Source: Fluviirhizobium alvei | Lineage (GTDB): Bacteria > Pseudomonadota > Alphaproteobacteria > Rhizobiales > Rhizobiaceae | Assembly (NCBI RefSeq): GCF_030551875.1 | Contig: NZ_JAUOZU010000005.1 | Location: 62,001 to 126,000, forward strand | Length of the DNA stretch: 64,000 nt | Reading direction: 5' to 3' | The notes under the pieces: model-generated | Seen by the model: the letters and a program-made list of their open reading frames with translations, nothing else | Databases searched by the model: none | What the model was told of the DNA's origin: nothing | Shown here: piece by piece, positions 1 through 64,000 of the stretch | How positions within the stretch are numbered: the stretch's first letter is position 1 | Layout: each line of letters starts with the position of its first letter | Made by a program: the position numbers and the translations under genes

Positions 1-177
1 TTCGATCACTCCATCGTTGGTGATGATTGCACCGTCCGTGGCAGCCGCGAAGCGAACGCTCGGGGAGCTCGAAGCAACACTGATGATGCCGCCGGCTTCC
101 ACAATCAGTTCATCCATCCCGGACATGCCAGTGAGCGTGGTAATGGTCGTGCCGCTGGTAACAGTCGTCGTGGTCAT
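1..177 (-). CDS. N-terminus of a Ser/Thr/Gly-rich surface-type protein (partial)
   Basis: Only the first 59 codons are present; the gene runs off the left edge. The ATG (complement of 175-177) is preceded by an AAAGGTG-type ribosome site. The peptide starts with a Thr/Val/Ser-rich stretch and then alternating polar and hydrophobic residues with Gly turns and an 'EAGG' motif. This resembles the N-termini of repetitive beta-helical autotransporter- or RTX-type exported proteins of rhizobia. No enzymatic motif is visible in this fragment. Identity beyond repetitive surface protein is not supported. Confidence 0.6.
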   Translation of the reverse strand, partial: MTTTTVTSGTTITTLTGMSGMDELIVEAGGIISVASSSPSVRFAAATDGAIITNDGVIE

Positions 178-263
178 CTCGCACCTTTTTTAAATGGGTC
201 AGCAGGGATGCCGACCGACTTATGATGGCTGGATGACAGGCATGTGACGCTGGCGGTGGCCGA

Positions 264-728
264 TCAACTGCGGCGCGCGTCGAGCGCCTTGCGAATGGTT
301 TCGAGAACGGGAAGCACTTGCTCCACGGAATGCGCCTGGACGATATCTCCGATCCAGGCCATTTCGCCCATCACCGTGGCGATCGCCTTGCCATGGATCG
401 CGCGACCGGAATCGGTCAGGTCCACACGTTTGGAACGGCCGTCATGGTCGTCCGGCCGGACCGCAATCCAGCCGGATCGCTCCAGATGGCCGAGCGTGTT
501 CGTCATCGCGCCCTTGGAAACCTGCAGGGCGCGCGCGATTTCGAGTGGCGTCCGGCCATCGCCAAGCCGAACCAGATGGTTGAGAACGGTAAATTGCGGC
601 AGCGTCATCGTGCCCGGCATGACCTTCTCGAACGCGGCACCGGACAATTGCGCAACGATGCCGATCTCGTTGAAAAGGCGGAATATCTGCCCGAGGTCCG
701 GTTTGTCCGCTGCCGAGTTTTCATTCAT
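264..728 (-). CDS. MarR family transcriptional regulator
   Basis: A 154-residue protein of typical MarR length. A winged helix spans about residues 43-105, with a recognition-helix region (LQVSKGAMTNTLGHLERSG) and a wing carrying the DDHDGRSKRV element that matches the MarR D-x-R-[ST] wing signature. Its start overlaps the stop of the upstream Tat-nitroreductase gene by four bases (ATGA), so the two are co-transcribed from the promoter near 1.9 kb. That promoter carries a long palindrome, so autoregulation of the two-gene operon is the likely job. The ligand is unknown; a redox-active or electrophilic compound would fit a nitroreductase-like partner, but this is inference. Confidence 0.88.
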   Translation of the reverse strand: MNENSAADKPDLGQIFRLFNEIGIVAQLSGAAFEKVMPGTMTLPQFTVLNHLVRLGDGRTPLEIARALQVSKGAMTNTLGHLERSGWIAVRPDDHDGRSKRVDLTDSGRAIHGKAIATVMGEMAWIGDIVQAHSVEQVLPVLETIRKALDARRS

Positions 729-1873
729 GCCGATCTGATCCGCGTTTCGTAAGGCCAGCGAGGTGCCGGCCCGATTTCGCCACCATAGCCCAGCCGAACG
801 AACATTTGCACCGTTTCCTGCGGTTGAATGGCAAGTGCTGTGCGTAGCCTGTCGAAATGGGGGCGCATCTCGACATATTCCTGCAGGGCCTGGCTGAAAG
901 GCTGCATTGAAAGCCCTTCGGCCGTCGCCGCGAGATTGAGCCGCACATAGTCGCGACCGGCATTGATCTGCTCCCCTCTCACGTTGCCCGGTGTCGTGAG
1001 CCAGAGAAAGGCCATGGCGGTATCGAACTGACTGCGGATAAAATCCACCTGCTGGCTATAGGATTGCGAGGTCGGATCGAGAAGGTCGTTGCGGTCAAAC
1101 AGACCGACTGTGTCCATGGCGGAGACGAACAGACTGTCGATGGCAATCCCATCCGGATTGGCGGCAATTTCGGACCGGCCGATGCGCATGAGATCCACGC
1201 TTTCCTTTGCCGCACCAGGCGTCAGGAATTCGGTTTCCATCGCCGCCCAGGCCAGCGAGCGCAGGTCGCCAACGCGCGTCGGATCATCGGCGTAGCGGGC
1301 GGGAAAATGGCGTGAAGCGGCGGCAATCCGTTTAAGCGAATCTTTTGGTACCGGGAGCGCGATATCATAGTTCGAACGATTGGTGCGGCGTCGATAGATT
1401 TCCTGAAACAGGGGATCACGCGCAAGACCATCCTGCCGGACGAGCCGGATATGGGCAACCGGCCGCTCGTCAAGCCGGGGCTGCGGCTCGCCCTCCGGGA
1501 AAAGCGCGATCTCGGCGCGAAACCCGCGTTCCATGGCCGCCATAGACAGAAGTTCGAGAAATGCGCCGAGCCCGATTGTGATCTGACGGTCGAATGGATC
1601 GGTTTCCGGCAATCTTCGATCCTTCTGACAATAAAGCGTGATTTCGTCCGCAGTCCCGAGATCGGCAATCCACGGCTGGCGGTTGTGCGGATTGGGTGCG
1701 AGGATCGCATGGGAAAGGACCCAACGGCGGAGATCCGCCTCTTCCGCGCCTTTCTTCGGGTCCCAGACCGACTGCGCATCGCCATCCTGGCGCGAAAGCA
1801 CCCAGATTGTAGTCGCGGCAGCTGCCGTGATCACCCCGCCACCCAAAATGAGCATGAAATTCCGTCTGTTCAT
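725..1873 (-). CDS. Tat-exported nitroreductase-like (Acg family) protein
   Basis: About 382 residues. The N-terminus (MNRRNFMLILGGGVITAAAAT) is a twin-arginine signal: RR followed by FM, then a hydrophobic stretch. The mature part resembles the Acg/nitroreductase-like FMN-binding family, with motifs such as NPHNRQPW near the start and RRRTNRSNY mid-protein. An in-frame ATG lies 12 bases upstream, but it abuts the operator palindrome and has no ribosome site. The ATG chosen here has GGAG six bases upstream, inside the alternative N-terminus. First gene of an operon with the MarR gene. A periplasmic flavoprotein reductase or flavin-sequestering role is plausible; the substrate is unknown. Confidence 0.8.
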   Translation of the reverse strand: MNRRNFMLILGGGVITAAAATTIWVLSRQDGDAQSVWDPKKGAEEADLRRWVLSHAILAPNPHNRQPWIADLGTADEITLYCQKDRRLPETDPFDRQITIGLGAFLELLSMAAMERGFRAEIALFPEGEPQPRLDERPVAHIRLVRQDGLARDPLFQEIYRRRTNRSNYDIALPVPKDSLKRIAAASRHFPARYADDPTRVGDLRSLAWAAMETEFLTPGAAKESVDLMRIGRSEIAANPDGIAIDSLFVSAMDTVGLFDRNDLLDPTSQSYSQQVDFIRSQFDTAMAFLWLTTPGNVRGEQINAGRDYVRLNLAATAEGLSMQPFSQALQEYVEMRPHFDRLRTALAIQPQETVQMFVRLGYGGEIGPAPRWPYETRIRSA

Positions 1874-1885
1874 TTGCATCTCCAT

Positions 1886-1923
1886 TAGTTCGACGTAAAA
1901 CTATATAGTTTGATGTCGAACTA
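1886..1923. promoter_or_regulatory. 38-bp near-perfect palindrome, probable MarR operator
   Basis: The two 19-base halves match at 17 of 19 positions when one is reverse-complemented. The outer arms are TAGTTCGAC and GTCGAACTA; the core AAACTATATAGTTT (1898-1911) is a perfect palindrome on the same centre. It sits 13 bases upstream of the chosen start of the nitroreductase-marR operon. Such a long dyad could hold two MarR dimers or one dimer overlapping the promoter. The gene starting rightward at 2039 is about 115 bases away and might share the control. Confidence 0.8.
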
Positions 1924-2038
1924 CATGTCAAGCCACCGTCGCTTCGTATGCATTTGCAGGTGAGCAGACGCATTGGTCTCGCTTTGCCGATGAATTCCGC
2001 TAGATTGCCGGGCAAGATTCTGAAGAGAGGAGACAACC

Positions 2039-3604
2039 GTGACCGAAGCCCCATCCGAGATGATGAACGGAGCCGAAAGCCTCGTCCGGACGCTGGTGAA
2101 TTGCGGCGTCGATCTCTGCATCGGCAATGCCGGCACCAGCGAAATGCACTTCGTTTCGGCACTCGATCGCGTGCCGGGCATGCGCGCCGTGCTCGGCCTG
2201 TTCGAAGGCGTGGTTACCGGTGCCGCCGATGGTTATGCCCGCATGGCGCAAAAGCCAGCCGCAACCCTGCTTCACCTCGGACCGGGCCTCGCCAATGGCC
2301 TCGCCAATCTGCACAATGCCCGCAAGGCGCAAGCGCCGGTCGTCAACATCATCGGCGACCATGCCACCAGCCACCAGCGCTACGATGCGCCGCTGTCGAG
2401 CGATGTCGAGGCCTTTGCCGCCACCGTATCGCACTGGGTTCACTCTTCGCGAGAGGCCCGCAATGTCGCCGCCGATGCCGCGCGTGCCGTTCAAGCCGCC
2501 CGTCAGGCGCCCGGACAGATTGCCAGCCTGATCCTGCCGGCCGATACGGCCTGGAGCCCGGCGCTCGGTCCCGCCGGCGCCCTGCCGGTTCTGCCGCCCG
2601 CTCCGGTCTCCTCGCTTGCCATTGCTACGGCCGCAACCGCGATCCGGAAAGGAAAGGCGGCGCTCCTCATGCGCGGTGCGCTGCTCCATGGCGCCGGGCT
2701 CAAGGCTGCCGGCCGGATCGCCGCCGCCACAGGAACCCGGCTGATGGCCGATACATTCGCCCCCCGGATCCGGCGCGGTGCCGGTGAAATCAGCGTCGAA
2801 CGTATTCCCTATCGGCCAGGACCGGCGCTGGACTTCATGGCCGGCATCGAGACACTCATTCTCGTCGGCACCCAGGCGCCGGTCGGTTTCTTCGCCTATC
2901 CCGGCCAGCCGAGCGAGTTCACCCCTCCGGGCGTCTCGATCCTGCAACTCGCCCATCCGCATGAGGATGGCGGTGCCGCACTCGAAGAACTCGCAAGCCT
3001 GCTGGCCGGATCCGCCACCGCCCGCACGAACCCGCTGGCGCCGCCCGCCGCACCGCAGGATGGCACGCTTACCCGTGAGACCCTGATGGCGATCGTCGCG
3101 GGCCGGCTGCCTGAAGAAGCAATCGTTGTCGATGAATCGATCACGGGTGCCTTCGGCCTCTATGGCATGCTCGAAACGGCAGCCCCCTTCGATTGCCTGC
3201 AATTGACGGGTGGCGCGATCGGCGACGGGCTACCCATGGCGACGGGTGCGGCACTCGCCTGTCCGGATCGCAAGGTGGTGACGCTGCAGGCCGATGGTTC
3301 GGCCATGTACACGCTGCAGGCGCTCTGGACCCAGGCGCGCGAAAATCTCGATGTCGTGACGATCATCTATGCCAACCGTTCTTACAAGATCCTCGTCGAG
3401 GAGATGAAGGGCGTCGGCGCCGAGATCGGAAAGAGTGCCGCCAGCCTGTTCGACCTTGCCAATCCGGCGCTCGACTGGGTGCGGCTTGCCGAAGGTATGG
3501 GCGTGGAAGCGACCCGCGCCGAGACAGTGGCACAGTTCGATTCAGCGCTCACGGCCGCGCTTAAGGCCAAGGGGCCGCGGCTGATCGAAGCCGTTATCGG
3601 CTGA
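2039..3604 (+). CDS. Thiamine-diphosphate enzyme, acetolactate synthase large-subunit-like
   Basis: A 521-residue protein with the three-part TPP-enzyme layout. The N-terminal pyrimidine-binding domain has the activating Glu in LGLFEGVVTGAADGYARM. A central domain follows, then a C-terminal PP-binding domain with GGAIGDGLPMATGAAL and the Mg/TPP motif beginning ADGSAMYT and ending in a YANRSY loop. The start is GTG with GAGGAG seven bases upstream; an internal ATG lies a few codons later. It is shorter than classical IlvB (about 570 residues) and has no small-subunit partner nearby. It is therefore more likely a catabolic 2-oxo-acid decarboxylase or ligase (benzoylformate decarboxylase-like) than the biosynthetic enzyme. 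The 3' end overlaps the convergent MocR gene by 11 bases. Confidence 0.8.
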   Translation: MTEAPSEMMNGAESLVRTLVNCGVDLCIGNAGTSEMHFVSALDRVPGMRAVLGLFEGVVTGAADGYARMAQKPAATLLHLGPGLANGLANLHNARKAQAPVVNIIGDHATSHQRYDAPLSSDVEAFAATVSHWVHSSREARNVAADAARAVQAARQAPGQIASLILPADTAWSPALGPAGALPVLPPAPVSSLAIATAATAIRKGKAALLMRGALLHGAGLKAAGRIAAATGTRLMADTFAPRIRRGAGEISVERIPYRPGPALDFMAGIETLILVGTQAPVGFFAYPGQPSEFTPPGVSILQLAHPHEDGGAALEELASLLAGSATARTNPLAPPAAPQDGTLTRETLMAIVAGRLPEEAIVVDESITGAFGLYGMLETAAPFDCLQLTGGAIGDGLPMATGAALACPDRKVVTLQADGSAMYTLQALWTQARENLDVVTIIYANRSYKILVEEMKGVGAEIGKSAASLFDLANPALDWVRLAEGMGVEATRAETVAQFDSALTAALKAKGPRLIEAVIG

Positions 3605-5021
3605 TCCTGTCGGAGCCTGTTTCCAGCGCGTGTCGCCACCGAGTGGCGGCATCCGCCAGAACCTGCGGCGCAAAGCCGGAATAGCCAAGCACCATGCCGT
3701 GCCGCGGCTCGGCATCGACATACATTGAGGACAGTTTGCGCCCACCGAGACCGGCATGCCGGGCGGCAGCCTCCAGAACATGGTCCTCAACGTCTTCGGG
3801 CGAGAGCGCGATCAGATGCAGGCCCTGATCGGGCGGATGAACCGTAACCGCTGAGCCGGACAGGGCAGCCACGAGCGCATCCCTTGCCACCCTCGCCTTG
3901 CGTCGTGCCCGCCGCAGATGGCGGGCGAAATGCCCTTCCGCGATGAAGCGTGCAAGTGGCGCTTCGACCAGTGTCGAGGGAAAGCGGTCCGAATGAAAGC
4001 GGACGGCGAGGATGGGATCGACAAGACGTTCTGGCAACACCGCATAGCCGACCCTGAGGCCCGGAAAGAGCGCTTTCGAGAAGGAGCCGACATAGATCAC
4101 ACGGCCCTCGCCATCGATCCCCTGCAAGGACGACAAAGGCGGTCCGGCAAAGCGGAACTCGCTGTCGTAATCGTCCTCGATAATGAAGGCATCGGCACGG
4201 CGCGCCCATTCGATCAGGGCAAGCCGCCGGCGCATGCTGAGGGTTACGCCGAGCGGGAACTGGTGCGACGGCGTCACATAGGCGACACGGGCATCGGGAG
4301 CGATCCGCTCGCCGGCAGCGATGTCGATCCCTTCGCCGTCGACCGGAACGCCGACAACCCGCATGCCGGCGGCGCGAAAGGCCTGATGCGCCATCGGGTA
4401 ACCGGGATCCTCCATCCAGATCGCATCGCCGGGCGCCATCGCACCCCGCATGATGAAGTCGAGCGCCTGCTGTGTGCCCGCTGTCAGCAGGATCTGGTCG
4501 GGATGACAGCGGACGCCGCGCGCCGCACGCAGATAATTTGCGACCTCGTTGCGCAGGCCCCAGCCGCCGCGACTGTCGCCATAGGTGAAATGGGCAGCGC
4601 CGGGTCGGGCCAGATCTTTCATCAACAGGTTCCGGAAGGCCGCCATCGTCTGTTCGTCGGCCATCGAAACGCCGAGCGTGCCGGGAAGAGCACCCTCGGG
4701 TAAACCTGCGCGCATCCGTTCATCCGGCTTCGGCCGCGCCAGAAGCGGTACGGCATCGGCAACGAACGTGCCGGCACCGGTGCGCGCCTCGACAAATCCG
4801 TCGGCCAGCAGCATCTCGAAGCTTGCGACGGCCGCACCACGCGACACGCCTAGCCTCCCAGCCAGATCGCGGGTCGTCGGAAGTTTCGCACCGGGCGGCA
4901 ACTGACCGCTTTCGATCAGTCGGCGAAGCGCTTGATAAAGCGCGATTCGCCGAGGCCCCTCCTCCGGAAGGACGGGAATGAGTAGTGACCAATCGATAGG
5001 ATTGGTTCGTTTTTTCTCCAC
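3594..5021 (-). CDS. MocR/PdxR-type GntR-aminotransferase regulator
   Basis: About 475 residues: an N-terminal GntR winged helix (LPTTRDLAGRLGVSRGAAV and the following GAGTFV wing) joined to a fold-type-I aminotransferase domain with the PLP-lysine motif GSFSKALFPGLRVGY. Family members usually sense PLP or related compounds and control a divergent gene. The divergent neighbour is a PNPOx-fold protein, which suits a vitamin B6- or amine-linked role. GTG at 5021 is chosen because AAGAAGG lies nine bases upstream; the longer frame would need a TTG codon at 5045. ATTGG/CCAAT half-sites lie around the start. Confidence 0.88.
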   Translation of the reverse strand: MEKKRTNPIDWSLLIPVLPEEGPRRIALYQALRRLIESGQLPPGAKLPTTRDLAGRLGVSRGAAVASFEMLLADGFVEARTGAGTFVADAVPLLARPKPDERMRAGLPEGALPGTLGVSMADEQTMAAFRNLLMKDLARPGAAHFTYGDSRGGWGLRNEVANYLRAARGVRCHPDQILLTAGTQQALDFIMRGAMAPGDAIWMEDPGYPMAHQAFRAAGMRVVGVPVDGEGIDIAAGERIAPDARVAYVTPSHQFPLGVTLSMRRRLALIEWARRADAFIIEDDYDSEFRFAGPPLSSLQGIDGEGRVIYVGSFSKALFPGLRVGYAVLPERLVDPILAVRFHSDRFPSTLVEAPLARFIAEGHFARHLRRARRKARVARDALVAALSGSAVTVHPPDQGLHLIALSPEDVEDHVLEAAARHAGLGGRKLSSMYVDAEPRHGMVLGYSGFAPQVLADAATRWRHALETGSDRISR

Positions 5022-5046
5022 CGGATTGGACCTTCTTGAAACCAAT
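4989..5046. promoter_or_regulatory. ATTGG half-site array, candidate MocR binding region
   Basis: Four copies of the pentamer ATTGG/CCAAT occur in 58 bases: CCAAT at 4989, ATTGG at 5001, ATTGG at 5025 and CCAAT at 5042. The first pair forms CCAATC-N5-GATTGG. The array spans the translation start of the MocR gene and the promoter region of the divergent PNPOx gene. MocR proteins typically bind repeated half-sites in such divergent gaps. Half-site identity is inferred from repetition only. Confidence 0.5.
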
Positions 5047-5088
5047 TGACCAGCCTATCCCTGCATCATCAGGAAAGGAAAACAAGCC

Positions 5089-5820
5089 ATGAATTCAAAA
5101 CTGCGTCCCGGAACCGCTGAAACCTACCCGATCACCGACCGCAATCGGGCAAAACGCCTGCATGAACGGGCGAAATATGACCGCGAGAGCGTCTATGCGA
5201 TTTTGGATGCCGGCCTTCTCTGTCACGTCGCCTATGTCATCGACGGCCAGCCCTACTGCACGCCCACAATTCACTGGCGCAAGGGCGACTGGCTCTTCTG
5301 GCATGGTTCTGCCGCCAGCCGGATGCTGCGCAACCAGTCGAAGGGAGCGCAGGTTTGCGTGACCGTCTCGCATATCGATGCGCTGGTCCTGGCGCGCTGC
5401 GGCTTCAACCACTCTGCCGATTACCGCTCCGCCATGTGTTTCGGCACGGCAAGACTGATCGACGACCCGAACCAGAAGGCCGAGGCATTGCGCGAGGTGG
5501 TCGACCGCTTCTATCCGGACCGGACCAGTCTGCTGCGTCCAAGCACGGACCAGGAAATCAAGGCGACGTCCGTGGTCGGGATGAAGATCGAAGAAGCCGC
5601 CGCCAAGGTGCGCACCAAGGGCGTCGGCGATGAGGAGGAAGATCTCGGCCTGCCGATCTGGGCCGGTATCTTCCCGGTCACGACCGTGATCGGGGCGGCC
5701 AAGGCAAGCGCGTTGATTCCGGCCGGAACTGAGATGCCGGAAAGCCTGAAGATCTACGCCGAAGGCCGAAGACTCGACGACGCCCTACTGGAAGCCCAGG
5801 CACATTACGAAGCGGAATGA
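5089..5820 (+). CDS. PNPOx-fold (NimA-like) flavin-binding protein
   Basis: A 243-residue protein with a strong AGGAAAGGA ribosome site. The N-terminal motif TDRNRAKRLHERAKYDRESVYAILDAGLLCHVAYVIDGQPYCTP (residues ~16-60) is typical of the pyridoxamine-phosphate-oxidase-related split-barrel proteins. The HGSAASRMLRN segment lies where these proteins bind FMN phosphate. It is divergent from and probably controlled by the MocR gene. The exact reaction is unknown; members bind FMN or F420 and reduce or sequester small molecules. It is not the biosynthetic PdxH: the length and motifs differ. Confidence 0.8.
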   Translation: MNSKLRPGTAETYPITDRNRAKRLHERAKYDRESVYAILDAGLLCHVAYVIDGQPYCTPTIHWRKGDWLFWHGSAASRMLRNQSKGAQVCVTVSHIDALVLARCGFNHSADYRSAMCFGTARLIDDPNQKAEALREVVDRFYPDRTSLLRPSTDQEIKATSVVGMKIEEAAAKVRTKGVGDEEEDLGLPIWAGIFPVTTVIGAAKASALIPAGTEMPESLKIYAEGRRLDDALLEAQAHYEAE

Positions 5821-5836
5821 CGCGCGGCTCGCCCGC

Positions 5837-6745
5837 TCATGCAGCCTCGGCGGCCACCGGCGTAAAGCTACGGCTGCCGAGCACGCTGCGAACATAGTCC
5901 GCCACCGCCTTGACCGGCTGCGGCGCACCGTCCCGCACTGCCAGTCCGATCTCGTAGGTTCCGAGATCGGGCAGGCCATGACGCTCGTCGAGCGCAACCA
6001 TGTCATCCTGCAAGAGGAAGCTCGCGAGCGGCGCAACCGCAATATCGGCCCGGATGGCGGCAATCTGTCCCATATGGTTGCCGCAATAATAGGCGATGCG
6101 GAACTGTTTCTGTGACTTCGTCAACTCTTCGAGCGCGCGCTTGCGCCAGATGCAGCCATCGTTCCAGACCGAAATCGGCAAGGGATCCTTGAGATGGGCC
6201 TGGCCATGACGGCGCCCGGCCCAGACCAGCTTCTCGGTCATGACGATCTCTGCCTGATCTCCACGAACACCATCCAGGAAATTGAAGAGCGTGAGATCGA
6301 GCCTCTTTTCATCGACGGCGCGGCGGAGATTGGTCGACTGGTCGATCGTAACATCAATGGCGAGCTGCGGCCAGGTCTCGGACAGGTGCTTGAGCATGCC
6401 GGGCAGCATGAGTTCGCCAATATCGTCCGGCGCGCCCAGCCGCACGATGCCGTTCATGTCCGGAACCATGAAACGACAGACCGTATCGTTGTTGAGCTGC
6501 AGCATGCGCTTGGCATAACCGAGCAGCATTTCGCCATGATGGGTCATCGATACCGAGCGGGCATCGCGGCGAAAAAGGCTGACGCCCAGCATTTCCTCGA
6601 GCTTCTTGATCTGCATCGATACGGCCGACGGCGTGCGAAACACGACCTCGGCGGCCGTGGTGAAATTGCCTGTCTCGGCGATGGCGACGAACGTCCGCAG
6701 CACATCGAGTTCCAGCAGCGGCAGGGATTGAGCCTGAATGTTCAT
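5837..6745 (-). CDS. LysR family regulator (candidate VtlR-like)
   Basis: About 302 residues. The N-terminal helix-turn-helix reads LDVLRTFVAIAETGNFTTAAEVVFRTPSAVSMQIKKLEEMLG, followed by a LysR substrate-binding domain. An upstream in-frame start exists at 6805, but the Met at 6745 gives the usual N-terminus. It is divergent from a DUF1127 gene. In Brucella the LysR regulator VtlR is known to activate small DUF1127 proteins, so this pair may be an equivalent. Orthology is inferred from context, not from an alignment. Confidence 0.85.
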   Translation of the reverse strand: MNIQAQSLPLLELDVLRTFVAIAETGNFTTAAEVVFRTPSAVSMQIKKLEEMLGVSLFRRDARSVSMTHHGEMLLGYAKRMLQLNNDTVCRFMVPDMNGIVRLGAPDDIGELMLPGMLKHLSETWPQLAIDVTIDQSTNLRRAVDEKRLDLTLFNFLDGVRGDQAEIVMTEKLVWAGRRHGQAHLKDPLPISVWNDGCIWRKRALEELTKSQKQFRIAYYCGNHMGQIAAIRADIAVAPLASFLLQDDMVALDERHGLPDLGTYEIGLAVRDGAPQPVKAVADYVRSVLGSRSFTPVAAEAA

Positions 6746-6779
6746 GGCGGCATCTTTCAGATTTTTTGAGCCAAACAAG

Positions 6780-6931
6780 GAATTCTTTGCGTTTGATTGA
6801 ACCACGAAAACGGACGAAGGTCAAGAAATCGGCGGAGAAGAACGGCACGTCAAGGAAGGGCTGGATCCGAAGCTGCAAACCGTAACGTCAAATATTCTTA
6901 TATCAGACATGAATTCTATTCGTTTGTCTTA
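6780..6931. promoter_or_regulatory. Two related 21-bp direct repeats in the LysR/DUF1127 gap
   Basis: Copy 1 (6780-6800) begins GAATTCTTTGCGTTTGATT and copy 2 (6911-6931) begins GAATTCTATTCGTTTGTCT; 16 of 21 positions agree, in the same orientation, 131 bases apart. Copy 1 lies just upstream of the LysR start and copy 2 about 50 bases upstream of the DUF1127 start. They are good candidates for binding sites of the LysR protein itself. No other explanation (ORF, hairpin) covers them. Confidence 0.5.
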
Positions 6932-6980
6932 TGGGTCATTCGGCCCCATATTCCAGATGCCAACCACGAAAGGAAAAGTC

Positions 6981-7187
6981 ATGGCCGCCTTGAGTTTTGA
7001 TCACAGCACCCAAACCACATCGTCCGGATCCGCATGGCGCGCATTGCCGGCCGCGATCCGTGCACTTGCCGACTGGAGCAGACAGCGCATCCACGAACAC
7101 CGGATCCTCTCCACCTACGACAGCATTCCCGCAGGCGCGATGAAGGATCTTGGGTTTCCCGGTGCGGAGCATGTGAATGAAGGCTGA
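6981..7187 (+). CDS. DUF1127 small basic protein
   Basis: 68 residues from the ATG at 6981, which has AAAGGAAAAG just upstream. A longer reading from 6909 lacks a ribosome site. The C-terminal half (ALADWSRQRIHEHRILSTYDSIPAGAMKDLGF) fits the YjiS/DUF1127 pattern: W near the start of a basic amphipathic helix, R-x-L, and a terminal L-x-D-L-G-[IF] motif. DUF1127 proteins in Rhizobiales are small basic proteins linked to RNA and phosphate or carbon homeostasis. A strong hairpin follows about 70 bases downstream. Confidence 0.82.
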   Translation: MAALSFDHSTQTTSSGSAWRALPAAIRALADWSRQRIHEHRILSTYDSIPAGAMKDLGFPGAEHVNEG

Positions 7188-7255
7188 TTGTGACGCGATC
7201 CGCCGCATGCCCGAATGCGACAAAGCCTTCTATAGGCGCATCGCCTGCCCATGAA

Positions 7256-7285
7256 GCGCTTCGCTTGCCCCGACAAGCGAAGCGC
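7256..7285 (+). terminator. Perfect 12-bp hairpin downstream of the DUF1127 gene
   Basis: GCGCTTCGCTTG and CAAGCGAAGCGC are exact inverse complements separated by the 6-base loop CCCCGA. The hairpin starts 68 bases after the DUF1127 stop. The following sequence is only moderately T-rich (TTCTGTCTCTTTCTG), so intrinsic termination is likely but not textbook. A stable 3' end of the small mRNA, or of an sRNA, is an alternative. Confidence 0.6.
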
Positions 7286-7422
7286 AATGCCGTTCTGTCT
7301 CTTTCTGACCAGTCGCCATCCCCGTCGCGACACTCCTCCCTCCCAGTCTTCGACACGCCTCTCTCCTCATCCAGACCAGAAAATTTCGCTTTTGTCGCAA
7401 TGATGGCGCATTCAGCATTGTA

Positions 7423-7484
7423 AATGTCGCTCATGCGCAGCATTATTCTGACGCATATCGACAACTTTGTGTCTCAGCGACATT
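7423..7484. promoter_or_regulatory. Inverted repeat upstream of the GlxA-type regulator
   Basis: The 310-base gap 7188-7497 holds the hairpin above and no supported gene. Near its right end AATGTCGCT (7423-7431) and AGCGACATT (7476-7484) form exact 9-base arms separated by 44 bases, ending 13 bases before the start codon of the AraC/GlxA gene. The spacing suits two regulator half-sites around a promoter rather than an RNA stem. Autoregulation is an inference. Confidence 0.4.
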
Positions 7485-7497
7485 ATCGAGCGAAACC

Positions 7498-8541
7498 ATG
7501 CGTCCAGAAGCCTATGCCTTGAACAAGAAGCCGGTTGCCAAGCGAACCATCGTGTTCTTTCTGGTGCCCAACTTCACCATGCTGCCCTTCTCGGCTGCTG
7601 TGGAGACGCTGCGCATCGCCAACCGCATGCTGGGCCATGAAGCCTATCAATGGCGCCTCTGTTCGGTCGATGGCCAGAAAGTCTATTCCTCGTCCGGCAT
7701 CGGACTGGAAGCCAAGACGTCGCTGGCAGACGAACGGCGCAATCTGACAGGTGAAGCGCGACCCAACATGGTGCTGATCTGCTCGGGCATCTATGTCGAG
7801 GATTTCCGCAACAAGTCAGTGAACGCCTATCTGCGCGAAGTCTATAATCGCGGCATTGCCGTCGGCAGCCTTTGCACCGGCGCTCATGTGCTCGCCCAGG
7901 CCGGTCTCCTCAACGGCAAGCGCTGCGCCATTCACTGGGAGAACCTGCCCGGCTTTGCCGAAGCCTTCCCGCAGGCCGATGTCCATGCCGATCTGTTCGA
8001 AATCGACGGCAATATCTATACCTGCGCCGGCGGCACCGCCTCGCTTGACATGGTCCTTCACTTCATTCGCCAGGATTTCGGCGAAAACCTTGTCAACCGT
8101 GTCTGCGAACAGCATCTGACCGACCGCGTCCGTTCCGCCAGCGATCGTCAGCGTCTGCCTCTGCGTGCGCGTCTCGGCGTGCAGAACTCCAAGGTCCTCT
8201 CGATCATCGAGATCATGGAGAACAACCTTGCCGAACCGCTGTCGCTGGTCGATATCGCCGACAAGGCTGGCCTGTCGCGGCGCCAGATCGAACGCCTGTT
8301 CCGCCAGGAAATGGGTCGCTCCCCTGCCCGCTACTATCTCGAGATCCGTCTGGATCGTGCCCGCCATCTGCTGGTGCAATCGTCGATGCCGGTGGTGGAA
8401 GTCGCCGTCGCCTGCGGCTTCGTTTCCGCCTCGCATTTTTCGAAATGCTACCGCGAACTCTATGGCCGCTCGCCGCAACAGGAACGGGCCGATCGCAAGC
8501 AACTGGCAACCACGCCTTCCGTCAATGGCGCGGTGATGTGA
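7498..8541 (+). CDS. GlxA family (DJ-1/PfpI plus AraC) transcriptional activator
   Basis: A 347-residue protein. The N-terminal DJ-1/PfpI-like domain contains the family motif VGSLCTGAHVLAQAGLLNGK with the nucleophile-elbow Cys; a C-terminal double AraC helix-turn-helix follows (LVDIADKAGLSRRQIERLFRQ and VACGFVSASHFSKCYRELYG). Regulators of this type often control choline, carnitine, arginine or glycine-betaine metabolism, but no such gene is adjacent here. Its target may be itself or distant genes. The ribosome site is weak. Confidence 0.87.
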   Translation: MRPEAYALNKKPVAKRTIVFFLVPNFTMLPFSAAVETLRIANRMLGHEAYQWRLCSVDGQKVYSSSGIGLEAKTSLADERRNLTGEARPNMVLICSGIYVEDFRNKSVNAYLREVYNRGIAVGSLCTGAHVLAQAGLLNGKRCAIHWENLPGFAEAFPQADVHADLFEIDGNIYTCAGGTASLDMVLHFIRQDFGENLVNRVCEQHLTDRVRSASDRQRLPLRARLGVQNSKVLSIIEIMENNLAEPLSLVDIADKAGLSRRQIERLFRQEMGRSPARYYLEIRLDRARHLLVQSSMPVVEVAVACGFVSASHFSKCYRELYGRSPQQERADRKQLATTPSVNGAVM

Positions 8542-8547
8542 CGCCGA

Positions 8548-9882
8548 TCAGGACGAGATGCTGATCTTCGCCACCTGGTAATCGGAGAAGACGCGGTTCC
8601 GTCCTGAATGCTTGGCCAGATAGAGATACTGGTCGGCCGCGTTGAGATAATTGTCGAACGTCTCGGAATCCGAGATCGCCGCAAGCCCCATCGAGATCGT
8701 GACAGAAATCTCCTCGTCATCGACGACGATACGGATTTCAGAGATCGCTTTGCGGATCCGTTCGCAATAATCGTAAGCGTCGCCGATCTCGATCCCCTGG
8801 AAAAGGATGCCGAACTCCTCGCCACCAAGTCTCGCCAGCAGATGGCGCTTGTCATCGACCAACGCAGCAAGCTTGCTGGACACGGCCTTCAGGACAAGAT
8901 CGCCGATCTCGTGACCATAGGTGTCGTTGAGCCGCTTGAAATGGTCAATATCGAGAAGCGCTGCCGATACCGGCAGATGCTGCCTCAGGCAGATTTCGAC
9001 CTGTTTCGGCCCGCGCTCGAAGAAATAGCGCCGGTTCAGGAGATCGGTCAGATAGTCACGGGACGCCATGCGCTGTAACTTCTGGATTTCCCGATGGATG
9101 CGCAAAGTATAGTTCACCCGCTCCAGAAGATCGGCATCACTCACGGGAATATGGACGAAATCATCGCCACCCGCCTTGAGGAACATCGCAACATCGTCTG
9201 GCCGGCTGTCTTCAGAGTAACCGATGACGCGAATGACGTTTTCGCCATACCGCAGCCGCAGCATTTCGAGAAACGCGAACCGGTTCACCGCAGCGAGATC
9301 GCCGCGCATCAGAACAAGTTCGATGTTTCGATTGGCATCGAGAATGGAAAAAGCCTCATCGTCGGAACAGACCCGGCAAACGCGCATTCCGGCACCAGAC
9401 AGGGCACGCGAGACGATGGGCGCGCCCTCTCTGTCGGGATCGCAGACCAGGACAGTGGTTGATTGCGCCTGCAGGACTTGCTCGACGGCACTGGACAAGG
9501 CCGTCATGGCAAAAGCGCTGCTTTTATCGATGCGTTCGACAATGCCTCTTTCCGGCGTCAGAGATTGTCGACCACGCCCGTTCAACGCGGAAAACACGAT
9601 CGCGGGCAGACCATGGTCCAAAACAAGTTCCAGCGTCTCGCCATTCGGCGCATCTGCCTGACAGAGATCCAGCACGACCAGATGATAATCGGCACCACGC
9701 GAAGAAAGCTCGATGCTCGCATCACGATAACTGGCGCAGTGGGTGACGATGATTCCGAAGGTTTCCTGAAGATGGCGTGTGATCGCAACCGTATAGAGGC
9801 GCGTGTCTTCAACCAGAAGAACGCGAAATCCTGCATAATCTGCCTGTCGATCTGTTACAGCCACGGTCTTGCGGATTCCCAC
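8548..9882 (-). CDS. Tandem-receiver diguanylate cyclase (PleD-like architecture)
   Basis: About 444 residues: REC1 with a normal phospho-acceptor (VVLDLCQ), REC2 with the acceptor position replaced (LVLMRGDL), then a GGDEF domain with active-site GGEEF and the preceding LARL. The RxxD allosteric inhibitory site upstream of GGEEF is absent (D-K-R-H there), so product inhibition through that site is not expected. GTG at 9882 is chosen for its AAGGGA ribosome site six bases upstream; a longer frame from a TTG at 9951 lacks one. It likely makes cyclic di-GMP in the cytoplasm on phosphorylation of REC1. It lies downstream of a homologous tandem-REC protein in the same direction. Confidence 0.85.
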   Translation of the reverse strand: MGIRKTVAVTDRQADYAGFRVLLVEDTRLYTVAITRHLQETFGIIVTHCASYRDASIELSSRGADYHLVVLDLCQADAPNGETLELVLDHGLPAIVFSALNGRGRQSLTPERGIVERIDKSSAFAMTALSSAVEQVLQAQSTTVLVCDPDREGAPIVSRALSGAGMRVCRVCSDDEAFSILDANRNIELVLMRGDLAAVNRFAFLEMLRLRYGENVIRVIGYSEDSRPDDVAMFLKAGGDDFVHIPVSDADLLERVNYTLRIHREIQKLQRMASRDYLTDLLNRRYFFERGPKQVEICLRQHLPVSAALLDIDHFKRLNDTYGHEIGDLVLKAVSSKLAALVDDKRHLLARLGGEEFGILFQGIEIGDAYDYCERIRKAISEIRIVVDDEEISVTISMGLAAISDSETFDNYLNAADQYLYLAKHSGRNRVFSDYQVAKISISS

Positions 9883-10072
9883 TCCAAATCCCTTCGGATT
9901 GCCGCATTTCGTTATGCACATAAATGAATGACCGGCGGCTTCACAAAGCAACCGGTTCTTGAGGATCTGAAATGATCTCTTTTATTTGTTGCAGGCTATA
10001 ATTATCGCCCTTACGAAAGACTTAAGGAAACATAGCAACTATCTTGAAAATTGCATATTACAAACCACTAAC

Positions 10073-10092
10073 CCTCCAGCATTTGCTGGAGG
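10073..10092 (-). terminator. Hairpin between the two receiver genes
   Basis: CCTCCAGC and GCTGGAGG form an exact 8-bp stem with a 4-base loop, 21 bases past the stop of the leftward response-regulator gene. The T-run after it is weak on that strand. It may attenuate read-through into the diguanylate cyclase gene rather than fully terminate. Confidence 0.45.
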
Positions 10093-10113
10093 AGCGTCTT
10101 TGTTTCTGAACGA

Positions 10114-10944
10114 TCAGGCGCGCTTCTTGCGCTCCATCAGCAGGCGCATCTGCGTCAAGGTATCGAGGTTCTGGTTGACGCGGCAATAGAATTCTTCGTC
10201 GATGAAGGGCCGCAGCATGAAGTCGTTACCGCCGGCTTTCAGGAAACGCGCCGACAACAGCCGATCGGTCGATGACGACACGCCGATGATGCGCAACTCA
10301 TGCGAACCGATATGGGCGCGAATGCGCCGCGTCAGTTCGAAACCGTCGATATCGGGCATATTGTAGTCGGTGATGATCAGCGAAATATCGCGATTGGCCT
10401 TCAGGATCTCCATCGCCTTCTGACCGCTGTCGGCGGCGCTGACCCGGAAGTTGTAGCGCTTCAGCCGGGTCGTGAGCAGCGCCCGCGCGGTCTGGCTGTC
10501 ATCGACGATCAGCACATGGTGTAGGTGATTGGTCAGAAAGCGGCAGACTGCCTCGGTCAGCATATCGACAGCAAAAACACTGTCCTTGATGATGTAATCG
10601 ACGATTTCCCGCGACAGCAGATTGTCGCGCGCATGATCCTGCAGCGTGCCGGTGAACACGATCGTGGGGATGGCAACATCCACCAGATAGTTGAGAGCCT
10701 CGCCCTTTTCGGCGCCCGGCAGGTTCATGTTCGAAACCGCAAGGCGGATCGGCTCGTCGGATTTCTCGTTGGCGAGTTGCAATTCTTCGAAATTGCGGCA
10801 GATCTCGACATCGATCTCCAGCAATTCCTTGAACCGCTGCTTGATCATGGAAGTGAAGACATTCGAATCCTCGGCGACGAGAATTCGGTTACCCTTCAAC
10901 GATTCCCCGGAATAATGCATTCCGGATACACCCAAGAAATCCAT
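10114..10944 (-). CDS. Tandem-receiver (double CheY-like) response regulator
   Basis: 276 residues with two REC domains and no output domain. In REC1 (about residues 17-125) the phospho-acceptor Asp is replaced by Asn (LAVSNMNLPGA). REC2 (about 140-260) keeps it (LIITDYNMPDIDGFEL) with the DD pair (LIVDDSQ) and the switch Lys region. The ATG has AAAAAGG six bases upstream. Its REC1 resembles the REC1 of the neighbouring diguanylate cyclase (shared IP-x-IVF and IDK/IKDS-x-FA motifs), so the two arose by duplication. It is probably an adaptor for cyclic di-GMP or chemotaxis-like signalling; the partner is unknown. Confidence 0.82.
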   Translation of the reverse strand: MDFLGVSGMHYSGESLKGNRILVAEDSNVFTSMIKQRFKELLEIDVEICRNFEELQLANEKSDEPIRLAVSNMNLPGAEKGEALNYLVDVAIPTIVFTGTLQDHARDNLLSREIVDYIIKDSVFAVDMLTEAVCRFLTNHLHHVLIVDDSQTARALLTTRLKRYNFRVSAADSGQKAMEILKANRDISLIITDYNMPDIDGFELTRRIRAHIGSHELRIIGVSSSTDRLLSARFLKAGGNDFMLRPFIDEEFYCRVNQNLDTLTQMRLLMERKKRA

Positions 10945-11105
10945 GATGAACCTTTTTCAGCTGCAGTTGTCCCACTGAAATGGTTAGCGATGGCTTCTTG
11001 AAACTTCGTTAAACTCTTCAACTATTTTAAACGTTCGATTTCTAGTATCGATCAAAGCAGATCGGATAAAATCCGGAAATTCCAGCCCGATCCGCCCAGA
11101 TTACT

Positions 11106-13706
11106 TCACCCGCGATTATCGTCATCGTCGGCCTCGTCCGGTTCGCGGGCATGGCTGTGCTGATCGTCATCCAGCGCATCCATATCGCGGACCGAGGTTT
11201 CCATCGCCTTACGGCGTTGATCGCGTTGCTCCTTCATCTTTCCATGCGCAAGCGAAATGCCCTGCTCTTCAAGAGCTTGCCGGAGAGCCGGCGCACCATC
11301 GGTAAAATGCACATTGAGATCGCGCTGGAGGAAGGGAATGGAAATTCCTTCCGCCTTGAACCGCTCGAAGATTGCAATGCGGATATCGTTTCGGATACCA
11401 AGCCCGGCAAGAATGTCGGCGATATAGAAACGCAGTTCGAAATCGAGCGAGGAATCTCCGAAGCGGAGAAAGGCGACTGAAGGCTCTGGAGCCGTCATCA
11501 CGCGCGGATGCGCATTGGCGATTTCGAGCAGAATATCCATCACATGCCGCGGATCGCTATCGTAGGAAACTCCGATCGGGATTTCGACGCGGCCCAGCTT
11601 GTTGCGATGGGTCCAGTTGCCGACGGACGCATTGATCAGCTGCGCATTGGGCACGATGATCGACTGGTTCTGGAAAGTTTCGATTTCGGTCGCACGCACC
11701 GAGATACGCCGCACGAACCCTTCGACCGTACCGGTGACTACCCAGTCGCCCACCTTGAATGGCCGCTCGGCAAGCAGAATGAGCCCCGAGACGAAGTTCG
11801 ATACGATCGTCTGCATGCCGAAGCCGATGCCGAGAGAAAGCGCACCGGCGACAAGCGCCAGGTTGGAGAGGTCGATGCCCGCCGCCGAAATGCCGAGCAC
11901 GCCGGCAAGCGCAACGCCCAGATAGCCAAACGCGGTATTGACCGAATTGCGCACGCCGGAATCGACTTCGGAACGGGCCAGAACATTGCCGTCAAGCCAG
12001 CGCTGCAGCCAGCGCGTCGCCACCAGACCGACCAGGAACATCAGGATACCGGCGAAAATCCCCACCAGCGAAATCGAGATCGAACCGATCCGGATTTCGG
12101 TGAACATCTGCACGAAGATGCTCCAGATGTCGGAAAAACGGAAACCCCATTCGAGCAGGATGAGCGGCAGGCCGAAGAAGATCACCGCCAGATAGGTCAA
12201 CAGCCCCGACACCAGACCAATCTGGTCAAGCCGGACCGCACTCAAGCCATAGCGACGCGCGAGGAATTTTCCAAGCGCTGTTTCCGCAAACGCGTCCTTG
12301 CTCGACAGGGCATGCCCCGAAAGAAAGCCGATATACATCGTGACCGCAATCGCACCGGTGACGATGATCTGGGTCGCTACGAACTGCGCAAGACCGATAT
12401 AGCCGGCAAGTGCGGTCACGATCAGGCCAAGCCCGGTCAGGACCAGCCCGACCCGGATGACGGCCGGCCAGGAGCCATCGCCCTCACCCAGTTCTTTCGC
12501 CTGCATCGGCCGCACGAAAGACAACAGGATCAGCACGAAACCGATCAGGATTGTCGAAACGAACCCTTTTGCAACCGTCAACACGACAGGCGCGTCGAGT
12601 GCCTGATTGGTCGCACCGAACACATAGGACATGCCGTTAATCAGCGCCAGAACCACGGCATACCAGACGAGAAGCCGCGCACCGCGATCCGAAACGGTGA
12701 CGAGGCGCCATTGCGGTTTGGTCGGTGCGAAGATGGCGCGGGCCAGCTTATAGACGAAATAGACGCCGGCAAGCATCCACAGAAAGGACACCACAATCTG
12801 GATCAGATCGATCCGCACGACGCTTTGATAGACGATGATCACCATGCTGGTGAAAATGAACGCCGTGACCGCTGCCGCCGGCACAAGCGTCGACAGGAAC
12901 GCTAACGACAATCGCTTGAGGTAGGTGGGATTGGGAATTTCCGAGCCCCGACGCACATAGGGACCAAACAGCATCTGAACCGGCATCACGAAAACGAGCG
13001 CCGCGAGCAGAGACAGAACGATAGCGATCGCAAGCGCACCGCGCTTGAAATTCCACATGAATTCAAGCGCACTCTTCGACTTCATCAACAGTTCGGATGT
13101 CTCGGTCTGGGCCGCCGTCCAGGCATTGGTCACCACATCCGGTGTGATCGGCGTCTGTCGAAACAGCATCTCGGCAAAGAGTTGCCGCCGGCGGTCGGAA
13201 ATCTCGGTGGCGATGCGACCAGCTTCCCCCTTCACCACATCGGCATCGGCGAGAATTGTGTTCATCTGCGCCTTCTCGCCCTGAAGACGCTTGCGATCGG
13301 CCGCGACGCCGGGATCTTCCTCTTGCCCTTCCGGTGCAGCCGCACCAAGTTCCTCAAGCCGCTTGGAGACGAGATTGTAACGCTTTTCGAGATCGGCCAT
13401 CGCCGAGAGGATGTCACTGTTGACACTCTCAACCTTGAGCTTGAGTTCGGCCAGCGTATTGTCCGCCTCGGCTGCCTCCTGAACCTTCTTCTCAAGCTCC
13501 GTCAGCGTGTTGGCGGCCTGCGCGAGAATGGCCTTCACTTCTTCCTGCAGCTTTTCGACCGCGGCTATGATGGCGTTGCGCGAATTGTCTTCGACCGCCG
13601 GCGCCGTCAGGGTCTCCTGGCCGGACGCGGCCGGTGCGGTTGCAAAAAGAGCGGCAACCAGAAACAGGTGGGCGAAAAACCGCGAAAGAGAAGCAATGGC
13701 AGTCAA
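11106..13706 (-). CDS. Large MscS-family mechanosensitive channel (MscK/DUF3772-like)
   Basis: 866 residues. A signal peptide (MTAIASLSRFFAHLFLVAALFATAPAASG) precedes a periplasmic coiled-coil-rich part (about residues 35-200, Glu/Lys/Leu-rich), about ten membrane segments, and the C-terminal MscS pore and beta domains. These include the Gly-rich pore helix region GALSLGIGFGMQTIVSNFVSG and the RPFKVGDWV beta-domain motif. The tail is highly acidic. It gates in the inner membrane on hypo-osmotic shock. It stands alone, without an operon partner. Confidence 0.88.
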   Translation of the reverse strand: MTAIASLSRFFAHLFLVAALFATAPAASGQETLTAPAVEDNSRNAIIAAVEKLQEEVKAILAQAANTLTELEKKVQEAAEADNTLAELKLKVESVNSDILSAMADLEKRYNLVSKRLEELGAAAPEGQEEDPGVAADRKRLQGEKAQMNTILADADVVKGEAGRIATEISDRRRQLFAEMLFRQTPITPDVVTNAWTAAQTETSELLMKSKSALEFMWNFKRGALAIAIVLSLLAALVFVMPVQMLFGPYVRRGSEIPNPTYLKRLSLAFLSTLVPAAAVTAFIFTSMVIIVYQSVVRIDLIQIVVSFLWMLAGVYFVYKLARAIFAPTKPQWRLVTVSDRGARLLVWYAVVLALINGMSYVFGATNQALDAPVVLTVAKGFVSTILIGFVLILLSFVRPMQAKELGEGDGSWPAVIRVGLVLTGLGLIVTALAGYIGLAQFVATQIIVTGAIAVTMYIGFLSGHALSSKDAFAETALGKFLARRYGLSAVRLDQIGLVSGLLTYLAVIFFGLPLILLEWGFRFSDIWSIFVQMFTEIRIGSISISLVGIFAGILMFLVGLVATRWLQRWLDGNVLARSEVDSGVRNSVNTAFGYLGVALAGVLGISAAGIDLSNLALVAGALSLGIGFGMQTIVSNFVSGLILLAERPFKVGDWVVTGTVEGFVRRISVRATEIETFQNQSIIVPNAQLINASVGNWTHRNKLGRVEIPIGVSYDSDPRHVMDILLEIANAHPRVMTAPEPSVAFLRFGDSSLDFELRFYIADILAGLGIRNDIRIAIFERFKAEGISIPFLQRDLNVHFTDGAPALRQALEEQGISLAHGKMKEQRDQRRKAMETSVRDMDALDDDQHSHAREPDEADDDDNRG

Positions 13707-13933
13707 TTTTGAACCTTCTTGGAGTCGGCGGATTCGGGTCGGAATATGGAGGCGAAGCCTATAAGCTCAATACCGGAAACAATGTGACCGACAAGCAAAA
13801 AGCAACGATATTGCCCTTTCGCGGCTGTTTGGGTCCTTGCTTTGCAATGCATGTCTCTCTCGTTTTAAGCATCCTCGCCAACCGGCTGTTTACGCAATCG
13901 GTTTAGGCTGAGCGTCTCACGAGATGGAAAAAG

Positions 13934-15259
13934 ATGCTCGACTGGACAAAACCTGACAGCCACAAGGCCTATCTGACGGCACGTTACGAGACGCTGACGC
14001 TGCTCGAGGGCGTGGTCAAGACGCCCTATGTCGACTCGGTCGGCGTTCCAACCATCGGCATCGGCTTTAATCTGCGTTACAATCTCGAACCGGTCCTCAG
14101 GGCCATGATCGGCAACAGCAACTGGAGCGATACGCTCAATGCGCGGCTCGATGCGGTCATCGACGAGAGCTATGTGCCCTATATGAACTCCAGCCTCATC
14201 ACCGCTCTCAACGCGGTCATGAAATCCTGGCATGACAGTCGCAATGCCAATGTGCCTGAGACCTTCTCCTTCCAGTCCGATGCCCAGGTCACCAAGGTGC
14301 TGAACAACATGGCATCGACCTATGACGGTATCATCGACAACTGGCTGTCCGGCATTCCGGAATCATCGGAACGCGAAGCTTTGTTCTCGCTCGCCTGGAA
14401 TGCGCCATCCATGCTGGGCCCCAAACTGAAGGCGGCGATCGAGACCGGCAATCGCGCCGAAGCCTGGTATGAGATCCGCTATAATTCGCTCTCCTCGTCG
14501 CTGCCCGACAGCGTCAAGGGCGCCATTGCCAATCGCCGCTATGTCGAGGCGGAGGTCTTTTCGCTCTACGATGCCGACAACCGTCCGAGCTTTGCCGAAG
14601 CGACCGAGATCGGCCGCATGATCGCGGCGCATCACGACCGGATCGCCTGGTACGAAGATAGCTACGACCCTGTCCGGGCTGGCGAAATCAAGGGCGTCGA
14701 CATTTCCGATCTGGCGGGCGAGATCAATGCCGCAGCCAGGGTCGTGCTGAAGAAATTCCAGTTGCCGGTCAATCGCGCAGTCGAGGATATGCAGGTTGCC
14801 GGAAACGGTATCGCCGATCTTGAGGGCGATGCCACCGGATACGACCATACCGGCAATGATGCCGATTTGCTGATCGGCGATGCCAACGTCAACCGCCTCT
14901 CCGGAGGCACTGGGAAGGATACGCTGATTGGATCGGGCGCCGCCGATTTCCTGAACGGCGGCACCAGCGCAGACCTGTTCGTTTTCTCGCGACTGACAGA
15001 TTCATCCGTCGCCAACCCCGACCGGATCGAGGATTTCGGTATTGGCGGCGACCGGATCCATCTCGCCGGAATGGCGACCGACCTTCACTTCATCGAGGAG
15101 CGCAACGGGGTTTTTTCCGGTACGGCTCCCGAGATCCGCTGGTTCTGGTCGAAGAACGATACGATCATCGAAATCGACAGCGATGGTAACGGTGCGGCCG
15201 ACATGAAGATCGTGTTGAGCGGCAAACAGGTTCTCGACGCAAGCGACTTCCTTCTCTGA
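13934..15259 (+). CDS. GH24 (T4-type) lysozyme fused to RTX calcium-binding repeats
   Basis: 441 residues. The N-terminal domain carries the T4-lysozyme catalytic triad with exact spacing: E25, D34 and T40 in LEGVVKTPYVDSVGVPTIGIG. After about residue 300 come RTX nonapeptide-like repeats (GGTGKDTLI, GSGAADFLN, GGTSADLFV). A C-terminal segment ends in a DASDFLL type I secretion-style terminus. There is no N-terminal signal peptide, consistent with type I export. The ribosome site is GGAAAAAG. Substrate: peptidoglycan. No type I secretion genes are in the window. The muramidase may act on other bacteria, on self walls during export, or within biofilm. Confidence 0.82.
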   Translation: MLDWTKPDSHKAYLTARYETLTLLEGVVKTPYVDSVGVPTIGIGFNLRYNLEPVLRAMIGNSNWSDTLNARLDAVIDESYVPYMNSSLITALNAVMKSWHDSRNANVPETFSFQSDAQVTKVLNNMASTYDGIIDNWLSGIPESSEREALFSLAWNAPSMLGPKLKAAIETGNRAEAWYEIRYNSLSSSLPDSVKGAIANRRYVEAEVFSLYDADNRPSFAEATEIGRMIAAHHDRIAWYEDSYDPVRAGEIKGVDISDLAGEINAAARVVLKKFQLPVNRAVEDMQVAGNGIADLEGDATGYDHTGNDADLLIGDANVNRLSGGTGKDTLIGSGAADFLNGGTSADLFVFSRLTDSSVANPDRIEDFGIGGDRIHLAGMATDLHFIEERNGVFSGTAPEIRWFWSKNDTIIEIDSDGNGAADMKIVLSGKQVLDASDFLL

Positions 15260-15355
15260 TCCAACTTTGTCTTCGGCCTCCCAGGTGTCGACAGCCCAGC
15301 CCGTCTGTTTAACCGTGAACACGCGAGAAGGGATCTTGACAGGTTCAAGAAATAG

Positions 15356-15369
15356 GTAGATCGGTCTAC
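15356..15369. promoter_or_regulatory. Palindrome upstream of the tetR gene, probable operator
   Basis: GTAGA-TCGG-TCTAC is an inverted repeat with 5-base arms, 16 bases before the tetR start and just downstream of a TTGACA hexamer at 15336-15341. The position over the expected -10 region fits self-repression. The TAGA...TCTA core resembles operators of several TetR repressors. Confidence 0.55.
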
Positions 15370-15385
15370 ATAAAGGAGACAAACG

Positions 15386-15964
15386 ATGGGCGAACGCATG
15401 TCTGCCAAGGATCGATTGCTGGCGGCGGCAGCCGAACTCTTCTATCGCGATGGCGTTGTTGCCACCGGAATCGATGCGATCACCGCGCATGCTGGCGTCG
15501 CAAAGATGAGCCTTTACAACAACTTCTCATCGAAGGCGGAACTGGTGAATGCCTATATGACAAAGCGCGTGGTGGATTGGCGTGAAGGATGCGATGCCCG
15601 GGTCGCGGCAGCAAAGACGCCGCATGACAAGGTTCTCGCCGTCTTCGATTCCTATATCGAACATGCCGGTCTCGCCTATGACTGGGGCTTTCGCGGCTGC
15701 GGCCTGCTCAATGCGGCAGCCGAACTGGCGGTCGATGACCCGGCCCGCAAAATTGTCGCCCAGCAGAAAACGGAGGCCGAGGAGCGTATGCGAAGCCATC
15801 TCTTTGAGATGCGTCCCGACGGCAACGAGGAGATGATCGGCGCCGTTGCCGAACATCTCTCCTTCCTGCTCGAGGGAGCGATGGCGCGGGCTGGGCTCGA
15901 AGGGCATGACGGACGCCTGCGCGCGGCCCGCAAGCTTGCCGTCTCCATTCTGGAGAGCCTATGA
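15386..15964 (+). CDS. TetR family transcriptional regulator
   Basis: 192 residues. The N-terminal helix-turn-helix reads AAAELFYRDGVVATGIDAITAHAGVAKMSLYNNFSSKAELVNAYM. The C-terminal region (GCGLLNAAAEL, then EEMIGAVAEHLSFLLEGAM) fits the TetR_C ligand-binding type common in YcdC/AcrR-like repressors. AAGGAG lies seven bases before the ATG. Its stop overlaps the EamA transporter start (ATGA), so it probably represses that efflux gene and itself. Confidence 0.88.
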   Translation: MGERMSAKDRLLAAAAELFYRDGVVATGIDAITAHAGVAKMSLYNNFSSKAELVNAYMTKRVVDWREGCDARVAAAKTPHDKVLAVFDSYIEHAGLAYDWGFRGCGLLNAAAELAVDDPARKIVAQQKTEAEERMRSHLFEMRPDGNEEMIGAVAEHLSFLLEGAMARAGLEGHDGRLRAARKLAVSILESL

Positions 15965-16875
15965 CAGCCGCCAAAGAGACCATTACCAACCAGCCAGCCA
16001 TCACCCGCAACGCAACCTTTCTCTTCACCATCCTCGCCGAAATCCTGCTCGTCGTCGCCTGGAGCGGCGGTTTCGTCGGTATTCGCTTTACGATCGATCA
16101 GGCACCGCTCTTTCTCATCCTGTTCTGGCGCAGCCTGGTATCTGGACTGATCCTGCTGCCTTTCGCCCTCACCATCGGCCCACGCCTGCAGTGGCGGGCA
16201 GTGAGCGGCCAGATCCTCTATGGCATCTTCGCGATGGCCACCTATCTGGCGAGCTATGCGCTGGCGATCGAACTTGGGGTTCCGACAGGGTTGACCGCGC
16301 TGATCACCGATCTTCTGCCCCTGGCGGTCGCGTTGCTCTCCTGGCCTGTACTCGGCAAGGCGTTGACCGGACGCCAGTGGCGAGGCTCGATCATCGGGTT
16401 TGCGGGCGTCCTGATTGCCTCAAGCCCGGCGCTGCAGACGGGCACAGCACCCCTATGGGCCTATGGGCTGCCGCTCTTTGGCACCCTGTCGCTGGCGCTC
16501 GTCACCCTCATGCTCAAGCGTGGCGGTTCGGCCTCCGCAATGCCGGTACATCAGAGCCTCAGCATCCAGTGCCTGGCAGCAGCCGCGGTCTTCGCGTTCT
16601 TTGCTCTCGGCGAAGGCAGTCTGATGCCCGTTCTGACGCTGGAATTTGCCGGAGGCATTCTCTGGCTCGTCTTCGTCGCTACCTTCGCTGCCTGGGGCAT
16701 CTACTATGTGGCGCTCAAGACGACCTCGGCTGCGCGTGTGACTGCCGTTCTCTATCTCTCGCCGCCGGTGACGATGATCTGGGCCTATATCGTTTTCAAC
16801 GAGCCCCTGTCTTCGCTCATGTTCATCGGCCTGTTCGTCTCGCTTGCCGGCATCATCATGGTCGCGCGCGGCTGA
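15961..16875 (+). CDS. EamA/DMT family transporter
   Basis: 304 residues with ten predicted hydrophobic segments in two repeated EamA halves, including WSGGFVGIRFTIDQAPLFLILFWR in the first and YLSPPVTMIWAYIVFNEPL in the second. It lies in the inner membrane. It is translationally coupled to the upstream tetR gene by a 4-base overlap. It is probably a metabolite or drug exporter induced when the TetR protein binds ligand; the substrate is unknown. Confidence 0.85.
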   Translation: MTAAKETITNQPAITRNATFLFTILAEILLVVAWSGGFVGIRFTIDQAPLFLILFWRSLVSGLILLPFALTIGPRLQWRAVSGQILYGIFAMATYLASYALAIELGVPTGLTALITDLLPLAVALLSWPVLGKALTGRQWRGSIIGFAGVLIASSPALQTGTAPLWAYGLPLFGTLSLALVTLMLKRGGSASAMPVHQSLSIQCLAAAAVFAFFALGEGSLMPVLTLEFAGGILWLVFVATFAAWGIYYVALKTTSAARVTAVLYLSPPVTMIWAYIVFNEPLSSLMFIGLFVSLAGIIMVARG

Positions 16876-16982
16876 TGGTTCCCAAAGGCCGGGTTGAACC
16901 TCTGTCCGGCTGACATCAAACACCTTCCCGCCAGCCATCCGTTGTCCTAGAAGAAGAGACTGACAAACGGAATCGGAAGACC

Positions 16983-17411
16983 ATGACGACGGCACGCGAC
17001 ATCATCGACGCCCTCAAGCTCGAGCCCCATCCCGAAGGCGGTTATTACATCCAGACCTTTGCCGACCCGGAAGGCGTTGACGGACGTCCGCATTCAACGG
17101 CGATCTATTACCTGCTCGAAGGTGGTGACCGTTCGCATTGGCATCGGGTCGATGCCGTCGAAGTGTGGCTCTACCATGCCGGCGCTCCGCTGGAACTCCG
17201 GCTTTCGGATGATGGGATAGAAAGCCGCGCGATCACCCTCGGACCAAACATTCTTGCCGGCGAACGTCCGCAGGGGCTTGTGCGCAAGAACGAATGGCAG
17301 AGCGCGCGCAGCCTTGGCGACTGGACGCTCGTCTCCTGCACCGTCGCGCCCGGCTTCCGTTTCGAAGGGTTCGAAATGGCCGCGCCCGATTGGGAGCCCG
17401 GCCGGGCTTGA
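16983..17411 (+). CDS. Cupin (DUF985) family protein
   Basis: 142 residues. Family motifs are LEPHPEGGYYIQTF at the N-terminus, YYLLEGGDRSHWHRVDAVEVWLYHAGAPLEL with the metal-ligand histidines and Glu, and a C-terminal VAPGFRFEGFEMA. The ribosome site is weak (GGAAGACC). It stands alone between a transporter and convergent glucokinase. Proteins of this family are small double-stranded beta-helix proteins of unsettled function; some are described as epimerase- or isomerase-like. Confidence 0.8.
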   Translation: MTTARDIIDALKLEPHPEGGYYIQTFADPEGVDGRPHSTAIYYLLEGGDRSHWHRVDAVEVWLYHAGAPLELRLSDDGIESRAITLGPNILAGERPQGLVRKNEWQSARSLGDWTLVSCTVAPGFRFEGFEMAAPDWEPGRA

Positions 17412-17420
17412 AGCTTGGTA

Positions 17421-18383
17421 TCACAGCCGGTCGGCCAGCAGCATGGCGGCACCCTTGAGGCCGGCATCGCGCGCCTTGATGACCTTGACGGGAATGTTGC
17501 GGACATAGTCCGACATCACGCCCTTGGCATCGAAGGCGCTGCGGAAACGACCGTCATGCAGGAAGGGCAGGATATGGGGTGCGATGCCCCCTCCGATATA
17601 GACACCCCCTGTTGCCCCGTGCGCCAGCGCCAGGTCCCCCATGAAACGACCGAGCCAGGTGACGAAGTAGCCCAGAACCTGACAGGCAACGGGATCGCTC
17701 TCGCCATCGGCAAGCGCAATGATCTCCGACGGTGACAGATCCACCTGCTGGCGCCCGGCCTCCTGAGCCAGAATGGCATAGACGAGCGACATGCCTGGCC
17801 CGGACAGGAGATGCTCTGCCCCCACATAACCGATCCGCGCCGCAACCCTGCTGCGCAGCCAGAATTCCGCTTCGGTTTCAGCGGCGAAACTCACATGACC
17901 GCCTTCGCTCGGAAGCGCTGTCCACACACCGTCGATGCGCACGAGTGACGCCACACCAAGCCCGGTTCCCGGGCCCGAGACGATTTTCGTTCCATCGATG
18001 TCGACCGTGCCGCCACCGATATCGTCCAGATCATGGGCGGACAGGACCGGCAGGGAAACCGCGATCGCCTCGAAATCATTGACGACGGAAACCCTTTTCA
18101 TCCCGAGCGTCTCGCATAACTCTTTTCCCGAAACCCGGAAACTGCGGTTCGTCATCACCACCTCGCCATTGCGGACCGGACCGGAAACCGCAAGACACAT
18201 CAGGTCCGGCGCCTGCGGCACCGAAGCGAGATAGGCGGAGATGGCAGTCTCGATCGTCTCGAAACCGGCACTGCGCAAACTGACGAAATGATCGACCTTC
18301 AACTGATCGATATCGATGATCGCAAATCGCATATGCGTGGCGCCGATCTGCCCGACCACGGCCTGACGTCCAAACGAAATCAT
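17421..18383 (-). CDS. glk: Glucokinase (Glk family)
   Basis: About 320 residues from the Met at 18383, which has GAGAGGAA just upstream; an in-frame upstream Met at 18431 lacks a ribosome site. Glk motifs are VGQIGATHMRFAI (phosphate 1), VVNDFEAIAVSLP with the catalytic Asp, the GPGTGLGVA nucleotide loop, and SEGGHVSFA with the substrate Glu/His. It phosphorylates glucose with ATP in the cytoplasm. The phosphate-1 loop reads IGATH rather than the usual GGTN, slightly divergent, so activity should be confirmed. It is divergent from ppsA across a region with a perfect dyad. Confidence 0.82.
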   Translation of the reverse strand: MISFGRQAVVGQIGATHMRFAIIDIDQLKVDHFVSLRSAGFETIETAISAYLASVPQAPDLMCLAVSGPVRNGEVVMTNRSFRVSGKELCETLGMKRVSVVNDFEAIAVSLPVLSAHDLDDIGGGTVDIDGTKIVSGPGTGLGVASLVRIDGVWTALPSEGGHVSFAAETEAEFWLRSRVAARIGYVGAEHLLSGPGMSLVYAILAQEAGRQQVDLSPSEIIALADGESDPVACQVLGYFVTWLGRFMGDLALAHGATGGVYIGGGIAPHILPFLHDGRFRSAFDAKGVMSDYVRNIPVKVIKARDAGLKGAAMLLADRL

Positions 18384-18445
18384 CGGTTTATTCCTCTCCC
18401 GCAATGCTTGGTGTTGAAGCCACGTTGACATGAAGCGACATGCAC

Positions 18446-18467
18446 CGCTTTGACGAATATCAAAGCG
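18446..18467. promoter_or_regulatory. Perfect dyad in the glk/ppsA divergent promoter region
   Basis: CGCTTTGA-N6-TCAAAGCG is an exact inverted repeat of 8-base arms, centred between the glucokinase and PEP-synthase genes. The size and symmetry fit a dimeric regulator such as a LacI- or GntR-type sugar sensor. It is placed to affect a glycolytic and a gluconeogenic gene together. No regulator gene is adjacent. Confidence 0.55.
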
Positions 18468-18550
18468 CTGTCACAACCGTGCGTTAGGATGGCTTCCAAG
18501 TTGGACCGGCATGGTCCGGCAAAACGATGAACATTGGGAAGGAGACCAGC

Positions 18551-20935
18551 ATGAACGAGTTGATCCCGCATATCGCCTGGTTTGAAACGCTGCAGCGCGT
18601 CGATGTCGCCAGTGTCGGCGGCAAGAATTCGTCGCTTGGCGAAATGATCCAGCATCTGGCCGCCCAGGGCGTCGATGTGCCGCCGGGCTTCGCCACTACG
18701 GCGGATGCCTACTGGACCTATATCGACGCCAACAACCTGCGGGAAAAGGTTTCCCTCCTCGTTGGCGACTGGCAGCGCGGCAAGATGAGCCTTGCCGAAA
18801 CGGGGCAGACGATCCGCACCCTCATCCTGCGTGGCGACTGGCCTGAAAGAACCGCGAACGAAATTCGCGAGGCCTACCGCGAACTGTCCCGCCGTGCGGG
18901 CAAGACGGACAGCCCGGTTGCCGTGCGCTCTTCGGCAACCGCCGAAGACCTGCCCGATGCCTCCTTTGCCGGCCAGCAGGAAACCTACCTCAATATCCGC
19001 GGCGAGGACGATCTCCTCAATGCCTGCCGGCGCTGCTATGCCTCGCTCTTCACCGACAGGGCGATCAGCTACCGCCAGACGCGCGGTTTCGACCATATGA
19101 AGGTCGCGCTTTCGATCGGCGTGCAGCAGATGGTCCGCTCCGATATCGGCGGCTCGGGTGTTATGTTCTCGATCGATACCGAAACCGGCTTCGACAAGAT
19201 CGTGCTGATCAACGCCGCCTGGGGCCTCGGCGAAAATGTGGTCCAGGGTGCGGTCGATCCGGACGAATATCAGGTCTACAAGCCGCTGCTCGACAATCCG
19301 GCTCTGAAGCCGATCATCGAACGCAAGCGCGGCGCCAAGGCGATCAAGATGATCTACGGCTCCGGTGAAACGCCGACCCGCAACGTGCCGACCTCGAAGG
19401 CGGAACGCGCTGCCCTTGTTCTGAGCGACGATGAGATCATGGTGCTCGCGCGCTGGGCGACCACGATCGAACGGCACTATGGCTGCCCGATGGACATGGA
19501 ATGGGCCCGCGACGGCGAAACCGGTCGCCTCTATATCGTCCAGGCCCGGCCGGAAACCGTCCAGGCCCAGCGCAAGGCGCCGGAATTCCGCTCCTATACG
19601 ATTGCCAGCAAGGGCAAGACGCTCATCAAGGGCCTGTCGATCGGCGATGCCGTCGTCTCCGGCCATGCCTGCCTGATCGAAAGCGCCAAGGATATCGACC
19701 AGTTCATCGATGGCTCGATCCTCGTGACCTCGACCACCGATCCGGACTGGGTGCCGATCATGAAGCGCGCCGCTGCCATCATCACCGATCATGGCGGCCG
19801 CACCTCGCATGCCGCCATCGTCAGCCGCGAACTGGGCCTGCCCGCGGTCGTCGGAACCGGCAATGCCACCGAAATTCTCCATACCGGCCAGGAACTCACC
19901 GTCTCCTGCGCCGAAGGGGACGAGGGCATGGTCTATGAAGGCACGGCCGAGTTCAGCGTCGAAACCGTCGATGTCAGCAATCTTCCGACGACGAAGACGG
20001 GCGTGATGCTCAATCTCGCCAATCCGGGTGCGGCCTTCCGCTGGTGGCGGCTGCCGACAGACGGTATCGGGCTGACCCGCATGGAATTCGTTATCAACAA
20101 TGCGATTCAGATCCATCCGATGGCGCTCATCCATTTCGACCGCCTGAAGGACGAGAGCGTCAAGCAGGAAATCGAGACGCTGACCGCAGGTTATGCCAAC
20201 AAGCCGGACTATTTCGTCGACAAGCTGGCGCGCGGGCTCGCCCGCCTCTGCGCCTCGACCTATCCGAAGCCGGCGATCATCCGCATGAGCGACTTCAAGA
20301 CCAACGAATATGCCGGGCTCATTGGTGGCGCCGATTTCGAACCCAGCGAAGAGAACCCGATGATCGGTTTCCGCGGTGCTTCGCGTTACTATTCGCCGCG
20401 CTATCGCGAGGGCTTTGCGCTCGAATGCCGGGCGATCAAGCGTCTGCGCGAGGAAATGGGGTTCACCAATGCGGTGGTGATGATTCCCTTCTGCCGCTCC
20501 GTCGGCGAAGCCAAGGCGGTTCTGGAAGTGATGGCGGAAAATGGCCTTACGCGCGGGGAAAACGGTCTCAAGGTCTATGTGATGTGCGAGATCCCCTCGA
20601 ACGTCATTCTCGCCGCCAAGTTCGCCGAATATTTCGACGGCTTCTCGATTGGTTCGAACGACCTGACGCAGTTGACCCTCGGCGTCGACCGCGATTCCGG
20701 CGAACTGTCCGATCTGTTCGACGAACAGGACGAGGCCGTCAAATGGATGATCGCCCGCGTGATCGATGAAGCAGGCAAGGCCGGTGCCAAGATCGGCCTT
20801 TGCGGCCAGGCGCCGTCCGATCATCCGGAATTCGCCCGCTTTCTCGTCGAATGCGGCATCGACACGATCTCGGTGACGCCCGATAGCTTCATCAAGGTCA
20901 AGAAACAGGTGGCAGAGGCCGAAAAGGCCTCCTGA
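18551..20935 (+). CDS. ppsA: Phosphoenolpyruvate synthase
   Basis: 794 residues, close to the E. coli enzyme. The N-terminal ATP-grasp domain has VGGKNSSLGEM and the PVAVRSSATAEDLPDASFAGQQET motif. The central phosphohistidine domain has GGRTSHAAIVSRELGLPAVVG (catalytic His). The C-terminal PEP/pyruvate domain includes GSNDLTQLTLGVDRDS and IGLCGQAPSDHPEF (catalytic Cys region). The ATG at 18551 has GGAAGGAGA upstream. It converts pyruvate, ATP and water to PEP, AMP and Pi for gluconeogenesis. Rhizobia more often use PPDK; the length and C-terminal motifs favour PEP synthase. Confidence 0.93.
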   Translation: MNELIPHIAWFETLQRVDVASVGGKNSSLGEMIQHLAAQGVDVPPGFATTADAYWTYIDANNLREKVSLLVGDWQRGKMSLAETGQTIRTLILRGDWPERTANEIREAYRELSRRAGKTDSPVAVRSSATAEDLPDASFAGQQETYLNIRGEDDLLNACRRCYASLFTDRAISYRQTRGFDHMKVALSIGVQQMVRSDIGGSGVMFSIDTETGFDKIVLINAAWGLGENVVQGAVDPDEYQVYKPLLDNPALKPIIERKRGAKAIKMIYGSGETPTRNVPTSKAERAALVLSDDEIMVLARWATTIERHYGCPMDMEWARDGETGRLYIVQARPETVQAQRKAPEFRSYTIASKGKTLIKGLSIGDAVVSGHACLIESAKDIDQFIDGSILVTSTTDPDWVPIMKRAAAIITDHGGRTSHAAIVSRELGLPAVVGTGNATEILHTGQELTVSCAEGDEGMVYEGTAEFSVETVDVSNLPTTKTGVMLNLANPGAAFRWWRLPTDGIGLTRMEFVINNAIQIHPMALIHFDRLKDESVKQEIETLTAGYANKPDYFVDKLARGLARLCASTYPKPAIIRMSDFKTNEYAGLIGGADFEPSEENPMIGFRGASRYYSPRYREGFALECRAIKRLREEMGFTNAVVMIPFCRSVGEAKAVLEVMAENGLTRGENGLKVYVMCEIPSNVILAAKFAEYFDGFSIGSNDLTQLTLGVDRDSGELSDLFDEQDEAVKWMIARVIDEAGKAGAKIGLCGQAPSDHPEFARFLVECGIDTISVTPDSFIKVKKQVAEAEKAS

Positions 20936-20954
20936 TCCCGATTGACCGGGCGGC

Positions 20955-22316
20955 TTAGCGCACCTGCTGGCCGCCCACATAGACCTCTGCGATATTGGCT
21001 CGGGAAGCGCCATAGACGATCTTCTGCAGGATCGTCTCGCCCGCGTCCCTGTCATCGAAGAGCCGGATCGTTCCCTTTTCGGCACGCGTATCGACGACAA
21101 TCGCATCAAACAGATAGCCTTTCGTGAACTGGCCGACCGGAAGATCGAGCGCCTTGGCGCCGCCGGCGGTGGCGACATGGAAGGCCTGCCGGAAGTCGAT
21201 CCGGCGGGCTGCGCCCGAGGCACGCTCTTCCGGCGCGCGATCGGGATCGACGCCGGTCTCAAACATGCGTGAAACCAGGATCGCAGCGCGCGCATTCTCA
21301 AACAGCGATGCGCTCGGACCACCGGAAATGTCGGTGCCCATCCCCACATGCATGCCTTTTTCGAGCGCCGCCCGCAGCGGAAACACTGCGCCGGCAAAAT
21401 AACCGTTCGAAAGCGGGCAATGCGCCACCCCTGCCCCGCGTTCGACAATGCGGTCCATGTCGCTTGCCGTCAGCAGGTTGGAATGGGCGAGCATGGTCCG
21501 CCGCGTCATCAGGCCGAACCGATCGAGACTTTCGGTATCGGTCATGCCATGGCGGTCGAGAACATAGCCATGTTCCCAGTCGCTTTCCGAACAATGGGTC
21601 TGTACATGGCAACCGCATTCCCGCGCCAGCGCGCCAAGCCCTTCCAGCGCCGCATCCGTGCAGGCCGGGATGAAACGCGGCGTGATGACCGGATGCACGA
21701 GGATTTCGCGATTTTGCGGATGCGATCGGACATAGTCGATCAGCGCGCGGGTGCCGGCAATCGCCTCTTCCGGCGAGGCATCGCGATAGAAATCCGGGCA
21801 ATTCTCCGGATGGTCCATGGCGACCTTGCCGACGAGCGCACGCTGGCCCTTTTCGAGGCAGATATCGACAAGCGCACGCGTCGCATCCTGATGGATGGTG
21901 GCGAAATAGAGCGCTGTCGTCGTGCCGTTGGCGAGCAGATCCTCGACCAGCATTCCATAGGTCTCGCGGGCGAAGGCGAGATCCGCATAGCGGGCTTCGA
22001 GCGGAAAGGTGTATTTTTGCAGCCAGACTTCGAGCGGCACATCGAGCGCATCGCCGAGCTGCGGATATTGCGGCGCATGCACATGGCAATCGACCAGCCC
22101 CGGCAAGAGATAGCTTCCTGCGGGCAGGACTTCTAGCACGCCGGCCGCCTCCAGAGCGGTACGTTTTTCCGTATAGCCGGGCGCATCGCTTTTCAGCACA
22201 TCGCTGATCCGGCCCTCGGCATCGATCGAGATCAGCACCTCTTCCAGCACCTCCATCCCGGATGGTTCGGGCGCATGAAAGGCCGTTGCGAGGAGGGTGC
22301 GGTTGCGAAGCGTCAT
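20955..22316 (-). CDS. guaD: Guanine deaminase
   Basis: 453 residues of the amidohydrolase superfamily. Metal motif PGLVDCHVHAPQY, then VQTHCSESDWE, MLAHSNLL, and the terminal metal Asp in VGMGTDISGGPS. The PQYPQLG and CPLSNGYF segments are characteristic of guanine deaminases. It hydrolyses guanine to xanthine and ammonia in the cytosol. It is the last gene of the ten-gene leftward purine operon. Together with adenine deaminase and the Mo hydroxylase it would channel both purine bases to xanthine or urate. Confidence 0.9.
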   Translation of the reverse strand: MTLRNRTLLATAFHAPEPSGMEVLEEVLISIDAEGRISDVLKSDAPGYTEKRTALEAAGVLEVLPAGSYLLPGLVDCHVHAPQYPQLGDALDVPLEVWLQKYTFPLEARYADLAFARETYGMLVEDLLANGTTTALYFATIHQDATRALVDICLEKGQRALVGKVAMDHPENCPDFYRDASPEEAIAGTRALIDYVRSHPQNREILVHPVITPRFIPACTDAALEGLGALARECGCHVQTHCSESDWEHGYVLDRHGMTDTESLDRFGLMTRRTMLAHSNLLTASDMDRIVERGAGVAHCPLSNGYFAGAVFPLRAALEKGMHVGMGTDISGGPSASLFENARAAILVSRMFETGVDPDRAPEERASGAARRIDFRQAFHVATAGGAKALDLPVGQFTKGYLFDAIVVDTRAEKGTIRLFDDRDAGETILQKIVYGASRANIAEVYVGGQQVR

Positions 22317-22361
22317 TCTCTCATTCCATTCTCATTCCCGGTCATCTCTGGCCGGACAATC

Positions 22362-23702
22362 TCACGTCAGGCTGCGGTCGCGAAGGGCAAGTGCGGCCTC
22401 CCGGAAGCGCGCCATAACCTCGACCTCGTCTATCCCGGCCACCACGCGATCTTCCATCAGGATCTGGCCATCGACGATCGACATCACCACATCATCGGCA
22501 CGGGCGGAATAGACGAGCGCGGCTGCCACATCATAGACCGGCAGGCAATGGGCCTTGTCGAGATCGACCATGATGAGATCGGCCTTGGCACCCGGTTTCA
22601 ACCGCCCGGTTTCCGGCCGGTTCATCGCCTTGGCGGCCTCGCAGGTGGACATTTCGAGCAGCTCGCGGGTTTTCAGGAACTCGACATCATGGGTCTTGTC
22701 CTTGTGGATCATGCCGGCGAACTTCATCTCCTGGAACATGTCGAGGCTGTTGTGGCTGGCCGGGCCGTCGGTCGCAAGCCCCACCGTGATGCCGGCCTCG
22801 CGGCAGCAGCGCAGGCGAAGCGTGCCCGAATCGAGCTTGGCATTGCAGCAGGGACAATGGCCAATCTTCGTTTCGGTCTCGGCAAGGATACGAATATCCT
22901 CGTCATCGAGCTGGGTGCAGTGCGCCGCCGTCACATCGCCCTTCAGAAAACCCAGCGAATGAAGCCATTTGACCGGCGTCGTGCCATAGGTTTCGCGCAT
23001 ATAGGCCATTTCCTGCGGCCCTTCGGCGAGATGGGTATGGATCGCAAGCCCATAGGCATCGGCAACCTCGCGGACCTTGCGATACATGTCCAACCCGCAG
23101 GAATAGGGCGCATGCGGCGAAAGCCCGACATGAACCCGGTCATTGCCGGTCCGGTGATGGGCACTCACCTTGTCGCCGAAACGGTCGAGCGCCTTCCAGG
23201 ACCAGTCGGTGATCGGTTCATAGATGCCGCGATCAGCAAATCCGTAGCCGAGCGTCGCCCGTAGCGGCACCTTCTTCAGCGCGGCAATCTGCGGCTCGAC
23301 CCGGTAGGCATCGAAATGCTCGTTGAAGCAGGTCATGCCGGATTTGACCATTTCGATCAGGCCCATCAGGCTCGCCCAATAGAGCGTTTCCTCATCGAAA
23401 TTGCGCTTGAGCCGCCACATGGTCGACAGCCATTCGAACAGCTGCACATCCTCGAGAATGCCGCGCAGCAGCATGTTGGAGGCGATATGGGTATGGCAAT
23501 TGACGAAGCCGGGCATCACCACCTTGCCTCCGGCATCGATGATGCGGGAAGCGTTCGTCACGTCGATCTCAGACGACGGCCCCACTGCGACGATCTCGGC
23601 GCCGCGGATGGTCACGGTCCCGCGCGTAATCTCCGCCGCCCCGCCCATAGGCAGGACGGTGGCGTTGACGATGGCGAGATCGAACGTGCGCGTTTCACCC
23701 AT
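22362..23702 (-). CDS. Amidohydrolase (SAH/MTA/TRZ-ATZ-type deaminase)
   Basis: 446 residues. Metal motif PGFVNCHTHIASNML, a mid-protein HTHLAEGPQEM, VTAAHCTQLD and the Asp in VGLATDGPASHNSLDMF. This places it in the chlorohydrolase/MTA-SAH deaminase group. The HCPCCNAKLDSG segment carries extra cysteines in place of the usual HNPxSN. It lies between a Rieske-less oxygenase subunit and guanine deaminase, four bases after the former, so it probably deaminates or deaminates with amine release a purine derivative. The exact substrate cannot be read from sequence. Confidence 0.82.
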   Translation of the reverse strand: MGETRTFDLAIVNATVLPMGGAAEITRGTVTIRGAEIVAVGPSSEIDVTNASRIIDAGGKVVMPGFVNCHTHIASNMLLRGILEDVQLFEWLSTMWRLKRNFDEETLYWASLMGLIEMVKSGMTCFNEHFDAYRVEPQIAALKKVPLRATLGYGFADRGIYEPITDWSWKALDRFGDKVSAHHRTGNDRVHVGLSPHAPYSCGLDMYRKVREVADAYGLAIHTHLAEGPQEMAYMRETYGTTPVKWLHSLGFLKGDVTAAHCTQLDDEDIRILAETETKIGHCPCCNAKLDSGTLRLRCCREAGITVGLATDGPASHNSLDMFQEMKFAGMIHKDKTHDVEFLKTRELLEMSTCEAAKAMNRPETGRLKPGAKADLIMVDLDKAHCLPVYDVAAALVYSARADDVVMSIVDGQILMEDRVVAGIDEVEVMARFREAALALRDRSLT

Positions 23703-23705
23703 CGA

Positions 23706-24563
23706 TCAGGCCGCCATCAGCGAGGTGCCGTAGGTCACGCCCTTTTCTTTGAGCCAGCGGCGATAGGCGATCGAGGAGGCATCGGCGCGGGTCGGGATCT
23801 CCGAGCGCGGCTCCATCGGCAGCAGCACCGGCCTCTGGTTTTCGAGGATGATGCGATCCTGCAGGAAGATGAGCTGCTGGAACTGGATGAGTTCGCTTGT
23901 CGTCGAGACATCGTCGATCAGATACATGACCGGATGCGCCCGGCAACGATCGGGATCGAGCGGCTGCACGAACAGGCAGATCACATCCCAGCGATTGGCC
24001 GAATTCGGGCAGGTCTTGTAGAGCAGCGTCGTGAACGGCGTCATCACCCGGTAGATATACTGCGTCATGATGCCTTCGGTGGCCGAGAGGGCTGCCTGCG
24101 GCTGGAAGAACTGGCAGTTGGTCGCCCAGACCTCATCGACATCGCGACGGATCTCGACATTGTAATGCTCGACCTCGGTATGCGGCTCGGAACCGAGAAT
24201 ATCGGTATGGACGAAGGGAAAATGCGCCATGTCGAGGAAATTCTCGATGATGCGCAGACCCGACGCCTTCACCGAAACCGCCCCGCACGGCACGTAGCGA
24301 CGATCGGATTCTTCGGTTTCCGGCACTGGGAAGATATCGCGCTCCGGCGTTCCGAGCGTTGTCCAGATGAAGCCGAACTTGCTCTTGATCGGCAGCGGCT
24401 CATCGCGCCCCTCCGCCTTGACTGTGATCAAGCCATCCTCGCTGCGGATCATCTCGAGATCGACGCCGAGCAAGCGGTTCGGCGAGGTTCCGACCGAAAT
24501 GGCCGCCTCGGTTTCGATGACATACCACTGGTCCAATGAGGCTCTGTCTGTCGCTTTGGTCAT
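23706..24563 (-). CDS. Rieske-less ring-hydroxylase/N-demethylase catalytic subunit A
   Basis: 285 residues, about 60-70 fewer than the related single-chain Rieske oxygenases. The catalytic domain is intact: ENFLDMAHFPFVH gives D111 (bridge to a Rieske His) with iron ligands H114 and H119, and D236 in LQDRIILENQ is the third ligand. No Cys-x-His...Cys-x2-His Rieske motif exists anywhere in it. The N-terminal LDQWYVIETEA strand and the PLPIKSKFGFIWTTLG strand that normally flank the cluster loops are retained. The ATG has AGGAG seven bases upstream. It resembles NdmC, the Rieske-less caffeine-pathway N7-demethylase. It must take electrons from another protein, most likely the Rieske protein at 33.4 kb. 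Likely an N-dealkylation of a purine. Confidence 0.8.
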   Translation of the reverse strand: MTKATDRASLDQWYVIETEAAISVGTSPNRLLGVDLEMIRSEDGLITVKAEGRDEPLPIKSKFGFIWTTLGTPERDIFPVPETEESDRRYVPCGAVSVKASGLRIIENFLDMAHFPFVHTDILGSEPHTEVEHYNVEIRRDVDEVWATNCQFFQPQAALSATEGIMTQYIYRVMTPFTTLLYKTCPNSANRWDVICLFVQPLDPDRCRAHPVMYLIDDVSTTSELIQFQQLIFLQDRIILENQRPVLLPMEPRSEIPTRADASSIAYRRWLKEKGVTYGTSLMAA

Positions 24564-24579
24564 ATCGAAACTCCTGGTC

Positions 24580-25980
24580 TCAAATGTTGTAAATACGGTC
24601 CATGACAGTCTGGTGCCTGTCAAGCAAGCCGCCGATATCGGCAGCGGTGAATTCGCCGCCGGCAATGACCTGGCGACCATTGATGAAGGAATGATCCACC
24701 TTGAAGGGGCCGCACATGACGAGCGCGGCAAGCGGATCGCGCGAGGTGCCGGAGAGCCCGAGCTGGCGCAGTTTGATCGCGATGAAATCGGCGCTCATCC
24801 CCGGCGCGAGATAGCCGATATCGTCGCGACCGAGGATCTTCGCGCCACCGCGCGTCGCCATCGTCAGTGCCTCGCGGGCCGAGAGAGCCGCCGGCGTGCC
24901 ACCGAAACCACCACGTCCGCCCGGTGTCTCGGAGAGATACTTGTTGGGCGCCACCCGCTGCAGCATCATGGCGAGGCGCGCTTCCATGAACATGTTGGAC
25001 GTATCGTTGGAGGCCGAGCCATCGACGCCCAGGCCGACCGGAACGCCCTCGTCGAGCATCTCGCGGATCTTGGCGATCCCCTGCCCGCAGCGCATGTTGG
25101 CCGACGGACAATGGGCGACGCCGGTGCCGGTCTGGGCAAAGAGGTCGATCTCTTCGCTGGTCATGAAGATCGAATGGGCAAACCAGACATCCGGCCCCAG
25201 CCAGCCGACGCTCTCGGCAAAACCGACCGAGCGCATCTTGTAGACATCGTGGCAGTAGATTTCCTCGAACAGGTCTTCGGCGAGATGCGAATGCAGATGC
25301 ACGCCCTTGTGGCTGCGCGCAAGCGATGCGGCATCCTTCATCAGCCCCGGCGTCACCGAAAAGGGCGAGCATGGCGCAAGAATGATCCGGCTCATCGAAT
25401 GGCGGGAATTGTCGTGATAGGTCGCAATCAACCGTTCGGCATCCTTGAGGATAGCCTCTTCCTTCTCGACGCAATTGTCTGGCGGCAGGCCGCCCTGGCT
25501 CTGACCACGCGACATCGCCCCGCGAGCGGCGTGAAAACGCAGGCCCATATCGTGAGCCGCATCGATCGTCGCATCGAGCGTGCAATTGTTCGGCAGGATG
25601 TAGAGATGGTCGGAACTCGTCGTGCAGCCCGAGGCCATCAGCTCGGCCATCGCCACGCGCGCGGAAATGCCGATCGCCTCGTCATCGAGATTGGACCAGA
25701 TCGGATAAAGCGTCTTCAGCCAGACCAGCAGTTCATCATCCTGCACCATCACCCGCGTCAGGTTCTGGTACATATGGTGGTGGATGTTGACCATGCCTGG
25801 CATGACGATATGACCGGAAAGATCGTGCACCTCGTCGGCCGTGACCCCGACGAAGTCCGCCATGGTGCCGACCTTTTCGATCACATTGTCACGGATGAGG
25901 ATCGCCCCGTCCTCAAGTTCGCGGCCCTCGTCATCGAAGGTCGCGAGATAGGCAATGTTCTTGAACAGTTTCGTTGTCAT
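24580..25980 (-). CDS. 8-oxoguanine deaminase-like amidohydrolase
   Basis: 466 residues. The metal motif PGMVNIHHHMYQNLTR, with the triple His and YQ-x-LTR, is characteristic of 8-oxoguanine deaminases and hydroxyatrazine ethylaminohydrolases. Others are HLHSHLAEDLFEE, FAHSIFMT, HCPSANMRCGQGIA and VDGSASNDTSNM. It probably converts 8-oxoguanine (or a substituted analogue) to urate plus an amine. It is in the leftward purine operon between the alpha/beta hydrolase and the oxygenase subunit. The C-terminal SGTSRDPLAALVMCGP matches the TRZ/ATZ family. Confidence 0.85.
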   Translation of the reverse strand: MTTKLFKNIAYLATFDDEGRELEDGAILIRDNVIEKVGTMADFVGVTADEVHDLSGHIVMPGMVNIHHHMYQNLTRVMVQDDELLVWLKTLYPIWSNLDDEAIGISARVAMAELMASGCTTSSDHLYILPNNCTLDATIDAAHDMGLRFHAARGAMSRGQSQGGLPPDNCVEKEEAILKDAERLIATYHDNSRHSMSRIILAPCSPFSVTPGLMKDAASLARSHKGVHLHSHLAEDLFEEIYCHDVYKMRSVGFAESVGWLGPDVWFAHSIFMTSEEIDLFAQTGTGVAHCPSANMRCGQGIAKIREMLDEGVPVGLGVDGSASNDTSNMFMEARLAMMLQRVAPNKYLSETPGGRGGFGGTPAALSAREALTMATRGGAKILGRDDIGYLAPGMSADFIAIKLRQLGLSGTSRDPLAALVMCGPFKVDHSFINGRQVIAGGEFTAADIGGLLDRHQTVMDRIYNI

Positions 25981-26025
25981 GTCAGTCTCGGATTGGCGGA
26001 AGGAAATGGCGGCGCAGACCGTTCA

Positions 26026-26781
26026 TCAGGCGGCCGCCTTCACATCTTGAACGAGGAATGGGATGAGCGCTTCTGCAAGCGCCTCGGGTGCGGAAAGCTG
26101 CGGAACATGGCCGGTCTCAAGCGTAACGTTGGCGGCACCCGGAACGAGCGCCTGCATGCGCCGCTGTTCGACAATGCCCACCGATCGATCAAGCGCTGCT
26201 TCGATATAGAGCCGTGGCAGCCGCCCGAACCGGGCGGGCGTCGGTTGGGCGGTGAGAGCAAAGCCCCCGAACGGCTGCGGCCGCAGCCGACCCACGGCAT
26301 CCTCGGCAACCTCCGGCGTGCAATCGTGATAGAAGATCGCGCGCGCCACATCGGCCTCCGCCCAGCAGGTCGACCGATCCGAAGACCAGAGAAGATGCGG
26401 GGTGATGCCGCCGATACCTCCCTCTGCCGCAACGCTGTCCTGCAAGGTCTTGAAGCCCATGCCAGCCGGCAGCATCATGCCGGCAATATAGGCGATCCGC
26501 GACACACGTTCGAAAAAGCGTTCGGCAACGGCGGTAGCCACCACGCCGCCGCCGGAATGGCCAACGACACTGACCTTGCCCTCGATCCCGTCGAGGATCT
26601 TGCCGATATGATCGAGATAGAGGTCGAGATCGACCGCATGAGCCGGCACGTCATCATAACCGATGCCCGGCAGATCGACGGCGATCGCTGTCAATCCACG
26701 GCTTTCCAGGAGGGGCACGAACCGTTTCCAGGTCCAGCTTCCCTGCCAGGCGCCATGAATGAGCAGCACCGGATCAGCCAT
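26026..26781 (-). CDS. Alpha/beta hydrolase
   Basis: 251 residues. The oxyanion motif is LLIHGAWQGSWTW, the nucleophile elbow VVGHSGGGVVA, and the catalytic His lies in TGHVPQLSAPEALAEAL. This matches the salicylic-acid-binding/MES-like esterase group. Its start overlaps the 3' end of the upstream 2OG-oxygenase gene by 8 bases. Its role could be hydrolysis of an ester or lactone formed from side-chain oxidation of a purine derivative; this is inference from the operon. Confidence 0.8.
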   Translation of the reverse strand: MADPVLLIHGAWQGSWTWKRFVPLLESRGLTAIAVDLPGIGYDDVPAHAVDLDLYLDHIGKILDGIEGKVSVVGHSGGGVVATAVAERFFERVSRIAYIAGMMLPAGMGFKTLQDSVAAEGGIGGITPHLLWSSDRSTCWAEADVARAIFYHDCTPEVAEDAVGRLRPQPFGGFALTAQPTPARFGRLPRLYIEAALDRSVGIVEQRRMQALVPGAANVTLETGHVPQLSAPEALAEALIPFLVQDVKAAA

Positions 26782-27754
26782 AGGTCTTGGCGAACATCTC
26801 CATGAGATGCCCTTCCGTGGTCGTCGGTGCGTATTTCGGCTCTTCGCCGGGCTTCAGGCAGGTCGGAATGCAGACGACCTCGTAATCCGGCGCGCCATCA
26901 TAGAAGAAGGGCACCGAATAGCGTTCGCGACCGGAGGCATTGACGACCCTGTGCAGGGTCGATTTGTAGAGATCATTGGTCCAGCGGGCCATCGCATCGC
27001 CGAGATTGACGACGAAGGTTCCGGGGATCGGATCGGCATGGATCCAGCTGCCGTCATTCTTGTCGAACACCTGCAGGCCGCCGACATCGTCCTGCATCAG
27101 AAGCGTGATCGCACCCCAGTCGGTATGGGCACCGGCGCCCTTCTCGTTCTTCGGCGCATCCGGCCGCTGCGGCGGATAATGCAGAAGACGAAGCGTCGAG
27201 AGCGGTTCGACCTGATAGCCGTCGAAATAGTCTTCCGAAAGATCGAGCGACAGGGCAATGGCCTGCATCAGCCGGTCGCCGAGCTCCTGCATCGCCGCAA
27301 AATAGGCGAGCATTGTGGGGCGGAAGCCAGGCAGATCCTGCGGCCAGACATTGGGGCCGCGGTTGAAGCGGCCGGCGCGCACCATCGGATGATCCTCACG
27401 CATTTCGAGGCCGATATAGTAGCCTTCCTTGCGATCGGGCGGCGCTCCGGCCTCGAGCGTCTGGCCACCCAGCACCTCATAGCCGCGATTGCACTTGGAT
27501 TTCTTCGATTTCTCGAGATCCATCTTGGCTTCGGATGGCAGCGCGAACAGCTTGCGCGTCTCGGCAAAGACGGCATCCATCAACCCCTGCGGAATGCCAT
27601 GGCCGGCACAGTAGAAGAAGCCGTTGCCGATGCAGGCTTCCCGCAGGGCCCTGGCGACGGCGAGCCTGTCCTCCGGATTGGATGAGGTCAGACCACTCAC
27701 ATCCACGACCGGAAGCGTCGCCTGATCCACGCGTCGAGCAAGGTTGGATTCCAT
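26774..27754 (-). CDS. 2-oxoglutarate/Fe(II) oxygenase, isopenicillin-N-synthase-like
   Basis: 326 residues from the Met with GGAGGA upstream. The N-terminal DIOX_N domain begins LPVVDVSGL. The C-terminal double-stranded helix has HTDWGAITLL (iron ligands His and Asp), STLHRVVN (second His) and RYSVPFF (2OG-binding Arg-x-Ser). Such enzymes hydroxylate methyl groups; fungal thymine-7-hydroxylase belongs to this family. In this purine operon it may oxidise an N- or C-alkyl group or a nucleobase ring. The substrate is not predictable by motif. Confidence 0.85.
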   Translation of the reverse strand: MESNLARRVDQATLPVVDVSGLTSSNPEDRLAVARALREACIGNGFFYCAGHGIPQGLMDAVFAETRKLFALPSEAKMDLEKSKKSKCNRGYEVLGGQTLEAGAPPDRKEGYYIGLEMREDHPMVRAGRFNRGPNVWPQDLPGFRPTMLAYFAAMQELGDRLMQAIALSLDLSEDYFDGYQVEPLSTLRLLHYPPQRPDAPKNEKGAGAHTDWGAITLLMQDDVGGLQVFDKNDGSWIHADPIPGTFVVNLGDAMARWTNDLYKSTLHRVVNASGRERYSVPFFYDGAPDYEVVCIPTCLKPGEEPKYAPTTTEGHLMEMFAKTYG

Positions 27755-27804
27755 GCGTCTGTCCTCCGGCCGGTCTGGCGGTTGAAGCGAAGGCAACACC
27801 CGCC

Positions 27805-28740
27805 TTAGCGGATGTTACGGAAATAGGGTTCTCCGAGTGCTGCCGGTGCAGCCATCAGCCGCTTCATCCGCTGCCAGGCAATGACCGGCACGATGATGAA
27901 GGCGATGGTGCCGAGATAGGGCAGCATCGACAGGAAGGCCGGTGCGATCGGCCAGCCGCGCGCCTGACCGACGAAGCCGAGCGCGGTAATGAAGCCGAAG
28001 AGCAGACCGGAGAGAGCAGCCGGAATGGGCCGGTAGCCGGCAAAGATGACCAGCGCGACGGCAATCCAGCCGCGACCGGCGACAACGCCATCCGACCAGG
28101 CCGGTACGAAGGCGAGCACCAGATAGGCACCGGCACCGGCAGCCAGGGCAGAACCGGCGGCAACATAACCGAACCGGATCAGCCCGACCGGAATACCGGC
28201 CGCATCCGCCGCTGCCGGATTTTCACCGACCGCGCGCAGGTTGAGGCCATGCCGGGTGCGGAACATGATGTAGGAGAGCCCGATCGGCAGGATGATATAG
28301 ATGAGATAGACCAGAATGTTCTGGCTGAAGAAGGCCTTGCCGAACACCGGGATCGACGACAGAACCGGCACGACGATGCCTTCGAAGGTCGCCGGCACCG
28401 GCATGCCCGAATAGGCCTTGCCGATGGTCTGGGCGAGACCCGTTCCCATCAGCGTCAGCGCCAGACCGCAAAGAACCTGGTTGGCGCGCAGCGTCACGGT
28501 CGCAAAAGCAAACAGCGAACCGATAAGGCCACCGACCAGCAGGGCGGCCAGAAAGCCGATGATCGGATGGGGCGTGGCGGTGACGGTGGCGACTGCGGTG
28601 ATGGCCCCCATCGCCATCAGCCCCTCGGCGCCAAGATTGACGACGCCGACGCGCTCGGCCAGCACTTCGCCGATGGCGGCAAGCGCCAGAACGCCGCCTG
28701 CCAGAAATGCCGTGGTGAAAAGACCGGTCAGGAGTTCCAT
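27805..28740 (-). CDS. BMP-type ABC transporter permease (second)
   Basis: 311 residues, about eight to ten membrane segments. It contains AERVGVVNLGAEGLMAMGA, the typical motif of the nucleoside/purine permease of the BMP family (NupQ/YufQ-like), and GLNLRAVGENPAAADAAGI, the cytoplasmic coupling loop. The ATG has GAGAGGAAA upstream; an earlier in-frame Met overlaps the upstream permease. With the adjacent permease and ATPase it forms the inner-membrane channel of a purine or nucleoside importer. Confidence 0.88.
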   Translation of the reverse strand: MELLTGLFTTAFLAGGVLALAAIGEVLAERVGVVNLGAEGLMAMGAITAVATVTATPHPIIGFLAALLVGGLIGSLFAFATVTLRANQVLCGLALTLMGTGLAQTIGKAYSGMPVPATFEGIVVPVLSSIPVFGKAFFSQNILVYLIYIILPIGLSYIMFRTRHGLNLRAVGENPAAADAAGIPVGLIRFGYVAAGSALAAGAGAYLVLAFVPAWSDGVVAGRGWIAVALVIFAGYRPIPAALSGLLFGFITALGFVGQARGWPIAPAFLSMLPYLGTIAFIIVPVIAWQRMKRLMAAPAALGEPYFRNIR

Positions 28741-28753
28741 GGTCCGTTTCCTC

Positions 28754-29803
28754 TCAGGTCTTGTCGCGGATGATGCGATAGTGCGACAGTTCATCGCCGA
28801 TCGCGGTCAGGAACAGGATCAGGCCGGTGATGGCCAGAACCGCAGAAGTGGTCAGCCCCTGCGTCTGCAGGATGATCCCGGAATTCAGAATGAACGCCAT
28901 CAGGGCACCGGCGAAGATGACACCGAGCGAGGAGCCACGCGCCAGCACCGCCACCATGATGCCGAGATAGCCGTAGCTGTTGGAAATGCCGCCCTGCAGA
29001 CGATGCACGGTGCCGGCAATTTCCAGCATGCCGGCAATGCCGGCAATGCCGCCGGACATCAGCATGACGGTGATGAGATGCCGACGAGCCGCGATGCCGG
29101 CATATTTGCCGGCCGAAGCGTTGGAGCCGATCAGGCGGACTTCGTAACCCCACTTCGTGAAACTGAGGACCAGCGCCATACCGATCGCCATGATCACCGC
29201 AATCGGCAGTCCCCAGTGAACGAGACCCCAGAATTCCGGCATTTCGGCGGGAATGCGGGCGGTCGCCGAATTGGCGACACCGCCGCGTTCGCGCCAGGCA
29301 TCGGTCGAGACATAGAAAACCAGCAGGATCGCGACGAAGTTCAGAAGCAGCGTCGTGATCAGTTCGTTGACATTGGCATAGGCACGCGCCAGCGTCGGCA
29401 CCAGTATCCAGACCATGCCGCCGATCGCACCGGCGATGAACATGAAGACGAGGCTCCAGGCTTCCGGCAGCGGCACGAACAGGCCGACCGCGGTGGCGGC
29501 AAAGGCGCCAGCGTAGAACTGGCCTTCGGCCCCGATGTTCCAGGCGCCGATCTGCTGGGCAACTGTTACAGATAGGCCGGTCAAGATCAGCGGGATGATC
29601 AGGAGCCCCAGATCTTCCATGCCGAAGGTGGAACCGAGCGAGGCTGTGACGACCTGCAGACCGAGATCGATCGGATTGTTGCCGGTAAAGGCGAGAATGA
29701 TGCCAGCAATCACGAGTGCCAATGCAATGGCGAGAATGCGGGCGGCGAGCGCCATGCCGGGATTGGCAGAGGGAAGCCGTTGCAGACGGAAATTAGCGGC
29801 CAT
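28754..29803 (-). CDS. BMP-type ABC transporter permease (first)
   Basis: 349 residues. The chosen ATG lies after GGAGGTGCAGCCC; a Met six codons earlier would include that ribosome site. The motif VAQQIGAWNIGAEGQFYAGA and the loop EVRLIGSNASAGKYAGI are hallmarks of NupP/YufP-like permeases. The start overlaps the ATPase 3' end by 11 bases. It pairs with the second permease for purine or nucleoside uptake. Confidence 0.88.
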   Translation of the reverse strand: MAANFRLQRLPSANPGMALAARILAIALALVIAGIILAFTGNNPIDLGLQVVTASLGSTFGMEDLGLLIIPLILTGLSVTVAQQIGAWNIGAEGQFYAGAFAATAVGLFVPLPEAWSLVFMFIAGAIGGMVWILVPTLARAYANVNELITTLLLNFVAILLVFYVSTDAWRERGGVANSATARIPAEMPEFWGLVHWGLPIAVIMAIGMALVLSFTKWGYEVRLIGSNASAGKYAGIAARRHLITVMLMSGGIAGIAGMLEIAGTVHRLQGGISNSYGYLGIMVAVLARGSSLGVIFAGALMAFILNSGIILQTQGLTTSAVLAITGLILFLTAIGDELSHYRIIRDKT

Positions 29804-31376
29804 GGGCTGCACCTCCGGCATGACCCTTGCCGCCCATCATCAGGCCGATTTCCTCGATATCGACATTGTCGTTCTGAACGACACCCATGATACTTCCTTC
29901 ATAAAGCACGGCGATGCGATCGGAGAGATTGAGCAGTTCCTCGAGCTCTTCCGAAATCAGCACGATGCCGGCACCGGCATTCCTGAGTTCGACGATGTAA
30001 CGCAGCATGGTGTTGATGGCGCCGACATCGAGGCCGCGGCTGGGATAGGCCGCGACGAGGATCTTGTTGGCGACCCGCATTTCGCGGCGCGCCACCAGAC
30101 GCTGCTGGTTGCCACCCGACAGGTTGCGGATCGGCATGCCGAAATCCGGGATCGCGACTTCCGCCACCGAGGCGATTTCGCGCGCCAGCGTTCCGGCAGC
30201 ACCCGGCTTGTAGATGCCGCCCACCGTTACCGGCGGCTTGCGATATTCCCGCATCACAGCGTTGACGGTGATTGAAAGGCCCGGCGCGAGACCGGAATGC
30301 AGCCGGTCTTCCGGAATATGGCCGATGCCGCGATCGACAAACTCGGCGGCATTCGCCCGCGTGACCTTTTCGCCATCGATGCGGATTTCACCCGACGAAA
30401 TCGATCGCGTGCCAGTGAGGATCTGGCTGAGTTCCCGCTGACCATTGCCGGCCACCCCGGCGATGCCGAGAATTTCGCCGGCACGGACATCGAGCGAGAT
30501 CCCGTGCAGGGCCTTGTCGCCACTGTCTTTGAGCGCGATGACATTCTTGAGGCTCATCACCGGCTTTTCGGAGATAGGGGCGGCGCCTTCCGGGCGTCCG
30601 CGCATATCGGCAAGCACGATATCGCGCCCCACCATCATGCGGGCCAGCTTGGCGGGCGTGCAATCGGATGCAAATTCGGTCGCGATCTTGCGCCCGCCGC
30701 GCAGGATCGAGATGCGATCCGAGATTTCGAGAACTTCGTCGAGCTTGTGCGATATGAAGATCACCGCATTGCCGGTCGAGACGAACTCCCGCAAGGCCTT
30801 GAACAGTTCGCGCGCCTCGGCCGGCGTCAGGACTGCCGTCGGCTCGTCGAGAATGAGGACTTTCGCCTCGCGGGCGAGAACGCGGAGAATTTCGACACGC
30901 TGCTGCTCGCCGGTCGACAGTTCGGTGATGCGGGCAGCCGGCCGGACCTGGAGATTGAACTTGCTTGCGAGGGCGGCCGTGCGCGCTTCGAGAATGGCGG
31001 CAGAGGCGCGGCGCGGCGTTTCCTTCCAGCCGAGATGGATGTTTTCGGCCACCGTGAAGGCATTCACCAGCTTGAAGTGCTGGTGCACCATGCCGATACC
31101 GGCGGCAATCGCCTGTTGCGGCGAGGCAAATTCGCGCCCATAGCCCTCAATGATGATCTCGCCGCCGTCCGGCTGGTAGATGCCGGTCAGAATGTTCATC
31201 AGCGTCGATTTTCCGGCGCCGTTTTCGCCGAGAAGCGCATGGATCTCGCCAGGCATGACATCGAGATCGACATCCTCGTTGGCGATCACGCCGGGGAAAT
31301 ATTTGGCGATCCCCTTGAGTTGCACGAGTGGTGCGGTGCCGGGTGGCGCCACGTATTTCTCTGGATGTTCGGTCAT
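29793..31376 (-). CDS. BMP-type ABC transporter ATPase (two nucleotide-binding domains)
   Basis: 527 residues with two ABC domains. Domain 1: P-loop GENGAGKST, signature LSTGEQQ, Walker B LILDEPTAVLT. Domain 2: degenerate P-loop GVAGNGQRE, signature LSGGNQQR, Walker-B region LVAAYPSRGLDVG lacking the usual DEPT. This asymmetry is normal for NupO/RbsA-like fused ATPases. The ATG at 31376 is three codons into a frame beginning with GTG. It energises purine or nucleoside import. Confidence 0.9.
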   Translation of the reverse strand: MTEHPEKYVAPPGTAPLVQLKGIAKYFPGVIANEDVDLDVMPGEIHALLGENGAGKSTLMNILTGIYQPDGGEIIIEGYGREFASPQQAIAAGIGMVHQHFKLVNAFTVAENIHLGWKETPRRASAAILEARTAALASKFNLQVRPAARITELSTGEQQRVEILRVLAREAKVLILDEPTAVLTPAEARELFKALREFVSTGNAVIFISHKLDEVLEISDRISILRGGRKIATEFASDCTPAKLARMMVGRDIVLADMRGRPEGAAPISEKPVMSLKNVIALKDSGDKALHGISLDVRAGEILGIAGVAGNGQRELSQILTGTRSISSGEIRIDGEKVTRANAAEFVDRGIGHIPEDRLHSGLAPGLSITVNAVMREYRKPPVTVGGIYKPGAAGTLAREIASVAEVAIPDFGMPIRNLSGGNQQRLVARREMRVANKILVAAYPSRGLDVGAINTMLRYIVELRNAGAGIVLISEELEELLNLSDRIAVLYEGSIMGVVQNDNVDIEEIGLMMGGKGHAGGAAHGR

Positions 31377-31446
31377 TCGGAGCACCGGCTGGAAAAGGAA
31401 AGGCAGGGAGGACGGGCCGAAACGGCCCGTCCAGGATGGCGATGGA

Positions 31447-32562
31447 TCAGAGGCCGGTGACGCCTTCGATCGACCAATCCCAGTTGTAGAGTTCGAGCTC
31501 GGTCATCTGCTGGCCCTTGGCAACCTTGACATTGCCCTTGGAGTCCTTGAGTTCGCCGACGAACGGCGACCAGCCACCGAGGATCTTGTCGCGAACGGCA
31601 TCGGCTGCCTTGCCGACTTCTGCCGGGACCTTCTCGCCCCAGGCATCGCGATCGACGCCGGCGCCCATCGAGAAAAGAGCGGTTTCCGGCGTCCAGGTGC
31701 CGGCGAGACGCTTGCCGACCTGCTCGACATAGTACTTCTTGAAGTCGATAATGATCGAGGAGACGTACGAGTTCGGGCCATAGCGACGGATGTCGGTGTT
31801 CCACATGGCAGCCCAGACGCCGCGCTTTTCAGCAACCTGCAGATAGGCGGCTTCGTCCATGATGCCGAACAGGAAGTCGCAGCCATTGTCGATGAGTGCG
31901 GTGCCAGCCTGGGCAGCGGCCTGCGGATCGAACCAGGAATTGATCGCGATCGTCTGGCAGGTCGCGTTCGGATTGACGGTGCGCGCACCCATCAGGAAGG
32001 CGTTGGTCGAAGCATAGACCGAAGCAACCGGGAAGGAAGCGACATAGCCGAGCTTGCCGGTCTTAGACAGCATGCCGGCGGCAACGCCGACAACGTAGGT
32101 CGGATACCAATGGGCCAGATAGTACCAGCCGAGATTGTCCATGGTGATGTGGCCGTTGCATTCCATGAAGGCCACTTCCGGCGCCCGCTTGACGACTTCA
32201 TGCAGGAAGTCACCGGTCGAGGACGTGTCGAAGATCATGTTGGCACCTTCGCTGACGAACTGGCGATAGGTACGCGTCGCATCGGCAGAGTAAGGAACGT
32301 TCTCGACCTCAAGCACCTTCTTGAGCTTCGGGAAGGCTTCCTTGACGGCGAGCACGCCCTGATGGTGGCTCCAGGTCCAGCCTTCATCGGTGACCGGGCC
32401 GACATGGCCGAAACCGATCACGGCATCTTCTTCCTTGACAGCAGCAAGGGGAGAGGCCGCAAAGGCCGGACGGATGAGACCCGACGGCAGCACGGAAGCA
32501 GCCGCACCGGCTGCGGCCATGTTGAGAAAGCCGCGACGGGAAAGATTACGCAAGTCGATCAT
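31447..32562 (-). CDS. BMP family ABC transporter substrate-binding lipoprotein-like protein
   Basis: 371 residues. The N-terminus LRNLSRRGFLNMAAAGAA is a twin-arginine signal, so the protein probably folds before export. The mature part has BMP/Med-like features: VIGFGHVGPVTDEGWTWSHHQG, FDTSSTGDFLHEV, GVAAGMLSKTGKLGYVASF and NSWFDPQAA. Relatives bind purine nucleosides or bases. The ribosome site is AGAAGGGG. It is the first gene of the leftward operon, immediately downstream of the control region with three CGAAACACCG copies. Confidence 0.9.
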   Translation of the reverse strand: MIDLRNLSRRGFLNMAAAGAAASVLPSGLIRPAFAASPLAAVKEEDAVIGFGHVGPVTDEGWTWSHHQGVLAVKEAFPKLKKVLEVENVPYSADATRTYRQFVSEGANMIFDTSSTGDFLHEVVKRAPEVAFMECNGHITMDNLGWYYLAHWYPTYVVGVAAGMLSKTGKLGYVASFPVASVYASTNAFLMGARTVNPNATCQTIAINSWFDPQAAAQAGTALIDNGCDFLFGIMDEAAYLQVAEKRGVWAAMWNTDIRRYGPNSYVSSIIIDFKKYYVEQVGKRLAGTWTPETALFSMGAGVDRDAWGEKVPAEVGKAADAVRDKILGGWSPFVGELKDSKGNVKVAKGQQMTELELYNWDWSIEGVTGL

Positions 32563-33098
32563 GAGAACCCCTTCTGGTTGGTCGTTACGCCTCGGAAAAC
32601 GGATCTCGCTCACCGGCCGGCGTCTCGTGGGGATTAAAAGCAACTAGCATGCCAATCCCCATTCCAGGCGGGATACGACTTTCGTCGGCGGTGTTTCGCT
32701 CAGGATTGGCCGCTAGACCATTTCCGAAACACCGCCCTCCGCCGGGACGAAACACCGGTCTGCACGCCATCGGAACGGTCGATTTCATTGAATATTTACC
32801 GTCCGATGGAGCGAAAAACCGCCATCGACAACGACCTTTCCAAATTGCAGATGTTCGGAATAGACGGAAAAATTCGACGGACAGTTTGCGTAAAAAGCAA
32901 CAACTCCCTCGAAAAAACCGCTTGAAAACATAAGGACGCCAAGGCTACATTGATTAAAAGAAAGGCGAGCCTATTTTTTGTGCATTTGCCTTTCAGATCG
33001 CATTAAAAAAGGTGCAGACGCGTGAACGGGTCCTCGAAGCCGCTACAGAATATTAGGGATAGCGAAGAAAAAACCATTGCAACTTCAGAGGGATGCCG
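32563..33098. promoter_or_regulatory. Divergent control region of the purine supercluster, three CGAAACACCG copies
   Basis: This 536-base gap has no supported gene. CGGTGTTTCG occurs at 32689-32698 and its complement CGAAACACCG at 32725-32734 and 32748-32757: one inverted and one direct arrangement, with copies 2 and 3 spaced 23 bases apart. All lie 127-195 bases upstream of the transporter operon. Further right GAAAGGC (32960-32966) and GCCTTTC (32988-32994) form an inverted repeat around a T-rich spacer, nearer the rightward operon. No purine-riboswitch-like fold was recognised. The LysR gene at 36.6 kb is the obvious candidate regulator. Confidence 0.6.
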
Positions 33099-33356
33099 AT
33101 GAACGCTGCAATACGCTTCACCTTCATGGGCACCATTGCCTGCGACAGTTTTCTGGAGTTCGCGCGCCATCGTGCCCGACGCCTCGATCTCGATCTCGAC
33201 ATCGGCCGTTGCGACAATGCGCGGGTAGAACTGACCGTTCAAGGTCAGGAAGCTCTGGTCGACATGTTCGAAATGGCCTGCAGCCTCGGCCCCTACGATT
33301 GCATCATCCTCGATGTCCATCGCACCGAGACGGCGCTCAAAGACACATTGCATTGA
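33099..33356 (+). CDS. Small protein with degenerate acylphosphatase-like fold
   Basis: 85 residues from the ATG at 33099, with GAGG eight bases upstream; a Met two codons earlier is possible. The pattern FTFMG...FLEFARHRARRLDLDLDIGRCDNARVELTVQGQEALVDMFEMACSLGPYDCIILDV follows acylphosphatases in spacing: G near the loop, F-x2-A, L-x-L, V-E-x-x-x-x-G and GP near the end. The loop that should hold the catalytic Arg (VQGVGFR) reads IACDSFLEF, and the catalytic Asn context is also lost. It is therefore probably not an active acylphosphatase. It is the first gene of the rightward operon, 25 bases before the Rieske gene. A structural or assembly role is possible. Fold assignment is tentative. Confidence 0.6.
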   Translation: MNAAIRFTFMGTIACDSFLEFARHRARRLDLDLDIGRCDNARVELTVQGQEALVDMFEMACSLGPYDCIILDVHRTETALKDTLH

Positions 33357-33381
33357 ACCGCTATATTCAAAGGAGTTCACC

Positions 33382-34092
33382 ATGACTTTGCAATCCGGCT
33401 GGGTGCCTGTTGCACTCACCACATCGATCGAGCCGGGCAGTTCGGCCGGCGCGGTCGTCAACGGCGCCGAAATCGTCGTCTGGCGCGACAGCAAGGGCGA
33501 CATCCATGTCTGGGAAGATCGCTGTCCGCATCGCGGCATGCGCATGAGCTTCGGCTTCGTGCGCGGCGACCAGATCGCCTGCCTCTACCACGGCTGGGCC
33601 TATGATAAGGGCGGGCAGTGTCAGTATATTCCGGCCCATCCCGATCTCGAAGTGCCGAAGACGATCAAGATCCCGACCTATGCGGTCGAGGAACGCGACG
33701 GCATCGTCTGGACCTGTCTGAGCGAGGATGCCGATGTCGCGGGCCTGCCCGAGACGGGCGGCGTCGCAAGCCCCGTCCGCAGCCTCTATGCCGATTGCGC
33801 GATCACTGCGGTCGCCACCACCCTGTCCGCTGCAGCCCTGCCCGATGCGGCCGGTCTCGACCATCCCGCGAGCGTCGAAACCCTTCTCGGCAACTGCTTC
33901 CTGCTCACGGCAGGTGCTTTGAAACTGCTTATCGCCTGCCAGCCGGTTGGTCCGGCAAAGACCGCCCTGCATCTTTCCCTGATCGGTCAAGCGCCCGCGT
34001 CGGCGGCGGAACTGAAGGCGATCGCCCGCTGGGCGGAAGGCCTGCGCCGGTCGCTCGAACAGACCAAAACCGATTTCGCCGAGGTGGCATGA
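33382..34092 (+). CDS. Stand-alone Rieske [2Fe-2S] protein of a split oxygenase
   Basis: 236 residues with AAAGGAG seven bases before the ATG. The Rieske motif is complete: C48-P-H50 and C67-L-Y-H70, with the flanking strands GWVPVAL and ERDGIVWTCL found at either end of oxygenase Rieske domains (about residues 1-112). After that comes about 120 residues without iron ligands and without similarity I recognise. The catalytic domain of a normal oxygenase alpha subunit is missing. It overlaps the GST-like gene start. It probably carries electrons to the two Rieske-less catalytic subunits in the same cluster, as the Rieske domain of NdmD does for NdmC. Confidence 0.82.
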   Translation: MTLQSGWVPVALTTSIEPGSSAGAVVNGAEIVVWRDSKGDIHVWEDRCPHRGMRMSFGFVRGDQIACLYHGWAYDKGGQCQYIPAHPDLEVPKTIKIPTYAVEERDGIVWTCLSEDADVAGLPETGGVASPVRSLYADCAITAVATTLSAAALPDAAGLDHPASVETLLGNCFLLTAGALKLLIACQPVGPAKTALHLSLIGQAPASAAELKAIARWAEGLRRSLEQTKTDFAEVA

Positions 34093-34724
34093 TGAGCACG
34101 CTGACCCTTTACAACTACGACCTCGACGACAGCTGCTATCGCGTCCGGCTGCTGCTCTCCATGCTCGACAAGGACTATACCGCCTTTACCGTCGACATGG
34201 TTCCAGGCAACGAACATCTGAGCCCGACGATGCTGGCGAAGAACCCGACCGGCATTCTGCCGACGCTGGAAGATGGCGACCTGACGCTCTACGGGCCGGA
34301 AGCCGTTCTCGCCTATCTCGCCAAAGCCTATGATCCCGCCGGCACCTGGCTGCCTTCGGATGCGGCCGGTTTTGCCGCCGTCATGCAATGGCTGAACTTT
34401 TCCGCAAGCCTGCTGACCGCCGCCTCCGAGGCGCGCAAGGTGGCGCTCTTCGGCCTTCCGGGTGACCTTGAAAGCCTGAAGGCATCCGCAAAAAGCGCTT
34501 TCCGGATCATGGACGATCATATGATCCTGCGCCAGATCGACGGGCTCGAATGGTTGGCCGGCACCGGCCCGACGCTCGCCGACATCACGCTCTTCCCGAT
34601 TTTTGCGCTCAGCCGCGATTTCGGCATCGATCACGACGAGTTCCCGGCCCTGCGTCGCTGGATCCGCCGTTTCCGCGCCCTGGCAGGTTTCAAGACCATG
34701 CCCGGCATTCCTGATTATCACTGA
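34089..34724 (+). CDS. Glutathione-S-transferase-like protein (NdmE-like context)
   Basis: 211 residues; the first of two adjacent ATGs overlaps the Rieske stop. The N-terminal thioredoxin-like domain (LYNYDLDDSCYRVRLLLSMLDKDYTAFTVD, then NPTGILPTLEDGDLTLYGPEAVLAYLA with the cis-Pro and E-[AS] glutathione motif) precedes an all-helical C-terminal domain ending TLADITLFPIFALSRDFG. In the caffeine pathway the GST-like NdmE is needed to form the NdmC-NdmD complex. The same gene pairing here suggests a scaffold role in a Rieske/oxygenase assembly. A true glutathione-dependent reaction cannot be excluded. Confidence 0.8.
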   Translation: MMSTLTLYNYDLDDSCYRVRLLLSMLDKDYTAFTVDMVPGNEHLSPTMLAKNPTGILPTLEDGDLTLYGPEAVLAYLAKAYDPAGTWLPSDAAGFAAVMQWLNFSASLLTAASEARKVALFGLPGDLESLKASAKSAFRIMDDHMILRQIDGLEWLAGTGPTLADITLFPIFALSRDFGIDHDEFPALRRWIRRFRALAGFKTMPGIPDYH

Positions 34725-34736
34725 GGAGCCACCGGC

Positions 34737-36536
34737 ATGTCGAAAATCACCCGTTTTTCCGTAGCGCCACTCGCCAGTATGACGCGCCGGATGGCCGACG
34801 TCGCTTCCGGCCGCGCCACCCCCGACCTGGTCATCGGCGGCGCCCGCGTGCTGTCGACCTATTCCGAACGCATCCTTGCCGATCGCGAGATCTGGATTGC
34901 CGGTGGCCGCATTGCCGCCGTCAAGCCGGCCGGCACCCACAAGGGCGGAGCCAGATTCTACGATGCCAAAGGCGGCATCATCGCGCCGGGGCTTGTCGAT
35001 CCGCACATTCATATCGAATCGAGCATGGTGACGGCCTGCGCCTATGCCGAGGCGGCACTTCTGAACGGCACCACCACGATTTTCTGCGACAGCCACGAGA
35101 TCGGCAATGTCATGGATGTCGCCGGTGTCGAAGCGATGCTGGAAGATGCCCGCCACGCACCGCTGTCGATCTTCCTCACCGTGCCGTCGACGGTGCCGGC
35201 CACCTCTCCCGAACTCGAAACCGCCGGTGGCGACCTGACGCCCGACAAGATCGCCGCCCTGTTCGACAAATGGCCCGAAGCCGTCGCTCTTGGCGAAAAG
35301 ATGGATTTCGTACCGGTAACGATGGGCGATGAGCGTAGCCATGCGATCCTCGCGGCAGCCCTTTCGCGCGGCAAGCCGGTTTGCGGCCATGTCTATGGCC
35401 GCGAATTTGTCGCCGCCTATGCGGCGGCCGGTGTCAGCGATACCCATGAGGCGATCGACCGCGACATTGCTGACGACATGCTTGAAGCCGGCATCTGGCT
35501 GTTCCTGCGCGGCGGACCGCCGACGACGCCCTGGCATTCGCTGCCGGAAGCAATCAAGACGGTGACCGAACTCGGCGCATCCCACAAGCGCATCGCCGTC
35601 TGCACCGACGACCGCGATGCCGACGATCTGCTTGCCTTCGGCATGGACTGGGTCGTGCGCGAGGCCGTCAAGGCCGGCATGACCAAGGAACAGGCCTGGT
35701 CGATGGGGTCGCTGCATGGCGCGACCCGCTTCGGCAAGGAAGGCGAAGTCGGCGGCCTGGGTGGCGGACGGCGCGCCGATCTCGTGCTGCTCTCGGACAA
35801 TCTCGAGCCGATCAGCACCTGGTATGGCGGCGAACTGATGGTCGACCAGAAGAAGATCACGCCGCTGCTCGACGAATGCCTCACCGATCTCTGGCGCTAT
35901 CCTGAGGCCGCCTACCATACGGTCAAGCTGCCGAAGGAACTGAAGCTGACACCGGAACTGCCGACCACGACCGTGGTGGCCAACACCATCCGCACCGAAC
36001 TGCCCGGCATCATTCTCGGCCACGAGAAGATCACGCTGGAACCGGCCAACGATTGGCAGACCCATTTCGATCGTCATGGTCTCTGCTTCGTCACCGTCAT
36101 CGAGCGTCACGGCAAGTCGGCCGGCAATGTCGCCCATGCGCTCCTGTCGAACTTCGCGCTGAAGAGCGGCGCTGTCGCCTCCTCCGTCGGCCATGACAGC
36201 CACAACATCATCATTGCCGGCACCAACGAAGCCGACATGCAGGTCGCATTGCGGGCGATCGAGGCTAATCAGGGTGGCGTCTGCGTGGTGCAGGATGGCA
36301 AGGTTACCGCCATGGTGCCGCTGCCGATCGCAGGCCTCCTGTCCGACAAGCGCGTCCATGTGGTGGCCGAAGAGGTGCAGAAGCTGAAGGTGGAATGGGA
36401 AAAGGCCGGTTGCACTATCCCCTACATGGGCTTCAACCTCATCCCGCTCTCCGTCATTCCGGAAATCCGCATCACCGACAAGGGGCTTGTGACCGTGCCG
36501 CAGATGGAGATCGTGCCGCCTTTCGAGGCGGCCTGA
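34737..36536 (+). CDS. ade: Adenine deaminase
   Basis: 599 residues, the usual length of Ade-type deaminases. The metal motif is [16 protein letters not shown], followed by [34 protein letters not shown] and the C-terminal [19 protein letters not shown] characteristic of this family. It converts adenine to hypoxanthine using a binuclear metal centre. It is in the rightward purine operon after the GST-like gene. Bacteria with this family and guanine deaminase feed both bases to hypoxanthine/xanthine oxidation, and the Mo hydroxylase downstream can take over. Confidence 0.9.
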
Positions 36537-36551
36537 TCCGGGAGGCGCCGC

Positions 36552-37484
36552 ATGGATCCCTTCCGGCTCGGCCTCGTCGCCACCCGCATCCACTATTTCC
36601 AGCTGGTGGCGCGGCTGGGCTCGATCCGGCAGGCGGCGCTTGCCCTCAATGTCGCGCCCTCCTCCGTCAGCCGCATCCTGCGGCAGCTGGAGGAGGAACT
36701 CGGCACGCCCCTGTTCGAACGGGTGCGCCAGCGGCTGAAACTCACGAGCGCGGGCGAGTTGATGCTCTATCATGCCCGCGCCAGCCTGACCGAACTCAAC
36801 CGCGCCTGCAACGAAATCAACGATCTGCATGGCCTGCATCGCGGCACCATGTCGATCGCCATCGTTGAAAGCGTCGCCCGCGGCCTGATGCCGTCAGCAC
36901 TCGAATCCTTCTGGACCCGTCATCCCGCAATCACGGTCGACATCAAGGTCATGGGCTCGCAACAGGCCGCCAATGCGGTGGCCGAAGGCGAATGCGACCT
37001 GGCGCTGGTGTTCGACGTGCGGGTGCCGCGCACCATCCGCCGCATCGCCCAGGCCTTCCTGCCGCTCGGGGTTCTCGCGCTGCCCGACAGTCCGATGGCG
37101 GGCCGCAGCGAATTGAAACTGTTCGATCTCGCCAACGAACGGGTGATCCTGTCCGATTCGTCGCTGATGCTCGGCACCTCGGTCGAGGATGCCTTCAACC
37201 GCTCCTTCATCGATCTCGCCCGCCGCTCGCGCACCAACTCGATCGGACTGATGGTCGACATGGCCAAGCGCAATCTCGGGACCGTGTTGCAGACGCGGGT
37301 CGGTGTCGAACAGGAACTCGCCGAAGGCACCCTCAAATTCATACCGTTGCGCGACGCGCGCCTTGCACCGCGCAAGCTGATGCTGCTCTCGCGTTCGGAG
37401 AAGGAAATGTCGGATGCCGCATCCGCAATGGGCCGTCTGCTGGAGCAGGCAGTCGATCGTCTGGCCGCGGAACCCGCTGTCTGA
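36552..37484 (+). CDS. LysR family regulator of the purine cluster
   Basis: 310 residues. The N-terminal helix-turn-helix is IHYFQLVARLGSIRQAALALNVAPSSVSRILRQLEEELGTPLFERV; a LysR effector-binding domain follows with GTMSIAIVES and GECDLALVFDV. It is embedded in the rightward operon, 15 bases after adenine deaminase, so it is probably the local regulator. It may act on the divergent control region, although its own sites have not been shown. The inducer could be a purine or a degradation product. Confidence 0.88.
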   Translation: MDPFRLGLVATRIHYFQLVARLGSIRQAALALNVAPSSVSRILRQLEEELGTPLFERVRQRLKLTSAGELMLYHARASLTELNRACNEINDLHGLHRGTMSIAIVESVARGLMPSALESFWTRHPAITVDIKVMGSQQAANAVAEGECDLALVFDVRVPRTIRRIAQAFLPLGVLALPDSPMAGRSELKLFDLANERVILSDSSLMLGTSVEDAFNRSFIDLARRSRTNSIGLMVDMAKRNLGTVLQTRVGVEQELAEGTLKFIPLRDARLAPRKLMLLSRSEKEMSDAASAMGRLLEQAVDRLAAEPAV

Positions 37485-37535
37485 GTTGTTGTCTTCAAAA
37501 CAACAACATCATCGAAAAATGCCGTCTATTCGGCA
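37485..37535. promoter_or_regulatory. Two small dyads before the TPP-decarboxylase genes
   Basis: GTTGTTGT (37485-37492) and ACAACAAC (37500-37507) form an 8-base inverted repeat directly after the LysR stop. TGCCG-TCTATT-CGGCA (37520-37535) follows. They lie in the 93-base gap before the TPP alpha-subunit gene. They may be a LysR operator with an internal promoter, or weak attenuating hairpins. There is no run of T after either. Confidence 0.35.
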
Positions 37536-37577
37536 CAACTCGCTTTTGCCAGATTGGGGTCGAACAGAGGGTCCAGC

Positions 37578-38078
37578 ATGAAACAATCTTCCGTCGACGC
37601 GGTCATCCGCGGCCTCAAGAAAGCAGGGGTGAGCGTCGTCTGCTACCTGCCCGATTCGCTTTTCAAGGAGCTTTATCCGGCCCTTGATGCCGATCCGGAC
37701 ATCCGCACCATCCGCGTGACCAATGAGGGCGAAGGGGCTGCCATCTGCGGCGGCGTGTTCCTGTCCGGCAAGCGGGCAGCACTCGTGATGGAGAATTCCG
37801 GCCTGCGCGCCTCGGTCGAGCCGCTTGCGCGCATGGGGCTTGGTGCCGGCATCCCGGTCGTCATGCTGATGAGCTATCGCGGCGAACTCGGCGAGAACAA
37901 CTGGTGGGCCATTCCGCATGGCATCACCATGGAACCGGTGCTGAATGCGTTGCGCATCCCCTATCGCGTCGTGCGCGAGGAAGAGGCAATCGAACAGTCG
38001 ATCGTCGATGCCTACAACTGGTCCTACAACGCCTATTATCACTCGGCCATCGCGCTGGGCGGGAGCATCGTCCGATGA
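37578..38078 (+). CDS. Sulfopyruvate/phosphonopyruvate decarboxylase-type TPP subunit alpha
   Basis: 166 residues with AGAGGG seven bases before the ATG. It corresponds to the pyrimidine-binding domain of TPP decarboxylases. VCYLPDSLFKELYPALD opens it, VTNEGEGAAICGGVFLSGKRAALVMENSGL carries the activating Glu, and MSYRGELGENNWW matches the ComD/phosphonopyruvate decarboxylase alpha type. It overlaps the beta subunit gene by four bases. Together they would decarboxylate a 2-oxo acid to an aldehyde. The substrate is unknown; the downstream aldehyde dehydrogenase could accept the product. Confidence 0.82.
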   Translation: MKQSSVDAVIRGLKKAGVSVVCYLPDSLFKELYPALDADPDIRTIRVTNEGEGAAICGGVFLSGKRAALVMENSGLRASVEPLARMGLGAGIPVVMLMSYRGELGENNWWAIPHGITMEPVLNALRIPYRVVREEEAIEQSIVDAYNWSYNAYYHSAIALGGSIVR

Positions 38079-38683
38079 AACGCTATGACTGCATGAAACT
38101 GCTCGCCGACCGGCTCAAGGACGAACTGGTGATCCTGTCGCTCGGCGCCTCCGTGGACGAATGGTACAACGCCGCCCCGCATATGCGTGAGGCCAGCCTG
38201 TTCCAGCAACAGCTCGGCTGTGTTACCCCCCAGGCCTTCGGTCTGGCAGCCGGGCTTCCCCATCGCCGCATCATCTCGCTCGATACCGATGGCGGCATGA
38301 TGTTCAACCTCGGCATTCTGGCCACCCTCGGCAACGAACAGCCCAAGAACCTGTTTGTCGTTGTCTGGGACAATGAATGCTACCAGTCGATCGGCGGACC
38401 GCCGACGCATACGGCCTTCGGTCGCGTCGATATTGCCGCCATCGCCCGCGGCGCCGGCGTCGACAATGCCTATACCGCCCGCACGCTCGAGGAATTCGAA
38501 GCCCATTGCGAGGCCGGATTGAAGGCCGACGTTCCCTATATCGTCGTCGCCAAGGTGGCTGGCACCGTTCAGCCCGACATCAAGCGCAAGCATTCGGACG
38601 GACGCGAGGACAAGTACATCTTCGTCCGCCATGTCGAGGCCACCGAAGGCATCGTCATCATGGGTCCGAGCGAGCATAATTGA
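38075..38683 (+). CDS. Sulfopyruvate/phosphonopyruvate decarboxylase-type TPP subunit beta
   Basis: 202 residues, matching the PP-binding domain. FQQQLGCVTPQAFGLAAGLPHRRIISLDTDGGMMFNLG contains the Mg/TPP motif (DTDGG...), ending with VVWDNECYQSIGG. Its start overlaps the alpha-subunit stop. Separate alpha and beta chains are typical of ComDE-like enzymes. No sulfonate or phosphonate gene is nearby, so the natural substrate is probably a different 3-carbon or 2-carbon oxo acid. Confidence 0.82.
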   Translation: MKRYDCMKLLADRLKDELVILSLGASVDEWYNAAPHMREASLFQQQLGCVTPQAFGLAAGLPHRRIISLDTDGGMMFNLGILATLGNEQPKNLFVVVWDNECYQSIGGPPTHTAFGRVDIAAIARGAGVDNAYTARTLEEFEAHCEAGLKADVPYIVVAKVAGTVQPDIKRKHSDGREDKYIFVRHVEATEGIVIMGPSEHN

Positions 38684-38722
38684 GGGAAATGATGGGCCTC
38701 CTTTGGACGTCTGCGGGAAATA

Positions 38723-38859
38723 ACCCCTCCCCAACCCCTCCCCACAAGGGGGAGGGGCTTGACCGGCATTCCACCAACGAGCGGACAGCAACAAGGACAG
38801 GACGGCGCCACGGGGTTTCTCCCCCCTTGTGGGGGATATGGCCGGCAGGCCAGAGGGGG
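38723..38859. repeat. Intergenic palindromic repeat of rhizobial type
   Basis: The gap between the TPP beta gene and the GMC gene holds two G/C-run arms. The left arm (38723-38758) contains CCCCTCCCCACAAGGGGGAG. The right arm (38819-38859) contains CCCCCCTTGTGGGGGAT followed by GGCCGGCAGGCC and AGAGGGGG. The arms can pair with each other over the CCCCACAAGGGG / CCCCTTGTGGGG core. This composition is typical of dispersed intergenic repeats in Rhizobiaceae genomes. It sits inside an operon-like series, 30 bases before the next gene, and might affect mRNA processing. Confidence 0.75.
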
Positions 38860-38888
38860 TCTTCGCCCGGAATGCTGAAAGGTCGACC

Positions 38889-40454
38889 ATGAGGAATGCT
38901 CCATCCCTCCCCACCCGCCCACTCGAAAAGGCCTACGACTATATCGTCGTCGGTTCGGGATCGGGCGGCTCTGCGGTCACCCGCCGCCTGATCGACGGAA
39001 CCGATGCGACCGTTCTTCTGATCGAGGCCGGTCCCGCAGGGCTCGGCATTCCCGAGATCGATGACCCGACCCAATGGGTGCCGCTCGGGCGCAGCCAGTA
39101 TGACTGGCTCTATGATTATGCCCCGTCCCGCCATGTCAACGGCCGCACGATCGGCATTCCGCGCGGCAAGGTGCTCGGCGGCTGTTCGGCGACCAACGCG
39201 ATGATGTGGTATCGCGGCCATCCGCTCGATTACGACGCCTGGGGTGAGGCCGGCTGCGCGGGCTGGAGCTTTGCCGAATGCCTGCCCTATTTCAAACGGG
39301 CCGAAGACTGGGAAGGCGGCGAGACCGCCTATCGCGGGGCTGGCGGGCCGCTCCGGATCGAAACCAGCAAGGCGCTGCATCCGATCGCCCAGGCAATGAT
39401 CGACGGATCGGCCGAACTCGGCATTCCGGTGATCGACGATCCGAATGGCGAAAGCAACGAGGGGGCCGCCCCTTCGAATTTCAACATCGTCGGCGGCAAA
39501 CGCTGGAGCTCCGTCACCGGCTATCTCGCACCCGTTTTCGACCATCCACGACTGACGATCCTCACCGGTTCGCTCGTGACCAGCCTGGTGATCGACAAGG
39601 GACGCATTACCGGTATCCGCCATCTGGTCGATGGCAAGCAGATGGAAACCGCGGCAACGACACAGGTGGTGCTTGCAGCCGGCGCTTTCGATACGCCGCG
39701 ACTGCTGATGCTCTCCGGCATCGGTGATCCGCAAGAACTTGCGCGCCTCGGCATCCCGACAGTTCATGCCCTGCCCGGCGTCGGCCGCAACCTGCAGGAC
39801 CATCCTCTGGTGCAGGCCGTCGTCGTCCGCTCGCGGAAACCGCTTGGCGACAAACTCGACAATGGCGGCGGCTCGATGATGAACTGGAAATCGCGGCCGG
39901 ATCTGATCCAGCCCGACATCCATGCCTTCCCCGTTCAGGGCAATTCCGCCGAACCGAGATTGCGCGAACTCTACGATCTTTCCGGCGAGGTCCTTTCGCT
40001 CGGCGCCGGCCTCATGCATTCGAAAAGCGTCGGCCATATCCGCATGTTAGGGGCCGAACCTCTGGCGCCGCTTGAAATCCAGCCCAACTATCTCGCCGAA
40101 CCGAGCGATCTCGATGCGATGGTGATCGCCGTCGAGACCATGATGGATCTTGCCGAAACGAAAGCCTTTTCGGGCCTGTTCGACGGTTTTGCCGCGCCAC
40201 CCGCAAGGCTCGATCGCGCCGGTATGATCGACTTCGTCCGCAATGGCTGTTCGACCTTTTTCCATCCCTGCGGCACCGCGAAGATGGGTTGCGACGACGA
40301 CGCCGTCGTCGATCACAAGCTCAGACTGCGCGGCCTCTCCGGCCTGACGATCGCCGATGCATCGGTGATCCCGATCATTCCGACCTGCAACACCCATGCG
40401 CCGGTGACGATGATCGGCGAGCGGGCTGCCGATTTCCTGATTGCCGCCGCCTGA
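38889..40454 (+). CDS. GMC family FAD-dependent alcohol oxidoreductase
   Basis: 521 residues. The Rossmann motif is YDYIVVGSGSGGSAVTRRL and the GMC signature GRTIGIPRGKVLGGCSATNAMMWYRGHP. The C-terminal active site is STFFHPCGTAKMG (His) and THAPVTMIGERAADFL. The Met at 38889 has GAAAGG upstream; earlier in-frame codons lie in the intergenic repeat. It is similar in size to choline dehydrogenase-type enzymes. It oxidises a primary alcohol to an aldehyde. In this cluster it could oxidise a hydroxylated side chain or hydroxymethyl product, with the aldehyde dehydrogenase as next step (inference). Confidence 0.85.
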   Translation: MRNAPSLPTRPLEKAYDYIVVGSGSGGSAVTRRLIDGTDATVLLIEAGPAGLGIPEIDDPTQWVPLGRSQYDWLYDYAPSRHVNGRTIGIPRGKVLGGCSATNAMMWYRGHPLDYDAWGEAGCAGWSFAECLPYFKRAEDWEGGETAYRGAGGPLRIETSKALHPIAQAMIDGSAELGIPVIDDPNGESNEGAAPSNFNIVGGKRWSSVTGYLAPVFDHPRLTILTGSLVTSLVIDKGRITGIRHLVDGKQMETAATTQVVLAAGAFDTPRLLMLSGIGDPQELARLGIPTVHALPGVGRNLQDHPLVQAVVVRSRKPLGDKLDNGGGSMMNWKSRPDLIQPDIHAFPVQGNSAEPRLRELYDLSGEVLSLGAGLMHSKSVGHIRMLGAEPLAPLEIQPNYLAEPSDLDAMVIAVETMMDLAETKAFSGLFDGFAAPPARLDRAGMIDFVRNGCSTFFHPCGTAKMGCDDDAVVDHKLRLRGLSGLTIADASVIPIIPTCNTHAPVTMIGERAADFLIAAA

Positions 40455-40479
40455 CCGCCACCGACCCGAGGACCGACCG

Positions 40480-41889
40480 ATGACTGGAGAAACAATGGAC
40501 AAGACCGGAATGATCCTCGCAGGCGAAAGCCTCCTGACCATGGATGCCGAAAACAGCGTCATCCGCAACGGCGCCGTCGCAATCCTGGACGGACGCATCA
40601 TGGGCGTCGGCACGCTTGAGGCGATGAAGGCAGCCTTCCCGGCCTATAGCCTCAAACACCTGGCCAACACGGTGCTGATGCCGGGCCTCATCAATGCGCA
40701 TGCCCATTCCGGCTTTCTGCGTGGTACGGCCGAACATCTTCCGGTCTGGGACTGGCTGACCATCCACATCAACCCCATGCACCGGGTGCTCGAACCGCAT
40801 GAGGCGGAAGCCGCCTCCTGGCTTTGCTATGCGGAATCGGCGCTCTCCGGCACCACCACCGTGGTCGACATGTGGCGCTACATGGATGGCAGCGCCCGTG
40901 CCGCAGAAGCGATCGGCACCCGGCTTCTGGCTGTTCCCTATGTCGGGGAACATCCCGACTACAACTATTTCGACACGCTCGACATGAACGAGGCGATGAT
41001 CGAAACCTGGCACCGCAAGGCCAATGGCCGCATCAATGTCTGGGTCGGGCTCGAACATCTCTTCTATTCCGACGAGGCCGGACAGCAGCGCGCGATCGAG
41101 ATGGCCAAGCGCCACAAGGTCGGTTTTCACACCCATTGTTCGGAGGCCGAGGTCGAGGTTGGCGGCTTCATCGAGGCCTATGGCAAGCGGCCGATGTATG
41201 TGCTAGAAGATCTCGGCTTCTTCGAAGCGCCGCAGACGATGCTGGCGCATGCCGTCTGGCTCGAACCTGCCGAGATCGAGCTGATCTCGAAATACAGGGT
41301 CTCGGTGGCGCACAACCCCGTCTCCAACATGAAGCTCGCCTCCGGCATCGCACCGATCGCCGACATGCTGGCCGCTGGCATTCCGGTCGGGCTCGGCACC
41401 GATGGCGAGAAGGAAAACAACAATTTCGACATGTTCGAGGAGATGAAGGCCGCCTCGCTGCTCGGCAAGTTGCATCATCGCGATGCCGCTGCGATGGACA
41501 GCTGGCAAAGCCTGCGCATGGCGACCATCCTCGGCGCCAAGGCCATCGGGCTCGATCACGAGATCGGTTCGATCGAAGTCGGCAAACGGGCGGATATCAT
41601 CGCGGTCCGCAGCGATACGCCGCGCATGACGCCCTTCTTCCCGGATGGACCCTATTTCAACCTGCAGCACAATCTGGTCCATGCCGTACGCGGCAGTGAT
41701 GTCGCCATGACGATGGTCGATGGCAAGATCATCGTCGAGGACGGACAGCTCAAGACCGGCGATCTCAAAGCCATCATTGCGGATATTCACGCCATGGCGC
41801 CCGCCCATTTTGCCCGTCGCGCTCGTTGGCTGGCGGAAAACGGCGGCGGCACCAAGAACTGGATTAGCGAAAAAGGAACGGCGGAATGA
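40480..41889 (+). CDS. Amidohydrolase (SAH/MTA-type deaminase), second
   Basis: 469 residues from the ATG at 40480; the ATG at 40495 with GGAGA upstream is an equally good start. Metal motifs PGLINAHAHSGFLRG, HTHCSEAEVEVG, LAHAVWLEP, VAHNPVSNMKLASGIAP and VGLGTDGEKENNNFDMF are those of the chlorohydrolase/MTA-SAH deaminase group. Its stop overlaps the start of the second Rieske-less oxygenase subunit. It is the fifth deaminase-type enzyme of the cluster, so probably specific for a substituted purine or an open-ring product. Confidence 0.82.
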   Translation: MTGETMDKTGMILAGESLLTMDAENSVIRNGAVAILDGRIMGVGTLEAMKAAFPAYSLKHLANTVLMPGLINAHAHSGFLRGTAEHLPVWDWLTIHINPMHRVLEPHEAEAASWLCYAESALSGTTTVVDMWRYMDGSARAAEAIGTRLLAVPYVGEHPDYNYFDTLDMNEAMIETWHRKANGRINVWVGLEHLFYSDEAGQQRAIEMAKRHKVGFHTHCSEAEVEVGGFIEAYGKRPMYVLEDLGFFEAPQTMLAHAVWLEPAEIELISKYRVSVAHNPVSNMKLASGIAPIADMLAAGIPVGLGTDGEKENNNFDMFEEMKAASLLGKLHHRDAAAMDSWQSLRMATILGAKAIGLDHEIGSIEVGKRADIIAVRSDTPRMTPFFPDGPYFNLQHNLVHAVRGSDVAMTMVDGKIIVEDGQLKTGDLKAIIADIHAMAPAHFARRARWLAENGGGTKNWISEKGTAE

Positions 41890-42749
41890 AGACGACAGAT
41901 CAGGTCGCGCTTAACGACTGGTACGCGATCGCGACCGCAAGCGAGGTGACCTCCAAACCGTTGAGAACGAAGCTGCTCGGCCAGGCAATCGAATATGCGC
42001 TCGGCGAAGGCGGCGAACCGATGGTGCGCGAAGTGCTGGACGATGGCTTTGGACCGCCGCTGCCGGTGAAGGTCCGCTATGGCTGTCTCTTCACCACGCT
42101 TGGGACGCCGACCAAGGATATCGTCCATATCGAGGAGGCAGAAGAGGACGATCGCCGCTTCGTGCTTTGCGGCTGGGTGACGATGCGCGCTTCCGGCCTC
42201 AGGGTGGTCGAGAACTTCCTCGACATGGCGCATTTCCCCTTCGTCCACACAAACATCCTCGGCGCCGAACCGCATACCGAAGTGCCCTCCTATCTCAGCG
42301 AAATCCGCCGTGATGTCGATGAAGTCTGGGCCACCAACTGCACCTTCTTCCAGTCGCGCATTGCCGCCACCGAAAGCGCCGGCGATTTTGTCCATCTCAC
42401 CTATCGCGTTCCCTCACCCTATGTGGTGATGCTCTACCGCGTCTGCCCCACCTCGCCGAACCGGCTCGATGCGATCGCACTCTTCATCCAGCCGATGGAG
42501 GAAGGACTCTGCCGGGCCCAGCCGGTGATGTATCTGGTCGACAGCGTCTCCTCCCACAAGGCGCTCCTGAACTTCGAACAGGTGATCTTCCTGCAGGACC
42601 GCATCATCGTCGAAAACCAGCGCCCGCTGCTCTTGCCACTCGAGCCGAGGGCGGAAATTCCGACGCGAGCCGACTCCTCCTCCATCGCCTATCGTCGCTG
42701 GATCAAGGAAAAGGGCCTGCGCTACGGCACCACCGCCGGAGGACATTGA
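41886..42749 (+). CDS. Rieske-less ring-hydroxylase/N-demethylase catalytic subunit B
   Basis: 287 residues, a clear paralogue of the subunit encoded at 23.7-24.6 kb. It keeps ENFLDMAHFPFVH (D113, iron ligands H116 and H121) and D238 in LQDRIIVENQR. The two share EIRRDVDEVWATNC and RAEIPTRADSSSIAYRRWIKEKG-like tails. It lacks the Rieske Cys-x-His/Cys-x2-His motif but retains the DWYAIATASEV and PLPVKVRYGCLFTTLG strands that flank it in normal enzymes. It is translationally coupled to the amidohydrolase before and the Mo hydroxylase after. It needs an external Rieske donor. Confidence 0.8.
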   Translation: MKTTDQVALNDWYAIATASEVTSKPLRTKLLGQAIEYALGEGGEPMVREVLDDGFGPPLPVKVRYGCLFTTLGTPTKDIVHIEEAEEDDRRFVLCGWVTMRASGLRVVENFLDMAHFPFVHTNILGAEPHTEVPSYLSEIRRDVDEVWATNCTFFQSRIAATESAGDFVHLTYRVPSPYVVMLYRVCPTSPNRLDAIALFIQPMEEGLCRAQPVMYLVDSVSSHKALLNFEQVIFLQDRIIVENQRPLLLPLEPRAEIPTRADSSSIAYRRWIKEKGLRYGTTAGGH

Positions 42750-45700
42750 TGCAGATCTGGCGACCGGCCTCTGTCAGCGATGTCTTTTCCATTGCCGCGT
42801 CGCAGCCGGGCAGCGTCCGGCTCGTGGCCGGCGGCACCGCCTTGCAACTGGACTGGGCCAAGGGCGTGCCGAAACCCGCCCGCCTCATCGATCTGTCACG
42901 CATTGCAACGCTGGACGGCATCAGCCAGGAGGCTGGCAGGATCCGCATCGGCGCCAATTGCAGCCTCTCCGAACTGATGGACGACCGGAGGATCGTCCAG
43001 AGTTTGCCGCTTCTGCATCAAGCCCTCGGCCGGGTCGCGGGTCCGACCATCCGCAATCTCGCGACCATCGGCGGCAATGTGGCAGGCCGAACCGGTTGCC
43101 TGTTGCCGGTGTTGCTCGCGCTCGATGCCCATCTCGAAGTCGCCTCACCCACCGGCATCGTCTGCGTGAAGCTGGAAGACTGGCTGTCGCGATCGCCGGA
43201 ACCGATCGAGGTTCTGACCGCCATCCTGCTGACGCCACAGAGTTCCTCGGGCCAATCGACGTTCCGCAAGGTCGGATTGCGGGCCGCCTTTTCTCCCAGC
43301 ATCATCAATGTTGCCGGCATCCTGAGTTTGCAGGCCGGCATTATCATTCGCGCCCGGCTGGCCGTCGGTGGCGGCATTGTCCGTCCGACCCGGCTTCGTG
43401 CGGTGGAAGCGATGCTGGAAGGCCGCACCCACGCAACGCTCGACTGGAAGAGCATCCACCGCCATCTGGTCGAAGTGATCGATGCGCCGGACGATGACTT
43501 TCGCAGCAGCCGTTATCGACGGTTGGTCGCCGCCAATGCGCTGGTGCATGGTCTCGGCGGAACCTTGCCCAAGGTGAATGCGGCTCTTCCGGTCTCGCCG
43601 CTTCAGACCCGTCCGTCCGGACCCGATGGCGAAATCGAGCTCAGTCACGCCACCCATCCGCATCTCTGGCATAAACGCCCCGATGTCGAGGCGAAGATCA
43701 GCGGCCATATGCCCTATCTTACCGATACCCGCCTTCCGGACATGCTGGTTGGCCGCATCCTCAGGGCCGGACGCCCGCATGCCCGAATCCTTTCGATCGA
43801 CACGACGGCGGCGGAATCGCTGGCTGGTGTCGAAGCTGTCGTCACCCATGCCGATATTCGCGGCCTCAACGCCTTCGGCATCGTGATCCAGGATCAGCCG
43901 GCGCTCTGCCATGACAAGGTGCGTTATGTCGGCGACCCGGTCGCAGCCGTCGCGGCGGTGGATGCGTTAACGGCAGAAGCCGCGCTTGCCCTGATCAAGG
44001 TTGTCTATGAGGATCTGCCTCCGGTGACCGATCCTGAGGAAGCATTGTCGAATGATACCGTCACCGTGCATGACGGCGGCAACCTTCAATGTGAGCTGAA
44101 TTTCGCCCGCGGCAATCTCGAGGATGGATTTGCCCGCGCCAGCCATATCGTCGAGGATGTCTATGTCACGCCACGCCAGATGCATGGCTTCATGGAAACC
44201 GAAGGCGGCTATGTGCTGGTCGATGAGGATGGCAACCTGCTTGTCTCCGTCGGCGGCCAGCATGGCTCACGCGATCGACTGCAGCTGTCGCGCATCCTCG
44301 ATCTGCCGGAAGAGCGGATCCGCGTCGTCACAAGTCCGACCGGCGGCGCCTTCGGCGGCAAGGACGAACTCTCCGTACAGCCGGCACTCGCCCTTCTGGC
44401 GCTCAAGAGCGGTAAACCGGTGCGACTGCAATTGTCGCGCGCCGAATCCGTGATCGCCGGCCAGAAGCGCAATCCGATGGCGATCCGTATGCGGACTGCC
44501 TGCGATGCTGAGGGTCGCCTTTTGGCCCAGGAAGTGGATGTGCTCGCCGATGCGGGCGCCTATGCGTCCCTCGGTCCCGGCGTTCTCGAAACTGCGCTCG
44601 AACATGCCGCCGGCCCCTATCTGGTCGACAATGTCCGCACGCGCGGCCGTCTCGCCTACACCAACAACGGCATCTGCGGTGCCTTCCGCGGCTTTGGCGC
44701 CAACCAGATGACCTATGCGATCGAATGCCAGATGGACCGGCTTGCCCGCGCCGTCGGCATCGACCCGATCGAAATCCGTGCCCTGAACATGCGCAAACCC
44801 GGCATGCCGGGCTATCTCGGCCAGGCGGTCGCCCCCACCGAACGCTGCGACCAGATGCTGGCTGCAGCTTCCGCTTCCCCGCTCTGGCACGCGGCACAGC
44901 AAGCCACACTCGATCCTGCCGAATGGCTGATCGGTACCGGCATGGCGATGAACTACCAGGGCAACGGCCTCGGCTCCGTTGTTCCGGACCCTTCCGGCGG
45001 ACGGTTGGCCCTGACCCCGGACGGCCAGATCGAAGGCGGTTTCGGCCTCGATGAAATGGGCCAGGGTCTGCTGACGCTCATCAAGGCGACGGTGGCCGCA
45101 GAACTCGGCTGTGCCCGTGAGGACGTCAAGGCAACGGTGGGCGATACGAGGCTGGCGCCGGAATCAGGGTCAACCACGGCATCGCGCGGCACCTCGGTCG
45201 TCTGGGCCTCGGTAAAGATGGCGGCGCCGGAATTCTCGATGCAGATGCGTCAGGCTGCAGCGTCGCTGCTCGAACGCGATCCTGACGACCTCGTTTTCGC
45301 TCCGGGCGGCTTCGCTGAACGAGGCTCCAACAGCGGCGAAATTCTGATCACCTACCGCACGCTCGCCAGCCGCGTGCCAGCAGATGCCCTGCCGAGCGTG
45401 ACGGTGGCCTACGAATTCCCCAAGAACGATTACAGTGCCGGCAATGCCCGCTTCATTTTCGCCTTCGGCGCCTGTGTGGCACGGGTGGCGATCAGTCGCG
45501 TGACCGGCGAGATCCGCATTCTCGATCTCAACCAGCACACCGCTGCCGGACCGGTAATGGACCTTGCCGCCTATCTCGGGCAGATCGAAGGCGGTGCGGT
45601 GCAGGGGCTCGGATTCACGCTGACCGAACATATGCCCATGCGCGACGGCCACTATCTGCAGGCCAATCTCGACAGCTACATGATGCCGGGGATTGCCGAC

Positions 45701-45901
45701 AGCCCTGCTGCAATGCGGGCCTTCGCGCTCGAAAGCCTCGATGAACGTGACGAACATGGTCCGCGTGGCGTAGGCGAACTCGGTATCGGAGCCGTAACGC
45801 CCGCCATTGCGAATGCCGTGGCCCAGGCGCTCGGCCAATGGCCCGCGACAAGCCCCTTCCCGCCCGAAACGATCCTCGACATGCTGGAGATGCCGGGATG
45901 A
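42749..45901 (+). CDS. Xanthine dehydrogenase-family hydroxylase, fused FAD and Mo subunits
   Basis: 1050 residues. The first about 280 are a CoxM-type FAD domain (RLVAGGTALQLDW; TIRNLATIGGNVAGRTGC). From about residue 310 there is a molybdopterin large subunit with RPHARILSID, TGGAFGGKDELSVQP, GAFRGFGANQ and GVGELGIG with the catalytic Glu near residue 1010. The ATG with GGAGG upstream overlaps the preceding stop (TGATG). The 2Fe-2S chain is the next gene. Most proteobacterial XDHs have separate FAD and Mo chains, or the FAD domain fused to 2Fe-2S as in XdhA, so this order (FAD+Mo) is uncommon. It probably hydroxylates a purine ring carbon. Confidence 0.85.
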   Translation: MQIWRPASVSDVFSIAASQPGSVRLVAGGTALQLDWAKGVPKPARLIDLSRIATLDGISQEAGRIRIGANCSLSELMDDRRIVQSLPLLHQALGRVAGPTIRNLATIGGNVAGRTGCLLPVLLALDAHLEVASPTGIVCVKLEDWLSRSPEPIEVLTAILLTPQSSSGQSTFRKVGLRAAFSPSIINVAGILSLQAGIIIRARLAVGGGIVRPTRLRAVEAMLEGRTHATLDWKSIHRHLVEVIDAPDDDFRSSRYRRLVAANALVHGLGGTLPKVNAALPVSPLQTRPSGPDGEIELSHATHPHLWHKRPDVEAKISGHMPYLTDTRLPDMLVGRILRAGRPHARILSIDTTAAESLAGVEAVVTHADIRGLNAFGIVIQDQPALCHDKVRYVGDPVAAVAAVDALTAEAALALIKVVYEDLPPVTDPEEALSNDTVTVHDGGNLQCELNFARGNLEDGFARASHIVEDVYVTPRQMHGFMETEGGYVLVDEDGNLLVSVGGQHGSRDRLQLSRILDLPEERIRVVTSPTGGAFGGKDELSVQPALALLALKSGKPVRLQLSRAESVIAGQKRNPMAIRMRTACDAEGRLLAQEVDVLADAGAYASLGPGVLETALEHAAGPYLVDNVRTRGRLAYTNNGICGAFRGFGANQMTYAIECQMDRLARAVGIDPIEIRALNMRKPGMPGYLGQAVAPTERCDQMLAAASASPLWHAAQQATLDPAEWLIGTGMAMNYQGNGLGSVVPDPSGGRLALTPDGQIEGGFGLDEMGQGLLTLIKATVAAELGCAREDVKATVGDTRLAPESGSTTASRGTSVVWASVKMAAPEFSMQMRQAAASLLERDPDDLVFAPGGFAERGSNSGEILITYRTLASRVPADALPSVTVAYEFPKNDYSAGNARFIFAFGACVARVAISRVTGEIRILDLNQHTAAGPVMDLAAYLGQIEGGAVQGLGFTLTEHMPMRDGHYLQANLDSYMMPGIADSPAAMRAFALESLDERDEHGPRGVGELGIGAVTPAIANAVAQALGQWPATSPFPPETILDMLEMPG

Positions 45902-46389
45902 CGATCAGCTTCCATCTCGACGGCCAGCACAGAACCATCGATGTGCCCTGGGATACGCCGATCGCCACTGTGCTGCGCGACACGCTGGAACAGACGGCAA
46001 CCAAGGTCGCCTGTTCGGTGGGGCGATGCGGCGCCTGCATGGTGCTGATCGACGGAAAGCCGGTCAATTCCTGCATGGTCATGGCCTGGCAGGCCGATGG
46101 CGCCGATATCCGAACCATCGACGGGCTCTGGCAACTTCCAGGCGCAGAACTGGTGCGCGAAGCGCTGGTTGCCGAAAATGCCTTCCAGTGCGGCTATTGC
46201 GCGCCCGGTTTCACCATCACGCTCTGGGCCTTCCTCCGCGATCATCCCGACGCAAGCGAGGCCGAGATTCGTGCCGCGCTCGAAGGCAATCTCTGCCGCT
46301 GTACCGGCTACCATTCCATCATCCGTGGTGCACTTCGCGCCGCCGACATGCTGCGCGGTCAAAAGGCCGGCGCGGCGGGAGAACCATAA
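45898..46389 (+). CDS. Xanthine dehydrogenase-family 2Fe-2S subunit
   Basis: 163 residues with two [2Fe-2S] clusters. The plant-type ferredoxin cluster uses C39, C44, C47 and C59 (CSVGRCGACMV). The alpha-helical cluster uses C98, C101, C133 and C135 (CGYCAPG and CRCTGY). The start overlaps the stop of the fused FAD/Mo subunit (ATGA), which gives stoichiometric expression. It passes electrons from the Mo centre to FAD. Confidence 0.93.
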   Translation: MTISFHLDGQHRTIDVPWDTPIATVLRDTLEQTATKVACSVGRCGACMVLIDGKPVNSCMVMAWQADGADIRTIDGLWQLPGAELVREALVAENAFQCGYCAPGFTITLWAFLRDHPDASEAEIRAALEGNLCRCTGYHSIIRGALRAADMLRGQKAGAAGEP

Positions 46390-47903
46390 TGACCGCGACC
46401 CACACCTGGCCCGAACCTGCAACCGAAGGCGCTCGTGCCTTTCTTGCGACCCCGCGCAAGAAGATCCTGATCGACAATATCTGGCGCGATGCGTCGGGCC
46501 TCTCGACCTTCGAGACCTTCGACCCCGCTTCCGGACGCAAGCTCGCCGATCTTGCCGAAGCCACCGCAGCCGATGTCGATGAGGCGGTCGCTGCCGCTCG
46601 CCATGCGCTCAACGCTCCGGAATGGAAGGCGATGACACCTTCGGCGCGCGGCAAGCTGCTCTGGCGGATCGCCGAAAAGATCGAGGCCCATGTCGACGAA
46701 CTCGCCGAACTCGAGACGCTCGACCAGGGCAAGAGCTTCAAGACCGGGCGTTTTGGCGAAATTCCCGCCTCGGCCGAACAGTTCCGCTATTTTGCCGGCT
46801 TCTGCACCAAGATCCTCGGCACCACCATCCCCACCTCGATTGCCTACCAGCCGGCCGGCAAACAGATTTTCGCCTATACGACGCGCGAGCCGATTGGCGT
46901 CGTTGCAGCGATCACGCCGTGGAACTCGCCGATGCTGATGGCGGCCATGAAGCTGGCGCCGGCGCTGGCCGCCGGCTGCACCATCGTGCTGAAGCCGGCC
47001 GAGGAGACCTCCCTTACGGCGATCCGTTTGATGGAACTGATGATCGAGGCCGGCCTGCCGAAAGGCGTCGTCAATCTCGTGACCGGCTTCGGCGAAATCG
47101 TCGGTGCCGCGCTTACCGGCCATCCGGATGTCGACAAGGTCGCCTTCACCGGTTCGACCGAAGTGGGCAAGCTGATCGTCGGTGCCGCCCGCGGCAATCT
47201 CAAGAAGCTGACGCTCGAACTCGGCGGCAAATCGCCGGCGATCATCATGCCGGATGCCGATATGGCGCTTACCATTCCCGGCGTCGCACGTGGCATCTTC
47301 GCCAATTCCGGCCAGGTCTGCGTTGCCGGCTCCCGCGTCTATGCCCATCGCGCCGTCTATGACGAGGTCGTCGAGGGCCTGTCGAAGACGTCCGCCGGCA
47401 TGACGCTCGGCCATGGTCTCGATCCCGCGACCGATCTTGGTCCGCTCGTCAACCGCAAGCAGGCCGATCGCGTGGCCGGTTTCATTGCGGAAGGCCGTGC
47501 CGAGGGGGCCGAGGTGACGGCGGGCGGCCATCAGTCCGGCGAATTCTCGACCTTCTTCGAGCCGACGGTGGTGACCGCCGTGCGGCCCGACATGCGGATG
47601 ATGCAGGAGGAAATTTTCGGACCGGTGGTTGCCGTGACCCCGTTCGACGAACCGGACGAGGCGATCGCCTTTGCCAACGATTCGCCCTATGGTCTGGCGG
47701 GAAGCGTCTGGACCAGCGATCTGTCGAGCGCCCACCGGCTGGCAGCCCGCGTGAAAGCCGGCACGATCTGGATCAACTGCCATTCCTATTTCTCGCCCGA
47801 ATTGCCGAAAGGCGGCCATCGCCAGTCCGGCTGGGGCTACGAGAATGGCGCGCCGGGCCTCGACAACTATCTCGAGACCAAGACGGTCTGCGCTGTCATC
47901 TGA
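46389..47903 (+). CDS. NAD(P)-dependent aldehyde dehydrogenase
   Basis: 504 residues. Motifs are PWNSPMLMAAMKLAPALAAGC, the FTGSTEVGK cofactor loop, LELGGKSP with the general-base Glu, NSGQVCVAGSR with the catalytic Cys, and EEIFGPVVAVTPF. Its ATG overlaps the previous stop by one base (TAATG). It is the last gene of the rightward supercluster. It probably oxidises the aldehyde made by the TPP decarboxylase or the GMC enzyme, or formaldehyde adducts from demethylation; the substrate is undetermined. Confidence 0.9.
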   Translation: MTATHTWPEPATEGARAFLATPRKKILIDNIWRDASGLSTFETFDPASGRKLADLAEATAADVDEAVAAARHALNAPEWKAMTPSARGKLLWRIAEKIEAHVDELAELETLDQGKSFKTGRFGEIPASAEQFRYFAGFCTKILGTTIPTSIAYQPAGKQIFAYTTREPIGVVAAITPWNSPMLMAAMKLAPALAAGCTIVLKPAEETSLTAIRLMELMIEAGLPKGVVNLVTGFGEIVGAALTGHPDVDKVAFTGSTEVGKLIVGAARGNLKKLTLELGGKSPAIIMPDADMALTIPGVARGIFANSGQVCVAGSRVYAHRAVYDEVVEGLSKTSAGMTLGHGLDPATDLGPLVNRKQADRVAGFIAEGRAEGAEVTAGGHQSGEFSTFFEPTVVTAVRPDMRMMQEEIFGPVVAVTPFDEPDEAIAFANDSPYGLAGSVWTSDLSSAHRLAARVKAGTIWINCHSYFSPELPKGGHRQSGWGYENGAPGLDNYLETKTVCAVI

Positions 47904-47918
47904 TGGTGCGGGCCGGCG

Positions 47919-48833
47919 TTATGGCAGTTCCGATTCAAGGCGATCTGCCGCAACGGCCCCCTTCTTCAGCTTGTTCTCGCGGAAGAAGATGAAGAGACCT
48001 GAGGCGACGATAAGCGCGGCACCGGCCATCATCGTTGCCGACGGCAGGTCGTGGAAGAAGATGTAGCCGAAAATGATCGCCCAGAAGAGCTGGGTATATT
48101 GCAGCGGCGCGACGATGGCGGCATCGGCGAGCTTGAAGGCGCGGTTGACCAGTACATGCGCCGTCATCGACACGACTCCGAGCAAGGCCAGCAGCGCCAC
48201 ATCGCTGGCTGCCGGCGGCACCCAGGCAAAGGGGATGGTCGCAAGTCCCGCAACGCCCGCGCCAAGGGTCTGCCAGAACACCAGAACCGTATCAGGCGTT
48301 CCGCGCAGGCTACGGGCGGTGATCATCATGAAGGCAAATGCCATGCTGCCGAAAATGGAAATCAGCGCCGGCGCCGAGAAGACGGCCTTTGACGGCTCAA
48401 GTGCCACCATGACGCCGACGAAGCCGATCGCAATCGCCGTCCAGCGGCGCCAGCCCACGCGTTCGCCTAGCAGGAAGGGTGAAAGAGCCGCCACATAGAT
48501 TGGCGAGGCGAGCCAATAGGTCATCACGTCGGCGAGCGGCATATAGGCGACGGCGAAATAGAAGGCAGACACTTCCGCCGTTGACAGAACCACGCGACTG
48601 ATCTGCAAAAGCGGCCGATCCACTGAAATGAGCGGTCGGACCCCGATTTTCCAGACGAACGGCGCCAGAACGATCAGGGCTGCAATGCTTCGGAGCAGGA
48701 TGACCTGCCCGATCGGAAAAATCCCGACCAGCCATTTCCCCATCGTGTCATTGAGGGTGAACATAAGCATGCCGGACAGCATGACGAGAATGCCGTTGCG
48801 GGCGGCGTTCGCGCCGATGCCAAACCTGTTCAA
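47919..48833 (-). CDS. EamA/DMT family transporter
   Basis: About 304 residues with ten membrane segments in two EamA repeats (FTLNDTMGKWLVGIFPIGQVILLRS; LQYTQLFWAIIFGYIFFHDLPSA). The start is TTG at 48833, picked because GGAGG lies five bases upstream and the hydrophobic part follows at once; a longer frame from 48962 is unlikely. It is convergent with the aldehyde dehydrogenase and divergent from fnr. The substrate is unknown; it could export a purine product. Confidence 0.82.
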   Translation of the reverse strand: MNRFGIGANAARNGILVMLSGMLMFTLNDTMGKWLVGIFPIGQVILLRSIAALIVLAPFVWKIGVRPLISVDRPLLQISRVVLSTAEVSAFYFAVAYMPLADVMTYWLASPIYVAALSPFLLGERVGWRRWTAIAIGFVGVMVALEPSKAVFSAPALISIFGSMAFAFMMITARSLRGTPDTVLVFWQTLGAGVAGLATIPFAWVPPAASDVALLALLGVVSMTAHVLVNRAFKLADAAIVAPLQYTQLFWAIIFGYIFFHDLPSATMMAGAALIVASGLFIFFRENKLKKGAVAADRLESELP

Positions 48834-49022
48834 CTCTGCCTCCGCAACAATGCGACGGACCGGCCCGCCGTGAAACCGCTCTCTTACAGAAGCACATTCC
48901 CGCTGTCGATCGAATACCTGGCGACGATGCCCATGATAGCGACGGGCAAGGCTGGGAAGCACCGGCAGGACAAAACGCCGCCCCCCTCATTCCGGTGATA
49001 TCCAAACCCGAAGTTCTGTGAG

Positions 49023-49036
49023 ATGATCATTATCAA
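49023..49036. promoter_or_regulatory. FNR/FixK-type anaerobox upstream of the fnr gene
   Basis: ATGATCATTATCAA matches the consensus TTGAT-N4-ATCAA with one mismatch (first base), centred about 92 bases upstream of the fnr-type gene. It implies oxygen-responsive autoregulation. It lies about 190 bases from the divergent transporter start, which it might also affect. Confidence 0.6.
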
Positions 49037-49121
49037 GAATCGCAACCGGCAATCTTCGCGAGCAACAGAGAAACATCTGTAGCGTGTCGAGGATGAAACC
49101 AGTGCATGACGGGAGAGACAA

Positions 49122-49871
49122 GTGATGATGTCGCGAGACTCGACCTCCGATCCTCGACCACTGCCCGGCCTTTGTGTCGGCTGCAATGTGCGCGCCAACG
49201 GTGTTTGCAGCGCCCTCGGGATGGATCATCTCCACGAACTTTCCCGCCACGCGAAACGATCGCTACTGCCCTCAGGCAAGGAACTTGTCATGCAGGGCGA
49301 AGCGAACGAGACCTACACCAACATGGTGCATGGCGTGGTCAAGTTGACCAAGTATATGGCCGATGGCAGGCAGCAGATCGTGAGCTTGAAGTTCGCCCCG
49401 TCGCTTGTCGGCAAATGCGCCCATCGGGAAAGCGCTGTCTCTGCCCTAACCGCCACCGAGGCCCAGGTCTGCAGCTTTCCGCGCGACGTGCTCGAGATGA
49501 TCGCCAGCAAATCGCCCGCGGTGGAAACCCGCATGCACCAGCAGGCCTTGATGGAACTCGATCAGGCGCGGGAATGGATGCTGGCGCTCGGTCGCAAGAA
49601 TGCGCAGGAAAAGCTCGCAACCTTCCTGGTGATGGTGGCGCGCAGCAATAGCCGCAACAGCCAGATGCGACAGCAGTTCCAGTTGCCGCTCAACCGGACC
49701 GAGATCGCCGATTTCCTGGGATTGACCATCGAGACCGTCAGCCGGCAGCTCACACGACTGAGACAATCGAATGTCATTTCGCTGCGCGACAGCCGTCATG
49801 TGACGATCAACGACAGCCGGGCGCTCGAACTGATGTCCGATCACAGCCTCGCACAAACGCTGAGCCATTGA
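49122..49871 (+). CDS. FnrN-type oxygen-sensing Crp/Fnr regulator
   Basis: 249 residues. N-terminal cysteines C18, C21 and C29 and distal C99 fit an oxygen-labile [4Fe-4S] cluster. A cyclic-nucleotide-like beta roll follows, then a helix-turn-helix LPLNRTEIADFLGLTIETVSRQLTRL with the E-x2-S-R recognition residues of FNR. GTG at 49122 or the following ATGs are possible starts; GGGAGAG precedes them. It activates low-oxygen genes through boxes of the type found upstream of itself. It is near a metal ATPase operon on the other strand. Confidence 0.88.
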   Translation: MMMSRDSTSDPRPLPGLCVGCNVRANGVCSALGMDHLHELSRHAKRSLLPSGKELVMQGEANETYTNMVHGVVKLTKYMADGRQQIVSLKFAPSLVGKCAHRESAVSALTATEAQVCSFPRDVLEMIASKSPAVETRMHQQALMELDQAREWMLALGRKNAQEKLATFLVMVARSNSRNSQMRQQFQLPLNRTEIADFLGLTIETVSRQLTRLRQSNVISLRDSRHVTINDSRALELMSDHSLAQTLSH

Positions 49872-49895
49872 GCGTTGCAGACAGCGAGGAGCATT

Positions 49896-49997
49896 TCAGA
49901 GGTGCGGCGTTCCAGCTCCGATGCCGAACAGGCCGCTCACAGGAACGGTGCCGAAGGCGATGATGGCCAGGAATGCGATGGTCAGAAACAGGGTCAT
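49896..49997 (-). CDS. 33-residue single-span membrane protein
   Basis: The frame MTLFLTIAFLAIIAFG... ends in ...GTPHL after 33 codons. The N-terminal two thirds is one hydrophobic segment with no charge. A GAGGAACCGCC ribosome site precedes the ATG, and the leader spacing is the same as for the small gene just upstream (RBS then ACCGCC then ATG). It starts nine bases after that gene's stop. No family was recognised. It could be a small subunit of, or regulator for, the P-type ATPase encoded upstream. Confidence 0.55.
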   Translation of the reverse strand: MTLFLTIAFLAIIAFGTVPVSGLFGIGAGTPHL

Positions 49998-50006
49998 GGC
50001 GGTTCC

Positions 50007-50126
50007 TCAATCAAGAATGGCTGTGGCCGAAGCGACGGAGGCTTTCGCTTCCGTCGTTCCGAACAATGAGGCGCCCAGCGACAGGGTGATGATCGCAACA
50101 AGCATATAGGCGATGATCTCTTTCAT
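50007..50126 (-). CDS. 39-residue small membrane or exported protein
   Basis: The frame begins MKEIIAYMLVAIITLSLGAS and continues to a TEAKAS-type segment resembling a signal peptidase site, then a short polar tail. CAGGAGG with spacer CACCGCC gives a strong ribosome site. It is followed at nine bases by a 33-residue membrane-protein frame and preceded at 75 bases by the P-type ATPase gene, all in the same direction. No homologue is known to me. Confidence 0.55.
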   Translation of the reverse strand: MKEIIAYMLVAIITLSLGASLFGTTEAKASVASATAILD

Positions 50127-50201
50127 GGCGGTGCCTCCTGAACTTGGAAACACTTTGCCTCAACAAACCGGCCGCGTCTGTTCCCGACGGAACATCCTGG
50201 A

Positions 50202-52046
50202 TCAAGCCCGGAGCGCCCGCAAGGCATTGAGGATGACCGCCATATCGATCGCCTCCTGGATGAGCGCGCCCTGAACGGGCGGCAGATAACCGAGCGCAGC
50301 AGCAGCCATGGCGAGGATCGACAGTCCGAGGCCTGCGACCACGCTCTGGGTGGCAATGCGGCGCACGTCTCGCGCCAGCCGCAATGTCTCCGGGATCGCC
50401 GAAAGATTGTCGACAAGAAGCACCATATCTGCCGCCTCTGACGAAGAAGCGGCCCCGGACACGCCCATCGAGACCCCGACATCGGCTGCGGCCAGAGCCG
50501 GAGCATCATTGACCCCGTCTCCGACCATCATCACCTTCTGCCGCGAAGACTCCTGGCGGACCGCCGCGACCTTGTCTTCCGGCACCAGATCGGCGAGCAC
50601 CGCGTCGACGCCGAGTTTCTTGCCGACCGTATCGGCAATGACCCTGCGATCGCCCGAGGCGAGGAGAATACGGTCGACCCCTGCCGCGCGGAGTGCCGTC
50701 AGAGCCTGCGGCGCTTCATTGCGGATCCGGTCTTCGAGAACGATCACGCCGGCGAAGCGGCCGTCGATACCGACAGCAACCGTCATTGCCGTCGCCGGAA
50801 TGCGTTTGCGATCAAGTTCCCCGTTGCTCGCTGTGCGTTCGGCAACGAACCCTTCGCCACCAACGGCGACATCACGGCCATTCACCTGCCCGGCAAGGCC
50901 CGATCCCGCCACCTCCTCGACGGCAAGCGGGGGCGTGAGCGGCAAATCGCGTTCGCGCGCCGCATTGATGAGCGAGGTCGCCACCACATGGCTCGATGCC
51001 TGGTCGAGACTGGCGGCCAACTGCAAGATTTCCGTTTCGGAAAACGGCGCGAAGGCAATGAGATCGGTCACTTCCGCCTTGCCGCCGGTCACCGTCCCCG
51101 TCTTGTCGAGAATGACGGTACGGATGCCGACCAACTGTTCCAGCACACCGCCATTCTTGATCAGGACGCCGCGGCCGGCGGCACGCGACAGGCCCGAAAT
51201 CAGCGCCACCGGCACAGCCAGGATCAGGGGGCAAGGTGTTGCCACAACCAGCACCGCCAGAAGCCGGACCGGATCCTCCGTGAAATACCAGGTGAGCCCG
51301 GCCAGGACCAAGGTGAAGAGCAGAAAGCCGACCGCATAGCGATCCGCCATCCGCACCATCGGCGCCTTGCTGGCCTGGGCGGCTTCCACCAGCCGTACGA
51401 TACCAGCATAGGTACTGTCAGCAGCGGAATGGGTGGTTATCAGATCAAAGGCGCCGCCAGCCGCAGCAGAGCCGGAGAGCGCCGCCTCACCATAACCCAG
51501 CCGCTTGGGCAGCGATTCGCCGGTGATGGCGGAAAGATCGAGCAATGCAACGTCACTTGCTACATGGCCATCGACTGGCAGCACTTCGCCCTGCCGGATG
51601 AGCAGGCGATCACCCGGTTCGACGATGGCGATGTCGACATCCTCAAGCTGGTCGCCACGATACCGTCTTGCCGAATGCGGGACGCGACCGAGCAGGGCCG
51701 ACATTTCGCGGCGCGCCCTTCCCTGGGCGAAACTTTCCAGCAACTGCCCGCCGGCATACATCAGTGCAACGACGCTGCCCGCCATGAATTCGCCAAAGCC
51801 GAGAGCCGCCGACATCGAAAGCGCCGCCAGGACATCGAGCCCGACATCGCCCTTCATCAGCGAGGAAACGATCTGGACGGCCAGAGCGATCAGAACCGGA
51901 ATGGTGGCCCCAGCCCACGCAATCGCAGCATAGTTCGTCTGACCGGCCCACCAGAACAGAAGCCCGGCCAAAAGCCCCAGAAGTGCTACGGAGAAAAGAA
52001 GAACCGGCCAGGTTTCGCGAAAACGGTCAAACGTATGACGATGCAT
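50202..52046 (-). CDS. Heavy-metal P1B-type ATPase (TPCPL type)
   Basis: 614 residues. It has the transmembrane metal motif TPCPLILAVP, the phosphorylation site DKTGTVTGGKAEVTD, the TGES actuator loop (ITGESLPKRLG), GDGVNDAPALAAADVGVSMG and about eight membrane segments. It lacks an N-terminal HMA domain and a C-terminal hemerythrin domain. TPC rather than CPC or SPC is reported for Ni/Fe exporters of the P1B-5 (Nia) group, but metal identity cannot be fixed. AAGG lies seven bases before the ATG. It exports a transition metal across the inner membrane. Confidence 0.88.
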   Translation of the reverse strand: MHRHTFDRFRETWPVLLFSVALLGLLAGLLFWWAGQTNYAAIAWAGATIPVLIALAVQIVSSLMKGDVGLDVLAALSMSAALGFGEFMAGSVVALMYAGGQLLESFAQGRARREMSALLGRVPHSARRYRGDQLEDVDIAIVEPGDRLLIRQGEVLPVDGHVASDVALLDLSAITGESLPKRLGYGEAALSGSAAAGGAFDLITTHSAADSTYAGIVRLVEAAQASKAPMVRMADRYAVGFLLFTLVLAGLTWYFTEDPVRLLAVLVVATPCPLILAVPVALISGLSRAAGRGVLIKNGGVLEQLVGIRTVILDKTGTVTGGKAEVTDLIAFAPFSETEILQLAASLDQASSHVVATSLINAARERDLPLTPPLAVEEVAGSGLAGQVNGRDVAVGGEGFVAERTASNGELDRKRIPATAMTVAVGIDGRFAGVIVLEDRIRNEAPQALTALRAAGVDRILLASGDRRVIADTVGKKLGVDAVLADLVPEDKVAAVRQESSRQKVMMVGDGVNDAPALAAADVGVSMGVSGAASSSEAADMVLLVDNLSAIPETLRLARDVRRIATQSVVAGLGLSILAMAAAALGYLPPVQGALIQEAIDMAVILNALRALRA

Positions 52047-52156
52047 GGGTATGCCTTGTGCCTTGACCGGATCGAACCGGCCTGGGAGATGGCCGATATT
52101 GTCTTCTCAGGCAACAAAGGCAAGCGGCAATAGCAATTTCGGGACAGCTCGAACGG

Positions 52157-52357
52157 TCATGAAAAGCGTTTGTGGGCTAGCTGTCGACATCGCTCCGCCA
52201 GTTCCTCTTCGTCCCAACCTTCGAGACTATGCTCGCGCAGAATGAGCTTCAAGAGCTCCCATTCGGTGACCGCGTTGCGCCGAAACCAGCCGGAATCCCG
52301 GATCTCGGTGAAGATCGACTGGATGAGCGTGCGGTCGTGCGGGTCGAGATCAATCAT
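52157..52357 (-). CDS. Small acidic protein, 66 residues
   Basis: The sequence begins MIDLDPHDRTLIQSIFTEI and has a WFRRNAVTEWELLKLIL middle and a DEEELAERCRQLA helix, so it is helical and charged with normal codon use. It lies 110 bases upstream of the metal ATPase in the same direction and may be co-transcribed. The ribosome site is weak. No family was recognised, and a chance frame remains possible. Confidence 0.5.
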   Translation of the reverse strand: MIDLDPHDRTLIQSIFTEIRDSGWFRRNAVTEWELLKLILREHSLEGWDEEELAERCRQLAHKRFS

Positions 52358-52551
52358 GCGGATTCGCTTGCAGGGAGGACTTTGGAGTGAGCGGTGGGTT
52401 GCAAACGAATGTCTCGTCCCTGCCTGCGCCGATTTGCGGTTCTTAGCACAGCTCTCTGCGGCTGCGAATTGCTTCTATTGCATGGCTGCCAACAGAGGGT
52501 ATCCGGATTGGCAGACCAACGGACCACATCTTTGACCTCACACGAAATTGG

Positions 52552-52587
52552 TTGAATTGGATCTATATTGGTTTTATAAAAGTCGTA
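52552..52587 (+). promoter_or_regulatory. Promoter giving a probably leaderless GntR mRNA
   Basis: TTGAAT (52552-52557), a 17-base spacer and TATAAA (52575-52580) form a strong sigma70-type promoter. The expected +1 is the A of the ATG at 52587, seven bases after the -10. No ribosome site precedes that ATG. Repeated TTGG half-sites in the spacer and upstream may be GntR operators. Confidence 0.5.
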
Positions 52588-53360
52588 TGGATGATACCAA
52601 CGCACTTTCCAACGCCCTCCTTGTCGCCGTGAACGATCCCGCCCTGTCAGGACCGCTCTACCGGCGGATCGCGCAAAAAATCGCCGCATTGATCCAATCG
52701 AGCGAGCTTCCGGCCCATGCGGTCCTGCCGCCGGAACGTGATCTTGCCGAGGCGCTGAATATCGGCCGTGTCACGGTGCGCAACGCCTACAAGGAACTGA
52801 TCTCCGGCGGTCTGGTCGAACAGCGCCAGGGCAGCGGAACCTTTGTGGCCGAGCGGCCGGGCCGCATCACCCAGCCGCTCTGGCGGCTGAGTTCGTTTTC
52901 GGAAGACATGCGTTCGCGTGGCAAGGTGCCGGGCGCCCGCGTCCTGCAAAAGATCATGGCCTCGCCATCCCCCGAGGAAGCCTTCGGATTGGGTATCGGT
53001 CTCGACACCCGCATTCTGCGTCTGAGCCGTCTGCGTCTCGCCGATGGAAGACCGATGGCGCTCGAACGGGCCGCCGTTCCAGCTACCTATCTGGAAGAAG
53101 ACCATCTGACCGGCGATTCGCTTTATGCCGCTCTGGAGCGTCGCGGGTTCAGGCCGGTGCATGCGCTCCAGCGGTTGAACGCGGTGCTGGCGGATGCAGC
53201 AAGCGCCGAGCAGCTGGAGATCGAGCCCGGTTCGCCCGCGCTACAAATCATCCGCATATCACGCCTCGCGGATGGACGGGCCGTGGAATACACCCATTCC
53301 CTCTACCGCGGGGATACCTATGATTTCATTGCAGAATTGCGTATCGGAGAAACAAAGTGA
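52587..53360 (+). CDS. GntR/HutC family regulator of amino-sugar genes
   Basis: About 257 residues. N-terminal GntR winged helix (PLYRRIAQKIAALIQSSELPAHAVLPPERDLAEALNIGRVTVRNAYKELISGGLVEQRQGSGTFV) and a C-terminal UTRA domain ending in EYTHSLYRGDTYDFIAEL. This is the NagR/DasR-like type. It is translationally coupled to a glucosamine-6-phosphate deaminase gene. The expected effector is a phosphorylated amino sugar. It is one of two HutC-type regulators in the locus. Confidence 0.88.
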   Translation: MDDTNALSNALLVAVNDPALSGPLYRRIAQKIAALIQSSELPAHAVLPPERDLAEALNIGRVTVRNAYKELISGGLVEQRQGSGTFVAERPGRITQPLWRLSSFSEDMRSRGKVPGARVLQKIMASPSPEEAFGLGIGLDTRILRLSRLRLADGRPMALERAAVPATYLEEDHLTGDSLYAALERRGFRPVHALQRLNAVLADAASAEQLEIEPGSPALQIIRISRLADGRAVEYTHSLYRGDTYDFIAELRIGETK

Positions 53361-54382
53361 CCCTGTCGCTCATGAAGCAGGAGACCCGTCAGGCAGCCGA
53401 TGTCGTCGCCCAGATGCTGGCGGCGGAACGAGACAATTTCGCCCGGCTCGCAGACCATTTCGAACGTCAGCGTCCGAAGGTCGTTTCGACGGCGGCGCGC
53501 GGCTCCTCCGATCACGCCGCGACCTTCTTCAAGTATCTGTTCGAGATCATGACCGGCTATCCGGTCGCCTCCATCGGCCCTTCGGTCGCATCGGTCTATG
53601 AGACCAGACTGCATCTTGAGGGCGCAGTTCACGTGACCGTTTCACAATCCGGCGCCAGCCCGGACATCGTTGCCTTGCAGAGTGCCGCGCGCAGGGGCGG
53701 CGCCTTCACTGTCGCCGTCGTCAATGTGACGGAAAGCCCGCTTGCGCGGGAGGCTGATCTGGTCATTGGCCTTCATGCCGGCCCGGAACGAAGCGTCGCC
53801 GCCACCAAATCCTGCCTTGCCGCCGCCGCGGCGCTTGCCGGCGTGACGGCTGCGATTACCGGCGATGCTGCTCTTGTGAACGCACTCGAACGCCTGCCGC
53901 AGGCACTTGCGGCAGCAACGGGCACGCCGGACAGCACCCTCGTTGACAAAATCGCCCCCAGTCATTCGCTCTATATCACCGGCCGTGGAACGGGTTTTGC
54001 TGTTGCGCTGGAAGCCGCCCTGAAAGCCAAGGAAACCTGCGGCCTGCACGCGGAAGCCTTCTCGCTCGCGGAAGTCATGCATGGGCCGATGCGCCTTGTG
54101 GAAGCCGGTTTCCCCATTCTGGCCTTCACGCAGGAAGACGCCGCGTCGACCGCAAGCGACGAGGCGATGGCACGCCTTGCCGGATTGGGCGCCGACATCA
54201 TGACGATCGGCCATGACAGCGGAGGAACGCGCACGATTGCGACGCCCACGACCGGCCATGGCCTTCTGGATGCCTTGCCCGCCCTGGCGGCCTATTACGG
54301 CCTGATCGAGGCCGTAGCACAAAGGCGTGGCCTTGATCCGGACAGGCCTCGCAATCTCAGCAAGGTCACGGAGACGATATGA
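53357..54382 (+). CDS. SIS-type glucosamine-6-phosphate deaminase (NagB-II)
   Basis: 341 residues, two SIS domains. STAARGSSDHAATFFKYLFE and TVSQSGASPDIVAL are in the first; YITGRGTGFAVALEAALKAKETCGLHAEAFSLAEVMHGP is in the second. It has no glutamine amidotransferase domain, so it is a deaminase rather than GlmS. The GTG start overlaps the previous stop and follows GGAGAAACAAA. It converts glucosamine-6-phosphate to fructose-6-phosphate and ammonia. AgaS-like deaminases are the alternative. Confidence 0.85.
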   Translation: MTLSLMKQETRQAADVVAQMLAAERDNFARLADHFERQRPKVVSTAARGSSDHAATFFKYLFEIMTGYPVASIGPSVASVYETRLHLEGAVHVTVSQSGASPDIVALQSAARRGGAFTVAVVNVTESPLAREADLVIGLHAGPERSVAATKSCLAAAAALAGVTAAITGDAALVNALERLPQALAAATGTPDSTLVDKIAPSHSLYITGRGTGFAVALEAALKAKETCGLHAEAFSLAEVMHGPMRLVEAGFPILAFTQEDAASTASDEAMARLAGLGADIMTIGHDSGGTRTIATPTTGHGLLDALPALAAYYGLIEAVAQRRGLDPDRPRNLSKVTETI

Positions 54383-55554
54383 TGGAACGCCTTGCCCTCA
54401 TCGGAGCGCGAATTTTCGACGGCGAACGGTTCCATGAACACAAGGCCCTCGTGCTGCGCGGCGGGAAGATCGAAGCCCTGGTCGCGACGGCCGATCTCGA
54501 CCCGACCATTCCGCGCCGCGACCTTGCGGGCGGCGTTCTGGCACCGGGCTTCATCGACGCACAGGTCAATGGCGGTGGCGGCATCATGCTCAACGATGCA
54601 CCGCGTCCCGAAACGATGGCGCGCATTGCAGCGGCCCACCGGATCCACGGTACCACCAGTCTGCTGCCGACGCTGATTACCGACGGCAGGCAGGCAATCG
54701 AAAGCGCCCTCGAAGCGGCCGCCGATAGTGTGCGTTCGGATCAGGGCGTGGCTGGCCTTCATCTCGAAGGTCCCCATCTGGCGCCGGCCCGGAAAGGTGC
54801 CCACCCGGCGGAATTCATGCGTCCCGTCGTGGCGGACGATATTGCGCTCTACATATCCTTTGCCGAGCGGATCGGCACCTTGCTGCTCACGCTTGCGGTC
54901 GAACAGGTTACGGCAAAACAAGTCGCGGAACTGACCGAGGCAGGCATCATCGTCAGCATCGGCCACAGCGATGCAAAGGCGAGCGAGGCACAGGCCCTGT
55001 TCGATGCCGGTGCCCATGGTGTCACCCATCTTTTCAATGCCATGAGCCAACTCGGCAATCGCGAACCCGGACTTGTCGGCGCCGCGATCGATCATCCTTC
55101 CGTCTGGTGCGGCATCATCGCCGATGGCCACCATGTCGATCCTATCAGCCACAGACTGGCGCTGCGAGCCAAGCGCGCTGTCACAGGTCCGGGGCGGCTT
55201 TTTCTGGTCACCGACGCCATGGCGCTGGTCGGCTCGACCAGCGATCACTTTCTTCTCCATGGGCGAACCGTGCGCCGGACCCCGGGCGATCTCTGCGCCA
55301 AACTGACACTCGATGACGGTACGATCGCCGGTTCCGATCTCGATATGGCCTCGGCTATTCGCTTCTGTGTCGAACGGCTCGATCTTTCGCTCGCCGAGGC
55401 GCTCGCGATGGCGACCAGCTACCCGGCCCGTTTCCTGAAGATCACCGACCGAGGCATGATCAAACCGGGCCTGCGGGCCGATCTCGTCCATCTCGATGCA
55501 TCGCTATCCGTAACGGATACCTGGCTATCGGGTCGCTCGGCTTCGGGAGCCTGA
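54379..55554 (+). CDS. nagA: N-acetylglucosamine-6-phosphate deacetylase
   Basis: 391 residues. Motifs are PGFIDAQVNGGGGIMLND, GLHLEGPHLAPARKGAHP with the metal Glu, SIGHSDAKASEA and VTHLFNAMSQLGNREPG with the metal His residues, and FLVTDAMALVGS with the catalytic Asp. The 4-base overlap with the deaminase gene gives coupled expression. It removes acetate from GlcNAc-6-P ahead of the SIS deaminase. Confidence 0.93.
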   Translation: MMERLALIGARIFDGERFHEHKALVLRGGKIEALVATADLDPTIPRRDLAGGVLAPGFIDAQVNGGGGIMLNDAPRPETMARIAAAHRIHGTTSLLPTLITDGRQAIESALEAAADSVRSDQGVAGLHLEGPHLAPARKGAHPAEFMRPVVADDIALYISFAERIGTLLLTLAVEQVTAKQVAELTEAGIIVSIGHSDAKASEAQALFDAGAHGVTHLFNAMSQLGNREPGLVGAAIDHPSVWCGIIADGHHVDPISHRLALRAKRAVTGPGRLFLVTDAMALVGSTSDHFLLHGRTVRRTPGDLCAKLTLDDGTIAGSDLDMASAIRFCVERLDLSLAEALAMATSYPARFLKITDRGMIKPGLRADLVHLDASLSVTDTWLSGRSASGA

Positions 55555-55559
55555 CCGAC

Positions 55560-57059
55560 ATGGCGCGCTACTATGTCGGTCTCGACGCTGGTTCATCGAT
55601 CTGCAAGGCCGCGATCTTCGATCGCGACGGTCGCCAGCTCTCGGAAGCCGCGCGGCGGACGCCGTTGTCGAGACCGAACCGCGGCTGGAGCGAACTCGAT
55701 CCCGACACCAGCTGGAATGCCACGCTCGCGGTGATCGCCGAAGCGGTGGCATCGAGCGGCATCGATCCAGCCGAGATCGGCGGCATCGGTCTGTCGGCGG
55801 CCATGGTCGGCGCCTGGATTGTCGATGGCGACGGGATGGCGCTACGCCCCGGCATCATATGGGAAGACAGTCGCAGCCAGCCGATCATCGACGAGATGGT
55901 GGCCCGGGATCCGGGCGTGCTTTCGCGCATCTTCCTGTCATCCGGCTCTGTCATGCAGCAGGGCTGCACCCTGCCCGTCGTCGCCTGGTTAGCCCGCCAC
56001 GAACCGGAGATGCTGGCAAGGGCCAGGCATGTTCTGAGTTACAAGGATTACCTGCGCCTCAAACTGACCGGAAAGGTCGCGACGGATCGCAGCGAAGCCT
56101 CCGTGATCCCCGGCAGCGCCGAAGCGCGTGACCGGTCGGACGCGATGATCACGCTCTTCGACCTTGGTCCATTCCGTCCTCTCTTTCCCGAGGTCCGGAA
56201 TTCGGAGGAATTCATCGGCGGCCTGACTGAGACCGTCGCCAATCGTCTCGGCCTGCCAGCCGGACTGCCGGTGACGATCGGCGCCGGAGACGTCGCGGCA
56301 ACCGTGATCGGCGCCGGCGGCCTGCATGCCGGCTCGGCGATTGCGGTTCTCGGCACCACCGTCATGGTTGGCATCTGCCACGACAGGCCGGTTTTCGCGC
56401 CTGCGGATGTCGGCTTGCTGTTCTCTCTTCCCGGCGACCTCTGGTACCGGTCCATGGTCAACGTTGCCGGCACGCTGAATCTCGACTGGGCCATCGAAAC
56501 CCTGGCACCCGATCTCGCACCCCCGCCCGACCGCTACCAGCGTGTCACTGCGCTGGCCGAGAGCGTGCCGATCGGCGCGCGCGATCTCGTCTATCTGCCC
56601 TATCTCAGCGAAAGCGGCATCATCGCTCCGGTCGTCGATCCGGCGGCGCGAGCCCAGTTTTCAGGCCTTTCACCGCGCCATGGCCGGGCCGAACTGTTCC
56701 GCGCCGTGTTCGAAGGGGTGGCGTTTGCGCTCCGCGATCTCTTCGACACGCTCGGTTTCGTCGATGGCAGCGTGCTGCTGACCGGCGGCGGCGGCCGAAG
56801 CGCTTTCTGGTCGCAGATGATCGCCGACATTCTGGCCCGACCGATCGTCGTGCCGGAGGGAACCCAGTTCGGCGCGAGGGGCGCGGCCCTCCTTGCCGCA
56901 ACCGCCGCCGGCGACTTTGCCAATATCCGTGAAGCCTCCGCTGCCGTCCGGGGCGGCGGCGTCACCTACCATCCGGATCTTTCACGCAGCCATGCCTATA
57001 CCGAAGCGCATGCACGCTATCGCCATCATCGCGATCGCCTGCTGATGAAAGATTTGTGA
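55560..57059 (+). CDS. FGGY family carbohydrate kinase
   Basis: 499 residues. The N-terminal ATPase motif is YYVGLDAGSSICKAAIFD; GLSAAMVGAWIVDGDG, IIWEDSRSQ with the catalytic Asp, and the C-terminal VLLTGGGGRSAFWSQMIADIL motif follow. It is xylulokinase-like in length and domain order. It starts five bases after nagA. GlcNAc kinases are normally ROK or hexokinase types, so this may phosphorylate a different amino sugar or ketose in the same pathway. The substrate is open. Confidence 0.85.
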   Translation: MARYYVGLDAGSSICKAAIFDRDGRQLSEAARRTPLSRPNRGWSELDPDTSWNATLAVIAEAVASSGIDPAEIGGIGLSAAMVGAWIVDGDGMALRPGIIWEDSRSQPIIDEMVARDPGVLSRIFLSSGSVMQQGCTLPVVAWLARHEPEMLARARHVLSYKDYLRLKLTGKVATDRSEASVIPGSAEARDRSDAMITLFDLGPFRPLFPEVRNSEEFIGGLTETVANRLGLPAGLPVTIGAGDVAATVIGAGGLHAGSAIAVLGTTVMVGICHDRPVFAPADVGLLFSLPGDLWYRSMVNVAGTLNLDWAIETLAPDLAPPPDRYQRVTALAESVPIGARDLVYLPYLSESGIIAPVVDPAARAQFSGLSPRHGRAELFRAVFEGVAFALRDLFDTLGFVDGSVLLTGGGGRSAFWSQMIADILARPIVVPEGTQFGARGAALLAATAAGDFANIREASAAVRGGGVTYHPDLSRSHAYTEAHARYRHHRDRLLMKDL

Positions 57060-57090
57060 CGGAAGCTATTCTCGCCTCTTGACTCGGCCA

Positions 57091-57127
57091 ATTGGTATAT
57101 ACCAATATGAATTTGGCATATACCAAT
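57091..57127. promoter_or_regulatory. Two phased palindromic operators for the GntR protein
   Basis: ATTGGTATATACCAAT (57091-57106) is a perfect 16-base palindrome. TTTGGCATATACCAAT (57112-57127) is a second copy with 14 of 16 matches. They start 21 bases apart, two helical turns, on one DNA face. They lie just before the GTG start of the GntR gene and just downstream of a TTGACT hexamer (57079-57084), so binding would block the promoter of the regulator-ABC operon. Confidence 0.7.
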
Positions 57128-57136
57128 GAGGCTTTC

Positions 57137-57877
57137 GTGACCGACCAGGACGCTCCGCTCTATTTGCAGATTGCCACACGGCTGAAGGACGATATCCAGT
57201 CCGGCCGCTTGAAGGCCGGCGAAAAGATCGCCTCGGAACGGGTGCTTGCCGAAGATCTTGGGGTCAGCCGGATGACGGCGCGCCAGGCGCTGCGCCATCT
57301 GGTCAACAATGGCCTCCTTGAAGCCCGCGTTGGCCAGGGAACCTTCGTCGGCGCCAATGTGATTGACCAGAAGCTGCATTCGCTCACCGGTTTCACCGAA
57401 GAAATGTCGAACCGTGGCCGCCAGGTCTCGAGCATCGTCGTTCTGTCGGAGACCCGCCAGGCGGATCCGCAATGCCGGGCCGCACTCAAGCTGCCGATGA
57501 ATGCGCTCGTGCAGAGACTGGTGCGCGTGCGTCTGGTCGACGGCATGCCGGTTGCCCGGGAAACGACGGATATCCGTGCCGACAAGACCCCCGGCCTTCT
57601 CGATCTTGCGGATTTTGCCAGCCAGTCGGTTTACCAGATGCTGCGAAGCCATTTCGGACTGCTGCCGACGACGGCGGAGCAGACGCTGGCGGCTTCCGTG
57701 GCCTCCAACGAGATTGCCCGGTCGCTCGGGCTGACGGATGGCGCTGCCGTCCTCAATCTGACGCGTCTCACCTTCGACCAGCATGGCCAGCCAATCGAAT
57801 TTGTCCGGTCGGTCTATCGTGGCGATGCATTCGTCATGAAGGTCGATCTCGTGCTGGATGAGAGGATTACCCAATGA
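57137..57877 (+). CDS. GntR/HutC family regulator, second
   Basis: About 246 residues from GTG at 57137, which has GAGG upstream. Longer frames from 57092 or 57107 would put operator DNA inside the gene. The N-terminal helix-turn-helix is [64 protein letters not shown]; a UTRA domain ends it ([17 protein letters not shown]). It probably represses itself and the downstream SIS/ABC genes through the paired palindromes and is released by a sugar phosphate. Confidence 0.88.
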
Positions 57878-58602
57878 CCAAGGCAAGCGACCGCTATCTC
57901 GCTGACCTCACCGCCCGCCTGAGCGCCATTCGCACCACGCTCGCCGATCCGATGGCGCAAGCAGCAGCCTTGATTGTCGAGGCCGCCCGCAACGATCACC
58001 GCCTGTTCGTCTTCGGCACCGGCCACTCGCACATGCTAGCCGAGGAAGTGCATTATCGCGCCGGAGGTCTGGCCATTACCGTGCCGATCCTGGCCGGACC
58101 GACGATGGTCCACGAAGGGGCTGTGGCCGGCACCGTTTACGAGCGCATGGAAGGCATCGTGCGGCCGATCTTCGATCGCTACACGATCGGACCGGGCGAT
58201 GTGCTGGTGGTCTCCTCCAATTCCGGTGTCAATGCCGCGCCGATCGAAGCCGCCCGCGTCGGTCGCGAAAAAGGCGCCAAGGTGATTGCGATCACCTCCG
58301 TTGCCTATTCGACAGCCGCCGCGCGGGGCCGCACACGTCTGGCCGATCTCGCCGACGTGGTGCTCGACAACAATTCCCCGCCCGGAGATGCCGTTGTCGA
58401 GGTTCAGGGCAGCGAACTCAAGGTCGGGCCGGTCTCGACCGCCATCGGCGTTGCGATCATGAACGCCATCCTCGCCGATGTCGCCGACCAGCTCTCCTCC
58501 GATGGGGACGCCCCGATCTATCTCAGCGCCAACATGGATGGCGCCACCGAAATCAACCGGAAACTGGTCGAGCGGTTCCGGAAGCGCAATCCGCATCTTT
58601 GA
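57874..58602 (+). CDS. SIS-domain sugar-phosphate binding protein (UPF0309-like)
   Basis: 242 residues of the COG4821/UPF0309 type. Motifs include [23 protein letters not shown] and [34 protein letters not shown], the phosphosugar loop. It starts four bases inside the GntR gene. It may be an isomerase, deaminase or etherase for an amino-sugar phosphate, or a ligand-binding accessory. The function of this family is not settled. Confidence 0.82.
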
Positions 58603-58641
58603 TACGCCTGCCAACCGAAACAACGAAGAAAGGGAACTAAA

Positions 58642-59922
58642 ATGATCAGACAGACCCGAATGATCCTCGCTTTCGCCGCCTCGCTGCTTTCCTCCGCAGC
58701 CTATGCCGCACCGGTCGAAGTAACCCTGTGGCACATGGAACAGCCGCCGCATCGCGTCGAGCGCATCCAGCAGCTGATCGATGCCTTCAATGCGGCCCAT
58801 CCCGATATCATCGTCAAGCAGGAGCCGCAGAACTGGGGCGAAATCTACGCCAAGGCACCGGCTGCACTTTCCGCCGGCGCCGGCCCGGACATGCTGTTCG
58901 CCATCCCGGATTTTGCGCCCATCCTCAAGAATATCGGCGCGCTGACCTCGGTCGCCGATTTCGTGTCCGAGCTCGATGCCAAGCACAAGTTCGTGCCGAG
59001 CACCGTCCAGTCCTATTCCTATGATGGCGGCGTCTGGGCGGTTCCGCTTTACAACATGACCATGAACCTCTGGTACCGGAAGAGCGATTTTGCCGCCGCC
59101 GGCGTCAAGGTTCCGACCACCTGGGCAGAATGGGAAGACGTCGCCACCAAGCTTTCGAAGGATGGCGTCTTCGGCATCGGCGTTCCGGCCAACAAGCAGC
59201 TCTACACTGACCAGACCGTCTATAGCCTGATGGTCAATGGCGGCGCCACCGAACTCTATAACGAAGACGGCTCGCTGCGGTTCGACAATCCCCAGACCGT
59301 CGCATCCTATGAGTTCTACACCAAACTCAACAAGCTTTCGCCGCCCGACAGCACCTCCTGGACCTGGGGCGAAGCCGAAGCCTGCTTCGTGTCGAAAAGC
59401 TGCGGCATGATCATGCAGTTCTCGGTCATCTCGACCTACGACACCCAGGGCGGCGGCGATCCGGCCGATCTCGGCGTGGCAGCCATTCCGCATGCCGAAG
59501 GGCAGGAAGGCAACAACACCATTGCCTATGCCAATGCCGTGATGCTGCTGTCCAAGGACGAAGCCAAGCGCAAGGCATCCGAGCAGTTCATCAGCTGGCT
59601 GCTCGAACCCGAGAACTATGGCAAGTTCCTCAACATGGAACCCGGCCTGTTCATGCCCGTGACGGAAGATGGCGCCAAGGCCGAAAGCTTCTGGAGCGAC
59701 CCGATGGTGGTGAAGTACAAGTCGCAGATCGAGACCGCGATCGCCAACGGCAAGAACGGCAAGCTGTTCGGCTTCACAAGCGGCCGCACCTTCCCGTCGA
59801 TCGCAGCGATCTCGGCCCAGAACCTCATCGCCGCAACGCTTCAGGACATCGTGGTCAACGGCAAGGATGCGGCAACCGCCGTCACCGAAGGCCAGGCCGC
59901 GATGGTCAAGGCGTCCAACTAA
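58642..59922 (+). CDS. ABC sugar-binding protein (CUT1 family)
   Basis: 426 residues. A Sec signal (RMILAFAASLLSSAAYA, then APVEVTLWHMEQ) precedes a type-1 extracellular solute-binding fold (AAHPDIIVKQEPQNWGEIYAKAPAALSAGAGPDML; VPLYNMTMNLWYRKSDF; WTWGEAEACF). The ribosome site is GAAAGGGAACT. It delivers an oligo- or amino sugar to the membrane complex that follows. The ligand is inferred from the locus to be GlcNAc or a chitin or peptidoglycan fragment. Confidence 0.9.
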   Translation: MIRQTRMILAFAASLLSSAAYAAPVEVTLWHMEQPPHRVERIQQLIDAFNAAHPDIIVKQEPQNWGEIYAKAPAALSAGAGPDMLFAIPDFAPILKNIGALTSVADFVSELDAKHKFVPSTVQSYSYDGGVWAVPLYNMTMNLWYRKSDFAAAGVKVPTTWAEWEDVATKLSKDGVFGIGVPANKQLYTDQTVYSLMVNGGATELYNEDGSLRFDNPQTVASYEFYTKLNKLSPPDSTSWTWGEAEACFVSKSCGMIMQFSVISTYDTQGGGDPADLGVAAIPHAEGQEGNNTIAYANAVMLLSKDEAKRKASEQFISWLLEPENYGKFLNMEPGLFMPVTEDGAKAESFWSDPMVVKYKSQIETAIANGKNGKLFGFTSGRTFPSIAAISAQNLIAATLQDIVVNGKDAATAVTEGQAAMVKASN

Positions 59923-59949
59923 GCGCTACCGGGGATCAGGATTAAACCC

Positions 59950-60825
59950 ATGACGAATTCGCGCCTTCTGGCCTTTGCCTTTGCAGCGCCCGCCATGGCC
60001 GTCCTGGTCCTGATCCTCGGCTGGCCGCTCGTCTCGGCTTTTCTCCTCAGCCTTCAGGACGTGCGGTCCGTCGGTGCGGCCGGCCAATGGGTCGGCTTCG
60101 CCAACTACCAGAAAGTACTGGCCGATCCGGTCATGTGGCGTTCCATGGGCATGAGCCTCGCCTGGGTCTTGGCCAATGGTGTGCTCCAGACTGGCCTTGC
60201 CCTCATGGCAGCCCTGGTGCTGAACGAACAGTTCCCCGGCGTGAAGATCGCCAGAACCTGGATCATCCTGACCTGGATCGTGCCGACGGTGGTGGTGGTC
60301 ATCATCTGGCGCTGGCTGTTCTCCACATCGGGCGGCATGATCAACCCGCTGATGATCAATATGGGCCTGATCGAACGCCCGGTCGGCTTCTTCAATTCGC
60401 CCTGGAGCGCGTTTGCCACGCTGGTCTTCATCAACTCCTGGCGCTGGTTTCCCTTCATCACCCTGATGCTGCTTGCCGGCATGACGCGCATCCCGGCCGA
60501 TCTCTACGAGGCTGCGCGGATCGACGGCGCCAATGCCTGGAAGCGCTTTTCCCGCATAACCTGGCCGCTTCTGAAGCCGACGATGGCCGTGCTCGGCGTG
60601 GTCGGTACCCTGCTCTCGTTCAATGTATTCGACATTATCTGGCTTTTGACGGCGGGTGGCCCCGCCGGTGGCACCCGGACGCTGCCGATCCTGATCTACG
60701 AAACCGCCTTCAAGGGGTACCGGCTGAGCGAGGCCGCGACCCTTTCGGTGATCGCCACACTCGTCCTCGTCGCCTTTGCGCTCGTGACCGCGCGATCGAT
60801 GGACAATGAGGGAGGCCGCACATGA
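59950..60825 (+). CDS. ABC sugar permease (MalF/UgpA-like)
   Basis: 291 residues with six membrane segments. The EAA loop is YEAARIDGANAWKRFSRITWPLLKP, which contacts the ATPase. It overlaps the second permease gene by four bases. It forms the inner-membrane channel with its partner. Confidence 0.92.
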   Translation: MTNSRLLAFAFAAPAMAVLVLILGWPLVSAFLLSLQDVRSVGAAGQWVGFANYQKVLADPVMWRSMGMSLAWVLANGVLQTGLALMAALVLNEQFPGVKIARTWIILTWIVPTVVVVIIWRWLFSTSGGMINPLMINMGLIERPVGFFNSPWSAFATLVFINSWRWFPFITLMLLAGMTRIPADLYEAARIDGANAWKRFSRITWPLLKPTMAVLGVVGTLLSFNVFDIIWLLTAGGPAGGTRTLPILIYETAFKGYRLSEAATLSVIATLVLVAFALVTARSMDNEGGRT

Positions 60826-61649
60826 ACCGCTCCCCGGCCATCAACCTGCTGCTCGGACTGTCGTTCCTGTTCATTGTCCTTCTGGTCGCCTTGCCGTTCT
60901 GGTGGGTCTTTAGCGGCTCTTTCAAGTTGCCTCAGGAAATCATTGCGCGATCGCCGACATTCTTTCCGCATTCCTTCACCCTCGATCACTATATCCGGCT
61001 GATCGCGCGTTCCGCCTATGCGACCTATGTCGTCAACAGCCTCATCGTCGCGCTTTTTTCGACACTGTTCACGCTTCTGATCGCGGTTCCCGCCGCCTAT
61101 GCCTTCTTCCGCATGGAGTTCCCCGGTCGGGAGACGATCTACCGGATCATTCTGCTCGCCTATGCCTTTCCGAGCATCGTCGTTCTCATTCCCCTCTTCG
61201 GCATGCTCGCCAAAATCGGCATGATCGACACCCTGCCCGCGCTGATGCTGGTCAATGTCACCTTCGCGCTGCCCTTCTCCATCTGGATGCTGCGCTCCTT
61301 CTTCGCCTCGGTGCCAAAGGAAATCGAGGAGGCCGCGATCATGGATGGCGCCGGCCCGGTGACGCTATTGCGGCGGGTGATGATTCCGCTGATTGCGCCC
61401 GGCATTGCCAGCGTCGGCATTTTTGCCTTCATCTCCTCCTGGACCGAATATGTGTTCGCCTCCGTGCTGATCATCTCGGATGTCAAACGCACCGTTCCCG
61501 TCGGCTTTTCAGGCATCATCGGCCAATATCAGATCGACTGGGGGCTGCTTTTGGCCGGCGCCGGTCTGGCTGTCCTGCCGGTCATCATTCTCTTCGCCTT
61601 CATCGGCCGCTGGTTCGTCAGCGGGCTGACCGAAGGCGCGGTCAAATAA
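60822..61649 (+). CDS. ABC sugar permease (MalG/UgpE-like)
   Basis: 275 residues, six membrane segments. The EAA loop is EEAAIMDGAGPVTLLRRVMIPLIAPG. It ends in a WFVSGLTEGAVK tail, typical of MalG-type permeases. It is coupled to the upstream permease and followed after 12 bases by the ATPase gene. Confidence 0.92.
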   Translation: MNRSPAINLLLGLSFLFIVLLVALPFWWVFSGSFKLPQEIIARSPTFFPHSFTLDHYIRLIARSAYATYVVNSLIVALFSTLFTLLIAVPAAYAFFRMEFPGRETIYRIILLAYAFPSIVVLIPLFGMLAKIGMIDTLPALMLVNVTFALPFSIWMLRSFFASVPKEIEEAAIMDGAGPVTLLRRVMIPLIAPGIASVGIFAFISSWTEYVFASVLIISDVKRTVPVGFSGIIGQYQIDWGLLLAGAGLAVLPVIILFAFIGRWFVSGLTEGAVK

Positions 61650-61661
61650 GGATAGGCACCC

Positions 61662-62756
61662 ATGGCCGAATTGAAGCTCAGCAATGTCAGGAAGTCCTTC
61701 GGCTCGACCGAGATCATCAAGGGCGTCGATCTCCGCTTCGGCACCGGTGAGTTCGTGGTGTTTGTCGGTCCCTCCGGCTGCGGCAAATCCACCCTCCTGC
61801 GCATGATTGCCGGCCTCGAACAGGTTTCAAGCGGCGCGATCGAGATCGATGGCATCGATGTCACCAACACCGATCCGTCCAGGCGCGGCATTGCCATGGT
61901 GTTTCAGTCCTATGCGCTCTATCCGCACATGACGGTTGAGGAGAATATGGGCTTCGGGCTCGAAATGGCCGGCATTCCCAAAGGCGAGCGCCAGCAGATC
62001 GTGCGCCGGGCTGCTGAAATCCTGCATCTCGAACCCTATCTTCAGCGTAAGCCGAAAGCACTCTCGGGCGGCCAGCGCCAGCGTGTCGCCATCGGTCGCG
62101 CCATCGTGCGCAATCCCAAGATCTTCCTGTTCGACGAGCCGCTCTCCAATCTCGACGCGGAACTGAGGGTGCGCATGCGGCTCGAAATCGCCAAGCTGCA
62201 TGCGACCATCGGCGCCACGATGGTCTATGTCACCCATGACCAGGTGGAAGCCATGACGCTTGCCAGCCGCATTGTCGTGCTGCGGGCCGGCCATGTCGAA
62301 CAGGTCGGCGCGCCGATGGAACTTTACGCCAATCCCGACAATCTTTTCGTGGCCGGCTTCATCGGCTCGCCGAAAATGAACTTCGTGCCCGCTACACTTG
62401 TCGGTCGCGGGGCCAATGGCAGCGCGCTCGTCTCCATCCCCTCGCTCGGCATCGCCGAGATGGCGATAGCGCCACGCAATGGCGCAGCCGATCTTCCGGC
62501 CGGGATCCTGGTCGGCATCCGCCCCGAGCATTTCCGTTCGGACAATGCTGCGGGCACCACCATTCCGGTCTCGCTGCGCTGCGATGTCACCGAACAGCTC
62601 GGCAATGTCTCCTACCTCTATTCCCAGCGCGACGGCGACGACAGCCTGATTGCCGAATGGCGCCGCCCGGACCGGCCCCAGGCAGGCAGCCGCGTCTCTC
62701 TCTGGATCGACCCGTCCGACTGCCTCCTCTTCGATCCCACCGGCCCCCGGCTCTGA
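61662..62756 (+). CDS. ABC sugar transporter ATPase (UgpC/MalK-like)
   Basis: 364 residues. P-loop GPSGCGKST, signature LSGGQRQRVAIGRA, Walker B LFDEPLSNLDAELR, H-loop VTHDQVEAM, then a C-terminal TOBE/regulatory domain (GIRPEHF). It energises uptake of the amino sugar through the two adjacent permeases. Last gene of the operon. Confidence 0.93.
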   Translation: MAELKLSNVRKSFGSTEIIKGVDLRFGTGEFVVFVGPSGCGKSTLLRMIAGLEQVSSGAIEIDGIDVTNTDPSRRGIAMVFQSYALYPHMTVEENMGFGLEMAGIPKGERQQIVRRAAEILHLEPYLQRKPKALSGGQRQRVAIGRAIVRNPKIFLFDEPLSNLDAELRVRMRLEIAKLHATIGATMVYVTHDQVEAMTLASRIVVLRAGHVEQVGAPMELYANPDNLFVAGFIGSPKMNFVPATLVGRGANGSALVSIPSLGIAEMAIAPRNGAADLPAGILVGIRPEHFRSDNAAGTTIPVSLRCDVTEQLGNVSYLYSQRDGDDSLIAEWRRPDRPQAGSRVSLWIDPSDCLLFDPTGPRL

Positions 62757-63010
62757 AACCGGCGTTTCTGACTTTCGAACCGCGCATCTGTGAGGGGGCG
62801 ACCAGCTCTTCAATTCATAGTAAGCGATGCGGCGCTGACACGCATGTTGGCTGGCTGGTGGGCCGATGGAATTTCATCCTCCAGACTGGGTGTGTTGCGC
62901 CTGCACATTGGATTTCGGGGCAAAAACAGCTGAACTTGATCAAGTTCTGGAGCTGGGCTACGAACGCGTTCGCTGCTTCGATCGTGAATGTCAGTTCCGT
63001 GGGGTCCCAG
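62757..63010. other. Gap after the sugar operon, no supported gene
   Basis: 254 bases with visibly lower GC and different codon texture from the operon before it. A 77-codon frame (62866-63099) has a Cys-rich start (WVCCACTLDFG), but it overlaps the next gene and has no ribosome site. The stretch may be the remnant of an inserted gene joined to the SUKH-like gene. Confidence 0.4.
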
Positions 63011-63502
63011 ATGAGCGTTGTCGACTATTTGGCGGATCATCAATTGCCGCTATATGGAAGCTCCATTTCAGAGGCGGACGGGAAGCAGCTCTTGTCTAAG
63101 CTTCACCAGGGAATAGCCCTGGAAACCTATGTTGCTCTACTTCAATCGTTTCCGCTGTGTGGCGTCTCGTTCGCGCTCTCGGAAGACCACGACTTGTCGG
63201 GGTTTGGTGCTGAAGTTCAGATGATGAATACAACCCAGATGTTGAGTGAGGCATTCGACGCTTACCCCGGGATCGTCGTAACAAAGTTGGGATACATCCC
63301 AGTTGGCATGTGCTTGTTAGGGTCAGGCGATTACTATTATCTGAATGCCAAGGCTGGTGATCCAAGCAACCCTCCTTTAGTACGTGTTCCTCACGATGCC
63401 ATGACATCGGCAACAACTTACGCTGAAGAGCAGATTGAGGTTGTATGTTGCTCGTTTACAGACTTTCTTGGAGCGGCCACGATAGATGCGCCCGCTGCCT
63501 GA
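63011..63502 (+). CDS. SMI1/KNR4 (SUKH)-like protein, possible immunity protein
   Basis: 163 residues from the ATG at 63011; an in-frame extension upstream looks non-coding. The central part, YIPVGMCLLGSGDYYYLNAKAGDPSNPPLVRVPHDA, fits the SUKH pattern of a Gly-[ST]-Gly-Asp turn followed by aromatic strands and a PH-D segment. A C-terminal FTDFLGAA helix follows. GC content and codon use differ from neighbours. SUKH proteins often neutralise polymorphic toxins, but no toxin gene is seen here. Assignment is by pattern only. Confidence 0.5.
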   Translation: MSVVDYLADHQLPLYGSSISEADGKQLLSKLHQGIALETYVALLQSFPLCGVSFALSEDHDLSGFGAEVQMMNTTQMLSEAFDAYPGIVVTKLGYIPVGMCLLGSGDYYYLNAKAGDPSNPPLVRVPHDAMTSATTYAEEQIEVVCCSFTDFLGAATIDAPAA

Positions 63503-63810
63503 TTGCCAGTGATCCAGTTTGGTCGGCAGCGACATTCAGGCACGTTTATACCACCGAATAATCCTACGGGAACAGTTCCTCGATCCGACACTACTCTTTG
63601 CCGTTGTCGAGAGTGGTGCGCATGGCGGGCGGATAGGTCTGCGGTTCGATGGCGTTGGGTGTACCCATTTCGATCCACGCCTCCGTGAAGATGGCGACAA
63701 TCGAACATACATTGCCTGCTCCACCGTAAGCCTGGCGCGTCGCGAACCGGATGCACGTCAACCGGCACCATGGAATGATACCGGTTGGAGAGGACGGTCG
63801 GTCGGGATCA
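63503..63810. other. Non-coding stretch, nothing supported
   Basis: 308 bases between the SUKH-like gene and the acyl-CoA dehydrogenase end. Open frames exist on both strands but none has a ribosome site or recognisable motif. The frame containing FDPRLREDGD looks like a translated dispersed repeat. Probably remnant DNA. Confidence 0.4.
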
Positions 63811-64000
63811 TCATTCCGTATAGAGATATTTGAGCGACTGGCCGAGGTTCTTGCCGCGCTCCTTCAACTCCATCTTGCCGATCGAGCGCAGATGTACCTC
63901 ATCGGGTCCGTCGATCAGCCGCAGGGCGCGACCCCAGGTGAAGATGTCGCCGAGCGGTGTGTCGGGGCTGAGCCCCATGGCGCCGAAGGCCTGGATGGCG
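63811..64000 (-). CDS. Acyl-CoA dehydrogenase, C-terminal end (partial)
   Basis: The last 62 codons of a leftward gene that enters from the right edge. The sequence [22 protein letters not shown], then [21 protein letters not shown], is the C-terminal helical domain of acyl-CoA dehydrogenases: the Q-x-FGA-x-GLS-x-DTPL motif and the DGPDEVH FAD-contact loop. It ends in KYLYTE and a TGA. Substrate class cannot be judged. Confidence 0.88.

Follow-up and report, generated by a model that had tools for sequence, protein, structure and literature searches.

The window, as we call the whole stretch of DNA analysed here, comprises 64,000 nt from the soil bacterium Fluviirhizobium alvei (GCF_030551875.1, NZ_JAUOZU010000005.1, positions 62,001-126,000, forward strand). 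It encodes two Rieske oxygenase (RO) catalytic chains without a Rieske domain (A and B), a stand-alone Rieske protein (R), a GST-like protein (E) and an acylphosphatase-like protein (AcpL). A first-pass annotation had described A, B, R and E, and all four reading frames lie where it placed them; it overlooked AcpL, the fifth gene of the set. The genes are listed below by position in the window.

20955-22316, minus strand: guanine deaminase (TIGR02967 over cut-off)
22362-23702, minus strand: TRZ/ATZ-type amidohydrolase (below equivalog cut-offs)
23706-24563, minus strand: A, Rieske-less RO catalytic chain, 285 aa (VanA_C, iron ligands, clade with an NdmC-like protein)
24580-25980, minus strand: 8-oxoguanine deaminase-type amidohydrolase (PRK08203 over cut-off)
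26026-26781, minus strand: alpha/beta hydrolase (Pfam domain match)
26774-27799, minus strand: 2OG-Fe(II) oxygenase (PF03171/PF14226)
27805-31385, minus strand: ABC permeases (27805-28794, 28754-29821) and ATPase (29793-31385) (frames, and relatives recurring beside oxygenase genes)
31447-32583, minus strand: BMP-type solute-binding protein, start chosen by hand (closest solved relatives 6pi5 and 3s99)
33093-33356, plus strand: AcpL, acylphosphatase-like, 87 aa, start at 33093 or 33099 (weak PF00708 match, PDB profile match)
33382-34092, plus strand: R, stand-alone Rieske protein with a predicted vestigial catalytic domain, 236 aa (PF00355, model)
34089-34724, plus strand: E, GST-like, NdmE-like by position (GST_N/GST_C)
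34737-36536, plus strand: adenine-deaminase-like amidohydrolase (PF13382; TIGR01178 below cut-off)
36552-37484, plus strand: LysR-type regulator (matches below cut-offs)
37572-38683, plus strand: two-subunit TPP decarboxylase-like pair, starts by hand (PF02776, PF02775; TIGR03845, TIGR03846 and TIGR03297 below cut-offs)
38886-40454, plus strand: GMC oxidoreductase, start by hand (PF00732/PF05199)
40480-41889, plus strand: TRZ/ATZ-type amidohydrolase adjoining B, start by hand (below equivalog cut-offs)
41886-42749, plus strand: B, second Rieske-less RO catalytic chain, 287 aa (VanA_C, identity to A, model)
42746-46389, plus strand: xanthine-dehydrogenase-like FAD/Mo fusion (42746-45901) and [2Fe-2S] subunit (45838-46389) (TIGR03196, TIGR03198 below cut-offs)
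46386-47903, plus strand: aldehyde dehydrogenase, start by hand (PF00171)

A lies on the minus strand alongside the transporter genes; R, E and B are on the plus strand. The two permeases and the ATPase (27805-31385) are taken to belong to the same transporter as the BMP-type binding protein (31447-32583). Genes for 2OG-Fe(II) oxygenases are also found near clusters of the fused type described below. An Rfam search of positions 17000-48500 gave no match.

Two metal sites on separate chains

In an ordinary RO ring both a Rieske domain and an iron domain are present on each chain, and electrons are handed from chain to chain. A and B do not fit the ordinary alpha3 plan: here the Rieske and iron sites are on separate chains. 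Pfam finds VanA_C in A (E 2e-22) and in B (E 7e-15), with KshA_C at cut-off in A, and no Rieske family in either. The two proteins are 56% identical. Across an alignment of 45 Rieske-less proteins, A and B included, D113-x2-H116-x4-H121 and D238 (B numbering) are invariant; the DxxHxxxxH motif occurs in 45/45 and CxH..CxxH in 0/45. D113 we take to be the conserved bridging Asp of ROs. The search and the alignment bear out the earlier statement that A and B keep a mononuclear-iron site and have no Rieske motif. Nor do they resemble the beta subunits of alpha3beta3 enzymes, which have no metal site, since D113, H116, H121 and D238 are kept.

What became of the missing half? The predicted single-chain model of B (pLDDT 90.4) matches SxtT with a TMq of 0.89. 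The catalytic part alone, about 212 of 287 residues, could give at most 0.74, so B appears to retain a Rieske-like base. Judged on this model, B is a dead Rieske base joined to a live catalytic domain.

R is the complement. It is the sole Pfam Rieske match within the window (PF00355, E 3e-23, residues 7-90), and C48, H50, C67 and H70, the ligands assigned to it in the first pass, are invariant in 65 R proteins including the window's own. That R has only a Rieske domain, as was also claimed, does not hold: in the predicted model (pLDDT 94.6) a vestigial RO catalytic domain comes after it. The model matches SxtT/GxtA chains with TMq values of 0.72-0.77. The Rieske part alone (about 115 of 236 residues) could give at most 0.49, and we count the tail as RO-like because a TMq of about 0.76 exceeds that ceiling. 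At the sequence level the tail shows weak homology to a catalytic domain (hhalign probability 17%, E 0.0015, against E 0.08-0.71 for one reversed and five shuffled controls), so the predicted fold was used instead. Where the Rieske-less profile matches R proteins it does so mostly at the Rieske base, not in the tail, and HxxxxH is found in 0/65 tails. We conclude, mainly from the predicted fold in the case of the tail, that R is probably a live Rieske domain with a vestigial catalytic domain.

The start of the E gene overlaps the stop of R (ATGA), in agreement with the earlier placement of a GST-like gene directly 3' of R. E matches GST_N/GST_C in Pfam, and an E-like protein is encoded in 82 of the 83 loci with R inside the fetched stretch. 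E may be dispensable in some systems, because the available part of one report (PMC8055839) describes Acinetobacter isolates with matches to ndmC and ndmD and without ndmE.

Co-occurrence across genomes

A lack of co-occurrence of the Rieske and Rieske-less genes was one of the outcomes named as refuting the first-pass proposal, and the proposal survived this test. Among 247 Rhizobiaceae genomes the Rieske-less family is present in 58; R, or an NdmD-like fusion of R to a reductase, is present in the same 58 and in 0/189 others. In a phylum-wide sample of 398 genomes the two again occupy identical sets of 15, six of which are also among the 247. In this second sample R was told from full-length ROs by a match extending to profile position 214 or beyond, the bit scores overlapping (148.7 for the best full-length RO, 147.4 for the lowest fused R). 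Such co-occurrence argues that the association is not due to chance. The genes are also close: of 93 Rieske-less genes, 92 are no more than 20 kb from R, counting 93 of 94 matches and leaving out G089:C272:24098 (52.8 bits) as a full-length RO. One locus, L061, has a Rieske-less gene without R or E inside its stretch. Locus counts are not all independent, because L042-L061 and L062-L141 include some genomes twice.

The claim that one R serves two catalytic chains draws support from gene counts: 14 of the 58 genomes have two Rieske-less genes with one stand-alone R, and another 14 have two with one fused R, as a tandem pair in the loci read. A single Rieske-less gene accompanies one stand-alone R in 25 of the 58.

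Phylogeny and the reductase

In a quick tree the Rieske-less proteins separate from full-length ROs with an SH-aLRT of 98. NdmC is represented there by an NdmC-like protein (L173) rather than by NdmC of strain CBB5 itself; judged on that protein, A and B share a clade with NdmC, L173 falling inside the fused subclade (support 81). Its plasmid cluster also encodes S-(hydroxymethyl)glutathione dehydrogenase and fghA. In the R tree, from which L129_29, L129_1, L116_8, L126_8 and L191_13 were dropped and in which full-length outgroups were limited to L193-L197, the fused R proteins form a separate clade (100/97). This suggests a single origin of the NdmD-type fusion; as far as these sequences tell, the window's stand-alone type is the sister group of the fused rhizobial type. 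L190 is placed as sister of the fused clade on a long branch, no more than a hint at a later date for the fusion. We rejected L190 as a fusion in reverse order: Pfam finds only Rieske in it, so the N-terminal stretch probably comes from a reading frame called too long. One group of full-length ROs, L193-L197, scores best with both the R and the Rieske-less profiles.

Which reductase feeds R? R, at 236 aa, has no reductase domains, and the reductase half of NdmD finds no match in the window. In the whole genome it matches two places at E 1e-5; next to each is a longer Rieske protein, one of 349 aa that also matches VanA_C and one of 413 aa. No dedicated reductase was found near the window's genes; L181 and L182, of the same genus, have reductases about 15 kb from A that have no counterpart in the window. 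An NdmD-class reductase as an obligatory genome-wide partner was also rejected. At E 1e-25 it is matched in 23 of 39 genomes with stand-alone R only, against 84 of 189 system-free genomes; the other 16 of the 39 have no match. Four genomes contain four-gene operons of R, a Rieske-less gene, E and a reductase (the L180 reductase position and the L177 R gene were taken from separate searches), and in NdmD-type loci R is fused to the same reductase family. These operons support the electron route proposed below.

The acylphosphatase-like protein

AcpL scores below the Pfam cut-off for PF00708 (E 0.018), and its profile matches acylphosphatases in the PDB (E 1.6e-5). The catalytic residues of acylphosphatases are an Arg and an Asn. 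Both positions are replaced in the alignment of AcpL with 1ulr_A, and likewise in A7, which, with the low Pfam score, sets AcpL outside the acylphosphatases proper.

We propose that AcpL is a fifth component of the split oxygenase, unrecognised before. At 64 bits or more it is found in 41 of the 42 Rhizobiaceae genomes with stand-alone R and in 0/205 others of the 247, and in 0/16 genomes with fused R only. Eleven of 78 stand-alone-R loci, the G011 cluster and ten fused loci gave no AcpL. It is quite possible, if short of probable, that AcpL instead lies outside the oxygenase and serves the gene group as a small regulator or as an accessory to transport. Its position agrees with this in the four loci with a reductase operon, where it follows the transporter genes away from R, and in L047/L118 and L120, where it is on the opposite strand to R. 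In most other loci, however, it immediately precedes R on the same strand, and the genomes with fused R only are without it although BMP transporters are present in those fused loci that were read.

Discussion

We consider it likely that a split Rieske oxygenase of the NdmCDE type, acting on N-substituted purines, is built from R, E, A and B together with AcpL. Co-occurrence, adjacency and phylogeny with the NdmC-like protein lend strong support to the three-part logic of a Rieske-less catalytic chain, a separate Rieske donor and a GST-like partner; on these points the first-pass reading, with the donor as a protein of its own, stands. The two metal jobs would be divided between RO-derived chains, R holding the Rieske cluster and A or B the iron site. 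R would dock at the position of the neighbouring RO chain, and electrons would leave R by way of the bridging Asp (D113 in B) and reach the iron of either catalytic chain. R itself would be reduced by a reductase encoded outside the window. E may hold the complex together, as proposed for NdmE, and AcpL may act as an assembly or docking subunit specific to stand-alone R. A and B would oxidise substituents, probably N-methyl or other N-alkyl groups, of two different imported purines, and the products would then be processed by the deaminases and the xanthine-dehydrogenase-like enzyme.

We give hardly any credence to the view that A and B no longer function, or serve as ordinary beta subunits to a complete RO encoded elsewhere, with R an unrelated ferredoxin. 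The genome does have other Rieske proteins, one with a VanA_C domain, but the iron ligands and D113 are invariant, R is the sole Rieske match in the window, and co-occurrence with R is without exception in two overlapping samples (247 and 398 genomes). It is also improbable that A and B are mutually dependent subunits of one larger complex rather than alternative partners of R. The pairs of Rieske-less genes with one fused R in 14 genomes, in tandem in the loci read, would suit such a complex. Against it stand the 25 genomes with one Rieske-less gene and one stand-alone R, the presence of A alone with R and E in L042, L043 and L044, and a Sinorhizobium meliloti plasmid with a single Rieske-less gene and a fused-length R. 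The genes for A and B, besides, are on opposite strands and do not share neighbours.

The substrate of A and B is probably an N-substituted purine. Guanine and 8-oxoguanine deaminase genes in the cluster score over their family cut-offs, and the BMP-type protein is close to 6pi5, an atrazine periplasmic binding protein. The same split oxygenase might instead hydroxylate a purine or pterin ring or a longer side chain; the side chain would then be handled by the enzymes encoded next to B (GMC, TPP and aldehyde dehydrogenase). For methyl removal alone these enzymes would be superfluous. The closest solved relatives, SxtT and SxtDIOX/GxtA, point the same way; they are presumably the two enzymes of a study of divergent C-H hydroxylation. 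The available text of that study concerns two Rieske oxygenases (PMC7293229). We nevertheless regard a reaction other than N-dealkylation as unlikely, because the Rieske-less clade includes a relative of NdmC, an N7-demethylase according to the accessible part of PMC4408171, and because deaminases and a purine-type binding protein are nearby. Literature on cytokinins and methylguanine yielded nothing relevant among the matches listed.

Returning to the split oxygenase, we are evenly divided on a broader claim: that it belongs to an RO family made of two complementary half-dead paralogues, in which R is common to two catalytic chains of different specificity and both a GST-like protein and an acylphosphatase-like protein without catalytic residues are needed, NdmD being a later fusion of R and reductase that carries a vestigial oxygenase chain. 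Structurally characterised ROs are C3-symmetric oligomers in which electrons pass between subunits, as far as the available part of a 2025 review describes them (PMC12445004). With the metal sites divided between paralogous chains, each can be altered independently, which opens inter-chain transfer to direct test. The split system also hints at how the odd NdmCDE complex evolved; the accessible text of PMC13237722, from 2026, still describes the structure of that complex as unsolved. With 58 of 247 sampled Rhizobiaceae genomes carrying it, the catalytic family probably has a common role in modified-purine use by these bacteria.

Comparison with known systems

SxtT and SxtDIOX/GxtA are the best solved match for both halves, R and B, but hold both metal centres on one chain. 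The full-length ROs L193-L197, from another class of the same phylum, resemble the window in their surroundings (a BMP transporter in 5/5, a deaminase-like gene in 4/5); they differ in not being split, and no NdmE-like protein was found in those stretches. AcpL relates to the acylphosphatases (PF00708) by its PDB profile match and is set apart from them by its sub-threshold Pfam score and replaced Arg and Asn.

The nearest system is NdmCDE of Pseudomonas putida CBB5, a 7-methylxanthine N7-demethylase in which NdmC is the N7-demethylase; in the part of PMC4408171 available, it too has a Rieske-less catalytic chain, a GST-like partner and a Rieske domain on another polypeptide. A and B have the marks of an NdmCDE-type catalytic chain, with no Rieske domain and a 2-His-1-Asp iron site, and E is a GST-like protein encoded beside such an oxygenase. 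The purine context is shared, and an NdmC-like plasmid protein falls in the clade of A and B. The Rieske chain of NdmD, however, is fused to a reductase, whereas here R is separate, the window has no such reductase, R is common to two catalytic genes, and an AcpL gene, not seen in the ten fused loci, comes in addition.

The first-pass annotation knew of no description of this arrangement. For the stand-alone version this stands, none having been found in the open-access listings and passages searched; for the wider system it does not, since the accessible part of the same review credits Summers and co-workers with ndmCDE homologues in Sinorhizobium and Mesorhizobium (PMC4408171). Like the window, these rhizobial homologues have a BMP-type transporter beside the oxygenase genes. 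Of the S. meliloti plasmids read, one has two Rieske-less genes and the other one; unlike the window's R, the S. meliloti Rieske protein has 588 aa, the fused length, and the fusion domains are shown in the close relative L055. The window's system can be placed beside NdmCDE as a sister variant; the fused form has already been published, for rhizobia too.

Results

Genes of the window

The first-pass annotation placed four genes here, and all are present as frames: the Rieske-less Rieske oxygenase (RO) catalytic chains A and B, the stand-alone Rieske protein R and the GST-like, NdmE-like protein E. A and B both match VanA_C and, in line with its reading that they lack the Rieske motif, neither matches a Rieske family; against NCBIfam at E 0.001 neither has a match. 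R matches the Rieske family and E matches GST, and the two genes overlap by ATGA. An acylphosphatase-like gene ahead of R, AcpL, had been overlooked.

Selected features of the window
23706-24563, minus strand, A
26774-27799, minus strand, 2OG-Fe(II) oxygenase
33093-33356, plus strand, AcpL, acylphosphatase-like, 87 aa frame
33382-34092, plus strand, R
34089-34724, plus strand, E
37572-38683, plus strand, two-subunit sulfopyruvate/phosphonopyruvate decarboxylase-like TPP enzyme
41886-42749, plus strand, B

Strand and spacing suggest two gene groups. The minus-strand group holds a BMP binding protein, ATPase, two permeases, the 2OG oxygenase, an alpha/beta hydrolase, 8-oxoguanine deaminase, A, an amidohydrolase and guanine deaminase. 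The plus-strand group holds AcpL, R, E, an adenine-deaminase-like gene, LysR, the TPP pair, GMC, an amidohydrolase, B, xanthine-dehydrogenase-like subunits and an aldehyde dehydrogenase. The TPP enzyme is a recurrent neighbour of B-type genes. Genes for 2OG-Fe(II) oxygenases also occur in NdmCDE-type clusters (L174, L176, L192) and in other loci (L076, L082, L086, L089, L090). The window spans positions 62001-126000 of its contig in a 5.2 Mb genome; judged by gene B, its closest named relatives among the matches listed come from Rhizobium and other Rhizobiaceae.

Rieske and Rieske-less genes occur together

Relatives of the Rieske-less chains (query B) occur in 58 of 247 Rhizobiaceae genomes, and whole-length R-profile matches occur in the identical 58, bearing out the co-occurrence that the annotation had proposed to check. 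R is stand-alone in 42 of these (213.5-298.5 bits), lies within a 582-853 aa frame in 19 (148.5-174.3 bits) and takes both forms in 3; after these, the best-scoring protein in the 247 genomes is a full-length RO (99 bits). One Rieske-less gene accompanies one stand-alone R in 25 of the 58, two accompany one stand-alone R in 14 and two accompany one fused R in another 14; the remaining 5 have other gene counts. R lies within 20 kb of 92 of the 93 Rieske-less genes, the exception being G207:C1:1072645, with R 400 kb off.

In the phylum sample, Rieske-less genes (at least 316 bits) occur in 15 of 398 genomes, six of them also in the Rhizobiaceae sample; nine more genomes match by full-length ROs only (at most 210 bits). 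R matches reaching profile position 214 or beyond occur in the identical 15 genomes and nowhere else.

A scan of genome contigs gave at least 80 loci, titled Rhizobiales, Rhodobacterales, Acetobacteraceae, Rhodospirillales and Rhodococcus among the matches listed. R lies inside the fetched stretch in 83 of 100 loci (L042-L141; 77 stand-alone, 6 fused), 82 of them with an E-like gene. Many of the 17 without R are B loci whose stretch ends short of it. A genuine exception is L061, where the lone Rieske-less gene (9616-10500) has its own BMP transporter, with neither R nor E in the fetched stretch, and the fused R of the same genome is 400 kb away.

In L116 (246-3913), from a Xanthobacteraceae MAG, E and R are flanked by two divergent Rieske-less genes, one on a very long branch. 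B-type genes on Rhodococcus-titled contigs (L082, with R and E too, and L086) suggest transfer between phyla; for L086 the title conflicts with the tree tool's origin label.

Apparent complementary halves of an oxygenase

In a quick tree with some long branches and 35 of 141 rows unlabelled, the Rieske-less proteins form a single clade against full-length ROs (SH-aLRT 98), divided into a fused-type side (81) and a split-type side (74). The fused side holds an NdmC-like protein of a P. putida plasmid cluster that also carries S-(hydroxymethyl)glutathione dehydrogenase and fghA. In the R tree, the 12 fused rows form one clade (100/97). A long-branched stand-alone R groups as its sister, and once that row is left out the split rows take the sister position.

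The R model (pLDDT 94.6) superposes on SxtT/GxtA with TMq 0.72-0.77. The Rieske part accounts for about half of R, and a match at this level requires that some of the modelled tail superposes on the catalytic domain of ROs; the earlier description of R as a Rieske domain only does not hold for the model. No HxxxxH occurs in the R tail in 65 proteins. The B model (pLDDT 90.4; TMq 0.89 against SxtT) has strands in its first ~70 residues that superpose on the Rieske domain, with the cluster loops absent. These two features of the models make R and B look like remnants of RO chains that complement each other. By the R and Rieske-less profiles alike, the best-scoring full-length ROs belong to one and the same group; they adjoin a BMP transporter in all five loci read and deaminase-like genes in four.

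AcpL accompanies the stand-alone form

Across genomes, AcpL closely follows the presence of a stand-alone R gene. Its profile matches in 76 of 126 loci searched; among stand-alone-R loci the figure is 67 of 78. Matches of at least 64 bits occur in 41 of 247 genomes, and every one of these is among the 42 that have a stand-alone R; the 16 genomes with fused R only and the 189 lacking the system have none, and the best score below this threshold is 42.7 bits. AcpL was not found in the cluster of G011 or in ten fused loci searched, and five full-length-RO loci gave a single chance-level match (8.7 bits). AcpL lacks the catalytic Arg and Asn of acylphosphatase. It might serve in assembly or docking.

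Discussion

Electron route and substrate

Four genomes (L177-L180) have the gene order R, Rieske-less, E, reductase, then ABC transporter, and in fused loci R is joined to a reductase of the same family. Both arrangements support a route in which electrons would pass from reductase to R to the iron of the catalytic chain. No match to that reductase family lies in the window, nor, at E 1e-25, in 16 of 39 genomes with stand-alone R only. The four redox genes of L177-L180 are separate; these groups have a divergent LysR-like gene and, at the far end, an acylphosphatase-like gene; the Rieske-less frame of L180 is short (189 aa). On P. putida 1290 plasmid pPp1290 (L174, 9862-12272), the NdmD-like region is annotated in three pieces (Rieske, reductase, [2Fe-2S]), either a broken gene or a true split.

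Our best guess for the substrate is an N-substituted purine. Guanine deaminase and 8-oxoguanine deaminase both exceed curated cut-offs, the BMP binding protein is nearest to 6pi5 (atrazine periplasmic binding protein) and 3s99, and the known substrate of NdmC is 7-methylxanthine (PMC4408171). N7-methylguanine is hypothetically the substrate of A; the TPP, GMC and ALDH genes adjoining B may indicate a longer substituent for B. The 2OG-Fe(II) oxygenase is possibly a second demethylation route.

Comparison with NdmCDE

The annotation had called the arrangement undescribed. The literature covered was open-access, mostly titles and abstract starts with parts of PMC4408171, PMC8055839, PMC12445004 and PMC13237722; among the entries listed it holds no account of a stand-alone Rieske partner, leaving that part standing, or of an acylphosphatase-like partner. 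Rhizobial homologues of ndmCDE, however, are already reported in PMC4408171. On LMB1 plasmid L200 (5001-8355), S. meliloti has one Rieske-less gene, not two, then fused-length Rieske and GST genes. The S. meliloti Rieske gene is of fused length (588 aa) on the two plasmids read, whereas R in the window stands alone. With rhizobial homologues published and the S. meliloti genes fused in length, the kind of system is known and the window's form of it is new.
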